64,000 bases of DNA from Tribonema minus. Its lineage: Eukaryota; Sar; Xanthophyceae; Tribonematales; Tribonemataceae. The stretch is from the NCBI GenBank assembly GCA_017506865.1, contig JAFCMP010000556.1:124001-188000 (forward strand), written 5' to 3'. The notes below the pieces were generated by a model. It was given only the letters and a program-made list of their open reading frames with translations. It did no database searches and was not told the DNA's origin. The translations under genes were made by a program, and so were the position numbers. This document shows, piece by piece, positions 1-64,000 of the stretch; position 1 is the first letter of the stretch; each line of letters begins with the position of its first letter.

Positions 1-634
1 GCGAAATGGTCTTAGCTCCGGCGTCGACCTCCACTTGCCTCCGGGCCTGCGTCCCACACAGTCCTGCAACGTGGGGAGGTGCTGTTCATGCCAGCATATT
101 GGCACCTCGAAGTGCGCTCCTAGGGGACGACGCAAGCCCCCGGGCTTCAATGCCGAGCCTTCATGGGCAGGCAGCATATCTGTGATCTTATTCTGGTGCA
201 CAAACAATGTCATGGCATTGCGTACTACGAGGCAGAGGAGAGGTGGCGAGCGTCAGGATTGAGGCGGTGCAGCTGCGTTCCATCACACCATTGTACCAAT
301 GCAAAGTGCCACACTTGAGCTTGCAGCTACACGCATGTTGGGCTGATGGAGTCATCGGCTGCGAGCAAGCCAGCAGGCCAATTGATCAAAGAAAGGGGAG
401 TTCATTTTGATGTGTTGTTCATGAATACAACAGCACGTACAAGAGGGGCTGGGCACAACCGTGACTGTACCATGCGAGCATGAACCAAAAGCATGAAGCA
501 CTTTCTGCGACTGTCACAGGCCCTGAGAGCAGGCCTGTTTGCGTAAGGTTACACATCCCTCACTGCAGCCGCTAAGCCTACAATACTGCACGTCTCCTGC
601 ATTCCAATGACAACTTGAAGGCAGGCGGAGAGGA
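1..634. other. No gene recognised
   Basis: Only short overlapping open frames are present, with no family signature, splice-supported exon or repeat that I can defend. It lies downstream of the leucine-rich-repeat gene, which is transcribed leftward, so part of it may be that gene's 3' untranslated region. Confidence 0.5.
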
Positions 635-2155
635 TCAATGAAACAGCGCTGCAAGCCGGTCTGCAGCGCTGTCGCGCTGCTCACGGATGATGGCATCAGA
701 CGTGCGCACGGTAGCAGCGACTTCAGCATGCATCCTGTGGTGATCACGAATCAGCTTCTCCATAGCCTCCGCTGACAGCGGCACGCGCGGAGGCGCTGGC
801 GCGCTGCAGCTGCCGCCGCCATCTCTCAGCAATGGCAGCCCCCTCAGCTGCTGCCGGAGCGCCTCTGGCACCGGCCCAAGAGACGCGCAGCGATCCAGAC
901 ACAGCTCTCGCAGGCTGAGTGACGCGAGCTGGCCGAGCGACTCGGGCAGGCCCGTGAGCGCCGCGCAGTGGTGCAGGTTGAGCGTTGTGAGGGCTGCGAG
1001 CCCGCCCAGCGACTCTGGCAGGCGCGTGAGCGCGCAGCAGCCGGTCGCGTCCAGCAGCGTCAGCGACGCCAGCTGCCCCAGGGAGTCCGGCAGGCGGGCG
1101 ACGCGCGCGCAGCCGCTGAGCTGCAGCTGCCTCAGCGCCGTGAGCTCGCCCAGCAGCTCCGGCAGCGCCGACAGCGCCTGGCAGCCAGCGAGGTTGAGCG
1201 CCGTCAGGCTTGAGAGCTGCCACGCTGATGCGGGCAGTGCGGTGAGCGCTGTGCATCCTGCCAGCCTGAGCGTCCGCAGCGCTGTCAGCTGCCCCAGCGA
1301 GTCCGGCAGGCGCTCAAGTTGCCCGCAGTCGCTCAAGTTGAGGTGTGTGAGGGCGCAGAGATCGCCCAGAGCCTCCGGCAGGTGCGTGAGGCCCACGCAA
1401 CCGTGCATGTCGAGTTCCACCAGCGCTGTGAGCTGGCACGCCAACTCCGGCAGAGCGGTGAGGGCCGCGCAGTCCGACAGGTCCAGCGCCAGCAGCGATG
1501 TCAGCTGGCCTAGGGAATCTGGGAGCCGCGCGACGCGTGCGCAAGCAGCCATCTGTAGCGCAGTCAGCGCCGTTAGCTGGCCCAGCGAGTCGGGCAAGTC
1601 AGTGAGGTCCCGGCACCAGCTCAGCTGCAGGCTCTTGAGCGCTGGCAGCTGGCCAATGATCGACTCTGGCGGGCTGGCGATGCCGTTGCAGTATCTCAGA
1701 TTCAGCGCGGTGAGCGCTGGTGAGACTGCCTGGCCTCCGCCGTGCAGTGACTGCAGCACCCGCAGGACGCTGTCATGCTCACACCTCCGCATGGTCAACG
1801 TATGGATAGTGGCTGGAGCACGAGCGACGCGGCCATTGAATGACTCGCACGTGAGGGTGCCAAGATCTTTGAAGGTGTCATCGACGGCCCCTGCTTCGCC
1901 GCATAAGCACTGCAGCGGATCAACGTCGAAGGATCCAGTGATGACAAGCTCCGTGGCACGCTTGCTGACACAGGCGCGGATCATGGCTGCACTCGGAGTT
2001 GGCCCTTGACGCGCAGCTTCACGAATGGCCTTGCCTGCCGATGCACAGAACTGCACGGACTCCAGCCCGGTCGAGGCAGGACGTGGTGCTCCGCAAGCAA
2101 GCTGAAAACTGGATGAAGCTATCCGTGTCGGTGCTCGGGCGTTTGCGCTGCACAT
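635..2155 (-). CDS. Leucine-rich-repeat protein
   Basis: From the first ATG in frame (2153-2155) this encodes about 506 residues; the frame stays open to 2236 without another ATG, so a longer or spliced 5' end is possible. About 120 residues without clear repeats are followed by a run of roughly a dozen leucine-rich repeats of about 24 residues, with the core LPDSLGQLTALTALxLxxC. The conserved Cys closing each unit and the LP(D/E)SLGQL phrase resemble plant and algal intracellular LRR proteins. No kinase, NB-ARC, ROCO or membrane segment is visible. The C-terminal ~50 residues are polar and charged and lack repeats. The repeats indicate a protein-binding surface; partner and role are unknown. 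The start lies about 115 bp from the arm of a large palindrome. Strong antisense frames over the repeats are shadows caused by high GC and periodicity. Confidence 0.7.
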   Translation of the reverse strand: MCSANARAPTRIASSSFQLACGAPRPASTGLESVQFCASAGKAIREAARQGPTPSAAMIRACVSKRATELVITGSFDVDPLQCLCGEAGAVDDTFKDLGTLTCESFNGRVARAPATIHTLTMRRCEHDSVLRVLQSLHGGGQAVSPALTALNLRYCNGIASPPESIIGQLPALKSLQLSWCRDLTDLPDSLGQLTALTALQMAACARVARLPDSLGQLTSLLALDLSDCAALTALPELACQLTALVELDMHGCVGLTHLPEALGDLCALTHLNLSDCGQLERLPDSLGQLTALRTLRLAGCTALTALPASAWQLSSLTALNLAGCQALSALPELLGELTALRQLQLSGCARVARLPDSLGQLASLTLLDATGCCALTRLPESLGGLAALTTLNLHHCAALTGLPESLGQLASLSLRELCLDRCASLGPVPEALRQQLRGLPLLRDGGGSCSAPAPPRVPLSAEAMEKLIRDHHRMHAEVAATVRTSDAIIREQRDSAADRLAALFH

Positions 2156-2272
2156 CGTCCTGCATGATCGCTTTGGTGATGGCTTGCGATGGCCTGCAAG
2201 CTTGAGGTTTGCGCTTGCCGGTGAGACCTCTGACACGCCTTTTGTGTCTCGGCTTCAGCTGAACTTCAACTC

Positions 2273-2737
2273 GGCTTTGAAGTAGCTTGTTGCATAGACG
2301 TCACCATACGTGACAGCTCATGTCCCTCCCGCCTCCGTCAGGCTCAGGGGGGCGCGCGCGATGTGCAGCGCGTGCTTGAATCGGCTTCGCAGGAAACGAT
2401 AGACACATACGTAGTCTCAGGGGCCCTGGACCCCACTACACACACCCTATTTTCCGCAGCCTTTGACCACTTCGGCGCTATGTCACGCGACACCCAAGCG
2501 CTGCTACACGCACTCGCCGAGCAGAGCTCGCAGGGCAGCTACAATCTCGCGCAGCGCGTTGCCTTCTGGCGCCGCCGCACCTCCCTCGCGCTACAGCGCG
2601 CGCTCACACGTGTCGTGATCGACAACTGGAACGCAGTCATTGCCCCTGATGGCGACGTCAGCGCTTACCGCCGCATCGCACTGTTGCAAGTGCCGCGGCC
2701 CTCGCCGGCCAGCGCCGAACCGCCGGCCCCTCCGTAG
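2273..2737 (+). pseudogene. 5'-truncated inverted copy of the retroelement 3' end
   Basis: This open segment reproduces the last ~155 codons of the polyprotein at 3006-3470 on the other strand, ending at the same TAG (2735-2737). It includes the IDVTIRDSS segment and the C-terminal helical region ending ASAEPPAPP. It starts abruptly at the palindrome edge without a start codon, so it is a truncated copy and not an independent gene. One difference from the right arm, near 2323, is synonymous in a Cys codon. Confidence 0.85.
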
Positions 2738-2787
2738 ATTTAGTTATTGCAAGCCCAATTTATCGTGCGCGCAGCCCATGCGGTCCA

Positions 2788-2865
2788 GGACATAATATAC
2801 AACTTCAAGTTCAACTCAACTTCAAGTTCAACTTTGTTAGGGAGTTGAAGTTGTATATTATGTCC
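2788..2865 (+). mobile_element. Small TIR element (MITE-like), copy 1
   Basis: This 78-bp unit begins GGACATAATATACAACTTCA and ends with its reverse complement, so it has inverted termini of about 21 bp. The centre is built from CTTCAAGTTCAAC-type words. It has no coding capacity. The size and structure fit a miniature inverted-repeat element, but no clear target-site duplication is seen. Confidence 0.6.
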
Positions 2866-2877
2866 CCATGCGGTCCA

Positions 2878-2955
2878 GGACATAATATACAACTTCAACT
2901 CCCTAACAAAGTTGAACTTGAAGTTGAGTTGAACTTGAAGTTGTATATTATGTCC
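2878..2955 (-). mobile_element. Small TIR element (MITE-like), copy 2
   Basis: This is the mirror image of the copy at 2788-2865, lying 12 bp away across the palindrome centre. The phrase GCGGTCCA precedes each copy as read on the plus strand and its complement follows the second copy. The symmetry point of the palindrome therefore falls between two inverted small elements. Confidence 0.6.
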
Positions 2956-3005
2956 TGGACCGCTTGGGCTGCGCGCACGATAAATCGGGCTTGCAATAAC
3001 TAAAT

Positions 3006-5012
3006 CTACGGAGGGGCCGGCGGTTCGGCGCTGGCCGGCGAGGGCCGCGGCACTTGCAACAGTGCGATGCGGCGGTAAGCGCTGACGTCGCCATCAGGGG
3101 CAATGACTGCGTTCCAGTTGTCGATCACGACACGTGTGAGCGCGCGCTGTAGCGCGAGGGAGGTGCGGCGGCGCCAGAAGGCAACGCGCTGCGCGAGATT
3201 GTAGCTGCCCTGCGAGCTCTGCTCGGCGAGTGCGTGTAGCAGCGCTTGGGTGTCGCGTGACATAGCGCCGAAGTGGTCAAAGGCTGCGGAAAATAGGGTG
3301 TGTGTAGTGGGGTCCAGGGCCCCTGAGACTACGTATGTGTCTATCGTTTCCTGCGAAGCCGATTCAAGCACGCGCTGCACATCGCGCGCGCCCCCCTGAG
3401 CCTGACGGAGGCGGGAGGGGCATGAGCTGTCACGTATGGTGACGTCTATGCAACAAGCTACTTCAAAGCCGCCGCGCAGTTTAGTGCACCGGCCTGCTGC
3501 TACCGCGTCGGCGCTCGGCTGCACTTTAGGGACTGGAAGGCAGACCTGGTTGCTGCCAAAGACGATGTCCATGAACTTGTTGAACCCGTGGCGCGCCGCG
3601 TAGCGGCGGAAGGGGGCAAGGGTGTCCCGGTCGAGACCGCGGAGGTGGGCCACCTGCTTGAGCAGCTGAAAGAGCGCGTCTGCGAGCAAGTTGTGTCGCG
3701 TGACGTTAAGCCCTTGTGTGCAGCGGCGCAGGTGGGCACCCGAGTCCACTGGTCTATGGCACTTGGGGCACCGCGCCGCAGCGGGGGCGGGGCGCTCCAC
3801 GCCCAGGTGGCGCCGCAGCGTCTCGCGGAATTCCGGCGGGGACATGGTCTCCGCTGGGTCAGTGCTCGGCAATTGCGCCAAGAAACCCATGGCCCCCTTA
3901 GAGGCGCCGCTGCGCCACGCCGCGACTGCTTCCAACGCATTTGCTGCTTCAAGCCGACGCAGCTGCGTGGCGGCGAGCGCTGCGTCTAGCACCCGTGATA
4001 GCGCCGCTTGACGCCGCGGCAGCACGGCGGCCGGCGGGGCCTGGGCAGAGCCTGGCTCGCGCGCCACCGCTGGCGCAGCAGCGCGGCGCGCGCCGGCGCG
4101 AGTCCGCATGCCCGGCCCCGCAGCTCCGCCTGCCCGTTGCAGCAGATCGCGCAGCGCCCGCCATGCGCCGTCGTCCTGGCGCCAGTCCTGGTACCAGACC
4201 GTGGGCAGGAGCAGTGCGAGGGCCGCTGCAGCCTCATCGCTGCCGCTGCGCAGCTGCTGCAGGCAGGTAGCTATCTGGGTGAAGGTGAAGCCATAGCGGG
4301 CATGCTCTAAGACGCGGCTGCGTGCCGCGACTGGAAATGCCGCCAGTGCCGGCCCCATGCACTCGAGGGAACGTGCAGCAAATGCGGCACATGCACGGGG
4401 CGCCGCGCCCAGCACGCCAAAGCCACCACTCCCCAGCCGCAGATGCACGCGTACCTGCTGATGTGCTGGCAGCGTCACTGGGGCCTCGCCACCCCAGTCG
4501 GCGCCGCGTACCCATGCCACTGCCGCCGCCCACAGAGAGGGCGGCGCCGCCGCCGCCGAAACCGCCGGCGGGCCGCGGCAATCGTCACCCGCCGCCGGCG
4601 CGCCCTGGTGGGCCCGCGGCGTAAGACCCGCCGATGGCTCCTGCGCCAGCGCGGCCACGGCCGCTAGCGTGATGGCGTCGAAGCGCCGTAGCTCCTCGTG
4701 CGTGAGGGAAGGCGCTGTATTGCGCGAGACATGCCCTGCACGGGCGGGGACGGCAAGACGCAGAATGGAGAAGGCAGCCTGCACATCCTCCATCTGCACA
4801 AGCTCCGCAACCAGGCGGTCGGTGCCGGGGGCACGAAGGGTCGCCGCCACTTGCGCGCGCACGAAGCCCTCGGTGCCGACCGGCACCCCCATCAGGGTGA
4901 TGCCGTCGTCACATACTGGTACGGGGACATTGGCGGCGGCAAAGACGGCGGCGGCGCGCTCGCGGGCGCCGCCTGAGGCCGGCACCAGCGCCGCGCATTT
5001 CGTGACGTTGAC
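3006..5012 (-). CDS. Retroelement polyprotein, part after the internal TAG
   Basis: This 668-codon open stretch is in the same frame as the reverse transcriptase and is separated from it only by TAG at 5013-5015. It continues the RT with NVTKCAALVPASG, a normal post-catalytic segment. Features in order are an Ala/Arg-rich helical region, a Cys/His finger (CPKCHRPVDSGAHLRRC, about residue 410), then FMDIVFG and FEVACCIDVTI. The last two resemble the core of restriction-like endonucleases found after the RT in some non-LTR elements. The C-terminal ~125 residues are helical and are repeated in the palindrome's left arm. Nuclease identity is uncertain because I could not align catalytic residues. 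The stretch has no ATG of its own near the stop, so it is probably translated only by readthrough, or is dead in this copy. Confidence 0.75.
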   Translation of the reverse strand, partial: VNVTKCAALVPASGGARERAAAVFAAANVPVPVCDDGITLMGVPVGTEGFVRAQVAATLRAPGTDRLVAELVQMEDVQAAFSILRLAVPARAGHVSRNTAPSLTHEELRRFDAITLAAVAALAQEPSAGLTPRAHQGAPAAGDDCRGPPAVSAAAAPPSLWAAAVAWVRGADWGGEAPVTLPAHQQVRVHLRLGSGGFGVLGAAPRACAAFAARSLECMGPALAAFPVAARSRVLEHARYGFTFTQIATCLQQLRSGSDEAAAALALLLPTVWYQDWRQDDGAWRALRDLLQRAGGAAGPGMRTRAGARRAAAPAVAREPGSAQAPPAAVLPRRQAALSRVLDAALAATQLRRLEAANALEAVAAWRSGASKGAMGFLAQLPSTDPAETMSPPEFRETLRRHLGVERPAPAAARCPKCHRPVDSGAHLRRCTQGLNVTRHNLLADALFQLLKQVAHLRGLDRDTLAPFRRYAARHGFNKFMDIVFGSNQVCLPVPKVQPSADAVAAGRCTKLRGGFEVACCIDVTIRDSSCPSRLRQAQGGARDVQRVLESASQETIDTYVVSGALDPTTHTLFSAAFDHFGAMSRDTQALLHALAEQSSQGSYNLAQRVAFWRRRTSLALQRALTRVVIDNWNAVIAPDGDVSAYRRIALLQVPRPSPASAEPPAPP

Positions 5013-6764
5013 CTAAATGTTGAGCTCGCTCAGCGCCTGTTGTATGAAGCAGAACGCGCAGCCAACGTGGCCGAGCACCGGCGCGTCACAGCTGGGCGTC
5101 ATGATGGTGAGGTCATCGAGGTAGCTCGGAAGCGCCAGTTGCGGGAACTTGGCGCGGGCAGCCACCATGGTGCCGCGCAGTGCCAGCGCGAACAGCAGCG
5201 GCCCCAATGGGTCGCCCTGCTGCACGCCCTGTTGGGAGAGGATGATGGCGGCGTCGGCGTGCCCATCTAGGCCAAATTGTAGCCAAGGGGCCCGGCCGGG
5301 GCCGTAGATGTGCTCGACGTAGCCGTACAGGCCAGGCAGATGCTCGGCCACCGCGGTGAGGACTGCCGAGCGCGACAGCGCGTTGAAGGCATTACTGCCG
5401 TCAATGGCAAGGAGCACGCCGCCGCCCTCATGCGTGAGCTGCGCCATCAGCGCCACTCTCTCTGCGCCCCCCCGCGCGCCGACCCCAAACTGGCCAATTG
5501 GTTCCAGCAGCGCGGAGACGCGGTCCCGGGTGTCCGTGCAGAAGGTGCGGGCGAACAGGCGGCGGATGGTGTCGCCGCACGCAATGGGGCGCGCCTTCTC
5601 GCCCACAGCGCTGAGGCGCGCGGCCGCGTGAAGGCGCCAAAAGGGGGCGGGCAGCGCGGCGGGGGTGGAGTACACCGCGGTACCCAGCCACGCCAGCAGC
5701 TCAAGGAGCCAGTCAACCGTGCGCCCCGACGTGTGCGCCGTGTGCCGGACGCACTGCTGGAGGTGGGAGTTGCGCAGCCCAGAGGGACCGGCGGCCGAGC
5801 CAGGGTTGGCGGCGAGGATGGCCTCGCGTAGCCCGTCCGCCGTGAATGAAGCGCAGTTGAGTGGTGCCGGCGCCGCCAGCGCCGCCGCCGCCACCAAGCT
5901 GCGCGCCCGCGATGCCGCGGCATCCAGCTTCGCAGACGCATCGCCAGCTGGGTGTTTAGCCTGCAGTTTATGCAAGGTAGCGGAGTCGCGGGGGGCAGAT
6001 GTGTCAGCACCCTCCGCCAGCAGCCGCGCGGCGCGCCCGACGCCGCCCGGCTGCCGCCCCGTCGCCGCCGCGCGCTCCCGCACTGCCGCCGCCGCCTCCG
6101 TCATAGACCTAGCGCGGCGCGTGCACGCACGGGCGGCGCCGCGGCGGCAGAAGGCCAGCGCTGTGCGCGTGAGCAGGTCCAGGTCGCCTGCCACGAAGGC
6201 CGCAAAACGGTGCGCCCGCGGCAGGGAGCCGTCGGGTACAAGCAGCAGGCACGGCAGCAGATGCAGCAGCTTGCACCATGCACCGGCTGTGGCGGACACC
6301 TGTGCCGCTGCCTCAACCCCGTGTGCCTGCGCTACCGCCGTCTGCGCTTCCCGGAGGCCCGCCAGCGTGGCCGTCAAGGCGGCTGTGAAGTCCGAGCGGT
6401 GCTCCAGGCGAATGCGGCGGCCGACCACCAGTTGCTGCTGCAGAACATAGTCAAAGGAGAGGTCGTCAAGCGCTGCGCGCGCGGGCGAGAGCGGCGCCAG
6501 CGTCCAGAGCGGAAGCGCGCTGCGCCATGTTGGCCCTGCCGCAGCCACAGCGGCAGCTGCGCGGGCGCCGGGGCCGCGCGCGCCGCCGCTGGCTGTAGAG
6601 AGGGGGAGGATGGGGGGCAGAGGCGCGACGCGGGGCCCGTGTGGCCGCTGCGTTGCGGCCGCCCCCCGGGACTTGTACAGGTGGTCGCGCTGGTGCAATT
6701 TCGTGCGCACGCACCCTGGCTCGCCGCACGAGGCGCATGCGCAGAGTAGCAGCTCGGGTTCCAC
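5013..6764 (-). CDS. Reverse transcriptase domain of the retroelement
   Basis: About 583 residues from a GTG at 6764; the frame is open upstream to a TGA near 6835 without an ATG, so the true start is unknown. The N-terminus carries a Cys/His cluster (CASCGEPGCV, then LHQRDH) that could bind zinc. Reverse transcriptase motifs follow in order: the finger segment NPGSAAGPSGLRNSHL, KARPIACGDTIRRLFAR, motif A LLAIDGSNAFN with the first catalytic Asp, motif B QQGVQQGDPLGPLLF, and motif C SYLDDLTIM with the Asp pair. All three catalytic Asp are present. The frame ends LSELNI then TAG (5013-5015) and resumes immediately with VNVTKC, so the stop is a point nonsense change, with CAG to TAG the simplest case. 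Confidence 0.9.
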   Translation of the reverse strand: MEPELLLCACASCGEPGCVRTKLHQRDHLYKSRGAAATQRPHGPRVAPLPPILPLSTASGGARGPGARAAAAVAAAGPTWRSALPLWTLAPLSPARAALDDLSFDYVLQQQLVVGRRIRLEHRSDFTAALTATLAGLREAQTAVAQAHGVEAAAQVSATAGAWCKLLHLLPCLLLVPDGSLPRAHRFAAFVAGDLDLLTRTALAFCRRGAARACTRRARSMTEAAAAVRERAAATGRQPGGVGRAARLLAEGADTSAPRDSATLHKLQAKHPAGDASAKLDAAASRARSLVAAAALAAPAPLNCASFTADGLREAILAANPGSAAGPSGLRNSHLQQCVRHTAHTSGRTVDWLLELLAWLGTAVYSTPAALPAPFWRLHAAARLSAVGEKARPIACGDTIRRLFARTFCTDTRDRVSALLEPIGQFGVGARGGAERVALMAQLTHEGGGVLLAIDGSNAFNALSRSAVLTAVAEHLPGLYGYVEHIYGPGRAPWLQFGLDGHADAAIILSQQGVQQGDPLGPLLFALALRGTMVAARAKFPQLALPSYLDDLTIMTPSCDAPVLGHVGCAFCFIQQALSELNI

Positions 6765-6845
6765 GGCGTAGTAGGTGCCCGCGCCGGCTCGGTGGAGAGC
6801 TCGGACCTGTAAGCCGCCGGTGTGGCGCTCCCCTCATCCACCGTA

Positions 6846-7289
6846 ATGATGTCTGACTCTACTTCAGGGGGAGCCGCACCGGCGGCCATTGCGGCAGCTG
6901 CTGCTGCAGCAGCGGCTGCCGCGGCGGGCATAGACCCTGCGCAGCCTGAGGCAGTGCAGGCGCCCGCTCAGCCTGCAACGGCTGCCATCTATCCGCGCTG
7001 CCCTTTATATGACACTGGCTGCCTCTTTCGGGTGCCAGTGCCCAAACCGCGCCTCCGCCGGAACGGGGAGGCGAACACGCTCACGGCGCAGACGTCGGCG
7101 TCGCTGGCGCTGGCGCGCCGCATCGCCACGACGCTGGCGGATCACCAGCGCCGCGAGCATCCGAATGTGCCTGCCGACTTTCTCGCGCGTATGCAGGCGG
7201 TCGACGATGAGTGTTTGACGCCGCCGCCTCCCTCCGGTGCCGGCGGCTGGGCCGTCGAGGTGGAGAGGAAGCGGTCGGCGGCGGACTGA
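6846..7289 (+). CDS. Possible small zinc-finger-like protein
   Basis: A 147-residue frame on the strand opposite the retroelement, starting at tandem ATG codons (6846, 6849). An Ala-rich N-terminus leads to CPLYDTGCLF and, about 45 residues later, ADHQRREHP. This spacing could make a C2H2-like finger. Its first ATG lies about 80 bp from the open start of the RT frame, divergently oriented, and its last 148 bp overlap the ORF1 end antisense. GC-rich DNA gives many antisense frames, so this may be chance. The paired Cys and His are the only reason to keep it. Confidence 0.3.
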   Translation: MMSDSTSGGAAPAAIAAAAAAAAAAAAGIDPAQPEAVQAPAQPATAAIYPRCPLYDTGCLFRVPVPKPRLRRNGEANTLTAQTSASLALARRIATTLADHQRREHPNVPADFLARMQAVDDECLTPPPPSGAGGWAVEVERKRSAAD

Positions 7290-9916
7290 CCTTGGGGCAG
7301 CCCGCGCGCGGGGCGTGCAGCGGGGGGTTCCGCCGCCGAGCCCGGCGTGCGCTCAGCAGCCGTGCGCTTGCGGCTGGCGCGGGGTGTGCCACTGTCGGAC
7401 ATAAGCGCGCTGCTGTCACTGGCAGGCATGGGGGGCCGCCTACTGCGCGAGGGGGAGGCGCTGCAGTCGCTGCCGTGCCGAGCCGCTGGCGACGATGCGC
7501 GCCGACACCGCGAGCGCCCGCGTGAGCAAGAGCGCGGCGGCTGCCGCGGCGCCGCCGCTGCCTCCAGTGCCACCGCGGGGTCCGCTGCCGCGCTTGCGGC
7601 CGCTGCCGCTGCCGCGCTGGCAGCACCTACAGCAGGCGGCGGCGCGCCCGCCGCTGCCGCGCCTGCCGCCGCCGCGCCCGCCGCCGTTGCCCCGTCCGCC
7701 GCCACCGCCGCCGCAGCGCCAGCCGCTGCAGAGCTAGCCTCAAGGTCTCCCGCCACGGGCGTGGTGGCCACCGCGCCGGCGGCGTCCGCCGCCGGCACCG
7801 CCACGCTCGCAGCGCGCGCCGCTTCCGCTGTCAGCTGCGCCTCGAGTCGAGCGGTCGCCGCAGCGTTGCGCACCTGCTCTCCTTCGCGCAGGCTCCGTTG
7901 CTGCGCCGCCAGCCGCTCCGCACGAACTTGCTCTGCCAGAGACCGGTCGCGATCGGCCTCAGCAGCCCGCTTTCCCGCCTCGGAGGCTGCCAGCAGCTTT
8001 GTCAGTGCCTTGACCTGCTGCTGCAGCCCCTTCCGCGCGGTCCTCCCCTCCAGGATGGCCCCCTGCAGCTGCTGAATGCGCTGCTCCTGGCCCAGCTGCG
8101 CAGGGTCCGCGTCGGCCGCCGGCGGCGGCGGCGAGGCGCCCGGCGACGCGCTCGCCAATGCGGGCGTCGAGGCGGCGGCAGCGCCCGTTGCGGCGGCGCC
8201 GGTCGCCGCCGGCGCTGGGGGGTGCGAGGCGGCGGCGCCGGTGGGCGCACGCTGCGTCGCGGCGGCTGCCGCCGCGGCGGCTGCAGCCGTGGCTACCGCA
8301 GGGGCACCGGCGGCTGTGCCAGTGGCGGCGGCTGGCGTGGTGCAGGCCGCGGGGAGCGTGGTGTGCGCGCAGCGCGTTGCCCGGCACTGCTGACCCCGGC
8401 GCGTGAAGTGCCGTCGCAGGCAGGACGGGCACGCTGTCAGATTGTCAGGGCCCAGCAGCCGCAGCGCCACTTCCGTGCCGTCCACCGCGCATAGGACCGA
8501 GTGCGCGAGTCGCCGCGCAACGCCGCGGACCACTGTTAGCTCCCAAACACCCGCGGCGCCTGGCGATGCCGCCGACGCCGGCGCCGCGGATGAGGCCGCA
8601 CCGTTAATGCCTACGCCGCAGGTCTTCAGAGCGCTGGCCAGCAGCAGAAAGGCGGCGGAAGTGCCGCCGCCGCCCGCCCGCAAGCGCACCGGCGCGATGG
8701 GCATGCCAGGAGCTGCGAGTGCGGGCGCAAGCAGCATTGCAAGCTGCGCTGCAGACCACGCCGCCGGCGCGCCGCGCACGGTGACCGTGACCGGGGCGCT
8801 CATGTCACCAGCGCGGGTGATGCGCAGGCGGAAGCCGCTGAAGCTGAAGTCAGCGGAGTCGCCGACCGTTCCGAGCGCCGCGTCAACGAGCGCGGCCGGC
8901 GCCCGCAAGCATAGCGTGCGGAAGTCATCACGAGGCGACAGAGGCCCCAGCGTCTCTGCACCCTTGAATAGGGACGCAAGTGAGGCAGCGTCTCCAGCGC
9001 CGGCCCTCGCCGCGTCGTGCATGTGCGTGAGCGCCGCCGCTAGCAGCTGCTGGCGCCCCCGCGTGAGTCGGGCGCGGCGCTGTGCAGCCGCCGCAGGGGT
9101 GCTGCGCTCGCGCTCGTGAGGCTGACGGGCCGGCGCGAGCTCTGCTAACAGTGCGCGGACGCTGGCCGGCAAGGCAGCCAAGTGCTCCTGGGTGCAGCAG
9201 GTGACTGGATCCACCGTAAACGAGACTAGGTCTGTGCCGGCTGCCGCCGCCGGCGGCACAAATGGCTGTCCCTCCGCTGTCGGACGGCCCTGCACGCGCG
9301 CCGCCATCGCCATGAGGCGGCCCGCAGCGGCTCCACCCTGGCGCCCCACCGCCGCGACAGCGGGGGGCACGAAGAAGTACTGCTCCTGTTCCGCGGCGTG
9401 GAACATCTCGCTCGCCTGTTGGTCTAGCTGCCCTGGAGTGAGGGCGGATGGGGCTGGGGTTGGCGTGTAGCTGCCTCGGGGAGTGAAGTAGGCTCCATCG
9501 TGGCCGTGCAGCAGCCGTGCCTCCTCCCGAAGCAGGTTGCTCTTCGCTGTAAGCGACGGGGGTGTTGTCGCAGTTTTGGCGGCTTTGGCCGCCCACGAGG
9601 CAGCAGCAGCAGGAGGGGTGGCCGCGCAACCATTTGGGCCAGCTGGCGTGTCGCCAGTCGCCGCTGGCAGCACCACCTCCATAGCTTCGGATGGCATGAA
9701 ACGACTTGAAGTTGAAATGGGGCGGGCCCTGCCCCGCCCCTGGGACACGGTGGCGGCTGCCCCTCGTGGAGGGTGCCGAGCGTTGGCTGAACAGCAGGCA
9801 CACAGGGTGGGAGTCACCAACGTGGCGCCAGCAAAATCCACCCCTGCACCACGGGTTTTTTGAAGTTGAGTGCGGTTCTGTTGGATTGTTGGGGACACCC
9901 AACGCGAGGCTGGCAT
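7142..9916 (-). CDS. ORF1-like (gag-like) protein of the retroelement
   Basis: A 924-residue frame from ATG 9914-9916. The first ~250 residues are low in recognisable features. The middle contains ordered segments such as DMSAPVTVTVRGAPAAWSAA and VWELTVVRGVARRLAHSVLC, followed by a Cys cluster (CPSCLRRHFTRRGQQCRATRC) that may bind zinc or nucleic acid. Long Ala/Pro tracts follow, then a charged coiled coil (GKRAAEADRDRSLAEQVRAE and onward) and a Ser/Arg-rich tail. A coiled coil and a Cys finger in a frame just upstream of an RT on the same strand fit a retroelement ORF1, which packages RNA. No family match is claimed. Heavy Ala content (GCN slippage) could have altered its length. Confidence 0.65.
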   Translation of the reverse strand: MPASRWVSPTIQQNRTQLQKTRGAGVDFAGATLVTPTLCACCSANARHPPRGAAATVSQGRGRARPISTSSRFMPSEAMEVVLPAATGDTPAGPNGCAATPPAAAASWAAKAAKTATTPPSLTAKSNLLREEARLLHGHDGAYFTPRGSYTPTPAPSALTPGQLDQQASEMFHAAEQEQYFFVPPAVAAVGRQGGAAAGRLMAMAARVQGRPTAEGQPFVPPAAAAGTDLVSFTVDPVTCCTQEHLAALPASVRALLAELAPARQPHERERSTPAAAAQRRARLTRGRQQLLAAALTHMHDAARAGAGDAASLASLFKGAETLGPLSPRDDFRTLCLRAPAALVDAALGTVGDSADFSFSGFRLRITRAGDMSAPVTVTVRGAPAAWSAAQLAMLLAPALAAPGMPIAPVRLRAGGGGTSAAFLLLASALKTCGVGINGAASSAAPASAASPGAAGVWELTVVRGVARRLAHSVLCAVDGTEVALRLLGPDNLTACPSCLRRHFTRRGQQCRATRCAHTTLPAACTTPAAATGTAAGAPAVATAAAAAAAAAATQRAPTGAAASHPPAPAATGAAATGAAAASTPALASASPGASPPPPAADADPAQLGQEQRIQQLQGAILEGRTARKGLQQQVKALTKLLAASEAGKRAAEADRDRSLAEQVRAERLAAQQRSLREGEQVRNAAATARLEAQLTAEAARAASVAVPAADAAGAVATTPVAGDLEASSAAAGAAAAVAADGATAAGAAAAGAAAAGAPPPAVGAASAAAAAAASAAADPAVALEAAAAPRQPPRSCSRGRSRCRRASSPAARHGSDCSASPSRSRRPPMPASDSSALMSDSGTPRASRKRTAAERTPGSAAEPPAARPARGLPQGQSAADRFLSTSTAQPPAPEGGGGVKHSSSTACIRARKSAGTFGCSRRW

Positions 9917-10120
9917 GCGCAGGGGAGCGAAGAGATGTTGGACACTCTTCTGGCTTGGAACTTTTGGGGTTCAGCGAGCGGCAGGCGCTGTGGTGTCAAA
10001 GGTGCGATGAATCGCGGCGTGTCCTGATCTGATGTCCAATTGAGTCCGCCAGCATGACTTCACCTCTGACGATTCATGTGGCAAGAGCTTACAAATGCGC
10101 CTGCGCTCTTGTGACTGCAG

Positions 10121-13100
10121 CAGCGACACAGAAAGCTGGAGGACGGAGGGCAAGCGACGGCTAAGCGCAAAGTCGTGGCCTTCGCCATCACGTTGACATC
10201 GCTGTCGGACGATGAGGAGGGGGCCGCCTACATAGATGCCATTGAGGTTCGTACTGTGAATCTGAAGATGATCGCCTGTGCAAGCAAGCGTGCAGATGAC
10301 ATGCCCAAGATGTCGAATGCCGAACACACAACCGGAGTCAAGCCCTTTCAAAATCTAGATACGTCCATGTGAAAGCGCAGTATCAAATGGTATCATGCTA
10401 CATTTACTGTCGTTCTTACAGCGTGTGTGCAGTGTGCACTTCCGTAAGCCGGCAATCAGTGTTGGGTAGATTGTTGTGGTGGAATTTTCTGTACATGCTC
10501 AAACCTGTGCTATCCCTGTACGTCAGGCGTGGCCAAGAGAAGTCATAATGCATCTCATGCATCATCCGAAGCTTGCGATGCCGATCAGCTTTGGCATGCT
10601 CATGCTTGTACGTGTGCGCAGAAGCATGCGCAATCCAGAACATGACAACTCCCCTGCCAGCAGTGACTACCAGCTCATGTTTGTCAGCACGTCTTCACCC
10701 TCCCATCAAAGTGCAGGCGCTTGACACGGCACATTTGTGCACGATTTGAACCCCGCGGCAAGTGCGACAGCGACATTGATCTGACCTCGCATTGGTGCTG
10801 TGCCGCCAGCGGCTCCACGAGTCAATGGCGCTCGCCTGCCGCCACCTGAGATTACTGCTGCTCACGCACACGCAAACGCTTACTGCGCAGTCAGACCCTT
10901 GCGTGCCACATGTGCAACAACAGCGTCACATTATTGATATGACCCCCCCCCCCCCCCCCCCAAGTCCCCCGCAACTCCGTACAGCTCGCACGCTGTCACT
11001 GACACCACCAGTGCAGGTCGCCGCTCTGCTGCATATGGCGGATGCTCAGCAGTGATACCTAACCTGTGCTTGCATTCAACTCGGCACCCGCATGCCGCAG
11101 GTCCTACGCAAGTCGATAGACCTCTCCTGCACGCACTCCAACCACCAATGTAAATGCCTTTGACACTTACCGGTGCAGATCGTCGTGCCGCCCGAATCTG
11201 GCGTCTGCTGACAGTAGTGCCCCTGTGCGCCTGCAACGGTGCCGCATGCTGCAGGTCTTGCGCAAGTCGATAGACCTCTCCTGCGCTCACTCCGACTATC
11301 AGTGCAAGTTTGTGGCACTGCTGGACCCCGAAGTGCCAGTGCAGCGGCGCTCTCTCCTCACCGCACATGGGTGGCGCGTGCTGGAAAGGGGGCTGCCACT
11401 GGACCTGGACACCATCAAAACGGACCTGAGGGAGCGGTTGAAGACCACAACCGCGGGCTGCTGTGGAGGTAAGGCGTGCGGACAGGAAAGGATAAGCTGG
11501 CCACTTGAACTTGCCTCACTGGTGTCATAGCGCTTGTCTAGGGGTGCTGCTGGAGCTTTACACAATCCTGCGCGGTTGGCTGCAGCAACGCCTGCTGCCA
11601 TCTTGAACACACTTGAACAAGTAGAGGTACTGCACCCCCCTGTTCTCGCAACTGCACGCAGTCGAGAATGTCAGTGCCAATAGTTTATGGTGTTGCCACC
11701 TGGTGTCAGCAGCCTGAGGGAGACTTGTGAGCGCTGCCTTGCCTGCTTATTAGTGGCAGGAAGGGGTGCACTGGCCACTTGAACTTGCGTCACTGGTACC
11801 AGTTCGCATGTTCAGGGGTGCCACGCACAATGCTGCGCGACGCAGGTTCAAGTGCATTGCATTGATATTCTTTTATATTTGAGTACTGTCAACGAGCAAC
11901 CTGTTCTTGTCGGTTTCCAAGTCATAGGTAGATGCTCTCAAATACAGTATGTTGCCCTTCGTAGCATTCAGTGGTGGTCTCATCTCAGATGAGAGCTGCT
12001 AGTGGTGGGTGGCCAGCTTAAGCGTGCTGGAATGCGCAGCCACAGCGCACCACCGATATAACCGAAGCCTTGCTCCCGCTGCTTGCGATTCTTCATCTCC
12101 GCAGTGCGAGTACAAGTAACCATTGCCATCACATGACCTCTTCAACCAAGCGCTGAGATGACAATGGTACCAGGGCAGGCAGTGCTGTGCGCAAAACGCT
12201 CAGTTGCCCGGCAGGGCACCCTTCTGTGCTAGCCCACTTACCAGCTTTTGCGCCCTGCTGCAACGGCAGTGCTCTTATTCGTGATTACGGTCTTGCAAGT
12301 CTCATGCGCGTGTGCTGCTGTTTGGATGTGCGCTGTGCGCAGCAAAGGAGCTCATCAAGCTGTGGGCGTTCACGCTGACAGAGTACCACAGGTGCGTCAC
12401 CCCTTCCCCCCTCCCCTCCCCCCCTCAAACCAGTGCTGATGCCCCAGCAAGTAAGGTGCCGGTGCCCAGTTCAGTGAAGGGGCTCTCATTCTCTGGCGCC
12501 TCCTCCTTGCATTCCAAAACTGCCGCAAAGCAAATGGCGTTGAGCAAACAACCTGTTTGGCTTGTGGCAGCCGTGCCCTTCTCATGGCACCGGCGTCATG
12601 GGCTCGCTGCAGCAGTCACGACACGCAAACAACGACATGCAAACAGGTGCCGCCAACAGCCGCTGCCGCTGTACGACCGACCCGGTTTTGACCATATGCA
12701 GCCCAGTTCATCTCAGACACCGTGCTTTGAAGTGGTTGCATTGTCTACATCAACCGCTCTGCTCTTCCCTTGCGGCATGAACCAGGCGCGCATCACCATG
12801 TACCTGCTTGTGTGATCTAAGAGCGCAGACGGAAGTCGTGGTATGCCTAAGCTATTAATTACGTAAGGCATGCGCACCCCAATGCATTAAAGGAAACGGC
12901 ATGCGCTTCCAAATATCTGCCTGCAGCTCGCAGCTGACGGCGGGTTTGAGTAACTTGCCAGAGGCCTCCTTTGTTGTTGATGCACAAACTGCAGCCACTG
13001 CTATGCCGCCATTGCCTGCATCCACTGCTGCGCCGCCAGTTCGCGAATTGGTCAAGCGAACGCCCAAACACATGCCTGGTCTACAATGCTGCACAGTCAG

Positions 13101-16100
13101 CTGTAATAGGGCCATCCGCCTGGACATAGACGCAATGACTACAAAACATGACCCCCCCGCCCCCCCCCCCCCTCCCCAGCGCAGACAGCAACAACCGGTG
13201 CGGCACTTACTCTCTATGAATCACCATTTTGCTGCGGACGCACTGCCTGCAGTCTCTGCAACGCGCTGATTCTGCCGCCTGCACTCCCTCTGACTCGTCG
13301 CCATTGCCGTGGTGCTGCCGCCTGCGACACAGGGTGATCCACGTGGACATTGACGCGATGGTTCTGCAGCCCCTGGATGAGTGGATCGCCAAGGACGTGG
13401 ACCTGGTGTACACGGAGGATGCCCCAATGGCCAGCAACAAGCACAACATGCCCGTTCAGGTGCTGCCAGAAGCACTGACTTCAAGTTGACTGACAAACAT
13501 ACCAGTAGGTGCAGCCCCCATGGCCACCAACAACATTCAGGTGCTGTCCCGAGGCGATGCCTTCATGTTGACTGACAAATTTAGTAGGTGCAGTATCAGA
13601 AATGTTTTCCGCTGCCGCTGTAGCGCCCATGCTTCCTGGTGCGGCATGGCAAATGTGAGGTTTGCGGGTGTGTCATGATGGCATATGACACGTGCAGCTC
13701 TGCCGCTGTTCAATTGGCGTGCAAGGTGTTGGTGTGCAAGGCACAGCGACCATGGCCACCAACAAGCACAACATGCCCGCTCAGGTGCTGTTGAGAGCAC
13801 TGACTTCAAGTTGAACAATGGAGATGCTGATAGATGCAGCATCAGGTGCTGCCAGAAGCAATGACTTCAAGTTGAACAACGGCAATGCTATGTAGTAGAT
13901 GTAGCATCAGGGATGTCTGCTGGCACCGTTGGCTCCCTTTCATGCATGCAGAAGGGTATATGCGAGGTGTACATGTGCGCCGTGCTGACCTGTACGCGAT
14001 GGTCTGCAGCGCTGCAGCTGCTTGTTTGTGTGCGATGGGTGCATGTGCTGTCGAGAACAGTGCACGTGCTCTCTACAGCTCTCACGCTGTACAGGCGCCT
14101 TGGCGGTCAGCATACGTCTCGCACTGCGCTTGCCAGCACTCCCTCCTGGCAGCCCGTCTGAGGCTTTGGCTCTGGTCTTACCTTGCCCACGCACGCGCAT
14201 GCCATGGCTGTCACCGTTCCTCTGTATCGTGATTTGCAATCAATTTTTAGTCACACCTGTGCTACTGTCTCATCTCCAGTGGTGACGAGCCAGTCACGTC
14301 TCTTGCTCTGACTCCATTTCCGCATGCGTGTCCATATGGGCAACTTGAACAAAACTGCACTTTGATGGTCACTTGACACGCAATCGCCGCTGGGCATCAC
14401 TGTTCTGCATGTAACCGCTATCCCATGACGATGGCATATCCAGCTTCTCATATGTCCAGGCATGGCCATCATGCTTATGTAGGCTGATGTTCCTACCTTT
14501 CACGCGACCAATAATGTCATATGTTGACCAACAGAACACACAGCCTGGCGCGTTGCTGTGACCGCAGCGTGATGTAACAGTAGCGTGAATGTTAGCGCGC
14601 TGCCACAGCCAGCCTTCTCTCAGCGTACGCGCTGGATGCCTTACCGCAATATTGACAACGGCAGTTGCGCGCAATTGTGGCAGGGGCCTTCATGATAGAC
14701 AATCACCATTTTGCTGCCACTATGCCCCCCCCCTGACGCCCCCATGGCGCAAAGCTTGAGCTTGGGCCTGTGCAGAAGGCTGCACCCCAACGCTTCAGCG
14801 TTTGGCCCTCTCAGCATGCAATGCAACGAAAGCTGGCAACAGTGCGGCTGCGGCACTACACCATTCATTGCCATGAACATTCACAATTTGTTGCCATGCA
14901 CATTCACCATGTAATTTTGTGTGCCATGCTCGTGGCCTGCAGGGTGGCTTCCTGCTGCTGCGACCTAGCCTGGAGATCTTCCAAACCCTAGTTGAGATCG
15001 TCCGCAAGGGGGACTTCACGGGAGATGGCTGGAACAAGAGCGGCATCGGGTGGTTCTGGGGTGGCGACACGATACAGGTGAAGTTGCAGAAGCGCTCTCC
15101 AACCCATCATGTGCAGCGCGTAGCGTCTCTGCGGTGACCTGCATTTGACACCATATAGCATGTTATCATCAGCTGCTGGCCCTCTCATGGCAAGTCTTAT
15201 GAGCCAAGTGGGCGTGAAGCGTCGGGAAACGGTCACGCAAGCCCCTGGGGCTGCACGCCACGGCTCTCCTGACTAACTGTTCAGCTGAGGCCGTGCATGC
15301 TCGAGCGCGCCGTTGGCCGTTGTCTGTGTGATCTGCGGTCTCCCTGCACCGCACCACCTTGTCGCAGACCTACGCAACCGCTTTGGATGCGCGAGTGCTG
15401 TTGCGATTAAACGCGTGACTGTCTTGTTGACAGCCTCATAGGGCGGGGGCTATGTTGGGCGCTGTACTGTGCACACCGTCTTACATTCATTGGTTGGTTC
15501 ATGTGCGATCGTCAGCAGTCACTGGTCTGCAAACACGCCCTGCTAGGTCGCAGCAAGCAGTGCAGCGGAATGCGAGGCGCCCTGGTGCGACAGGGCGCTC
15601 CCTGACACAGGGGGTCCCTTGCACCTGGTGCATATTTATTTCGGGACGGCCACTCCTGCCTAATCCATCGACGAAGGACACCTACTACTATTTGTAGTTC
15701 TACTGTTTGTGCTTGTCACTGCTAGAGCTCCGACACTCCAATATCCCGTGGGCCATGGCTACTCACGCCTAACCCTAACCCTAACCCTAACCCTGTGCAC
15801 ATGAGCCACGCAGGTCAGGGACCTGTGCAAAGAAAACGTCTCCAGCACCATCAAAGCATGACATATGGGGCGTGTTTGCCCGCTCACGCGCGTGCGCACT
15901 GCGCTCTACGCTGCTTGCAGGGTCTGCTCGCGTACTACTACAGGGCAGTCAAGCCGGAGAGGGCCTTCATTGCAGACCCGTGCGTCGTCAACAATATGCT
16001 CATCGACGATTGCAGAACGTGAGTGAGAGCGTGTGCTTGAATCCAACTCCCAATTTACCTCTAAACTGCACAATTACCTGGGCGAACGGCGCAAGTTTCA

Positions 16101-17203
16101 GTGGCAGTTATGGTGGTTTCACGGCTGTTGGGCCACATTATGTGATTTGGTTATGCGTGCAGATTTGTGTTGCCTGCACAATTCGATTGCTGCCGTGGAC
16201 GTACTTCCATCAGCAAGGATGTAGTGAGCTCTTTCAGCTGGTGCAGCTCCCTCGCTCTGCCTGTGTGTGCTTCCAACCTGTAGCACACTTCCACCTTGAT
16301 TGTTGAGATGAAGCAGTTGCTCCAAACAACGAACGATCAAACGGCACAGACATGAGCAGTTAATTTTGTGGCAGTCTGCATGCTGACAGTGTATTGCAGT
16401 GCAAGCAGCGAGTGTTGTGGCAGCCTGCATGCTGACAGTCTATTGCAGTGCCAGCAGCGAGTGTTGCAATGCTAACACTGGACATTGACCTTCCATCGGC
16501 ATCTGCAGCTGAAAGTACAGCTGCAGCAATGGGCGGTGTAGTCGGCGTAGGCGGCTTACTGTGCAGGTCTGCAACAGCTGATCTGTTACTGTTGCGCACC
16601 TCTCAAATGTGTATGCGCACACAAGCATGCTTCTTTGATGTCATGAGCTGCCTTCTGCTGCCAGTATAGTGCCAAGTTGGCTGTTGCCGTCTCGGGCACG
16701 GCATTTGAGCAAGCCACCACATGGAGTTTGATCAATCATATCGCAAATGTGTAGCTATAGAGTCACAGAGCACGATGGCAGTACCTCCACGCTTCACGAC
16801 CCTCAGACACTTTTCACAATCACGTCAACGCACACCTCAAACCTGCAAACACACAACACGCGCTCAACAGCGCTCTCAACAGCATGCGTGCATCTGCGCA
16901 CCACACCGTGCATCTGCGCATTGCACCCTCGCCCTTTCGCTGCCCCACTGCGGCGGTAACCAGATTTGAACATGCACTGCTCACCTGTGCGTGCGCAGGC
17001 GGGACCCCCTCGAGACGTACAGCTACCACTTCACGCTGTGCCAGAAGCCGTGGAAGTGCCTGGGCGAACCCCCCGACTACTGCCAGTACGCCTGGAAGAA
17101 GTGGTTTGAGATCCGGGATGCGGCTATCGCTGGGCTGCAGCTGGAGCCGATGGAGGCGTGTGTCGACGGCCACTACAGGCCTTTCTTGACGCACAGCAAC
17201 TGA
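10121..17203 (+). CDS. GT8-type glycosyltransferase (5' end missing)
   Basis: Seven exons join in phase: 10121-10246, 11255-11468, 12343-12391, 13333-13459, 14943-15077, 15921-16018 and 16999-17203, giving 317 residues. The strand order is VVAFAITLTSLSDD, FVALLDPEVPVQ, AKELIKLWAFTLTEYHR, then VIHVDIDAMVLQPLDEW. The VDID is the metal-binding DxD typical of glycogenin-like GT8 enzymes. GGFLLLRPS and HFTLCQKPWK near the end match the later GT8 blocks. The family transfers a sugar from a nucleotide donor. No ATG exon or membrane anchor was found; the first exon seen follows a TGCAG acceptor, so at least one 5' exon lies further left, near or inside the retroelement. Exons 2 and 4 have tandem partial copies in neighbouring introns. 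Substrate is unknown. It heads a run of probable glycan genes. Confidence 0.8.
10943..10961 (+). repeat. Poly-C tract (19 C)
   Basis: An uninterrupted C run inside the GT8 intron 10247-11254. Similar C or G runs occur in other introns (13151-13173 interrupted, 34762-34790 interrupted, 62383-62400) and often lie near real or duplicated acceptors, where they may serve as polypyrimidine tracts. Confidence 0.8.
11091..11166 (+). repeat. Decayed copy of GT8 exon 2 acceptor side
   Basis: A GCAG acceptor followed by about 50 bp matches the start of the real exon at 11255 (shared words GCAAGTCGATAGACCTCTCC). The copy then diverges and meets a stop. A shorter relic may lie near 11012. The copy is on the intron side of the exon it resembles. 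Confidence 0.75.
13420..13915 (+). repeat. Tandem copies of GT8 exon 4 donor side
   Basis: The end of exon 4 plus its donor and early intron (about 13420-13500) recurs at about 13508-13590, 13742-13830 and, intron part only, 13840-13915. Shared words are CATGGCCA(G/C)CAACAA, CAGGTGCTG and GACTTCAAGTTGA. Copies keep the CAG|GTGCTG junction. The exon codon AGC is ACC in both exon-bearing copies. Confidence 0.8.
15768..15794 (+). repeat. Interstitial telomere-type repeat, (CCCTAA)n
   Basis: About four uninterrupted CCCTAA units lie in the GT8 intron 15078-15920. They resemble a TTAGGG telomere repeat placed internally. Confidence 0.9.
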
Positions 17204-17816
17204 GCACGAGCAGCGTGCAGAGTGCGTGCAGGCCTTTCTTGACGCACACAAATTGAGCATCAGCACGATGCACAGTGCGTGGCCGTCAGTTGTGGTGCGA
17301 CAGCACGCGCAAAAGATATGGCTGGTTTTCATGTTGTGTCATCTGACAGTTGGAATTGCCTACAACCAGTTTGGGTGGGTGAGCACCAATGGAGCTTGTG
17401 GTCGTTTGATAGCGCGTCCGCGTCTCGCATTGAATGTCCTGCCGCAGCTGCCGTTGCCGGCTCCATGAATGATGCTGCTTGCGTCTGTGAGCTCCATGAG
17501 TGCTGCTTGCATGCGGCAACATTGCTGCAGTTCATCGAGTTGGTCATCATTGTTGCTACTCAAGTACCTGTTGCATTCTTGTTGCGTACTCCCCAGAGAG
17601 CCGTTAGAGACCTTTTCAGCAGTTGTAAATGTACCCTGCTCAACTCTTCATGGCATGCATCGCATCATGTCAAGCACGCTGTCAGGCCAGCCTTCGATTC
17701 CGCAACTTGATGGCAGCACTCAAGCACAAACGAAGATGTGAAGTATACACAGATGAGCAGCATGTGAGCCTCGCCTATGCTTGGAATTGCTCAAGCGTGA
17801 CAACCATGTGGCGTGC

Positions 17817-18629
17817 ATGCTGCAAAAGAACAAATTGTACAATGCCAGACGAGCTTCAAAACAAGACTGGGATAGCCATATGGCAGCCATTATGGCTGCC
17901 TTAACCATTGGTGTGTGTGCATGCCACCTGCATGTATCATCATTTTGCTATATCAAGTACTGCAAACCAGAGCTTAATTTTGATCTGAAATACGACCAAG
18001 ACGTGCAGGGGACGCCTGTGTGGCTGTGCGGCTACCTGAGCATAATCAGAGGTTCTTCTTCGGTGTCGAAACAGCCTGCGAAGTCTCTCATGAATTGCGT
18101 TACAATTGGCCACTACAGCAAACGGTCATCATCATCAAACACGTTGCCTACAGCACATGTCGCAATCGCAGCTTGCATGTACGCAGAGTGGCGGAACAGC
18201 AGCAGAGGATGGCACGTACAAATACAGTCACAAGGACGTATATTGAGTGACCAAGGAAACATCGTGCTTTCAGATGAAAGCAGGGAGACCAAAGCTCGAC
18301 ACATGAACCAACATTTGGGGCGCACGTGGCAACTCAGCAAACTTTGGATGGTGGCAATAGTGCTGTGTGTGCGGCGAACCTACAAGTATGCTCCAACGCG
18401 CAATAGTGACAGAGGCACTGTCGTTTACGTCAGATGGACAACAACACCTCCTGAACGTGAGTCCGGCATCTCCCTGAGACATGCAGCATTCAGCGCGTAT
18501 GCTGAGCATCAGCACACAGGCGTCGCCCTGCCAGAACTACCATCTGCTGTCAGAAAGCATCTGCTTGCAGGTACTCACGCTACCTGTCACAGCTGGCTGA
18601 GCGTTGCTGCGCCTCTGAGCGACTCTTGA
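17817..18629 (+). CDS. Orphan ORF, 270 residues
   Basis: An uninterrupted frame from ATG 17817 to TGA 18627-18629; it stays open upstream to at least 17781. Base composition is close to even here, unlike the GC-rich genes where long shadow frames are common, so a stop-free run of this length is unexpected by chance. I recognise no domain. A weakly hydrophobic stretch (HMAAIMAALTIGVCACHLHV) lies near the N-terminus and the rest is polar with many Ser, Thr and His. It sits between the convergent ends of the two glycosyltransferase genes. No intron, promoter or paralogue was seen. It could be a lineage-specific gene or a chance ORF in intergenic DNA. Confidence 0.3.
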   Translation: MLQKNKLYNARRASKQDWDSHMAAIMAALTIGVCACHLHVSSFCYIKYCKPELNFDLKYDQDVQGTPVWLCGYLSIIRGSSSVSKQPAKSLMNCVTIGHYSKRSSSSNTLPTAHVAIAACMYAEWRNSSRGWHVQIQSQGRILSDQGNIVLSDESRETKARHMNQHLGRTWQLSKLWMVAIVLCVRRTYKYAPTRNSDRGTVVYVRWTTTPPERESGISLRHAAFSAYAEHQHTGVALPELPSAVRKHLLAGTHATCHSWLSVAAPLSDS

Positions 18630-18756
18630 GATATATAATTGACTTTTGCGATTGCAACGGCCTCCGTAGATGGGGTTCCATGCGAAGCCTCCTAGCTCAG
18701 CACCCAGGGCTGATGCATCAGCATAGAAAGGGCAGCATTGCTGCTGAGGGGGTCTG

Positions 18757-19170
18757 CAAGTGCTGCCACGGCTGAGTCGTCCCGATTTTCTGTAATTCAT
18801 GTCCCGATTTCTTCATGCGCGTGCGGCTGACGTGTTGTGATATACTTCTACTTTGAAGTAAGCTGGGAAGGCCCTTGTGTTCAGCACCCTGGGGCGGCAG
18901 CTGTTGCAGTAGAGGCATACAAGCTGGAAAGGCCCGGTGTTCGACACCTGGACGGCAGCTGTTGCAATAGAGAGACAGCTGCTGCGGAGGGTAGCTTTCA
19001 GGCTGTAACAGCACGCTAGCGCTCGGGTCTGCAAGTGCTGCCGCAGCTGAGTTATCCAAACTTCTTTGCGCGCACGCGCGTGTGGTAGGTACAAGCCGGA
19101 CGCCCCCGTGTTCAGCACCCTGGGAAGGCAGCTGTTGCAGTAGAGGCAGCGCTCAGGCTGTGGCAGCGCG
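18757..19170. repeat. Degenerate tandem repeat at the 3' end of the anchored glycosyltransferase gene
   Basis: Words such as GCAGCTGTTGCA(G/A)TAGAG, GTGTTC(A/G)(G/A)CACC and GTCTGCAAGTGCTGCC recur three or four times (around 18750, 18880, 18940, 19030 and 19110). The array begins immediately beyond the stop codon of the leftward gene ending at 19178, so it is probably in its 3' untranslated region. Confidence 0.7.
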
Positions 19171-19177
19171 CCAGCGC

Positions 19178-22100
19178 TCAGCGCCGCCAGGGATAGTTGG
19201 CGCGCTGGTTGATGTCGTACATGTGATTGTAGTCCTTGAGAACCTGCACCGCAGCGGAGCAGATGTAGGTGCATTCGTCAGCACTTGGAGTGAGGAAAAC
19301 ATGAGAGGAAAGCGGCGGGAGAGAGCCCTACGGCAATCGAGCAGCGATCTCTTCTGTAGTGGGGTGATGTGGTCCAGCCGCTGATGCCTGTGGTACGACG
19401 CTGCCTAAGGGGGCACCGTATTCAGGAGTCAGATGCTTCAGTGCCATTGCTCCGTACCGCGCATGCTCCGCACACTGCCGACGAGCATCCGTGCTACTTA
19501 GGCATCGCTGCTTCGGGCATTCAGTCCACTCCGCAGGTGCCAGAGTTGTCTCAAGCAGCGATGCACCATCCGCTTCACAACACTGTGTACTCACAGTGCA
19601 ACAATGGAGCTAACCACATGAACTACCATCTGTCCAACGTGAGGCTGACGTGCAGTGCAGGCTGCAGCCGATGCAATTGCTGCAGGCCAACTAAGAGACG
19701 GTGAAGTCTACACAGTCCTCGATGGCGTCACTGGCTGCGCCGCACTGCTGCATACATGGCAGGCACGTCAGCAAGGCTGGCTGGCCAATTGCACTGCGGT
19801 TGACGTACCACTTCATCGCGACAATTGCCGTGCGTCTCCCATACAAGCAACTCACCATGTTTGTGAGTAGGAGGCGACTCAGCGCGCAGACGCGTACTAC
19901 ACACGCCTGCCTGCAAGCAGGTCGCATCACCGCCTCAACAAACTGACATGATGCCCAAAGACGTTTGAAGTATAACTTGAGGTACCGCAGCGTGCACTGT
20001 GGAGGCAGCTGTGCAGCATGCACACCCTTAGGCATGACCTGCGCTAGCACCTTTTCAACGCATCATAAGATTGCACGAAGGTTGGATTTCTCGAAATAGA
20101 ACACGCCCCGTCAGCTCCTCCGCCGTGACATATTCCATACTTGGTGTATACGGACGTACTTCAAGCAGCAGGCGGTGGCGCACCTCTGCCATATGGGCAT
20201 CAGCGCAGCGCGACGGGGGCGACCCATCGAACCTCACCAAAAACTGTCATTCTTACACTTGAAGTACTGAGCGTACTTCAAGCAGCAGGCAGGGGGCGGC
20301 GACGCACCTCGAGCCCCATGCGCACGTACAAGTCATTTTTCATACTTGAAGTATTGAACGCACTTCAAGCAGCGGGTGGTGACGCACCTCGAGCCCCGTG
20401 CGCACGTACTCGTCATTTTTCATACTCAGAAGAAAGTATTAAATGTACGTAAGACAGCAGGCGGGCGGTGACGCACCTGGAGCCCCGTGCGCACGTACTC
20501 GCCCTTCGCGGCGCGCCCCGTCAACTCCTCCGCTGTGCTAAATTGTGCTGCTTGCAGGCGGCATGTGCATGTCTCGGTGCACAAAACCTGCCCTTTTTTT
20601 TCATATTGAGCGCAGTTCAACAGCATGCAGTGACACACCTGGAGCCCCTTGCGCACGTGCTCATTCTTCCCCGTACGTCCAGTGAGTTCCTCCGCCGTGA
20701 TGAGCGCGTAGTCGAAACTGACTCTTCTACTTCTTTATTACACGCAGCTCAAGCAGTGACGCACCTGGAGCCCCGTGCGCATGTAACCGCCCTTTGCGGC
20801 GCGCCCCGTGAGCTCCTCCGCCGTGATCAGCGCGTAGTCTACGAACGTCACCGTGTTGAGGTAGCGCTGCGCATGGTTATTCATACATGAAGTATTGAAA
20901 CTTGAAGTTCAAACAAACTTAAACAGCAGGCGGGCGGTGACGCACCTGGAGCCCCGTGCGCACGTACTCATTCTTCGCCGCACGCCCAGTGAGTTCCTCC
21001 GCCGTGATCAGCGCGTAGTCCACGAACGTCACCGTGTTGAGGTAGCGCTGCGCGTGGTACAGGCCGCGTGCGGCAATCTTCCTCGCTTCATCCTGGTGCG
21101 TGTAGTAGTAGTGAACTTTGTCCATAAAGTCCTGCTCATCGGATGCGTCATACATGACAATGTGCCAGCCGCTGATGAGCGGAAACTGTCGCGGTGCCCA
21201 CATGAGGTCCACTACGACCATGGCGCCCGCTGATAGAGCCTCTCCCGTTCTGCAGTGAAATTAGACAGCGAGGGATGCGTGTGCTGAGCACTTGGCGATG
21301 TCGTTTAGGAGCAATCGGCAATGCTCAATGAGACACCTTTGAAAAGTCACACTCTCAAGGTGTTCACAGGACGCACATAGATCATGATCCCAAGCTGTAC
21401 ATCCACCATCTGGGCTTTTTCGTGCCCTGAGCATGCGGTCCACCAGGACCATGGCGCCCGCGAGTGGAGGATGAGTGGCGAGGGCTGGGCGATCCTGTAG
21501 TCGGTGAACTTCATGCAATTAACGTGTGGGTCGGTTTGTGCCGCCCCCATGACTGAAGGGTACATGAATTGTACTCGAGTGGCAGACCTTTTGGACTGCG
21601 CAAACTAGTCGGGACGATGACATCGTGTCCACCCCCTCCCATTCTACAGGCACACACGCGGTGCAGTGGTATGTGCATGGCAAGCTAAGCTTGGCGGTAT
21701 GGTATATATGCGCGTGAAACGTCCCCCGTGCAGTTCACATTTCGGGCAGTCCATCCAGAGTCCGCCTCGTTTCACCATTGGGGCGCAGAGTTCCAGGGCT
21801 TGTGATATTCAGCACAAGCCCTAAAGAGGTGCCCAACTTGCGTATGCTTTGTTGTTGCGTGTTGAAGTACTTCAAAATACAAAATTTGATCACTACTTGG
21901 CAAGGCTTGTGACATGCGCCAGGTCCTGAGTGCCCCCGGCCGTGCATCAAAAGTCATACATATATGTTGTGAAGACCTACAAATGCCTGCCTTCCAGCTC
22001 CACCACCACTCTTTCGACGCCAGTGCAACGTGCGCCATCAAAGCGTGCTTCAGTGTATGTGAGCAAGTCTCTCACGCTTGATCGTCATTCTCACTCGTCA

Positions 22101-25100
22101 CTGTACACAGAAACGCATGCTGGCAGGCACAGCACCCTTGACATGTTTATCACCAGATAGTCTACATGATGCTGTGCTGCCGCTATGAAGTGCGCGCTGC
22201 ACACCGCTTTTGAAAAGGCAGCACCGCAAGGCACCAAGGGCATGGCATACATGCATTCAATCAAGGTCCACATTGAACTATCTGCACTACCTCACAAGTG
22301 TACACAGTACACATACTCCAAAGCACTGCAGTTTGCCTTCAGCCTGCACTGCCTCACAGGTGTACACTACACTTACTGCAAAGCACTGCATGTGAAATTC
22401 CGCGCACCTGTGATCGCCCTCCCAGAAAGAGGGGTTGCACGTGACCAGGAGCTTGGTGTCCCAAAGCACCTCAAAGTAGCCGCGGTTGGTCTCGCCGCGG
22501 TTGCCATCATTGGTGCCATGGTAGTAGTTGGTGATGTTGTGCTCGTCAATGTACCTTTGCATCCGTCGCTGCGCGGGCGTGCAAAGCGCATGCAACCATG
22601 TGATGAGCATTGCACCATGTCAGAGAGGCGTGATGCTTCATGTATCACAGTGAAGTCCAGTGGAGACGAATCAAAAGATCGTAGGGACAAGCTGTGGTTA
22701 GTGACAACGAGCATCGCCGCTGGCGCTGCGCGTCATGCGCATGGATTGTGGCGCAGGCGTTGCCAGCTCGTTGCAAAAGCCGTGAGCACATACAGTAGCT
22801 AGAGGGGCAGTATTATGTGCCAGAGCCTCACGTGCTGCGCGAGCAGTTTGAAAAAAGCGCGTGAAACGCTGCAGTAGGTGATGTTGCTGCACGCGGTGAG
22901 TGAGCGGGGAGCACTGTCCCCATATACCTATACATACCCCTGTGACACGCAAGATGATGTTGTACTACCGCTCCTGACCACTCTCAAGCCCCACCTGTGC
23001 CATGGTGCGCGCGCCGACCTTGACTGCAATGAGCTGAACTGCACTTTACCTGATGGCTTTTTGCCCTTGAGTAACAGAGTGGCAACACTACTAATAACAA
23101 GTACATACAGCAGCAGATCTCACATGCAACAGTTTGAGATCAGCGCGTGAAACGCTGCAATGTGTTGCACTAGCGCTCCTGACCGCCCTCAAGCCCCACC
23201 TGTGCCATGGTGCGCGCGCCAACCTTGACGTTCTCCGCGCCCGAGCCCTCTGCGTACTCTTCATAGAAGTCGTCTCGTAGCAGCGTTGCGATGTCGAGCT
23301 TCCGCTCGTGCCACTGCGGAAAGGACCCCTCGCGCAGAAACCGCTGCAGGATGGGGTACTGTATGGGGAACTTGGACGGCCGTGTCGTCGCCGTGACGTC
23401 AAAGCCCAGGAGCTGCTTGACGTACTCGCTCGTGTCCTTGTTCACGAAGCTGCGCTTGAACCACGCCAGGTACTTGGTTTTCTTGTAGCTGTGCCAGGGG
23501 GCGCTGCAGGGGAAAAGGGGGGGGGGGGGGGGGGGGGGTATGTAGGTATGCAGCAGTGAAGGAAGAGTGAATTTTGGGTCAGCGTGATGGATGACAGCGG
23601 CGCGCGTTGGTTTCTGCCTCACGCGAATGCAGCAGCGGCGGCAGCAGCAGCAGTAATAGCAGGGGCAGCCGCGCCAGCAGTGGCAGCTGTGCTCATCCAC
23701 AAACCCAAGGCTGACCCTGCCTTGGCCTGAATGTAGCGGCGGCGTGTGTAGCGGCGGGTGTGCCTGTAACTTAGCCTCCTGAGTGCACGTACGGTGCAAT
23801 TACAGCGCACTCGCGCGTGACGCCGGAAGTTGATCGCACGTCTGTAGGCCGCGCACTTCATCAGCCTGAGGGCCACAGTTGAGCGTGTGCCCAGCCAGCA
23901 TACACGGTGTTTTGCGTTTACAACCGGCAGACGGCTGCCACACCCCTTAGAGCCTGCCAGGAAGTGCAACCTCAATGTACTTTGAGGAATGCACGCGCAT
24001 GGTCAATGATGCGACTGCACGGCACAGTTAAGCGTGCGCCTTGTCGCAGCAGCCTGCATTGCATGCAGCCTGAGCCTCAGGGTCCCTCGCCTGCAGTGAA
24101 ATGCGAAACGATGACCTTACGTACTGCACTCGCAACATGCCAGCGCGCCCTGGCCATCATGCCTGCGTTCATACGCCGCTGTTGTGCTGGATTGTGATCT
24201 GAAAGCAGACAGTCCGTCCATCGGCATGTGCGCTTATGTGACGAAAAAAGGCCACCGCCTCAGCAAAGGTGAACAAGCGGGTCAGGTGCGCTGTCTCAAT
24301 GCCCACCTGCCAGTGAGTGGACACTGGTGATGAGAGTCAGTCGCGCCGCCACTCACTCATTCTGCATCACACAGCTGAAGATCACGGCCGAAGATCACGA
24401 GTGAACAATCATCCTAACCGTGCCAGCGTATGGGGCAGACTGAGGGGTGGGCTGTCACTAGTGCGCGCATCATAGCTGAAGATCACAGCTGAAGATGATC
24501 GCGCGCGAACAATCTAGCTGCGCGTTTCCGTGCCAGCGCATGGGACAAACTGGTGAGGGGTGGACTGTCACTAGCTACTCAGTGCGCACCAAGTCTTTGG
24601 GCTGTACCTGTCGTCAGCCTCTTCAACCCACGCGCCCTCTACGTTGAGGTCCGTGCCGTCAGACTCATCCATGATGAGTGTCTTATTGGGAAACGGCCCG
24701 GGGCACACCCTCCCGTCTTCCTCGTCCCTCATCTGCTCGTCCCTGTTTGCAATGTAGAAGATGTAGTCTGCGTCCTCGTGCCTGTCAGAATGAATCAGGT
24801 CCAGCAGGGGGTGCATGTGGATTCCCTCCCTGACCTGCGGAGCGTGGTTGCGCGGACTGGCGCTGAGCGGCGGTGGTGGCATCGCTCAGAATCACTGCGC
24901 CAATATGTCGGCAGTATACGGGCACAAATTCATATTATCAGTAAGAACTTCTGGGGGTCTCAGCCGCTTCAAGTGGCCGACCTTGGCAGATTCTGCAACG
25001 CCAGTGGCCTGGGGCTGGTCGGCAAGGTGAACCACTGCAATGCTCCATCGCACTTAGCCTAGTAGTCTGCTGGACCAGGTACTGCTATTAGTAGCATGCC

Positions 25101-25780
25101 ATGTGGGATTCCAAACAGTCCAAACAATTGAATATACGCTGGGAATGACATCATCTATGATGCCTGGACGCACTGCCAGTTTGGCTTTACACTATGTACG
25201 CACTTCCTTCAAGCACGCGCTTCTGGATACTGCTGCAGCGGTTATCAATAGAGGCAACTAATCACACCACAGGTGACAAGTCGGACGTTCACGTATCAGA
25301 CGGATACTACTCTTACCAGCACGGCTTCGGGTCATCAATTTGTAAGCAACTTTTAAAAAGTGAAGAAGCTTGATTGCATACCATATTGTCCCAAGGGTGA
25401 TCGAAGGTATTTGGGCACATAGCCACTTTCAGCCTCCGCCGCAGCTGGCGGAATGGCGCTGGCCGTTCACACCCTGGCGTTATGCCTGCTTTGCATTCAA
25501 GGTGTGATACGTCCTCATCCGGGTCAACGGGCTGCGTGGGCTGTGCTGTGACCTGCGCGGGGCTTAGTTCTGCCACGGCAACGGCAGCACCAGTAAATGG
25601 TGGTCGCTTTGCAGGCTCATTGACGGGAACTGACAATATGCTGGAGGCTTGCTCGGCACTTAGCACCATCAAGCCCACAGTGGTGTAAATCACAGAGGCT
25701 GTAGCCATCACCATGATGCACATCCTGCCCCTGCACGGTGCTGCTGCACTGCCTGCCTCAATCAACGCAGCAGGCTGCAT
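19178..25780 (-). CDS. Membrane-anchored glycosyltransferase (GT-B or exostosin-like)
   Basis: Six exons join in phase on the minus strand: 25780-25382, 24834-24608, 23503-23200, 22568-22408, 21249-20946 and 19243-19178, giving 486 residues. Near the N-terminus a hydrophobic segment (residues ~20-42, IMVMATASVIYTTVGLMVL) follows CRGR and makes a type II Golgi anchor likely. The luminal part contains DADYIFYIANRDEQM, WHSYKKTKYLAWFKRSFV, then VTCNPSFWEGDHRTGEALSA, the sugar-nucleotide-binding region of exostosin and CgeB-like transferases. WHIVMYDASDEQDFMDKV and YYYTHQDEARKIAARGLYHA follow, as in those families. It probably adds a sugar to a secreted glycan; donor and acceptor are unknown. The introns beside exons 3 and 5 carry tandem copies of those exon ends. 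The ATG at 25778-25780 is the first in frame before the anchor. Confidence 0.85.
20085..20945 (-). repeat. Six or more tandem copies of exon 5 end plus donor
   Basis: The end of exon 5 (real junction at 20946) is repeated downstream in its intron at about 20760-20875, 20634-20713, 20467-20540, 20380-20420, 20307-20345 and 20098-20215, with decreasing length and identity. Each longer copy holds the GGGCTCCAG|GTG junction and the reading AEELTGRA. Units also share CACTTGAAGTATTGAA and ACTTCAAGCAGCAGGCGG intron words. The copy nearest the exon extends about 110 bp into coding sequence. Confidence 0.9.
22960..23030 (-). repeat. Copy of exon 3 end plus donor
   Basis: About 55-60 bp repeats the end of exon 3 of the anchored glycosyltransferase, including CGCACCATGGCACAG|GTGGG and the first intron bases to beyond GGTCAGGAGCG. 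The real junction is at 23200. The only coding difference I see in the shared part is one synonymous GTT/GTC change. Confidence 0.85.
23517..23538 (-). repeat. 22-bp homopolymer at an acceptor
   Basis: A G run on the plus strand (C on the coding strand) lies just upstream of the exon 3 acceptor of the leftward glycosyltransferase gene and probably acts as its polypyrimidine tract. Its length may be unreliable in sequencing. Confidence 0.8.
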
Positions 25781-25971
25781 TGCCCTCGGGCTGCTCGGGC
25801 TGCCAACCGTGCCAAAGCTGTGTGTCTCGCAAAAAAACCTCAAAGCTCAAGATCAACTTGAAGAACTGATGTTGAAGTGTGATGGCAGGTGATTTTTTTG
25901 TGGTTTTTTCGCTCGATTGTATTTATCCGCAGCAACGCGGCTTGCATGAAAGGAGGAGGTAGGCGTTGCCG

Positions 25972-28900
25972 ATGATGCTGCGGGCGTTGGTGCCACTTGT
26001 ACTGCTTGGGAACCTGATTCACTGCAGCTGGGCGACGCCGAGTACGAGCGCGAAGCAGCAGGGATTGCGCTCGCTGCAAGAAATTGAGAACGAGCAGCTA
26101 GAAGGGGAGCTGGTACCCGGCGTCACCAAAGCCATCGACAGGTTTTTGCGAGGACTTGATGTGAGTTGACCGCAGTGGCAACTGCTTGCAGGAGCCAGAG
26201 CTTTCAAGCTCGGAGGATGTACCACATCATGATATGTTTTTTCAAATCATGATCATGTGCAAACATCAACAAATTGAATCTCAAATTTGGGAAAACGACT
26301 GCGGACGATGGTCAAGATGGAGTGGCACGTTTGTGCAGAGGGCCTCTTGTGGCGTAACTGTTAACGGCTTTAACTTGAAGTTGTCAATGAATGACCACTA
26401 GTACTGATAATTTTTTGAAAGGGGCCCGCAGCGGCCCCGGCCGTTGATGCAGACGGTCCATCTCTCAGGCTGCACTCCGGTTCTAAGCAAACGTGTTCCT
26501 GCAGGGCTTTGACAGACCAAAGGGCGCTTGGAGTACTCACAAGACAGTCACTGCAGAAAAGCTAGTCAGCTGATGCAGCATTGCAAAATTTAATGGCCAT
26601 AGGCAGCCGAGAAATAGAACAGCATTCATACAGCTCATATTGCTTCAAGACTTAGTATGCATCTGCCAACAGCATGGGTGTGATAGCAGCCGTGTGACTG
26701 TACAAAAGCTCATGTCGTTGAGCACTTGCACACTGACAGAGCTTTCAAATTGAGCAGAGTCGTATAGCTACGCACTTAATAATATGGCATCATGCAGCAA
26801 CTCACATGGTGTGGTGGCCCGTGATCACAAACACGAGCACACCTTAGACGACGGTCCGTCATGACGGAGTCGAACAGCACGACGGCTAATCTGACCGACG
26901 GAGTCGTGCATACGACGCACTCGAGTCAGATCTGGTGTGCTTGACAATGTGTGCAACAGTGCTGACAACGGCAACAGTATCATCCAGCAGCAGCAGTCAA
27001 CGGCGTCGTGCAGATGGCGGATATCCTGAACTCCTCAGGAACAGACAGTTGACATAGTTGAAGTTATGTTTAGTCAATCTTTGAGCACCCACACGCATGC
27101 AAAGGCGGTGTTAGTAATACATAATGTCATGTCATCTACTTCAAAGTATACGCTGCCAGCCTGCGAAGCAATGTTGCCGCAATCACTCAAAAAAGCATTA
27201 TTTTTGGCTCGACAGAACGGAGCGGAACTGCGGCAACCATGAGCAACAGACGTCTTGCAGACGACGGAAAGCGCAGCATTCTTGTGCGACTCTGTCGTTC
27301 AGACGACAGCAAGTGCGGCTGCCGCACTCGTATGCGACGGTGTCACGACAGAGTTTTCATTAGCGCTGCCGCGACGGACTGTCGCGAGTCCATCGTCTGC
27401 GTTGCGCTGTCATCTAAGGTGTGAAAACCACAACACTACTGTCTAAGGTGTGAGCATGCGCGTCAGTGCGCGTGCGTTGCATGAAACGCCGCGCATGTAT
27501 AACCTAAACGTCAGCGATGTGTGCCATGGGCTTGCCAGTGAAGTTCTCATGCGCGCAGCATGCCTGCCTCCCACCGCAGGACAAGTATGGCGAGAAGTAC
27601 AGCGACACGGTGTTCGCCAACGGCTGGCACGACCTGCCGGATGGGGGTCAGGCCGTCATGGACCGCATGCTGGGCGCGATTGTGTATCAGCGCACGTTCC
27701 ACGTGTCCTTCACGGGCATCAGCAACACGGCCGGGCACGACAACATGGTGAGCAACTTGAATCGAATTAAGTTCGGCCGCTGCGCAGCCGATGATGGTCA
27801 CCTTGCTTAATAATAAAATCCCAAATATGACGTATGCGAGCCGCCAGTTCAAAGTTTGCGCTACATTGAAACTACAGACTTGATGCGAGAAATGGCTAGC
27901 AGCGTTCGTGGCAGATGTTTCAGTGTATGTGGCATGCCATGTGCACGAAGGCATACAGCACAGAAGCCGTCAGGAGGTCACCTAACCTCGAAGTTCATGT
28001 ACCAGTGCTCAACCACCGTAGGTCGCCATTATAAATGCATGTACTATCATAATGACAACAGAGCTCAGGGAGATGTCGAGGTTCCGGAGCCTCTGTTGAC
28101 CAATATATACAAACACGAATGCAGAGCAAACACAGTCCTTTTGCCGCCAGGTACGTCACGTCCTCGCCCACCTGATAATCGCCACGTCACATCGGTGATC
28201 CCGAAAGGACCATGCTGGCCTGGTACAAGTCGCCAAGGACACGCTGGCAGTGCGCTCTGCCACAGATCCCTCAAAGCACACACACATGTTGCCGGGTTGA
28301 GCGTGGCCACTCTTGCACTGGAGTGCGCTCACAGTGGCCCCCTGCCCCCCCCCCCCTCCCCCTTGTGTTCGGCGCGCTCCGCAACGGTGCTTCGGCGTCG
28401 CAGGAGGAGAAGGCCTACTGCAGCAAGAGCAGGCCTGACCCTAGCGGTTTGAGTTGACTTTTGCACCCGTCTTTGCGAGAGCCGGCACCTAATGCACATA
28501 AGCACATTACTTACCTACCATTGCCCTTCGCCGTCACGTCACTACCGCAGAAAGAGCAGGCGTGCTTGACCGCATGCAAAAATTAGCACATCACTGACCT
28601 ACCACTGCTGTTCACCGTCGCTACATACCGCAGAAAGAGCAGGCGTACCCCTGGCACTTTGAGACGATCCTCGCACCCGTCTTTGCGCGCGCCGGCGTTG
28701 ACTTCACCGCCTCCAACGGCGCCATCGGCAACAACGACATCCTGCCGTACAGCTACTGCATGGAGGCGCACGCGGGCGCGCACCCCGACATTGTCAGCTG
28801 GGAGGTGCGTAATCAAGCGCGTGCTGTGCATACATAGAAGTACATAGCCTTATCAAAAAGGCCACTGTATGATTCAATAGTCTCATGAGGCCTGTGCCTC

Positions 28901-31900
28901 ATGAGTGCGTGTCTCATGAGGCGTGCGCGCGCCACATCGCGGCTGCAGCGGTGTGTGCGCACCGCCAGATTTTAATCGCAGTGACATGTGCGCGCACTGC
29001 CAGATTGTAGTCGCTGTGGCGTGTGCGCGCACTGCCAAATTGTGACCATGTGTGCGCACTGCCAGAGTGTAACCGCAGTGACGTGTGCACGCACTGCCAG
29101 ATTGTACGCGCGGTGACGCGTGCGCCCCGCCAGGCTGCACCTGCAGTGCTGTGTGAGCGCGCTGTATTTTGATTGCGTGGTGTGTGCCTTAACCTTGCCA
29201 GGGCCCTTTTGATGGTCAATTTAGACCCCTAAAGCCCGGGGACATGCTGCCTGTGCCAAGGTGGCTGCGTTGGTGGCAGCACCGCCGACCTACACTGATG
29301 AAGAACACAATCATGTTGCTCACGCTCTGGCACCACTGCTTCATGCACCAGCTTGCAGCATCATTGGCAGAATGTATACCGACATCTGTCTGCACACGCA
29401 AGTTGTGGATGTTTCCAAGCGCAGTGCGGCGCAAACTTCACGTGCTAACCTCAACATTGTAGCCCCCCCGCTTTTCCTGTTGTGCAGATGGGCATGCAGA
29501 TAGAGGGCGTCGAATGCTTCCCCAAAAGCGAGTACCTGGAGTACTGGATTCGCAACGTCATAGCGCTGCCCAGTCTGTTTCCTAGCGCAGTGTGGCGAAA
29601 ACTTCACATGTGAACCTCAACGTTGTAACGCATCCCCCCCCTTCCCCCCCTTCCTTGCCATGCGGATGGGCATGCAGATTGAGGGCGTCGGATGCTTCCC
29701 CAAGAGCAAGTACCTGGAGTACTGGATACGAAACGTGATAGCTTCACATGTGAACCTCAACATTGAAGCACCTCCCCCTTTCTACCCCCACCCCCCCCAC
29801 CCCCGTTCCTTGTGTCGTGCAGATGGGCATGCAGATTGAGGGCGTCGAGTGCTTCCCCAAGAGCGAGTACCTGGAGTACTGGATCCGCAATGTCATAGCG
29901 CTGCCGAGTCAGCCCATCCCCGTTGTCCTGGAGGCAGTGTCGAAGCGGCGGTGGTGCCCGGGCAACAGGGAGCTGAGCTACAGCAACTACGACTTCAACC
30001 AGATGTTTGGGCGGTGTTGGGGCGACCGCCCGACGGACGAGCAGCGGCGCAAGGACCAGATGGTGAGCGGAAGTGAGCGCGTGCGCTGCGAACGCATGGA
30101 CGCACTGCAACAGTGTGGGGAAAGGGCCTAACCTGTTTGAGTGTGCTGTCCATGCTGGCGCACATCGCAGAAACTGCGATGCGTAGTGGTTTCGGCAAGT
30201 GGGCCGTACACAACTCCTCTGCGGGAGTACGTTGTGATATGAGTGCTTGTGAGGATGGCTGATGCAGGCAATGTTGTCGCCTCCGCATTGATCACTCGTG
30301 CACATGACTGTGGCATGCTGGCGTCATGGCAAGCGGCTTGACGTTGGTAATGAAATGTAAGTCCATGAGCTACAAAATGGACCCTACTAGTAGGCGCCAC
30401 CTCATGCAAGCCCTTGCAGCCACTGCTGACAGTGGCATGGTATGAATAGTGCACAGTTGTGCTTGCGCTAAAGTTCATGGCTTGCAGCGACCAAACTCCT
30501 CATCCGTGGAGACACTCTACGCACTTCACTCTACGCACTCTCTGGTACAGAGGTGCAGTGGTACTGGGGGATCTGCTGGGAAGCAGGGGCGAGCCACGGC
30601 AGCTCTAGCCAGGTGTACACATCGTTCAGTGACGCAAGGCATCAGGCTGCGCCAATGCCATCATTGAGGCAGGCATTTAATCGGAGTATTTGCTTGTTCT
30701 ACTGCAACTTGCGAGCGCACGCTCTGTGACTCGTCATGCATTCACTTATGCATTCGCTTGTGAGCACGTTTATCACCTTTGTGCGCACGAATGCCCACCT
30801 CACGACTCACAATGTCGTCACTGCTGCGCTATGCGGCAGGACTACTACAAGGACTTTGGGATACACGCGCTGCACCTGGATGACCTCCTGTCCCACACCA
30901 CTTGCGGCGACGACCTTTTTGACGAAGAGCACCTCTATGGTAACAAGGTGAACTGGCCTGCAACACTTTGTGTCCTGTCTCACAGGCTGTGTGATCTTGT
31001 AATTTGATGGGCAATGTTGCCAGCTAAACGAGCAGTCCATGTGGTGGCGTTGCGGAACAGCAGCCACTGCATTGCTGCCGTCAACTCCGAACGCACTTAT
31101 TAACCATGATCCGCCAACAGTGCTGCCGGCTGAGCACGCACCTCATCTGCATACTCAAACTCTCAAATCAGATGTTTGAGATAGCAATTCCGCATGGCTG
31201 CAGCCAAAGCTTTGATCATAAGAGGTTGCCTTAGGGCCTTCATATTTTGCCAAGGCCCGCTTTCAGACCATGACGATGCTGAGATGCGCCGGTCACATGT
31301 GCTCAACGCCTTGGCCCTCATGATCCTCACTACCCTTCGGCTGTGGTCCCTGACAGGGCACACCTCAGCACATGTTGAAGTTGGGTCCTGCTGAGCACTG
31401 ATGTGCCTGTACATGCAGCTTTTATGTTGCGGTTCTCAAATGATCGCTCCTGGCAACACGCGCACTGACCGCGAGTCTTGTGTGTGCTGGGCTCCGTTGA
31501 TTGGCCATCTCTGGCACGCTCTCAGCCCCAAGGTGGCGCCATGCGAAGGCTCCGCATGCATACATGCAGTACCGACTGCCATCAATAGAGTAGTGCCACG
31601 CACACACTCAGGCGTGCCATCACGATGCTGCCATCACTTCCGCGACGAACAACCTGTGGTAAGTGCTAATATGCTCACTTCTATCCCCAAAAACTTGCAG
31701 CATACACGCCTGACCACCTCGTTACTGCTGGCGGGCCCTATTTCTTGGCTGCAGCTCTGCACCAGCTGTTACCCACATTATGTGCTCTCGGTGTCCGGAC
31801 GGGGCGCTAGTGCAAAGGGCGGAATTCAACTTGCTCCTGTGATGCAGTCAATTTATATGTGCTGTTGATCTGCATCATCATATGGCCTAGGCCCAATGCG

Positions 31901-34900
31901 GCGACACTTCAATCAGTCTTGTAGGCCTATTCTGCCATCTAAACCCCTAAAGTTTAACTCCTTTGCTCCCGTGACAAAGGTCGGATCGCCCTCCATGCGA
32001 TCGTGGCACCCCGGCCCGGGAGGTCACCGGCTGATGGCGGAGACGCTGGCGGCCAACTACATGCACCTGCTGCTGACAGCGCTCAGGCGGTTGAGCGCTG
32101 CAGCACCGGGCCTGAAGAAACACAAGCTGCAGGCAAGGCGAACACCCTACCTAGACTTGGCGTCAGTTACTGTGCAGGGGTGGTTTTGGTTGTTCGTCTA
32201 GTGCAGCTGGTTCTGCTCTTGGCAGTGTGTCGGATTGATTCATGTGTGTTGAGTAATGTCGGCGCTCAAAACTCTGGCTCTGCGACGCTGATGAATGAAT
32301 TAATGTGTGTTGGTGATGGATGCCACGTTGCCGCTCACATACAGCTGGCGCAGTCCGATCACCACAGCTTCTCTGCAACTAGTATGCGTCTACAGCAATC
32401 ATGTTTGATTTCTCTCGACAAAAACTTGATGTGGCTTTGATAATAGCAGCCAGACCTCTTGCTACTTCGAGACCGTGTTGCTCGTGATTAGACTGCGTGG
32501 TGCCACTGGTTTCCCGTATGTGCAAGACTTATGCCTTATCTCATTGCCTCCATGTCTTTCAGGACGCCGAATACGTGACATCATTGGCAGCAACGCTCAA
32601 CCTGCCAGCAGAGCCCGCCAGGCGGCATCCAGTACCCATGCCCAACTTCTGCATCTCGGAGCAGTGTGTCAAAGCCGGTGCGTACATGTGAACCTCACGG
32701 TACTGATGCGCACTGCTCCTCTACGCTATGTACTTCTATATGTAGAAGTATGTATGTATTTGACATTATTTTTGAGTGCGATGCCATCGTGCGTGCACCT
32801 TTTTCGCTGGCACATGCGCAAGCGGCGGCGTGCGCATCCTGTTTGCACCCGTGACATGCCAACATGACGCAGGCCTGCATGCGAGTGCAGAGAGAGCGCT
32901 GACATGCAAATGTAGGCAGCGCTGATTGCGCAGCTGTCTGCGACTTCCATGCGGGGGTCTATGCGCTCACCATATGCTTGGAGAACTTGATACTGCCTTG
33001 CCCTAGTCGTCGCTCTCGGAGGCATCACGCAGTGTTTGTCTGGTGTTTGCGTCTGCGCTCATGACGAGTGCAGCAAGGTTCCTTACTGGCCATGTTGAAG
33101 TAGTGTTGTGGCTCAGCATTATGCTCTGTGGCGACGTATATAATGACCTCCACTGCGTATTTGTACAGTCCTGTTTGCACTCGAGACGCTCAAGCCTGCA
33201 TTCCTCGGACAAGCACACTTGATCAATCCCATGACTGACCTTGAATCCCCGCCCAACCATCAGCAAATGCAACTGCGGCCAGGCAGATGAGTTGTGTTAC
33301 AAACAAAGCAACCGCGCAGAGACAGCCCGGTGGCACGTACGGTCGACTCATACATGTACTGTCATGGAGGTCATGGCAAGCTCACAAGTCATCACTGCTT
33401 GCACATGTTGCAGTCCTGATTTCGATGGTTTGTGGTTGCGTAGCTAACATTATGACGGTGGACACAAAGTCTGCAGGCCACTGCTGTATTCCACCAACAT
33501 GCATCGATATGATGTACCACGGCTCTGTGTGCATGTTCACGATCGACCAACACTATCACCAGCTGCCCCTCATGCACATTCTGTACGGCTTAGGCCATAT
33601 CTCTCACTGAGCACCGATTACACGCACCACTGCTGCCTGCTCTGCCCTCAGGCTCCTACAACTGCCTGACATCGTACTATCCCAACCTGGAGGACAGCCT
33701 GCAGCTGAAGGCCCACATCACGCAGTCTGCATTCAACGCGACAGAGCGCACGCAGGTGCGCGGCCACTTGACTGGCGCCTGAGATGCATGTCGCTGTGTG
33801 CAAATGTGTGGCGAGAATCCTGCTGCTGGCTGCTTGCATATTGGTGACAGGATGAACTCGAAAGTATTGAGGAGCATTAGTTGTTATTGAAGGCCCAGGC
33901 GAGGCTGGATGTTTGGTGTGTGCCTACAGTCATGCCATATTTGCAGTCACGCCATGTGCACACGATTGATCTGAGCTATCAAAGTACTTCAAGAATTAAA
34001 ACATCAACAGGAGCAGATGTCATAACTCAGTCAAAGGCTTTGTCGTGACGGGCTGATCGTTGATGAGCCTTTGAGAGTCTGCTGCCGTCACTGACAGGAA
34101 CAACTCTGCTCTGGGCAAAAAAACATAACATGTAAACAGAACTGATAGTTACTCGTGAGAGCATGCAGCCGGCGAGCACGAGGTCCAATGTAGTAGTGCA
34201 TGTTGCAAGTTTGCAGCTTGGCTGATGGACTCCTGCAAGTAACATCTATCTGTACACAACTGCTTCAACAACTGCTGATTGGCTGCAGAATGCAAGGCTA
34301 CACACCTTGCGGCCTACACCAACAGCTGCTCCTTGGCCCACAATTCACTCAGCACCACCTGAAACTCATTCAGATACGCCCCCCCCCCTTCCACAAGTTA
34401 ACCAACCCCCATCTGCCTCAAATGCCAACCCCTGTGTGCCGTCGCGCAGTACCTCCCTACTGTGAACACCCCTTTGACATGTATGTCAGGCCGCAACCTT
34501 CGCATTCCACAGTTTAACCAACCACCATCTGCCTCAAATGCCAACGCCCCCGTGCGGCGTGCAGTACCTGCCTGACGTCCCCGAGGAGTGGCAGATCTCG
34601 TCCAAGAGCGCTGCGGACTGCAGGCCATACACGCCGCAGTCTGATCAACTGCTGCTCCCTGGCCTCCACAATGTACTCATTGCCACCTACTGTACAACAC
34701 TAATCCTTATAGTCCACACCTCCCCCCTTCCACGAGTTAACCAGCCCCCACCTCAACTGCCACCCCCCCCCCCCCCCCTCCCCCCCCCCGTGCGCCGCCA
34801 CTGCAGTACCTCCCCGACGTCCCTGAGGAGTGGCAGATCGTCGTCAACGAGCGCGCGACGGACATCGGCGAGTTCCACTTCAACAACGCGTCGTGGCCCG

Positions 34901-37228
34901 TGGACCGCAAGTGGGTGCTCGCGGGCGACAAGCGCGCGGGCGCGCTGAACATAGCCTTCACGACGCAGGGCGTGCACGAGAACGCGCTCGGGCACGCGGG
35001 CGCCACGGAGCCCATCATGCTGTGTCGGCAGCTGTCGCCGCAGCACACGCACGAGGAGGATGCTGCGCAGTCGCTCGGCAGCGTCGCCACCATGTGGTTC
35101 ATGGTCGACGGCCAGGTGCGCGTGCACGGGCTCTTTTACCGGTGTTTTGCAGTGCCTGGCTTCAGTGTTTTGCAGTGTCTGGCTTCACCTGAGAGCTGAA
35201 AAGCTTGTGCACTTGGCGGGGTAGCCGTCCCCATCTGAAGTGCGCGCGGGCGGTGGCGGCGGCGGGATGAGCGCTGCGGCGCGCCGCGCGTCGACCCCTG
35301 AACTTCAAATTTGAAGTTGAACTTGGCGGTTGAAGTATAGTTGGTAGCTAGCTAATATGTGGTTCATGGTCGACGGCAAGGTGCGGTGCGTCTGACTTTG
35401 TTATCAGTGTTTTGCAGTGTCTGGCTTCACCAGTGAGGCGCTGAAAAGCTTGCGCACACTTGGCAGGGTAGCCGTCCCCTGCTGGGGTGCCAGGATACCG
35501 CAAGAGCGCGCGGGCTGTGGCGGGATGAGCGCTGTGGTGCGCCGCGCGTCAACCCCTGAACTTCGATCTTGGAGTTGAACTTTGCAGTTGAGGTACAGTT
35601 GGTAGACGGCTGCTGCGCAGTCATGCAGTCATGACTGCCACCGCCGCTCACGTGAAGATGGTCGGTGTGCAGCTCTCGCTGGACAGCATCGGCTATGTGT
35701 GCTTCATTGGCGAGTTGCACCGCCTTGTGGAGACGAATGTCAGAAAGAAGGCATAGGGGCTCACAACCTGCCTGTGGGCACGGTGTTAATAACTCTATTG
35801 TGCAGCTCGTGTTCGCAGCACAATGAGCTTCATGTAAGCTGGCACTGATGCCTCAGTGTATGTGTGTGGCAGGATGAGGGCCAGGAGCTTTTGGTGGAAT
35901 GGCTTGACAGCCAGTGCAACTTGCCAGACGCATCTAGCGTTTTGTCGCAGATCGAAGTGCGACAACGGACTGCAGTTTTCATGGTACATTGGCGCTGATG
36001 CGCGTGCAGCTGCTGCAGTGCTCAACGCAGCGTGCCGAAATTAGCGGACTCATACATGTTGGTGTGTGTTGCTTTGTCAAGTATGCATTCATTGAGGTCA
36101 CAAGAGCCGACTACCTTGGCTGCAAAGGCTCCAGTGACTGGCATGAGGGCTGACAGAGTTATCTTGCGTTATACTTCAATTGCAGGGTTCTGGTGCGCGC
36201 TGAGACTCCGCATCACAACAAGTTCGGCACAATCAACTGGCACGTGTGTATACCGAGATGCGCCGGAATCATTGCGAGCTCGCACTTTGTCAAGGGCCGC
36301 CATTTCATCAAGTTTGTCCCATCAAACACCAGCAGCTTCTGTGATGTCAGGGCATGTGATGCTTCCAACGGCCCTTCACCCCCGCCCCCCCCACCCCCCG
36401 CCCCCCCCCGCGCGTGCGCGCCCTGTATGCCGTCCGTCTTCCCTGTGCGTTGTCAACACCACATCTAGGTCCAATGTCCCCCCTCCGTACTGCTGCCGCA
36501 CGTGTCTCGCCGCACCTTCGCCCCGCGCAGCCATCGGGCACATGGCACGGGCCTGTTTGCTGCCCGTCCTCCCCTGTGCGTCGCGAACACCACCTCTACA
36601 TAGGTCTGATGCATGCTGCTGCCATGTGTCTCTTTGTACTGCTGCCATGTGTCTCGCCGCACCTTCGCCCCACACAGCCGTCGGGCGCGACGCGCGACCC
36701 TGTTTGCCGCCCGTTTTCCCCGTGTGCGTTGTCAACACCACATCTACTTAGGTCTGATGCACTGTGCTGCGATGTGTCTCTCCGTACCGCTGCCACGCAT
36801 GTGTTGCCGCACTTTCGCCTCGCGCAGCCATCCGGCGCGATGCGCGGCCCTGCTTGCCGCCCGTTTTCCCCCTGTGCACGTCGCCAACACCACATCTACT
36901 TAGGTCTGAAGCCCCCCCCCTGCGCTGCTGCCATGTGTCTCTTTGTGCTGCTGCCGCGTGTCTCGCCAACCTTCGCCCCGCGCAGCCATCGCCCCCCTGC
37001 ACTGCTGCCGCGTGTCTCATCTTTGAACTGCTGCCACGTGTCTCGTCGCGCCTTCGCCGAACGCAGCCGTCCGGCGCGTCGCGCGGCCCGCCGGACCGCG
37101 GCATCCACAGCGTGTGCTGGACGCTGGACGTGCGCGTCGGCAACGGCGACCACCTGCTCACCATTGTGCCGCTCAAGGAGGGGCCGGAGAACCTGGTCCG
37201 CATCTCGCACGTCATCGTGCCCAAGTAG
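25972..37228 (+). CDS. Secreted SGNH-hydrolase-like protein A
   Basis: Exons joining in phase: 25972-26160, 27580-27747, 28634-28804, 29823-30062, 30840-30947, 31980-32132, 32563-32677, 33652-33755 and 34807-35115 (519 codons), then a poorly resolved exon near 35650-35745, 36186-36345 and 37067-37228 (stop TAG). A signal peptide (MMLRALVPLVLLGNLIHCSW) opens the protein. Block I is FTGISNTAGHDN with the presumed Ser nucleophile. GAIGNNDILPYSYC and DIVSWE fit the following blocks, and SWHPGPGGHRLMAETLA supplies the late His. The Asp three residues before that His is absent. SGNH enzymes remove or transfer acyl groups, so glycan O-acetylation is possible. The C-terminal part (WQIVVNERA, NNASWPVDRKWVLAGD, ISHVIVPK) resembles the C-terminal domain of paralogues B and C. 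The donor of exon 6 is GCAAGG, a GC-AG intron. Four or more junctions carry tandem copies. Confidence 0.8.
26837..26940. mobile_element. Short foldback element
   Basis: About 104 bp in intron 1 of SGNH gene A starts GCACACC and ends GGTGTGC. Inside, GACGACGG, CCGTCATGACGG and GACGGAGTCG repeat in both orientations, so the strand can fold. There is no coding capacity. It resembles a small non-autonomous TIR element. Confidence 0.45.
27204..27452. mobile_element. Related GACGACGG-rich segment
   Basis: This stretch is rich in GACGACGG, CGACAG and CTGTCG words and contains two copies of CTAAGGTGTG (27414 and 27443), the complement of the CACACCTTAG that begins the element at 26837. It may be a decayed or nested relative of that element; its left end is not found. 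Confidence 0.35.
28390..28633 (+). repeat. Two decayed copies of SGNH A exon 3 acceptor side
   Basis: The acceptor and start of exon 3 (real acceptor at 28633) recur at about 28400-28480 (with GCACCCGTCTTTGCGAGAGCCGGC) and at 28549-28572 (ACCGCAGAAAGAGCAGGCGT). Both lie in the intron upstream of the exon and are interrupted by stops or deletions. Confidence 0.8.
28925..29165. repeat. Minisatellite, about six units of 35-45 bp
   Basis: The phrase GTGTGCGCGCACTGCCAGATTGTA and variants recur about six times, with GTGAC and GTGGC spacers. It lies in the intron after exon 3 of SGNH gene A. Confidence 0.75.
29485..29745 (+). repeat. Two copies of SGNH A exon 4 acceptor side
   Basis: The real exon 4 starts at 29823. 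Copies of its acceptor and first coding bases lie at about 29485-29572 and 29664-29740. The first copy covers 29 codons with six differences from the exon, all third-base synonymous. The second has two amino-acid changes (Glu to Gly, Glu to Lys) and four synonymous ones. Each copy is preceded by a C/T-rich tract and the phrase ACATGTGAACCTCAACNTTGTA, and each ends abruptly without the exon's own donor. Confidence 0.9.
34390..34806 (+). repeat. Copies of SGNH A exon 9 acceptor side
   Basis: The acceptor CAG|TACCTCCC of exon 9 (34807) is preceded by two copies, at about 34444-34460 and 34561-34620. Upstream phrases CCACAAGTTAACCA, CATCTGCCTCAAATGCCAAC and the C-rich tracts are repeated with them. 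In the longer copy the first 11 codons differ only at three synonymous sites, then a 1-nt deletion shifts the frame. Confidence 0.85.
35103..35610 (+). repeat. Tandem duplication of about 250 bp over exon 9 donor
   Basis: The last coding bases of exon 9 (GTGGTTCATGGTCGACGGC), its donor and about 220 bp of intron (35103-35350) recur at 35355-35605. Shared words include TTTTGCAGTGTCTGGCTTCACC, GGTAGCCGTCCCC and CAACCCCTGAACTTC. Each copy ends near a CTTCAA...TTGAAGTTGAACTT palindrome. Confidence 0.85.
36480..37066 (+). repeat. Tandem copies of SGNH A exon 12 acceptor side
   Basis: The acceptor phrase TTCGCC...GCAG|CC(A/G)TC(C/G)GGCGCG recurs with CAG at about 36530, 36677, 36826, 36984 and finally 37066, which is the real acceptor. 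Periods are near 150 bp, with shared CCCGTTTTCCCC, CAACACCACATCTACTTAGG and TGTGTCTC words. The long plus-strand frames over this region come from the repeat and are not genes. Confidence 0.85.
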
Positions 37229-39019
37229 CCGCGCGCGCGCGCGCCGCCTGCGCATGTCTGCGCGCTGATCGCGGACGCTGCTCGCGGTCTGCGAGCCGTC
37301 ACCGCTGATATGGCGTTGCGTACGGCTGGGCTCAGCCTGGACGCGGCAGTAGAAGTAGCCGCGAGCGTGCCTCGCCTGCAGATGCCTGCGCGCTGGCTGC
37401 GGCGCGCGGCGCTTGCGGTCTGCGAGCTGTCGCGATTGGTATAAACCAGTGGCAGTGTGGCGTCACGTACGGCTGGGCTCAGCCTGGACGTGGCAGTAGA
37501 AGCTGGAAGCAGAACTGTATGCGTGTGCCGGGAGAGGGCAATGGGTCCCAAAGTGCATACGCGCAGCGCTGAGCGTTGTGACGGTGTGTCGAAGTGCGTG
37601 GTGTGGGCGGCGCCTGCAGTGCAATGCCGTTCAGGTAGAGCGTACGCAGCACGGCTACTGCTGCGCACGTCGCACTGTGCGTTGCGCAGCAGCGGTGTCT
37701 CTGCGCAACGCATCATCAAAGCGTCTTTGTGTTTACATCCCATCCTGAATGTTTGCGACTGCAGCGGGGCGTACGTGCCATGCGTGTGAGTCGGCTTCAC
37801 TTCCTCCACTGACCGACGAAAGTGCTCTGGATTCACACCTCCCAACAGCTATGGCTGGCTTGCAGGCAGAACCAGGCCAGCCTGGACCACAAATTCTGAT
37901 TGCGTGCGTGCCTCTGTGCTTGATAACTGCACAAGATGCCTGGTGGTTACAGTCAGCACAGATCCCTCTATTAGTTGGTAATACAGGTTTGAGTTCATCA
38001 TGTGCCTCTGACTCTCAAGCTGCTGTACGCACACATGCCCTGTCTCTTGAAGTGCCATATGAATGTCCCTGATGTAGACTACGAAAGTTTCTGTACATGT
38101 CAGCATCCATCAGTAATGCAGGGGAGTGATTTGCCGGACTAAACATTCCTGACGTACATTGTGCAATTGCATGTGCGAATCACAACGCCTCCATGTCAGC
38201 ATCCAACTCATCAATAATACAGGAGAGTGTTTTGCTGGACCAAACGTTTCTGACATGTGCACGCTATGCAATTGCCTGTGCGAATCGCAACGCCTCCGTT
38301 TCTTGTGGACCAGACATTCTTGCGCACCGGCAGGTTGAACTTGGTGTTGAACAAGCGCAAAACGCATGCAATTGTATCTGGGTTGCACCAGGGCGACACT
38401 CTGCATGACACAGGTGCCCAAGTCACTGCTTGTGACCGCAGCATGGGGTGATTCTAGCTTGGCAGTGAATATAGCATCAACATGAGTGTTGCAGATCTCT
38501 GCCTATGCACTGGTGCAAGCACTAAAGACATGTCAACTGGTACACCATGGACAATTACAAATGAGACAGGAGTCAAGAAGTCAGATGTAGTAGTCTTGCA
38601 GACTAGGCTGCATAGGATCAAACTTCACCATCGCATAGAACATCCGGCATCCTTCAAGGCCTCTATACATACAGGTCCATGAGTACTCTCGCAGACGTAC
38701 ATGCATGAGTGAACAGCACAGCCCATGCTGTGGCTTCTCACGCTCAAGCACGTGCAATGCGCATGCATCGCATTCTGCCCCTTGCGCAACCCTGATCCCT
38801 CATTTCCCATCGTGCCAGGGGGGTTGCATCACCCAGACCCCCTTGCCATATATGGGGGTGCAGAGCCCCCCCGCCCCCCCAGTGATAACCAGTGGCAACA
38901 TCGCCTGACTTGCCAGCTGCAAAGGGTTTTGGGCAAATGCGATGTCGGTGATAGCCTCTCCTGCGTGAGCAACCTCTGCCGCCAGCGACGCCGCGACGCT
39001 GCCAGCAGCACAGTGTTGG

Positions 39020-39055
39020 TGCTGCTGCGCGCCTCCTGCTGTGCGCGCTCCGCCT

Positions 39056-39098
<43 letters not shown>

Positions 39099-39385
39099 TG
39101 CTGCGGCACATTGCTCAGCGGTCAGCGGTGGCTGCGTCACCTCCGATGCGCACCTCCTGCTGCGCACGCTCCGCCGCCGCCGCCGCCGCCGCTGCTGCGA
39201 CACCTTGCTCAGCGGTCAGCGCGCCTGCGTCACCGCTGCTGCGTGCCTCCTGCTGCTCACGCTTCCGCCGCCGCCGCCGCCGCCGCTGCTACTGCGGCAG
39301 CTTGCTCAGCGCTCAGGGGCGGCTGCGTCAGTGCCGCTGCACATGACCTGCTGCGCATGCTGCGCTGCTGCGGCCGCTCGCTCAG
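39020..39385 (-). repeat. GCC-rich tandem repeat coding for Ala-rich coiled-coil units
   Basis: Four units of about 90 bp share TCCTGCTGCGCACGCTCCGC, a (GCC)n run and GCTCAGCGGTCAGCG. Read leftward they give variants of LTAEQ, an Ala run and ERAQQEAR, a helix-like unit. Frames break between units, so the array is not cleanly coding today. The GCC runs are prone to slippage. Confidence 0.75.
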
Positions 39386-40163
39386 CATGAAGCGCGGCAG
39401 CATCATTCAAGCGCGCTGGCAGTTGCAGTGCGTCGCCGCTCACAACCCCCGGCACGACCACCGCCAGCCGCAGCCGCCGGAACATGGCAGTCCCGTGGGT
39501 GGCGCTGCTGCAGCTCGCTCCTGCCGTAGCTGCGTTCGCCATCGACCATGCTGCTGCCGCACCTGATGTCAAAATAGCGTCAGAAGCAGGCGGGACCACC
39601 TGCCAGTGCATCGGCGTAGCTCTGGCAGTCGGGTGGTGGGCCCAATGGGCAGCGGCGGTGTTGATATGGTGCAAGCCGCCGTGGCCGCTTGCAAACCTGC
39701 TGCAGCAATAGCAGATTCAATTTTGGGCAGCGCCGACGTGCCGGCGCCTGGCGCCTGCGGCTCGGCAATGCAGCAGCTGAGGCAGCATGTCTCGCACCTC
39801 GTCGCCAAATGTGAAGCGCAGGGCTCGCATCAGCTGCAGTGAGTGAGCCGCGCGAAGTGCTGCCCCCGAGGTAGCGGCGCTGCCGCCGCTGGCCTGGTTC
39901 GCAATTGACCTCAGCAGCTCGACATCAAAATTCCTAGATAGCTTGAGCGAAATAATGGGGGAATGAGGGAGAGGAGTCGCCTCCACGAGCGCGTCTTGCC
40001 TGGCGACAATATCGACAACGCGGCAACGCGGCAGAAACACATCAAATAAGGGTCTGGGCAGGGGCGGCGAGCCACATCGATGGCACAGCGGCGGGACAAA
40101 TTTCAGTCTTTCGAGAAACTGCACTATCTGATGGCAGTTGCGTCCATGCCGTGGCCCACACAA
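39306..40163 (-). pseudogene. Possible decayed coding region
   Basis: Protein-like pieces occur leftward in different frames: SRNFDVELLRSIANQAS and MRALRFTFGDEVRDMLPQLL (39717-40163), then FRRLRLAVVVPGVVSGDAL and ARLNDAAALHAERAAAAAQH (39306-39674), leading into the Ala-rich array. Joining them needs frame changes or undetected introns. I recognise no family. It could be the remnant of one helical, Ala-rich protein. Confidence 0.25.
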
Positions 40164-41096
40164 AGCTCGCGATGTTCAGGTCGAAATCAGCTGCATTCAG
40201 GATTCGTGTACCGCAGCAACTGCCACGAGCCGCGGAATGACGCCAGGACGGCTGCGAAACAGATTCGAGGTCTGTCTGCATCGGCTGGGTGCATGTCCCC
40301 CCTCCTCCTCTCTCCTTCTCTCGTGGCTCGTCTTCTCGGCCTTTTTTATTCTAGTTCATGTTTGAGGTTTGGGCTGTTGACCTAATAAAAAGTGAGTGTG
40401 GATCCGCCCCTCTGGAGAGTACGGTGACTACTGTACGTAGTCGCCGGACACTGGACAGTACAACCTATACTACCAAGGTCAAGTCAAGTCAGTGGTAGCA
40501 AATGGCGCGCGCTGCAGCATGGCGTTGGTGGCGAGGTCGAACTGACGTTTAAGGTACGCTTATGCGCTCCATATTGTGTGTAGATGGTCAAAGTGCTGAT
40601 ACAGTTCAGGCCCTGCTAGTAGGGCATTTCTTCATCGAGCTGCTCAGTTCCTGTTGTCGACACCATCGCGGCAGCGTTGGCGACGGGGCTGTTTCGCAGC
40701 AGTTTCGCCGAGCTCTGTGTTTTCATTCACTCGACGTACCGATGATGACTACATCCTCGGCAGCTATCGCAACTCTGTATAACAGGGCGATGGTTGCGTC
40801 GACCGACTGGAACGTATGGAGTTTTCCCACCTCGTGTCGATCGCATGTCCCGACGATTGACTGAGTTGCGCTTGCAAATAGCATGAATTGTGGAGTTGAG
40901 ACATGTAGAAAAATGCTATTGTGCATCATTGACCGCAGTGCACTACATCAAAGTATTACTCATCTGACATCTAGATTGTGGTGATATGTCATTCACGTCC
41001 ATCATTGAATCATGCATGGTGTTTGCAGGCACGCCAGGCCTGCCAGTGGAAGCCTGGACTCCTTCAAGTTGGCTTGAATTCAAGGCACCTGCGGCC

Positions 41097-43749
41097 ATGC
41101 TACGCGGGGCAGCGGCACTGCTTGCAGCTACATCGCTGCTGCGGCTACCCGTGTTTGCGTCAGCAGCTACCAACGACACCTGTTGGGCTGCACAAACAGC
41201 AGCTCTCGTTGCCGATGACAGCATGCTTCACGGCGGCCCGGCGGCCGCGGCGGGATCGTGCCAAATGATCGGGTGCGTGCACCCCGATGGTCTGCCGGAG
41301 GCCTGGTTGCAGGAGTACCCGCTGCAGCCGGACATGCTCGCCAGATCCATACCTTACAGCGGCAACACGCGCAGGCTGCAGGAGATCCTGCGGAAGGCGG
41401 CCGCGGGGTCAAATCTCACGGCGGTCGCCTTGGGGGGCAGCGTCACGATGGGCGCTCATACGGAGGCAATGACACTCAAAGACACGTGGCCCCAGAGATC
41501 GTGGGTCGCGCGTATAGAAGCGTGGCTGCGCCGGCGATTCCCCACTGCCGGCATCACCGTCCACAACGCCGCGCGGTCAGGGTGCACTTCGCTCTGCCAG
41601 CGGGATGCCATCTTTGATCTGCTGCCACCGCATCTCAACCCGGACATCGTTCTGATCGACACGAGCTCGAACGACGCCTATAGCGGGTCCTACGGACCCG
41701 AGCAGGTGGATGTGATGAGCGGGGCGATGGAAGTCATACTGCGCCACGCGCTGAAACTGGAGAGCGCGCCCGCCGTCATCTACATGGAGGCGTTCATACC
41801 AGATCCACGTTACGACAGATTTAAAGACTACTTCTGGTCAGTGCAGGACTGGGTCAGACCCATCGTCGAGCCGTACGGAGCACACATGGTGAGCTACAGG
41901 GATGCAGTCTGGCCTGTCTACGAGGAGCGCAGCCCGGCGTTGCAGGAGGTTTTCTGGGAGAACCTGCCAGACTCCCCAGATGACAGCATCCATCCTTCCT
42001 GGAGGTGCGTTCACTGAGCGCTTGAATTTCAACCTTGAACTTCGCAGTTCACTTTTTTTCTTCTTTCCTTCAGTGGACTTGCTGCACGCGCGGCACCACA
42101 TAGCCTTCCCAAACTTGAAGTCTTGCCAAACTCTGAGGTGAAGCTCAGCGCGCACGACGGAGAGGAGCTGGCACAGTTGTTGATCTGACTGCTATACTTT
42201 GAAGTACATAATCTATTTGCTACATGTGGACCTAACTCAATTCAGAATTGGCAACTTCAAGCAGACGTGATCAAAGTACGGCAGACAGCAAGTGGCTGTG
42301 CAGCCGTCACTGTCACGGTGGCAGCAACCAAGCCAAAGGCTTCAGTGAGTTCGACTTGCATCACACCCAGTCTGAGTAATGTGCACAATAACTTGATACA
42401 TGCGATGAGCACCTTCAAAGTGACAAGTTTGTCATGCATGCTTTTGTGCGACTGGAAGTGGCTTACGTACACCCGACCTGTGTCTGCAGCGCAGCGCAAC
42501 ACACTGTTTTTTCTTAGAACTTCATGATCATCAAGTTGTTGCTCGGTACGTCAACTGTTGCTATAAGAGATGTCGCTCCAACACTGCCAGCTGCTTCCAT
42601 TTCCTCCACCTGCCATGCTAGTAGGCGTCTGCCAGTGTGGTTATGGCATTGGGATTTGTGGTAAGTATTATGATACCTTGTCTTTATCACGGACAGAAGC
42701 TGTGCTCATGGCCATGGATCTCACCAGTGTATTGCCTATGCATGTCTTTGTCCACTCATACTATTGCGGCACAGTGACACGGCACTGCAGTAAACAACTC
42801 TCTCAGTCAGAGGAGAGCTAGTAGTGGTCCGCACACGCATTCCTCATTCATCTGACGCTCCACAGTGACCACAATACTTATATCTAAGACAACTTACCAA
42901 TCAGTGAATAATGCATGTTCTCTTGCCGCTGCCAGGGCCCATCAGCTGTACGCTGACGTGCTTGCGCACTTCTTGGACACCCAGTACGTGGAGGCATGCA
43001 AGGCGCAAGAGGAAGGACGACCGCCTGGGAGTGATGCACACTTCAGATCAGCTTCAGAGGCGCCACTGCTGCCTGAGACGGCGCGCATGGAACACCTCCT
43101 GTGCGACGGCAACACCCCAAGTACGTTGTTTGATGTGCACAAGGCCGAGAGCCTTTCAAGTGTCAGTATGATAAGGAATGCCAGCTGGGCCATCTACGCA
43201 GAGAGCAAAAAGAGGCCCGGCTTCATTGGGTTTGGGTTGATTGACCCGCATGCAGTGCTGGAGGTTGAGCTCAAGTGTCGTAAACACGCACAGTTGGCCA
43301 TTACATTCTTGGAGAGCTATGAGCAGGTTGGAGCTGTTCAAGTCATGCGCCCACAGGGCACTAGTAGCACTAAGAAGGCAGCACCTGTAGCTGGTCCCGC
43401 GTTCAAACTCGAAGCGGCTGGCAGCAGCCATGCAGGCAGTGCACAAGGCACGATGATCATTGATGCACTGAACCTTCTCCACCCAGGGTCCAGTCCCAAG
43501 ACAGTCTATGTGCAGCTAGATGACACATTCATGACTGCGGAGTTGATTGGTGATGACGCATTGCAGGCAGCAGCAGAACATGCCAATGATGCTGCGGTAG
43601 TGCTGTACAGAGTAGCATTGATGCTGCTGGGCCCAGATGATTTTAACATGATATACAGCAGGCCCGAGCAGCGTCCTGAGGACAAGGACGCCCATATGAT
43701 TACCCGGGGGGGCTGGAAGTTCAAACTCCTGGGACTGGCATGCTGTTGA
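41097..43749 (+). CDS. Secreted SGNH-hydrolase-like protein B
   Basis: Two exons, 41097-42004 and 42936-43749, join in phase to give 573 residues. ATG 41097 is chosen because it opens a signal peptide (MLRGAAALLAATSLLRLPVF); the frame also contains an ATG-less extension to 40986. Block I is VALGGSVTMG with the Ser nucleophile, block II is NAARSGCTSLC, block III is IDTSSND, and SIHPSWR gives the His with Asp three residues before it, so the full Ser-Gly-Asn-Asp/His set is present. The second exon encodes a beta-rich domain with HQLYADVLA, FIGFGLIDPHAVLEVEL and a final GGWKFKLLGLACC. The family hydrolyses or transfers acyl groups, and an extracellular glycan is a plausible substrate. It is the most complete of three neighbouring paralogues. 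Confidence 0.85.
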
Positions 43750-44077
43750 AGTGCTCAGCAAAGCTGATCCCATATCATCCTCAACCGACGGCGTGTCTTC
43801 CGTGTGTCACTGGCTGTTGCAATAGCCTAAGGTTCTGCAATGTAGTACCCGTAGTAATACTAGTACCCGTAGTAATACTATCATGATGCCGCACAAGTGC
43901 TGTTCTGTCACCATGCATACCGGCCATCTTGCAATGTGCATGAACGTTCAGCTCTGAGCTTGCATGCGCCTCAGCAATAACTCTTTGTTGAAGCACTCAC
44001 TTGAGCAGACGCAGCCCTCATTTTACTACCAGAGTAAGTACTGATAGTATGCCGTGTGTAATGTACTTAGCCCTGCT

Positions 44078-44109
44078 GTTTTGTTTTGTTTTGTTTTGTT
44101 TTGTTTTGT
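44078..44109. repeat. (TTTTG)n microsatellite
   Basis: About six perfect GTTTT units. Confidence 0.9.
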
Positions 44110-45083
44110 CAATGTCTATTTCTGCAATGCGGTCAATTCCATGCAAGTCAACATTCTGCAGCAGTTCAGCAGCAGCTGCATCTGCCAAATATTAGCACCG
44201 GCCCACCGTACCGTCCGTCCGTGGTCCATATCCTTTTGGGGGGGGGCCTTTTTTGCTTTCATTTTTGAAAAGATTGCGCTTCACTGCACCTGTGTCATCG
44301 CCTGGTGGAGGGATTTAAAAGTTTACCGTGACGTTGTGGTTTGGTCATTCTGTTTTCAGAAGAAAGCCACCATAAAGAAAGCCCAGTCTATAGGTGATTA
44401 TAAGGAACCTCGTTGCTCTCAGCATTGCATGCTGATTTGGCACAACCCTGCTGGCTCAGCCCCCATCTACAACGGAAAAGAACGCCAACTTCAAGGTTGG
44501 AAGTTCGCCAAAACAGTTTTTGTTCTTCCGCCCCCGGGGCGGTTCTTCCACACACCTGCACCTGCTGGCGGCCGCCTGCCGGTTTTCCAGAACAACCAGC
44601 AGCAGCAGCAGCGTCGTGCGAGTTGCCAGAGCTAGACCGTCTGCTGGCGTTGTGGAGGCCTGCACGTGGGAGGGTGCCAGAAAGTAAGCCACTAAATTAA
44701 AACACTAATCGTCACTAATCGTCACTCACTCACTTAGCAGTGGATGCAGCAGCAGCATTAGCAAAGGGGGAACTGGGTGCAGGGCCCCTGCAACAGTAGG
44801 GTGTCACTGCCTATGACAAGCAAGACACCCAGTCTGCCGGATCGGATTGTAGACAACTGTTGTGACAACAGCAAGAAGCATCTGCACTGCACTCAGGCTG
44901 GGGCAGCAATTTCATGAAGCTTCAAGTTGTTGAACCTTGTGGGGTTGAAACGCGAACAGGTCTTGGAGCAGATGCCATTGGTTTGAATTGCGAAGGACAG
45001 GACCTGATATACGAACAGGAACCACAGAGTTGAAACCTTCAAGTGGACTTCTGTTCAAGGTGTTTAAATTACTAATTGAATTA

Positions 45084-45292
45084 AATGTACTTTCTATTAA
45101 TTCTCGCTGCGGCCGCGTCAGGGCGCGAAAAAGCCCAGATGAACTTGAATTGAATGGCATCTAACTTGAAGCTTGCTGTACGGAATCTACATGTCGTGTG
45201 ACAGTCTGAAAGTGTCTCAACGGCAACCACTAATGTACTTTTTATTAATTCTCGCTCATGTACTTTTTATTAATTCTCGCTCAGGGCGCGAT
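45084..45292. repeat. Three copies of an ATGTACTTT(T/C)TATTAATTC unit
   Basis: The phrase followed by TCGCT occurs at 45084, 45232 and 45258, twice ending in (T)CAGGGCGCG. The last two are directly adjacent. Confidence 0.8.
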
Positions 45293-46654
45293 GTACTACT
45301 AGCAAAATGACTTTCCAACTTCAAGTTGAATGCAGCTGCTTCTACTAGTAGTTCAGATGAGGCCACGCAGTTTGACTTGAGACGCCAGCAAACAGCAATT
45401 GTGTGAGCCTTTTGTGTGGTGCACATGTGTAATGGTGTCTTATGATTCAAGTTTCATATTGTGTTTCGGTTACATGTGTGAACAGCGATGGGCATGGGCA
45501 AGTCCATCCGGCGTCCACCAAGTTATGCTAGGTCATCATGGAAGCTTCAAGGCTCCAGTTCAATGTCAGATTCACTGTGGCGCTCTTGCGGGGCCCGCCT
45601 ATCGAAAGAAACGAGGACAATAGATCTCTGACCTGCCTTTTCAGTAGCTGTGCCAGTTGAGGTACAATTTGATGTTTTGAGAGGCTGTGCACTGGCACAC
45701 GAAAGTGGCTTCCGCTGGTCACTGCAGCACTCAGTCTGGTACTACCGGGTAGTTTTGTCATGTTAATGCGGCGTCATTTACTTCGTAACATAAACTGAAC
45801 ACTCACAGCAGGCTGAGCGCACAAACACATATAACAAGTCATCAATTGAGCTGAACTCGAACTTGAAGAAGTGATTCATTGTAAGTTTTCAAGTTGAGGA
45901 AGCAAGTGCTGATCAGCATCGCCGGCTGATTCATGATATGCTTAGTAGAGCAGATGCAGTAGCTGTTTGCTGAACAAGCATTTGAGCTGGCTGACCGGGT
46001 AATAAGAGCAACCGTTGAAGTTACGCTCAGGCTGCCATGAACTCGTTTAATCAATAAGCACTTGATGTGCGTTCATTATAATATGTATACAATCGTGCTA
46101 TGCTTTAACTACGTCTGCCTGACACTGTTGGCAAGGGCTGCAACAACTTTGAAAGCCATTGTACAACATGAACTTGTCGCAAAGACACCGAAACACTGCA
46201 AAAATATCAACAGGAGAGTACTTTCAACCACTGGTTGGGAAATGTCGGCCAGCCCCATTAGGTGCTGCCCGCTCTTCTGCTGTACCTACCACAGTGACTG
46301 TCGGACTGGTGGGACCTTGTTCAACGTAAGTTATAGTAACATACATTGGCCACGCATTGAAAGTGCCATCCGGCGGACGTGCAAACAGCAAGGCGCACAT
46401 AAACTATAAGACACGGACTTCTTCAACTCAGACTGGCAGCTGCAGCAGCTGAGATCCTGGCGCTGCCTCCTGCAGCGATTGCTGCGAGTCTTTCAAACTA
46501 ATGTCATTCCGCCTGACAGTGTCATCATGCTCAGAATCCATCCCTGTCTTCACAAGCCGTACTGAACAGCTAGAGGTGTAAAGTTTCCCAACTGCCAACA
46601 TGAAGGTGGCAAGTCCATACATAGCGTTGATGACTTCTACTAGACTAAGTATAC

Positions 46655-46990
46655 TATAGAAGCAAACGTCACAGTTGTAGACTTCGTGAAGTGTGGGCAC
46701 CGGCAGACTGAGTGTCCTCTTAACAGGTAGTATGCGCAACCTTCTGTTTCACATGTCAAATCTATAATCGGGATACTAATAGGCATATAAAATCCCCGTA
46801 CCTACGTAGCGATGAGGACTCCTACTAGTAGATGCTTAGCTTCTGAAGCAAAACATCACAGTTGTAGACTTCGTGAAATGTGGGCACCGGCAGACTGAGT
46901 GTCCTTCTCAACAGGTAGTATGCGTAACTTTCTGTTTCACATGTTAAATTTATAATCGGGATACTTATAGGCATAGAAAATCCCCATCTC
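46655..46990. repeat. Direct repeat of about 150 bp, two copies
   Basis: About 46650-46797 and 46835-46986 share GTTGTAGACTTCGTGAA, GTGGGCACCGGCAGACTGAG and CAGGTAGTATGCG, through to a terminal AAAATCCCC. The second copy ends about 120 bp before the start of SGNH gene C, so the array may lie in its promoter region. Confidence 0.8.
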
Positions 46991-47110
46991 CGCCTTGTGC
47001 TGCACTGCAAGGCAGCTGTCACAGTGCCCGTTTGAAAGCCCTCAGACGCCTTCAAAGTCTCCGAGTCACTCCCCCTGACCATTGTCTGACATGTGGACGC
47101 AGACGACCCC

Positions 47111-49915
47111 ATGAAGCGCCGGATATACGGCGGGCTCGCACTGTGCATACGCGCGCAGCAGGCGTCCGCAGCCAACGGCGACAAATGCTGGGCCGCCGCC
47201 GCCGACGCCGTCGCGAGCGCCGAAGCGGCGGCAGCGCAGTGCGAAATGATCGGGTGTGCGCACCTCGACGACCTCCCGGAGAGCTGGTCGCGCGACTACC
47301 CTCTCACCCCTGCGATGCTCGCGCGAGTCGCGCCGTACAGCGGCAACACGCGCAGGCTGCGAGAGAAGCTGCGGCGAGCGCGCGCGGGAGGCAAGCTCAC
47401 GGTCGTCGCCCTGGGGGGCAGCGTGACAATGGGCATCGACACCGACGAGGATCCGGCTGCTTGGCCAGAAAAAAGGTGGTGCCGACGTCTCGAGGCGTGG
47501 CTGCGCGCGCGCGCTTCCCCGCCGCGGCGGTCGAGGTGCGGGTCAGAGCGTACTCCGGGTGCCACTCCATCTGCCAGCTGCAGCACCTCTTCAAGACCAT
47601 GCCGAAGGACGACGACATCGACATCATCCTCCTGGACACGGCGTCCAACGACGCGTGGATGCGCCAGGGCCACCAGTACGAGATTGGCAATCTCGAACTG
47701 CAGGAGGACAAGCTGGCCCCCGCCAACGAAGTCATCGTGCGCCACGCGCTGTCCCTGCGCAGTGAGCCCGCCATCATCTACATATCCTCGTTCATCGCCA
47801 GCGCCAATGTGCGGCAGCACTGGGAGGTGCAGGAGTGGGTGCGGCCGATTCTAGAGCCGTATGGTGTGCACATGGTGTCCTACCGGGATGTGGTGTGGCC
47901 GGTGTTTGAAGACCAGAGCCCGGCAGTGCGCGATGTGTTCTGGGAGCCGAGGAAGCCTGTCGCGCCTGGCGCTGTGTATATCCATCCTGGCCACAGGTGA
48001 GCTGTGACGCAGCAGAAACATATGTCCGCAGGGTGTTATATGCTCATTGTTTGCAGTGCTTTCATTCATTCTCAATGTGGTGTCGCATGCAGCTTGGTGA
48101 AAGGTCGTCATACCCCCTTCGGCCCGCCTTTGGAGAGACGTTACATGTACTCCAGTACTTCCTGTTTCATTCAATTGCTTCAAGCACTTGCCCCATGATG
48201 TAGGACACCAATTCATCACCTACAGCACACTCTATGACCCCATACCACTCACGCCCATCACTCCAGGCAGTGCCACTTACCATTTTAATGCGCTCCTGAT
48301 TCCCGTTTGCGCCTAGTGCGCTCAAAACTAGCGTACACACCATGCAATGCATAATGGCTCCAGTGGTCACCTTTTTGTACTTGCTTGAGCTGGCCCACTG
48401 CGTGGGAACACACCACGATCATGCCAAGTACGCCGTATGACGGCGCATCTTGCGGTACTGTGTGCACCTTCACATCAAAATCTGGTAGTTGGTGATAGCC
48501 TCGTCATGAACTCATCACAATACACGTCAATTTCAGAGCTGAGGATGCCGAAGACTGTGTGCTTCATGTGCACTCCCACAGATGCGGGCAGTACACACAT
48601 GAATGCAGCGAGTGCATCATGTGTGTGCACTTCAAATCAGGGCAAAGTAATGGCAAAACTAGCAGCATCACACGGCTCTCACCTCTCCAGCAGCAGCGAC
48701 CTTTGAGCCCATTACGTCTGAACTCAACTTTGGGGGGGGGGGGCTACCAGATGCAACTTTTGGCGGCTAATGATTTGCCGGAACGGTGTGAACTGACAAA
48801 GCAGATCTGTATTAGTGCATTATTTGGGCTTGCTTCAAGTCAAGCCTGGATGCGTAGTGTTGCGCTGCTGCCATGTGGCGATGTGCATGACCCTCGCTGG
48901 CTGCTTGTACTGCTTCACTGCCACTGGCGCCTCATGCACTGCCTGTAGAAGCAAAAGTCTAATACATGATGTAACCTGCAGGCCTGAGCGCTGCGGCGCA
49001 GCAGACCACGATCTAGAAGTCAGGCAAGCTAACTTCAAAAGCCTGTATACTGGCGAGGGGGCACGACGACAGTTCACAAACTGCCATGTCAAGCCACTAC
49101 CAATGAATGTGTGCCTCATGCTCGCACTTCTGTCTGCTGCGGCCGTGCCCAGGGCGCACCAGCTCTACGCAGATACGCTGGCGTACTTTCTCGACGGCGA
49201 GTACGTGGCAGCATGCCAAGCGCACAACAACAACTCGGCGTCCGGCGCCGACTCGGAGGCTCAGTTCAGGACGCCCGCAGACGCGCCCCTCCTGCCGCAA
49301 ACGGCGGGCATGGAGCACGTCCTCTGCGACGGCAGCGCTCCGCACACCAGCATGGAGCCGTCCGACCCGTCGACATTTCCCGCGGGCTCCATCGTTCAGA
49401 CGGCGGGCTGGGCGATCTTCCCGGAGCACAAGAACAGGACGGGGTACATAGGCTACGGCCTGCTCACGCCGCACGCGGTGCTGGAGCTCGAGCTGGCGTG
49501 CCACGCGCACGCCACCCTCTCCGTGACGTACCTGAGGAGCTACGAGCAGGTGGGCGTGGTGCGCGTCTTCAACGGCGCCGAGCCCGATGCAGCAGCGCTC
49601 AGCGGTGACAGCACCAGGCGCCTACGCGGCGAAGGCCGCGGCACTGCCGCCGCGGAGCTGGTGATAGATGCCCTGTACGTCGCAGACAGAGCGTCGACTC
49701 CACATACGGCGCACCTGCCGCTGGATGAGTCGTTTCTGTCCCCCCGGCAATTAGTGGAACCCCCAGAGGATCCGCTCGTGAAGTTGTACAGCGTGTCGTT
49801 TCAGTTGCTAGGGCCGCCTGATGCGGACACGTTCTTTGGGAATGATAGTCTGAGAGATGAGGTGTGGATTCGCGGCGGCTGGAAGTTCAAGATTTTGAAG
49901 TTGGCGTGCTGCTAA
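47111..49915 (+). pseudogene. SGNH-hydrolase-like protein C, frameshifted
   Basis: Exons 47111-47996 and 49153-49915 align along their length with gene B and share the intron position after the late His motif. The first frame covers the N-terminus, MIGCAHLDDLPESW, PYSGNTRRLRE and VALGGSVTMG. At 47501-47514 a GC run (CTGCGCGCGCGCGCTTCC) has two nucleotides too many compared with B's WLRRRFP, and the reading moves to another frame giving YSGCHSICQ, LLDTASND and YIHPGHR. Ignoring the extra 2 nt gives 548 residues. The Asp before the late His is Val here, unlike B. The second exon is intact (AHQLYADTLAYFL, YIGYGLLTPHAVLELEL, GGWKFKILKLACC). Either the gene is recently broken or the GC run is a sequence error. 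The start ATG 47111 precedes a weak signal-peptide-like segment. Confidence 0.8.
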
Positions 49916-52900
49916 ATAGAGCTAGCCGCAGCAGCACTTAGAGGGTGCGTCATTATCACATGGATCATAAGGTTGAGACGATGTGCCAACCGCCAAATCT
50001 TAGGTGGCTTTGTTGCATGCGGTGCGTGTTTGACGCCAAAGATCATTTAGCCTTGCTGTACACTATAGCGGATGCACGAGACCGTGGCCAATAAATGACA
50101 CCTAGATCTGTGTTGGGCATCTCTCATGTGATCATGTCACAAATGTGCCACTGATGTTGTACATTTGCCAGCAACTTGCTGAATTGCCTACATATCACAT
50201 CTCTTATGTGATCATGTCTTAAATGTGCCACTGATACGAGGTACTGCTGCAAGCATAGGTTGGTGAGATCGCTTGTATAAAATATGTGCAGTTCAGTTGG
50301 CAAGCTGCCTAAGCAGCTACGCTAGCAATCCATGCAAATAGTGTTTTCAATAGAGAATTGCAACTATCTGCAAGCTTGCGGCTTTGCTGTGTGCGGCTTC
50401 ATATGTGCATACTTCGACATAGCAACATTACAGGGTCCAGGAACATTCAAGTTCAACAGCGTAAAACCACTTGAACCGTTTGATTAGCAATTGTTTGGTA
50501 CGCTATCATTTGTTGGATGCTGCATGCACTGCACATCTGTAGACGGCAAGTGCTAGCTGCGGCGCATAATTACCCTTTTTTGAGCGTAATTGGATTTTAC
50601 TTGAGTGGGCTGCGCTGCGACAAGGCGTTGACGATGCATTGAGTCTATATGCAAGGAGGCCTACTTTAAAGACAGCAAGCACTGCATGAGCCGCTTTCTG
50701 CATTGTACAGTTGGTAAGCCCCACCGCGGCAAGGATGCTATAGTGCAGCAGGATGTCGAGTGACACCGCTAGCGCTCGCCCCATTGATGCTCAAAGTAAC
50801 AATGACGCGTGCGCAACGCATGACGGCTTGGGGTCCATGCTGATCAGGCCACCCCAACAGTGTTTTGAAGGTTCTACTGGCCAGCTCTGAGCACTGATGT
50901 CACTCACTCTTTCAGATGCTCATGCATGCCAGAAGCGCCATGCTGCCAGTGGCACTTTCAGCCGCTTTGCGTTCATGATCGCGCTCACGCATGTGTACTA
51001 GTGCAATTCATCAAACCTCATCAGTGTTGGGACAGAACAAGCATCATCACATAACACGTCGCCAGCATGGCTGGCACCAAGCCCATCCTGCTTGTTGCTG
51101 TGCAGTGTGATCAAGACGGTGATGGTGGCCTGATTCCGCCAATCAGCAATGCTGGATGTTGGTTTTGCAAATGCAACGTGCTATGTGCAGACATGTCCTG
51201 CAAGGCATTGATGCATTGTCATGGTGAAGACCTGGGGCAAATTTATCTAGAAGTATGCACTCCTGTTGCCATTGCAGTACCTGAGTGTGCTGCACCGGTG
51301 AGGGTCATTGCATGCACCGAGTCAAGCGGCATGGGCATGGGTGTGCGAAGCGCGTCGTGTTGTGTGTGTGAAGCCAGGCACAGCAGCAGAAGTTTTTGTT
51401 CTGCAACCACCACACGCCGATCAACACCAGGCAACGCCAGGACAGCGCATCACCAAATGGTCAACTTTGCTCAGGCGTTTGATGAAAATTATTATTGACC
51501 GCAGTAAACCGGTACAGAAGTATTCAAGTGTCCCTGTGTCACATCAGTCTCAATTGCTGGGCGCTGCGCAGCTGCTGAGGACGATAGTTGACTATGCAAC
51601 CTGCTTCGCAACTGACAGGCACTCACAGCGGGCCTGAAGAGCCAGGTACAATTGCTCTGCATCGCAGGCTTCGTTGAGTGTAACTGAAACGGCAAAAATA
51701 CCTGGGGTGTCTGATAAACCGACAACACAGCATCAATGCAGTGCCATCCAGGCTCTAAACTTAAGAGGGGTGGACGCTGGCCAGCTAAAGCACTGCCGCA
51801 CCTGCGGGTGGGCACTGATGCCGCAGTGTCATAAACATAGCTGCGCTATCTAGTCAACCCATCATCGTTGACATGCAGCGTTATAGAGGCCGGCCCGCTA
51901 CTGATTGTACCAGTATACTTAATAGTATGAGCGCGCTTCAGGCAGCACCCGCTGTACACATAACACACTGCTGACCACAAATTGGTTGATTGAGCCCCGA
52001 CCAGGGCGGTGATCGCGAGGTATCAGCCTTGCTGGCTCTTGACCTTGTGGAACGACGCCAGATTGTACCTGAGGCACGCAATGGGCAGAAAATCAAGGCA
52101 GGCAGCGGACGGTGCATGATTGTGGAGTGTCAAGACAGCTGCGCAGCTGTGAGGCATGATCGACATAGATGGGCCGCAGGGGATGCAGCGAATTTGGCGA
52201 CGGAGTCTTACAAACGAGGCATGCTGTGCCATGGCGCACATTGAATGGCCACACAGCTTGAAATTGGGATTAATCAGGCCTGATCCTCGCCGGCATGAAA
52301 ACGACGGTCGTATAGACCATTCCGGAAGCACAGTACCGCACCACCTCTCTTTGAGAAGCGGAAAACTATAGCAGCGCGCAGTGTGCGCAATAGCAGCATG
52401 CATGATGGGCACTGCGTAGATTCGAAATGTGTGCTGGCAAATGCTCATGGGAGACTTTGCAAACTGATTCCCAAATTGTCGTGTCACACAGTGTGGGCAC
52501 CCAGTATGACACACCTTCACTTGCATCCTACGCTTCAAATGCTTAAAAGCAAGGTATGTTGTCAAGAAGCTGCATCAGCCACCAAAGTGTGGCCTGCGTT
52601 ATGTGCAAACATGGAGAATAGTTCACATGTTGCATGTCACATGTACATGAGTTACGTGCAGACACCGAGGATAGTTCACATGCCATCAGTGAGTACACAA
52701 TTACTCTTCACGACAGTTGCGACTACCGTCAGAATTGCTGAAGTCCACGTTTCGAAATATGCACGTAGTCGCATGCCAAGGCCCGCCTGCTGCGAGACTG
52801 CAGCGGTATAGTTGACTAAGCGCTTCCAGCGCTCAGTCGCAAACATGTCAAACACAGTGCTTCCAGTTCATATTGTACTGAATTTTTGGTTGTTCAATTC

Positions 52901-53430
52901 AAGAGGCACGCACAACTTGAAGTAGCAAGGCTAACAGCATCAGGGCATGCTTTGGCTAGAGGCTGCAAGAAGCAGCCAAGGAGAATTATCACGTGCACGT
53001 GGTTGGATTATTGTACACTTTGGTGAGCGTGATCCTTGCCCCCAGGCTGCTGGCAATGCAGAGTCTAACCAGAACCTGTCTTCGGTGTTGAGTGCTCTGG
53101 CCGTATTGCAAGCTGCATGGCTGCTGGCCATTTGCGATTCCAATGAGCAAAACGCAAGAGTGGTCTTGACGCCGCCATTCAAGTCAGTCCACCAGGACAT
53201 GGTTGCTGGCAGCTGGTGCCAACCTGTACACAAGACGCTTCTTAGTGTTTATGTATGTTTTGCCCGCCACAGCCCAGTGCGAGCCTCAATTAAGCATCCG
53301 TGAGCAGTCAAAGGTGCGGTATGAAGCACACTCAGTGACACCTAGGGTATGATCTCTTGATCTTCGAGTACTACTTGCAGTTGTCACTACTTTCACTTTT
53401 CAACAACTAGTCTAGGTGACTTGAGCATGA
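49916..53430. other. Intergenic region, no gene recognised
   Basis: About 3.5 kb of near-even base composition with only short frames. A direct repeat is listed separately. If the methyltransferase gene to the right has a further 3' exon, it would lie here, but I could not identify one. Confidence 0.5.
50117..50235. repeat. Direct repeat, two copies of about 38 bp
   Basis: CATCTCTCATGTGATCATGTCACAAATGTGCCACTGATG at 50117 recurs with a few changes at 50199, about 82 bp apart. Confidence 0.8.
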
Positions 53431-53800
53431 AGGTGATCTTGCTGCTGACTCACAGGCGTAGGAGGCGTCAAATGCACGCGCTAGTGGCACCATGCCTCGC
53501 ACTCACCGTATGTCACGACTTCTCGCAGTAGTTCACTATTCCACAACCGCCGAGTAACTAGCTGACTTGAGCATGAAGTGCATCTTTGCCGCTGACTCAG
53601 ACTTTGCTGCTGACTCAAAAGGCGCATGAGGCGTTGACTGCGTCACCAACGACACCGTGCTTTGCGCTCACCGCATGTCATGAAGGCCTGCCTCCTTGTG
53701 CAGACAACCACTTGCTGACTTGGGCATGAAGTAGATCTTTGCTGCTGACTCGCAGGCGCATGATCGTTGCGCGCACTCACCGAATGTCATGAAGGCCTGC
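53430..53800 (-). repeat. Copies of methyltransferase exon 3 end plus donor-like site
   Basis: Three units of 110-170 bp each contain CTTGAGCATGAAG or CTTGGGCATGAAG, TGCTGACTC and then GC(A/G)CTCACCG(N)ATGTCA. On the coding strand the last part is GACAT(N)CGGTGAG(T/C)GC, the end of exon 3. The copies at about 53495 and 53660 are decayed and the real exon end is at 53777-53815. Confidence 0.8.
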
Positions 53801-56214
53801 CTCCTGGTACCGCGTCTCGCCCGTCATCCACCCCGTCGCGTCGTGCCGCCAGAACATCTTCAGGCCGCAGGCGTGCATGATGTTGACGATGGCGTTGACT
53901 GCGGGACTGGAGCCGCCGCCGTAGCGCGCGTCGAATGAGTAGTGGTGCCACTCCAGCGTTACCTGCAGGGTTGAACACAGCGTATTTTGTGAAGTCTATT
54001 GCTGTGTTTAAATGCCCTTTTGTGGTGGACAAGTTTGCTCGGGATCGAGCAGGCAGAGTCACCAGACAACACAGCATACTTTGTGAAGTTTATTACTAAG
54101 TTCAAGTGCGCCTGTTGCGGTGGACTGCATGCTCGGAACCGAGCAGAACGCCACATGATAGTGGTGCCATTCCAGCGTTACCTGTAGGGTTGCGCAACAG
54201 CGTACTCTGAGGTGATTTCTGAGTTCAAGTGCGCATCTTGTGGTGGACTGTATGCTCGGAATCGAGCAGACTCGTCACATGCCCCGCGAATTCGCCCTTC
54301 ACGCAGCACGTTATCATGTTGAGGTATGCTCAAGACGTATTCCTGGCTGCCAAATACGCCCCAAGTACGCCGTATCTGTGTGGCGTAATGGAAACGAATC
54401 AAAAGATTGTAGAGCTCTAGGTGACAAGGAGCAGTTAGCCGCAAGTGCCTTCCACCGTTAGCCGTGGTCGCCACTTTTGCAGCCATTGGCCACGAGTCAA
54501 ACAGTGCCATCATATGCATACTAGAAGTCAAAAGGCTTCGGTTTGCAAGCTTTTCTAGCATTCGAGGCATGTAATACGTTTTCGTGCAACCCTACTACTA
54601 GTAAGTTACCTGTTTTGCAGGCAGGCAACCCAGGGAGTCCAGGGCGTCCTCCAGGAGGGAGAACTCGGACCCCTCAACGTCCAGTTTCACTGCAGAAGTT
54701 GCAGTGCGGGGCATCAAGGCACAGAACTCACTCAGAGGCGCTTTGCAGTTGAAGTTACCGTCCTTGGCAAAGGACACACACATACGTTTGCCCTGCAATG
54801 ACTTTGATGAACATGGGTTCTTCGCTGCTGCCCCAATACGACTGCAGGCACGGTGTCAGATCGCACTGTGACTGATTCTGGCGGTGAGCATCATGTATGG
54901 CAATACACCACACTGTCAGGTGCTGTTGACGGAGACCTGATGATCATTACTAACCAAGAGTGCAGTCGTGAAGGTGCAACCCTACATAAAGAGACGTCAG
55001 GTGCTGTTGACAGGAACCTAATGAGCATGACTGAGCAAGAGTGGAGTCTCGTGAAAGTGCAACACTAACAAGATCAGCAGTCGTCACAGGTGACAGTACT
55101 TTACGGCAATGCCTGCTCACTTGCGTTGCAACACTAGCGATATGACTAGTTGTTGCAGATAGCAGTACTTTACGGCAATGCCTCCTCACTAGCACACTAA
55201 GCAGGTGTGGCAGGTGACAGTGCTTTGCGGCAATGCCTCCACACTAGCAAAATAAGCAGGTGTTGCAGGTGACAGTACTTTGCGGCAATGCCTCCACACT
55301 AGCAAAATAACCAGTTGATGCAGGTGACAGTGCTTTGCGGCAATGCCTCCTCACTTACGCAGGTCAATCTCGCGCCCCTCGTGCCCCAGCTCCTTCATAA
55401 TGGTCCCTAGCGTCTTGACCGGCAGGGTGAAGACGTCCTTCGGGTTGTCCTGTGGGTACACGTCGCGCACGATAGACACCTGCCCCCAGTCATACTGATG
55501 CAGCTGAATGTCGCCGTCCGTGCCGGCTGCGCCGTAGGGGTGGAAGTGGTAGTTGGGCAGCTTTGCCACCTCGCTGGTCGGGAACCACTTCAGGGTGATA
55601 GGGCTGGGGTCGAAGGCGTGAACCTCGCAGTTGAACGTCTTCGCCATGACCTCGCCGAACTCCGGATCCTCCCTGATGCCGAAGTCGTAGACGAGGCAGT
55701 TGCCTTGCCCGGGTGTCCAGTCATCGAGGCAGACGTCATGGTCGAAACTGCCCGGGCACTGATCCCTCCCGGCTGCACAGCCGTACTCGCTGAGATTCGA
55801 CATGTGTTTGCAGGTGGAGCTGTACTTGGCATTGAAACCGAAGAACGGGTCCTTAAGCCAGCCGGTTGCAGAGGCAACCTTCAGCTCCAGCAGCCTTAGG
55901 CGTTGAGACGAGGTCAGGCCATGCGGAATCCGCACATTGGTCACATCGTCTAGATACGAGCGAGCTGGCCCGACGGGTGTAGCAGGTGCGGCTGCTCCGT
56001 TCTCAGCTTCTCTGGCTGATTGTAGCTGCCGCAGCTGCTGCTCCTCGAGCTCATGCACTCTATCTGCGAGCCTGTTCAATGTCTCCTTTAGTGCCTGGGA
56101 GCTATCGACGCCACTGCTGCCCAGGCGCAAGCCAACCAACACAAGCAGCAGCGCACCGCCTGCTATGAGGCCAATTGTAAGCCTCCTATCGCTACTGTGG
56201 CTGACCTTCCCCAT
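53777..56214 (-). CDS. Membrane-anchored FkbM/METTL24-like methyltransferase
   Basis: Exons 56214-55359, 54689-54610 and 53962-53777 join in phase to give 373 residues. A hydrophobic segment at residues ~14-31 (IGLIAGGALLLVLVGLRL) after a basic N-terminus makes a type II anchor, followed by a short coiled coil (LNRLADRVHELEEQQLRQL). The catalytic part contains CLVYDFGIREDPEFGEVMA (SAM-binding loop region), VHAFDPSPITLKW, and across the first junction IDLLKLDVEGSEFSLLED, the FkbM/METTL24 signature. The last exon has VTLEWHHYSFDARYGGGSSP. The family methylates sugars or small molecules using SAM; here an extracytoplasmic glycan is the likely target. The TGA at 53777 overlaps a good donor (CG|GTGAGT), so a further exon is possible. 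All three exon edges have tandem copies in the introns. Confidence 0.8.
54135..54190 (-). repeat. Copy of methyltransferase exon 3 acceptor side
   Basis: CTACAG followed by GTAACGCTGGAATGGCACCA matches the exon start at 53962 with two synonymous changes in the first eight codons and then diverges. The flanking phrases TGTGTT/GTTGCGCAA, GTGGACA/GTGGACTG and GCTCGGNATCGAGCAG also recur around 54040, 54125 and 54250, so the unit extends into intron DNA. Confidence 0.8.
55085..55350 (-). repeat. Five tandem units at the exon 1 donor of the methyltransferase
   Basis: Units of about 60-65 bp share GCAGGTGACAGT(A/G)CTTT(A/G)CGGCAATGCCTCC(T/A)CACT. They begin immediately beyond the exon 1 donor (55358) and march into the intron, with identity highest in the middle units. 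The donor itself (TGCGTAAGTG) survives only next to the exon and is degenerate in the copies. Confidence 0.9.
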
Positions 56215-56793
56215 CTGCACCTTTGAGAAATCCTCAACTCAACCTCAAGTTGAACTCACCTGGAAGGTTTTGAAGTTTTTTGTGTCGTGGGTTAGGTATG
56301 CAACACTCCCTTAAACCCTCACTTCGCCGACAGGTTAGTGACAAGTGCATCATGAGAAGTCGGCGTCGCTGCGGCGCAAAAAAAAATACAAGTCTCAGCA
56401 CTGCGCACCTCTCATGCTTGCACTTCAACTTCAACTTCACCTCACAGGACTGTAGCCCTCTTACATTTTGATGACATCTAGATGACATATTCGCCTGCAG
56501 CTAGAAAATCCTGTCGCCTGGACTGTTTGTAGCAGCAACTGCCAGACTTGCAAACCAGAACGATGAACAATCGTGCTGCTCAGAGGCCAACCGACTAAAC
56601 CTCTGATTGCTCCAGAATCTACCAGCAAAGCACGAACACCGCTCTCATGCGCACCACACACAACGTTCTGCAGCCACCGACAACTGCAGTCGCGTCAGAC
56701 ACAGCCACAGCAGCAACGCCACGTGCAAGCAGACAGCGCATCCCGCCACACCTCATAATCACATCCCCCACATACTGGTATTCACAGCGTTCG

Positions 56794-59700
56794 TCACTTC
56801 TTGATGCGCTTGCCCTTGCCCGGCGGACCGCCGCCGCCGCCACCAGTGCTCTTGCGTTTCGTGGGCTGCTTAGAGGCCTGTTCCGGCAGCCCTGGTCTGA
56901 CCCCTGCGCCCAGTGATGACCCCCCCCCTCCCCCTGCTGGTGCCAGCTGCAGGCCTAGCCCGGGTGAGGTGCTGCGTACGTCCATAGCCGCGCCGCCGCC
57001 GCCGCCGCCCTGTTCGTGTGCAGAAGCGAGCGGAGCATGAGAGATCGATTGGTATGCATACTTTGAAAAATGATGGCTGACCCTGATGAATGGGATACGC
57101 AAAGCTCATTAATGCCCCTGACGCCGGGCCAACAGTGTGTCAAATGCAAGGGCAGTGCTGGGAGTTGCTTTAAGATGCGACTTTTGGATAATGAGTTGTC
57201 CCCTGCAAGTGTGCATAGTGCTAGTTTGAGATGCTTGCACATGTGTGATCACCATGACCACAGTGGCATCGGCACGCGCGGTCAGCAGCAGTGAGGCACA
57301 CGTATGATGTACATGCGTGCCACACATCACACGTTGCCACTATCCATGCTGCTGACGCATCTGCATCGCTGAGTAGCAAGCACACACACTGCAAGTGACA
57401 CCCTACGGTACACAACGGTGCAGTCTCTTCAAACTTCTCCCAACACATGCACCGCATGACAGGATGCATTCTCATCGGTGTACAGTAGTAGACAAGGGCT
57501 GTACGGCGGGCACGCCAGTGAATGATGCGTCTGCAAGGCTGTGCAGCTCGAGATGGAGGGGGCTCATTCATTTTCTGTTAGCGTAGTTGAGGTAGGCGAC
57601 TTGCATGAAGCTCCAATTGACCGATGGTGACTGCAGACAGGCTTGCCTAATTGGAGCAAAGACCGAGCTGCAGGAGCGAGGTCATGACGTTTGTACGCTG
57701 TTACTGCTGGTTGAAGTACGGTAGAGGCGGGGCAAGTCACCTGTTGTTGTTGCTTGAGCAGCTGCAGGTCGCTCTCCTTCTTGGCAACGACCTTCTGCAG
57801 GGTCAGCAGCGTTACTACGTCCTTCTTGAGCGCGTCCTGTTGGTGCCAACACGTGACAAAAACACACCATGTAAGTAAATTAACACACGTGCAATGGTGC
57901 ATGGTCATCGCCATCACGCACAATGCAAGCAACACAGTGCAAGAGGCGTGGTCAGCGCCCACGCGTCACGAAACACAACGCAGCTGAAACAGTGCCAGGG
58001 GCAGGGTCAGCGCCACCGCGTCACGAAACACAATGCAAGTAACTCACATGCAAGTGGCAGGGTCAGCGCCGACACGTCACGCGACACAATGCACGCACCA
58101 CGCGTGCAATGTGGCATGGTCACTGGCATGGTCATTGACTGATGGGAACAGGCTGGACCAGAAGCTTAGCGATGCGATGCCGTTAGCGTTGTGGCGCACG
58201 AGCACAGAGGCGCGTCGGCAGTGTGACCATGGCCGTTGGGTAGATGCACCCTAGTGGCAGCGCTGACGTGGAAGGAGACGGGACGATGACGCAACAGTGG
58301 TGTAACGTATGCAGCAGTTGAGTGGAGCCCTGAAAGTGATCGGAGTGATAGCAGCTAAGCCGCGCAGAGGGGGGAGGGGGGGGGGCATGGCTATTTTACT
58401 GCCAACATATGCTTCAAGGTAGAATGAGAAGGATGAGATGCAGAGTAGTACCACCAAGAGTGTTGAAGGTGAAATGGTCAATTCATGGTGTGAATTGCAT
58501 GAACTGCATGCGTGGTGCCAAGCCGCAATCGCTACGTCCACGCCAGCAGCAGTGCTTGCAATGTCAGCATCGAGCACTGACCGGCCACCTGACAGCAACA
58601 ATGGGCGGTAGTGTGACACAGCATGCAATGTGCGGACCAAAGCGAGCAGATGGCATAAGCGCCCATAATGCGAATGTTGCGCTGCACAGGTACAGTGCCT
58701 TGGCAGCCAGTAGCAGTACTACCCTATCTCCAAGCTCTATCCAAAATTTGCCCCAAACCGCGCCATGCGATGGCAGCCCCACCTCACCAACTTCAACAGA
58801 TGCACCTGTGAGATCCTGTAACGGTGCACAGCTCACTTGACGCCAGTGAATCACCGGCCACACAGCAAACAACACGTGCCACAAGCACTCAAGTGGCTGG
58901 CGCGCATGAACTACTGACAACGGCGCTCTCTGGCGTAATGAATTCCGCCCCGTCGCAAACCAAGCGCGCGTGCGTGGGATAGTAACACACACTCGTGTAC
59001 ACTATGGGCACTACGATCAAGCATGCGACATTCACTTGCTGCAGCAGCGGCGACCACGGTTATGGTTATGGTGGAAGGCACCTGCGGCTAACCATCCCTT
59101 GTCACCTAGAGCTCTACGATCTTTTGATTCGTTTTCATTCAAAGCAAACCAAGCGCGCGTGTGTGGGATAGTAACACACGCGCGTGTACACTATGGGCAC
59201 TACGATCAAGCATGTAACATTCACTTCACATCGACCGCGACATGTGCTCGCTGCTGCTCGCAGGCACGTATGGCGCAAGGGCGACGTGTGATATCCATCT
59301 CCCTCTGGTCGAGTTTGTGAATGCACTGTACCTGCAAGTCGCAGACGATCTGCGTCGCCATGACCAACTCCGGCACCTGCAGTTCCGCGAGGACCATTTG
59401 AACCTGCAGCGACACAGACGCGCATGCGGGAAACGTGAGTGCAGCCCCGCCCGTTGTTGCACGATCGCGGTGTTGTCTGCCAGCAAACAAACCAGGAGGT
59501 CATGGGACCACAAGGAAACGTTACAGGATGAAGAAGCTGCACATATATATATCTTCCATTTGAGCAAGAGATCATGGCAGTTTGTGCTTGTTCAAGTGTT
59601 TCCAGCGGCAATGTGATCAAAACAATGCGCCTTGTGCGGCGAGCACTGGCGCCGCCGGGGCTGCGGCGACGCCTGCGGTCCAATGTGCTGAGCACGCTGC

Positions 59701-62700
59701 GGGACACTGGACCGCCATGTCTTCAGGCGCCTACCGCAGGGCTCTATCGGTGCACACGGGCATGCCGCCCTAACATTCTCCACAGCAGACCAGAAATGCG
59801 CGCGCGGCGTGGTGGCTCTGCAGGCATGAGCTGCTGGGGAGTGTGCGGCGTGCCCGCTCAGCTCATGCTCAGCATTACTGTTTGCACCAGAGTCTTCCCA
59901 GTGCCTGCTTCCCCAGATGGTGCGCAAGCAAGGCAAGCACTGCCTATAACAATAGGCCCGCCGCCCTCGCAAAGCTGTGCGCCGCCCCCCTCCCCCCCCC
60001 CCCCCCCCTTGCCTAGCTACCAGCATTCAGCGCCCTGAAGGCCCTTCCACCTGCTCCAAGAAGGCATCAAACGCTCTTGACTTCTGGAACCGCCGCGTCA
60101 CCACAGACACACAAAACACACTACAGCAATCGCTCCCTCTCGCCTGTCTCCATGAGCGTCTTGCCGAGCTGGTGTGCGGGCGTCTGGCACGCGGCCGCCG
60201 CACAGGTCAAACTGCTGCAAGCATCGTGTCCCCCAGGACACACAAACACAGTACGGCGATCGGCCCCTTCTCGCCTTCTGCATGAGCGTCTTGCCAAGCA
60301 CCAGAAGACGTGATCGACCCCCCTCACCTTCTTCATGAGGGTCTTCCCGAGCTGTTGCGCGGGCGCCCCCCCCCCCCCCGCATAGCTCACACTACTGCAA
60401 GCACTGCATCACTACAGACACACAAAGACACAACAGCAGTCGCTCCCTCTTGCCTTCTTCATTAGCGTCTTCCCCAGCTGGTGCGCGGGCGTCTGGAACG
60501 CCCCCCGGAGGCCCTTCCACCTATGAACTCTGAAGAAGCATTGCGTACTCTGAACTACTGCAAAACACACTACGCCAATCAACACCCTCACCTTCTTCAT
60601 GAGCGTCTTGCCAAGCTGGTGCGCGGGCGTCTGGAACGCCGCCCCCCTCCCTGGAGGCCCTTCCACTACGCACTCTGACGGCATCACGTGCTCTGAACTA
60701 CAGAACTGCAGGCACCGCATCACCAAAGACACACACAAACACTACACCAATCAATCCTCTCACCTTGTTCATAAGCGTCTTGCCGAGCTGGTGCGCGGGC
60801 GTCTGGACCCCCCTCCCCCCTTCGCCCTTGCGACAATGAACTGGAGGCCCTTCCACCTACTCCAAAGAAGCATCATTACACGCTTTCACTACTGCAGGCA
60901 GCGCATCACCAAACACACACAACAGCAGACAATCCTCCTCACCTTCTTCATGAGCGTCTTGCCGAGCTGGTGCGCGGGCGTCTGGAACGCCGCCGCCGCG
61001 CGGTGGCTCTGCAGGTACGGCCGCCCGGGGGGGTGCCGCCCGTTGCCCCTGTCTGCTGCAGCAGTGCTCAGCACGCGTCCCGCGTCGCGCAGCCCCGCCG
61101 CCTCTGCTGCGAGCTTGTCGTTGTCCTCCGCCTTGCGCTTGGCCTTGAGCTTCTTGATCTGCGCCTCCAGGCCCTTGAGCTCCTCCCTGCAGGGGGGGGC
61201 GGGGGAGGGGTTCATCATCGTGTCAGTGCTGGGGGAGGGGGAGTCAGCACAAAAGGCGCGCAGTGGCATCGGTGCGCGGGGGGAGGTGGGCGTGTGCTCA
61301 TCGTCATCGCGTCAGTGTGCTCAGGGCATCAGCAGGAGGGGGGGGGGGGGGGGGACGTGTGTGGCAGTGCTCAACATCGTCATGTCAGCGCTCAGGGGCA
61401 TCAGCAGCGTGCGCGCGCGGGGGTGGGGGCGGGGGGGCATGTTGGGCGTGTGCGGCAGTGCGCAACACCATCGTGTCAGTGCTCAGGCATCGGCAGCGAG
61501 GGGAAAAGGGGAGGGGGGGGGTCAGCGCGCGGTGGCGTCGGTGCACGGCCCTGGGGGCCCCGCACCTCCCCTTCTCCGGGTGTAAGACAGGCGTGCGAGT
61601 GACGGCGTGCAGGGGCATACATAGGGGCACACACGCGGCTCACGGCCCTGTTGAGCTGCTCGCTGCGGGTTAGGGTTGAGGGTTAGGGTTAGGGTTAGGG
61701 GGGGGGGGACATGGGCACGCGCGGCGACAGCGTGGACTGGCATCGCGTCAAAGAGGCCCCTGCAGCTTCTCTGCTCGGTGGGCAACGGATGTGTCGTGGT
61801 CAGCACAGAAGGGCGGCGACAGCTCCGCGTTGGGGTGCGGTGCGGCAAGTGACTTGCGAGTGACTTGCAATCGAGGCGCGCAAAAAGCTCAGCTCATTGC
61901 TAGGCGAAGGCCTGTGATGACATGGTGTGCAAAACTCAATGTGACAGTGCTGCGCAGCACTTCACATAACAACAAAAGGTGTGTTAGCGCTGATCTTTGA
62001 CCACCTGCTCCTGTCGCAGTTGGAGAACATTCTTCAGGCTGTGCAATACCCGCTGATATGCGAAAGTTGTGTCTACTGTTGGGCATGCTAGTCTGACACT
62101 GAGCAACCACACGAGCCATAAGCGCCTTGCAACGGTTCTCGGCCCATGAACTGGGGTTAAGGATACCTACTGCATACATACCAGTAAAGTATAAGGTACT
62201 TCGCCCCATCGTTAGCAAATATGAGGGGGGTGGCATCTGCACAGCCTTCTGAGCATTGTTGGCACATTGACAGCATGCCCTGCCTGAGTGGACCATCAAG
62301 GACGCTTGCTTGAACAACGGCGAGCCCGCACGATTCCACAATTGGACTATCATGCCTCGAGAGTGCCAAGCTGCAGGTTCTGCCCCCCCCCCCCCCCCCC
62401 TCCCCTCCCTAAAAGTCTAGCATAACCAAGACGCTCAGTTGCGCGTCCACCTCCCTCTCAGGGCTGCATGACCACACTGTGATGTGTGGCCCACAACTGC
62501 TAAGAGGTATATGGCTTTCAAGCACTGAACGATTGCATGTATGTAGCAAGGGTTATCAAAATGAACTTGACAACTAAGCGACCCCTCTTCGACAAGGTTT
62601 AAGTGTACGCATGTACTTCACAGAGTAGGATTGAAAAGTGAGGGTAGGCAAGCTGGACTTGCCTGAGCGACTCCTCTTCCCGCTCCATGGCGTGTGTCTT

Positions 62701-62871
62701 GCGAAACTGCAGATCCAGCTGCGCAGAAGTCACACGAACCAGCGCAAAACCTGACGGTGAGTGCCTTGCCAATCGCATCCTACACTAACATTGCAAACAA
62801 CATGCTTCTCGCTCGACCACCCGCCCAGGCTCGCCGGGGTTGAGCATGGGGAGCGCCGTGCAGTGCAGCGC

Positions 62872-62906
<35 letters not shown>

Positions 62907-64000
62907 GGTTGAGACTCTCAAGCAGCCTTGCGCGGTCACGCAGGCGTATGTACACGAGATTCACGGGCACTTCCGCCTGGCATGATTACCATCCCTTGTC
63001 ACCTAGAGCTCAGCGATCTTTTGATGCGTTTTTCATTAGGGTGTGCAAATATCATACATCTAGTACCTGTTCCACTACAATATGTATGCATCAAGAGGTT
63101 CAACAGTGGCTACCAGACCTAACCAAGGGACAGAGCGCGTTCAGCATATTCAGCTGCTGCGAGCAATGTCATTGCGTGCGCACGAGCTGTGGCAAACGGC
63201 TGCACCTGTGCCCGGATTCCCACGCGTGCTGTGCGCATGGCACCAGCGCGACACTTCGACTGCTCCACGCCACAACAGTCATCACACCACAAAAGTCCTA
63301 CTTGCTCCACTTAACGCCCTCCCGTGTGCTCTCGCGCCCGGTCTACCACAAAGTATGAACTTCAACAAGTACATTACAGTGCTCTTCTTGGAATAATTGT
63401 GCAGCACGGGCTCATTGCGCCGCGTGCCGCCCATCACACGCCCATGATCCCTTGGTGAAGCATTCGGGTCGAACGCCGCGCCCATGGCCATTAGCCAGAT
63501 GGCGGCACCGTTGCTGCCGCAGCGCCCCCCCCCAGCCCCCTCCACAACCTCCCACCGATGCGCAGCACGCCTAACCCTAACCCTAACCTTAACCCTATAA
63601 CCTAACCTAACCTAAACCTAACCCTAACCCTAACCCTAACCCCAACCGACGCGCTCCAAACCCGAATCAAGCTCACATGCTCTCAAGGCGCATGCACCCT
63701 TGCTCACCACCCCACCCACATACTCCAACCCCTACCAGAGGCTCAAGCTCACAGCGAGTATGCACCCTTTGCTTGCCCTAAACTTCGACAGCAACTGTGC
63801 GCGGAACCACGCCTGCACCAGCCTTGACCTCACGCGGCGCGCCCGTGCTTCCCGTAAACTTCAACAGCAACTTGAAGTAAGCGCGGAAGCAGTAAGCGCA
63901 CCTGGTGGCGCCGCTTGCGCTCGTACTCCCTGTCGAACGCGTCCGCGCCCGGCGCCGCCAGCAGCCCGCCGATGGCGCCGCCGCTGCCGCTGCCGCCTTT
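56794..64000 (-). CDS. Coiled-coil protein with basic C-terminal tail (5' end outside window)
   Basis: Six exons join in phase: 64000-63902, 62718-62663, 61186-60943, 59403-59332, 57836-57741 and 57009-56794, giving 260 C-terminal residues. A Gly-rich stretch leads to DAFDREYERKRRHQ, then MEREEESLREELKGLEAQIK and KKLKAKRKAEDNDKLAAEAA, a strong coiled coil. A Pro/Ala segment ending FQTPAHQLGKTLMKK follows, then DALKKDVVTLLTLQKVVAKK, QQQQ and a disordered Gly tail with PTKRKST and GKGKRIKK, likely nuclear localisation signals. I do not recognise the family; a nuclear scaffold or chromatin factor is possible. The second exon seen has a GC donor (CAG|GCAAGT) supported by phase. Exon 59403-59332 is the least certain. 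Introns contain tandem exon-end copies and telomere-type repeats. Confidence 0.65.
60130..60942 (-). repeat. Six or more tandem copies of a coiled-coil exon end plus donor
   Basis: The real exon ends at 60943 (coding HQLGKTLMKK|GTGAGG). Copies of its last 30-60 coding bases with the donor lie at about 60762-60815, 60588-60645, 60455-60505, 60328-60365, 60270-60300 and 60140-60195. Intron phrases GGAGGCCCTTCCACC, CTACTGCA and ATCACCA(A/C)A(G/C)ACACA repeat with them. Several copies keep the Leu-Gly-Lys-Thr-Leu-Met reading. Confidence 0.9.
61338..61354. repeat. Poly-G tract in intron
   Basis: Seventeen G in a row, within a wider G-rich minisatellite (61190-61520) containing several GTGTCAGTGCTC(A)GG and GGCATC words, upstream of the exon starting at 61186 on the minus strand. 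Confidence 0.8.
61667..61700 (+). repeat. Interstitial telomere-type repeat, (TTAGGG)n
   Basis: Five TTAGGG-type units with one variant (TTGAGGG), running into a poly-G stretch. It lies in an intron of the coiled-coil gene. Confidence 0.9.
62383..62400. repeat. Poly-C tract (18 C)
   Basis: An uninterrupted C run followed by TCCCCTCCCT, in an intron of the leftward coiled-coil gene. Confidence 0.85.
62872..62910 (+). repeat. Interstitial telomere-type repeat, (TTAGGG)n
   Basis: Six units, one of them TTTAGGG. Same orientation as the array at 61667. Confidence 0.9.
63420..63535 (-). repeat. Diverged copy of the 63902-64000 exon region
   Basis: On the plus strand, GTCGAACGCCGCGCCCATGG, GATGGCGGCACCGTTGCTGC and GCCGC follow the same order as GTCGAACGCGTCCGCGCCCG, GATGGCGCCGCCGCTGCCGC in the exon at 63902. 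The leftward reading GAAIWLMAMGAAFD parallels GGAIGGLLAAPGADAFD. It is probably an older duplicate of the exon within the next intron. Confidence 0.5.
63570..63646 (+). repeat. Interstitial telomere-type repeat, (CCCTAA)n with variants
   Basis: About twelve CCCTAA-type units with CCTTAA, CCTATAA and CCTAA variants. It runs opposite to the arrays at 61667 and 62872. Confidence 0.9.

Follow-up and report, generated by a model that had tools for sequence, protein, structure and literature searches.

An earlier note on this DNA of the yellow-green alga Tribonema minus (Xanthophyceae) had described introns that hold, next to an exon, one or more copies of that exon's end with its splice site, always on the intron side, and had proposed a process acting on splice junctions. 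Does the regularity of these copies call for such a process, or would local tandem duplication followed by selection leave the same pattern? The window, by which the whole stretch of 64,000 nucleotides is meant (C553:124001-188000), belongs to an assembly of 158 Mb in 554 contigs. Duplication was surveyed in about 294 kb of this one genome, in four blocks (the window, b212, b553 and c100) that were picked non-randomly, two lying on the contig of the window, one on the contig of the paralogs (C212) and one elsewhere. A further block of 3 kb, c300, was left out of all duplication counts.

Junction copies in the window and in paralogs

Seven gene models with 34 introns and 68 junctions were analysed: the GT8, anchored GT, SGNH A and methyltransferase genes of the window, which were the choice of the earlier note and picked for showing the pattern, and GT paralogs A and B and a methyltransferase paralog (MT b), all on C212. 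Transcript-derived proteins (EukProt TRINITY entries, whose source may differ from this strain) were placed on the genome by splice-aware alignment, P0014 on GT8 (98% identical), P0005 on SGNH A (88% across the full alignment, its tail being located separately), P0003 on the anchored GT from exon 3 onward (89%) and P0002 on GT paralog A (99%). Paralog B was placed with P0001, a database gene model and not a transcript protein, and the methyltransferase limits were set by the gene finder together with its paralog. Hand placement was used for the starts of first exons, for one acceptor of paralog B and for the edge of the last SGNH exon. Training of the gene finder, an HMM, on 264 kb and then on 297 kb gave donors resembling CAG|GTRCG and acceptors resembling CTGCAG|C, and all models beyond the seven are ab initio predictions. 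Before counting, four gene models of the window (LRR, its neighbour, a retroelement-like locus and 36376-37781), 38 exon calls judged to be copies and all simple-repeat matches were left out. A local direct repeat was defined as a match of at least 40 bits within 1.5 kb or less, with simple repeats filtered, and a junction case as a copy crossing the exon edge by at least 8 bp on both sides.

Self-alignment of the window revealed a local direct copy across the exon edge in 12 of the 13 named junction cases, and the copies reported at these exons are therefore real. In GT8 (plus strand), the acceptor of exon 11255-11468, with its edge taken from P0014, has an upstream copy (11000..11307) in which 11000-11153 repeats 11161-11307, including 53 nt of exon. 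The donor of exon 13333-13459 is followed by intronic copies at 13536-13593, 13752-13814 and 13842-13875 (feature 13427..13875), in which CAG|GTGCTG is visible, the first and last copy alignments containing almost no exon sequence. On the minus strand, the donor of anchored GT exon 5 (20946-21249, edge from P0003) has, in the intron, five aligned copies that comprise the exon end and the donor (20246..21058), and that of exon 3 (23200-23503) a single copy at 22958-23024 that is 93% identical (22958..23229).

SGNH A (plus strand) carries copies at both kinds of junction. Two upstream copies accompany the acceptor of exon 28634-28804 (28416..28696, edge from P0005), further upstream copies that of exon 29823-30062 (29410..29910), and exon 34807-35115 has one upstream of its acceptor at 34547-34611 (34547..34854) and one downstream of its donor at 35357-35389 (35092..35389, 94% identical). 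The acceptor of the last exon (about 37067-37225), taken as exon 12 of the earlier note, lies next to an upstream array (36422..37089); the edge used in the counts, 37070, is about 3 nt off. Methyltransferase exon 3 (53781-53962, minus strand, 53664..54269) has an acceptor copy at 54155-54269 and a donor copy at about 53664-53699, the latter with just 8 bp on the intron side of donor 53781. The same had been claimed for the donor of methyltransferase exon 1 (55359-56238, minus strand), which does adjoin an array of 55-bp units (55062..55359); these units hold no exon sequence and their donor-like sites are not intact. An array of exon-end and donor copies (60033..60999, minus strand) adjoins the coiled-coil exon at 60943-61186, an exon predicted by the ab initio gene finder as its sole basis. 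An Rfam search gave 0 matches at gathering thresholds.

All three paralogs on C212 contain junction copies too, partly at the same exons as the window genes and partly at different ones, and in these genes, which lie outside the choice of the earlier note, 10 of 24 events were junction-crossing. The donor array of anchored GT exon 5 has units in common with paralog A at about 76-86% identity, one copy matches the exon of the window itself at 89%, and the matching intron of paralog B has no detectable array. Compared as sequences, the units suggest that this array may have formed in several rounds; in a tree of the units, these were too short for firm support. Between C90 and C179, apparent alleles (haplotigs) that are 95.5% identical over the one 3.5-kb stretch compared, a 72-bp tandem duplication is polymorphic; the sequence around it contains open frames and was not called as an exon by the gene finder.

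Of 43 copies aligned across the splice site, 23 of the 24 donor copies keep GT and 15 of the 19 acceptor copies keep AG, three of the four misses falling at an edge misplaced by about 3 nt; copies within one array are not independent, which bears on these counts. The copied sites are mostly intact, as is partly to be expected, the real site of each pair being constrained. In donor copies the exon portion seems better conserved than decay at half the rate of introns would leave it, a comparison that the dependence among array copies likewise limits. The junction copies are absent from the transcript proteins P0002, P0003, P0005 and P0014, a set of few transcripts whose source may differ from the strain, and in one SGNH paralog three isoforms are told apart by blocks that are missing, with no added copies. 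Two database models appear to splice in one copy each. P0001 has a doubled TGEALAAGAM, of which the alignment puts the extra one in an intronic copy (b212 90829-90876), and P0015, a GT8 relative on a contig of 1,449,981 bases, has a doubled GLLAYYYR that is lacking in the transcript protein P0016. Protein self-comparison was uninformative in this respect, as it missed even the internal repeats of P0001 and P0015, which are visible by eye.

Local tandem duplication in the sampled blocks

Near repeat pairs (less than 2 kb apart in self-alignment) are overwhelmingly direct, with 52 direct and 0 inverted in the window, 200 against 8 in b212 and 78 against 0 in b553. One Markov-resampled window gave 0 matches (at least 40 bits, at most 1.5 kb) against 180 rows in the real one, so the copies are not due to chance. 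Coverage by local direct repeats is 15.7% in the window, 15.1% in b212, 8.9% in b553 and 27.1% in c100; at another threshold it was 12.7%, 14.1% and 13.2% for the window, b212 and b553. The duplication offsets are mostly about 60-450 bp. Within the gene models 24% of the bases of introns (n = 34) and 12% of those of exons lie in such repeats. Longer introns tend to hold more duplicated bases (Spearman 0.59), which is no proof of cause since length also tracks the non-duplicated bases (0.73). Of the suggestion that introns grow by duplication at their junctions, the heavy local duplication in introns is thus borne out, while a process directed at splice junctions is not clearly supported.

Junction-crossing events and random placement

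In the seven genes 22 junction-crossing and 30 intron-only events were counted (52 in total) and two rows were rejected, each lying at a paralog B exon edge; 19 of the 68 junctions carry a copy. The excess of crossing events over random placement depends on the length given to the duplicated unit. With the unit equal to the alignment length, 6.3 of 52 were expected against the 22 seen (3.5-fold), and for ab initio models 8.9 of 79 against 28. By block the ab initio figures were 8 of 20 crossing events in the window (2.4 expected), 11 of 30 in b212 (3.1) and 8 of 16 in c100 (2.4), and 1 of 13 in b553 (1.0). Introns of at most 1,200 bp gave 14 of 21 against 4.6, and when the intron part alone was required to be detectable, 10 of 61 events crossed against 5.3 expected (P 0.029). 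This null gives too high an enrichment if what aligns is the eroded remnant of a longer unit.

With the unit equal to the offset, the expectation for the seven genes rises to 14.0 of 52 against 22 (1.6-fold, P 0.005); for the other predicted genes it is 10.8 of 43 against 15 (P 0.071) and for all events 24.8 of 95 against 37 (P 0.002), none of these values being corrected for decay. The excess lasts among the more identical pairs, with 16 of 32 crossing events in the seven genes at an identity of at least 80% (8.7 expected, P 0.002), 11 of 20 at 85% or more (6.1, P 0.012), and 14 of 34 at that latter threshold for all events (9.3, P 0.042). Pairs that include an exon end also lose their similarity more slowly. 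A neutral simulation that allowed for this by putting exons under constraint (omega 0.3-0.1) yielded 28-32% crossing events, and with unconstrained exons 23-25%. Seen were 42% (22/52) in the seven genes, an excess of about 1.3-1.5-fold, 35% (15/43) in the others and 39% (37/95) overall. The binomial P at p = 0.30 was 0.04, 0.29 and 0.04 for these three sets, and at p = 0.32 it was 0.08, 0.40 and 0.09. The remaining junction excess is modest, marginal and non-zero, and a junction process is not yet required.

The two copies of a pair abut in 14 of 52 events in the seven genes and in 13 of 43 in other predicted genes. Where the copies are spaced, homology between spacer and flank was seen in 27 of 38 events in the former and in 17 of 30 in the latter; in the other 11 of the 38, seven of which are junction-crossing, a full unit was not demonstrable. 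In two cases, the acceptor of GT A exon 2 and the donor of GT W exon 3, the remainder of the unit can be read in the sequence, with indels. A reading of the copies as spaced insertions is countered by the sequence reading and the spacer test, and most look like eroded tandem units.

Three other measures were set aside. A coverage profile against junction distance was about flat over edge and intron; it takes no account of the fact that no copy but the outer one can cover an edge, and was replaced by the event-based nulls. A first simulation, with HMM introns and guessed unit lengths, expected 11-22% crossing events and was superseded by the one with constrained exons. An exon-masked edge-touch test gave 26 of 81 against 3.1 expected and was not relied on, because its null ignores units truncated by the mask.

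Origin and meaning of the copies

The junction copies are probably local tandem duplications, neutral or close to neutral, that were filtered by selection. Tandem duplication would arise locally all over the genome, blind to gene structure, as a near-random placement of breakpoints would imply. Where a unit spans a single edge between exon and intron, the same exon would still be joined through the outer splice site, and the second exon end with its site would turn intronic; duplications wholly inside exons would mostly be purged. The intron may afterwards drift through indels and more duplications, as seen in the arrays, and the copy adjacent to the exon would be recognisable longest, its partner being a real exon and splice site under selection. 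A duplication across an edge leaves the protein unharmed only when the added copy comes to lie in the intron, so the restriction of the copies to the intron side follows from selection and is no evidence for a special process. The regular pattern that had been taken to point to one is real; purifying selection would leave the same, and random duplication combined with selection probably accounts for most of it.

That tandem duplication is initiated more often at exon-intron edges, giving junction-centred intron growth, is unlikely, though it is the reading to which the residual excess of about 1.3-1.6-fold, persisting in more identical pairs, and the 10 of 24 crossing events in the paralogs lend some weight. 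R-loops, steps in base composition or microhomology (CTGCAG, CAGGTG) could for example act as triggers. The excess shrinks with a better null, it is missing in b553 and non-significant in the other predicted genes, and the exon and intron parts of crossing events are widely variable. Less likely still is the idea that the copies were retained for a function, as alternative exons or as splice sites of a decoy, alternative or recursive (AG|GT) kind. It would fit the retention of GT in 23 of 24 and AG in 15 of 19 copies and the apparent inclusion of a copy in P0001 and P0015. Against it, the real site is selected in every pair, so that decay at half the rate already gives high identity; array members are not independent; and neither the four transcript proteins nor the SGNH paralog isoforms include added copies. 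A bolder combination, to which we give only about one chance in ten, would make the edges true duplication hot spots, with intact AG|GT arrays as decoy or recursive sites that are retained and re-amplified, and introns growing outward from their ends. If it were true, the GT donor array common to two paralogs on different contigs (about 76-86%) would be an example of an array retained in this way.

The Rogers model, in which an intron is gained when an exon segment carrying AGGT is duplicated in tandem, is highly improbable here. The type of mutation is alike and the mechanism is known (PMC3443670), whereas the mapping of donor onto acceptor that this model entails is absent from the Tribonema introns checked: 0 rows placed a donor region onto its own acceptor at 40 bits or more in ab initio introns, weaker traces being possible. 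Tandem repeats are difficult to assemble, yet an assembly error is unlikely to lie behind the copies, in our judgement extremely so, given identities of 67-97%, indels within units and recurrence in the C212 paralogs.

The window is likely a case of internal tandem duplication, a known process, in a heavy dose. Segments inside genes are reportedly duplicated commonly, as internal gene duplication (Gao and Lynch 2009); unlike there, the exon part in Tribonema is short and becomes intronic. A close likeness is the potato RdRp gene, where a tandem duplication across one intron-exon boundary made a new intron (Ma, Lan and Niu 2016, PMC4974935). The direct tandem unit over one edge and the copied splice signals are shared with Tribonema, and the potato gene likewise has a further intronic tandem duplication; unlike in potato, a new intron is not seen in the transcript proteins examined, and the duplications in Tribonema hit several edges of a gene. 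Introners (PMC9860276) also add intron sequence, but are dispersed in the genome, unlike the one Tribonema donor array searched, that of window 20001-20600, whose 12 genome-wide matches all lie on its own contig and that of the paralog. Among the titles listed in literature searches, none dealt with junction copies in Tribonema introns.

Gene predictors can be misled by such copies, since 38 exon calls of our own finder were likely copies and P0001 and P0015 seemingly contain one each. Heavy local tandem duplication can lengthen introns without changing the protein, as the three paralogs illustrate, and it places intact splice sites inside introns. This makes the Tribonema minus genome well suited to testing the use of duplicated splice sites and the origin of new exons and introns.

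An intron present in one of two methyltransferase paralogs

The methyltransferase intron at 53963-54609 (minus strand) was compared with the paralog on contig C212. This single paralog lacks the intron, and the exons on either side of it are contiguous there. A direct CAGGTAAC is found at each end of the intron, and two dispersed families lie inside it, with at least dozens of genomic matches at 83-88% identity among the matches listed. The intron may have been inserted into the window gene, or the C212 paralog may have lost it; the two gene sequences fit either course.

Apparent haplotigs and other features

Two 3.5-kb stretches, C90:766001-769500 and C179:154251-157750, are 95.5% identical, apparently as haplotigs, and one 72-bp tandem duplication is polymorphic between them. 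Kinase matches of equal score suggest that contigs C144, C223 and C278 form a further haplotig set.

In the window, a leucine-rich repeat protein gene (635-1769) and a retroelement-like locus with long open frames (3006-9697; RVT_1 match under the curated cut-off) lie on the minus strand. Two direct 90-bp copies, AACTTCAACT-rich and in part self-complementary, occupy 2775-2955. Interstitial telomere-like runs of TTAGGG type occur at 61667-61700, 62872-62910 and 63570-63647.

Gene models

The transcript-derived protein P0005 points to a GC donor (CTGCAG|GCAAGG; 32121-32138) as the apparent end of SGNH A exon 6. The annotated models P0001 (anchored GT paralog B on C212) and P0015 (a GT8 relative), with genomic placement for P0001 alone, carry extra segments that related transcript proteins lack in protein comparison. 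These appear to be phantom exons built from junction copies, local direct repeats of an exon end and its splice site within the adjoining intron.
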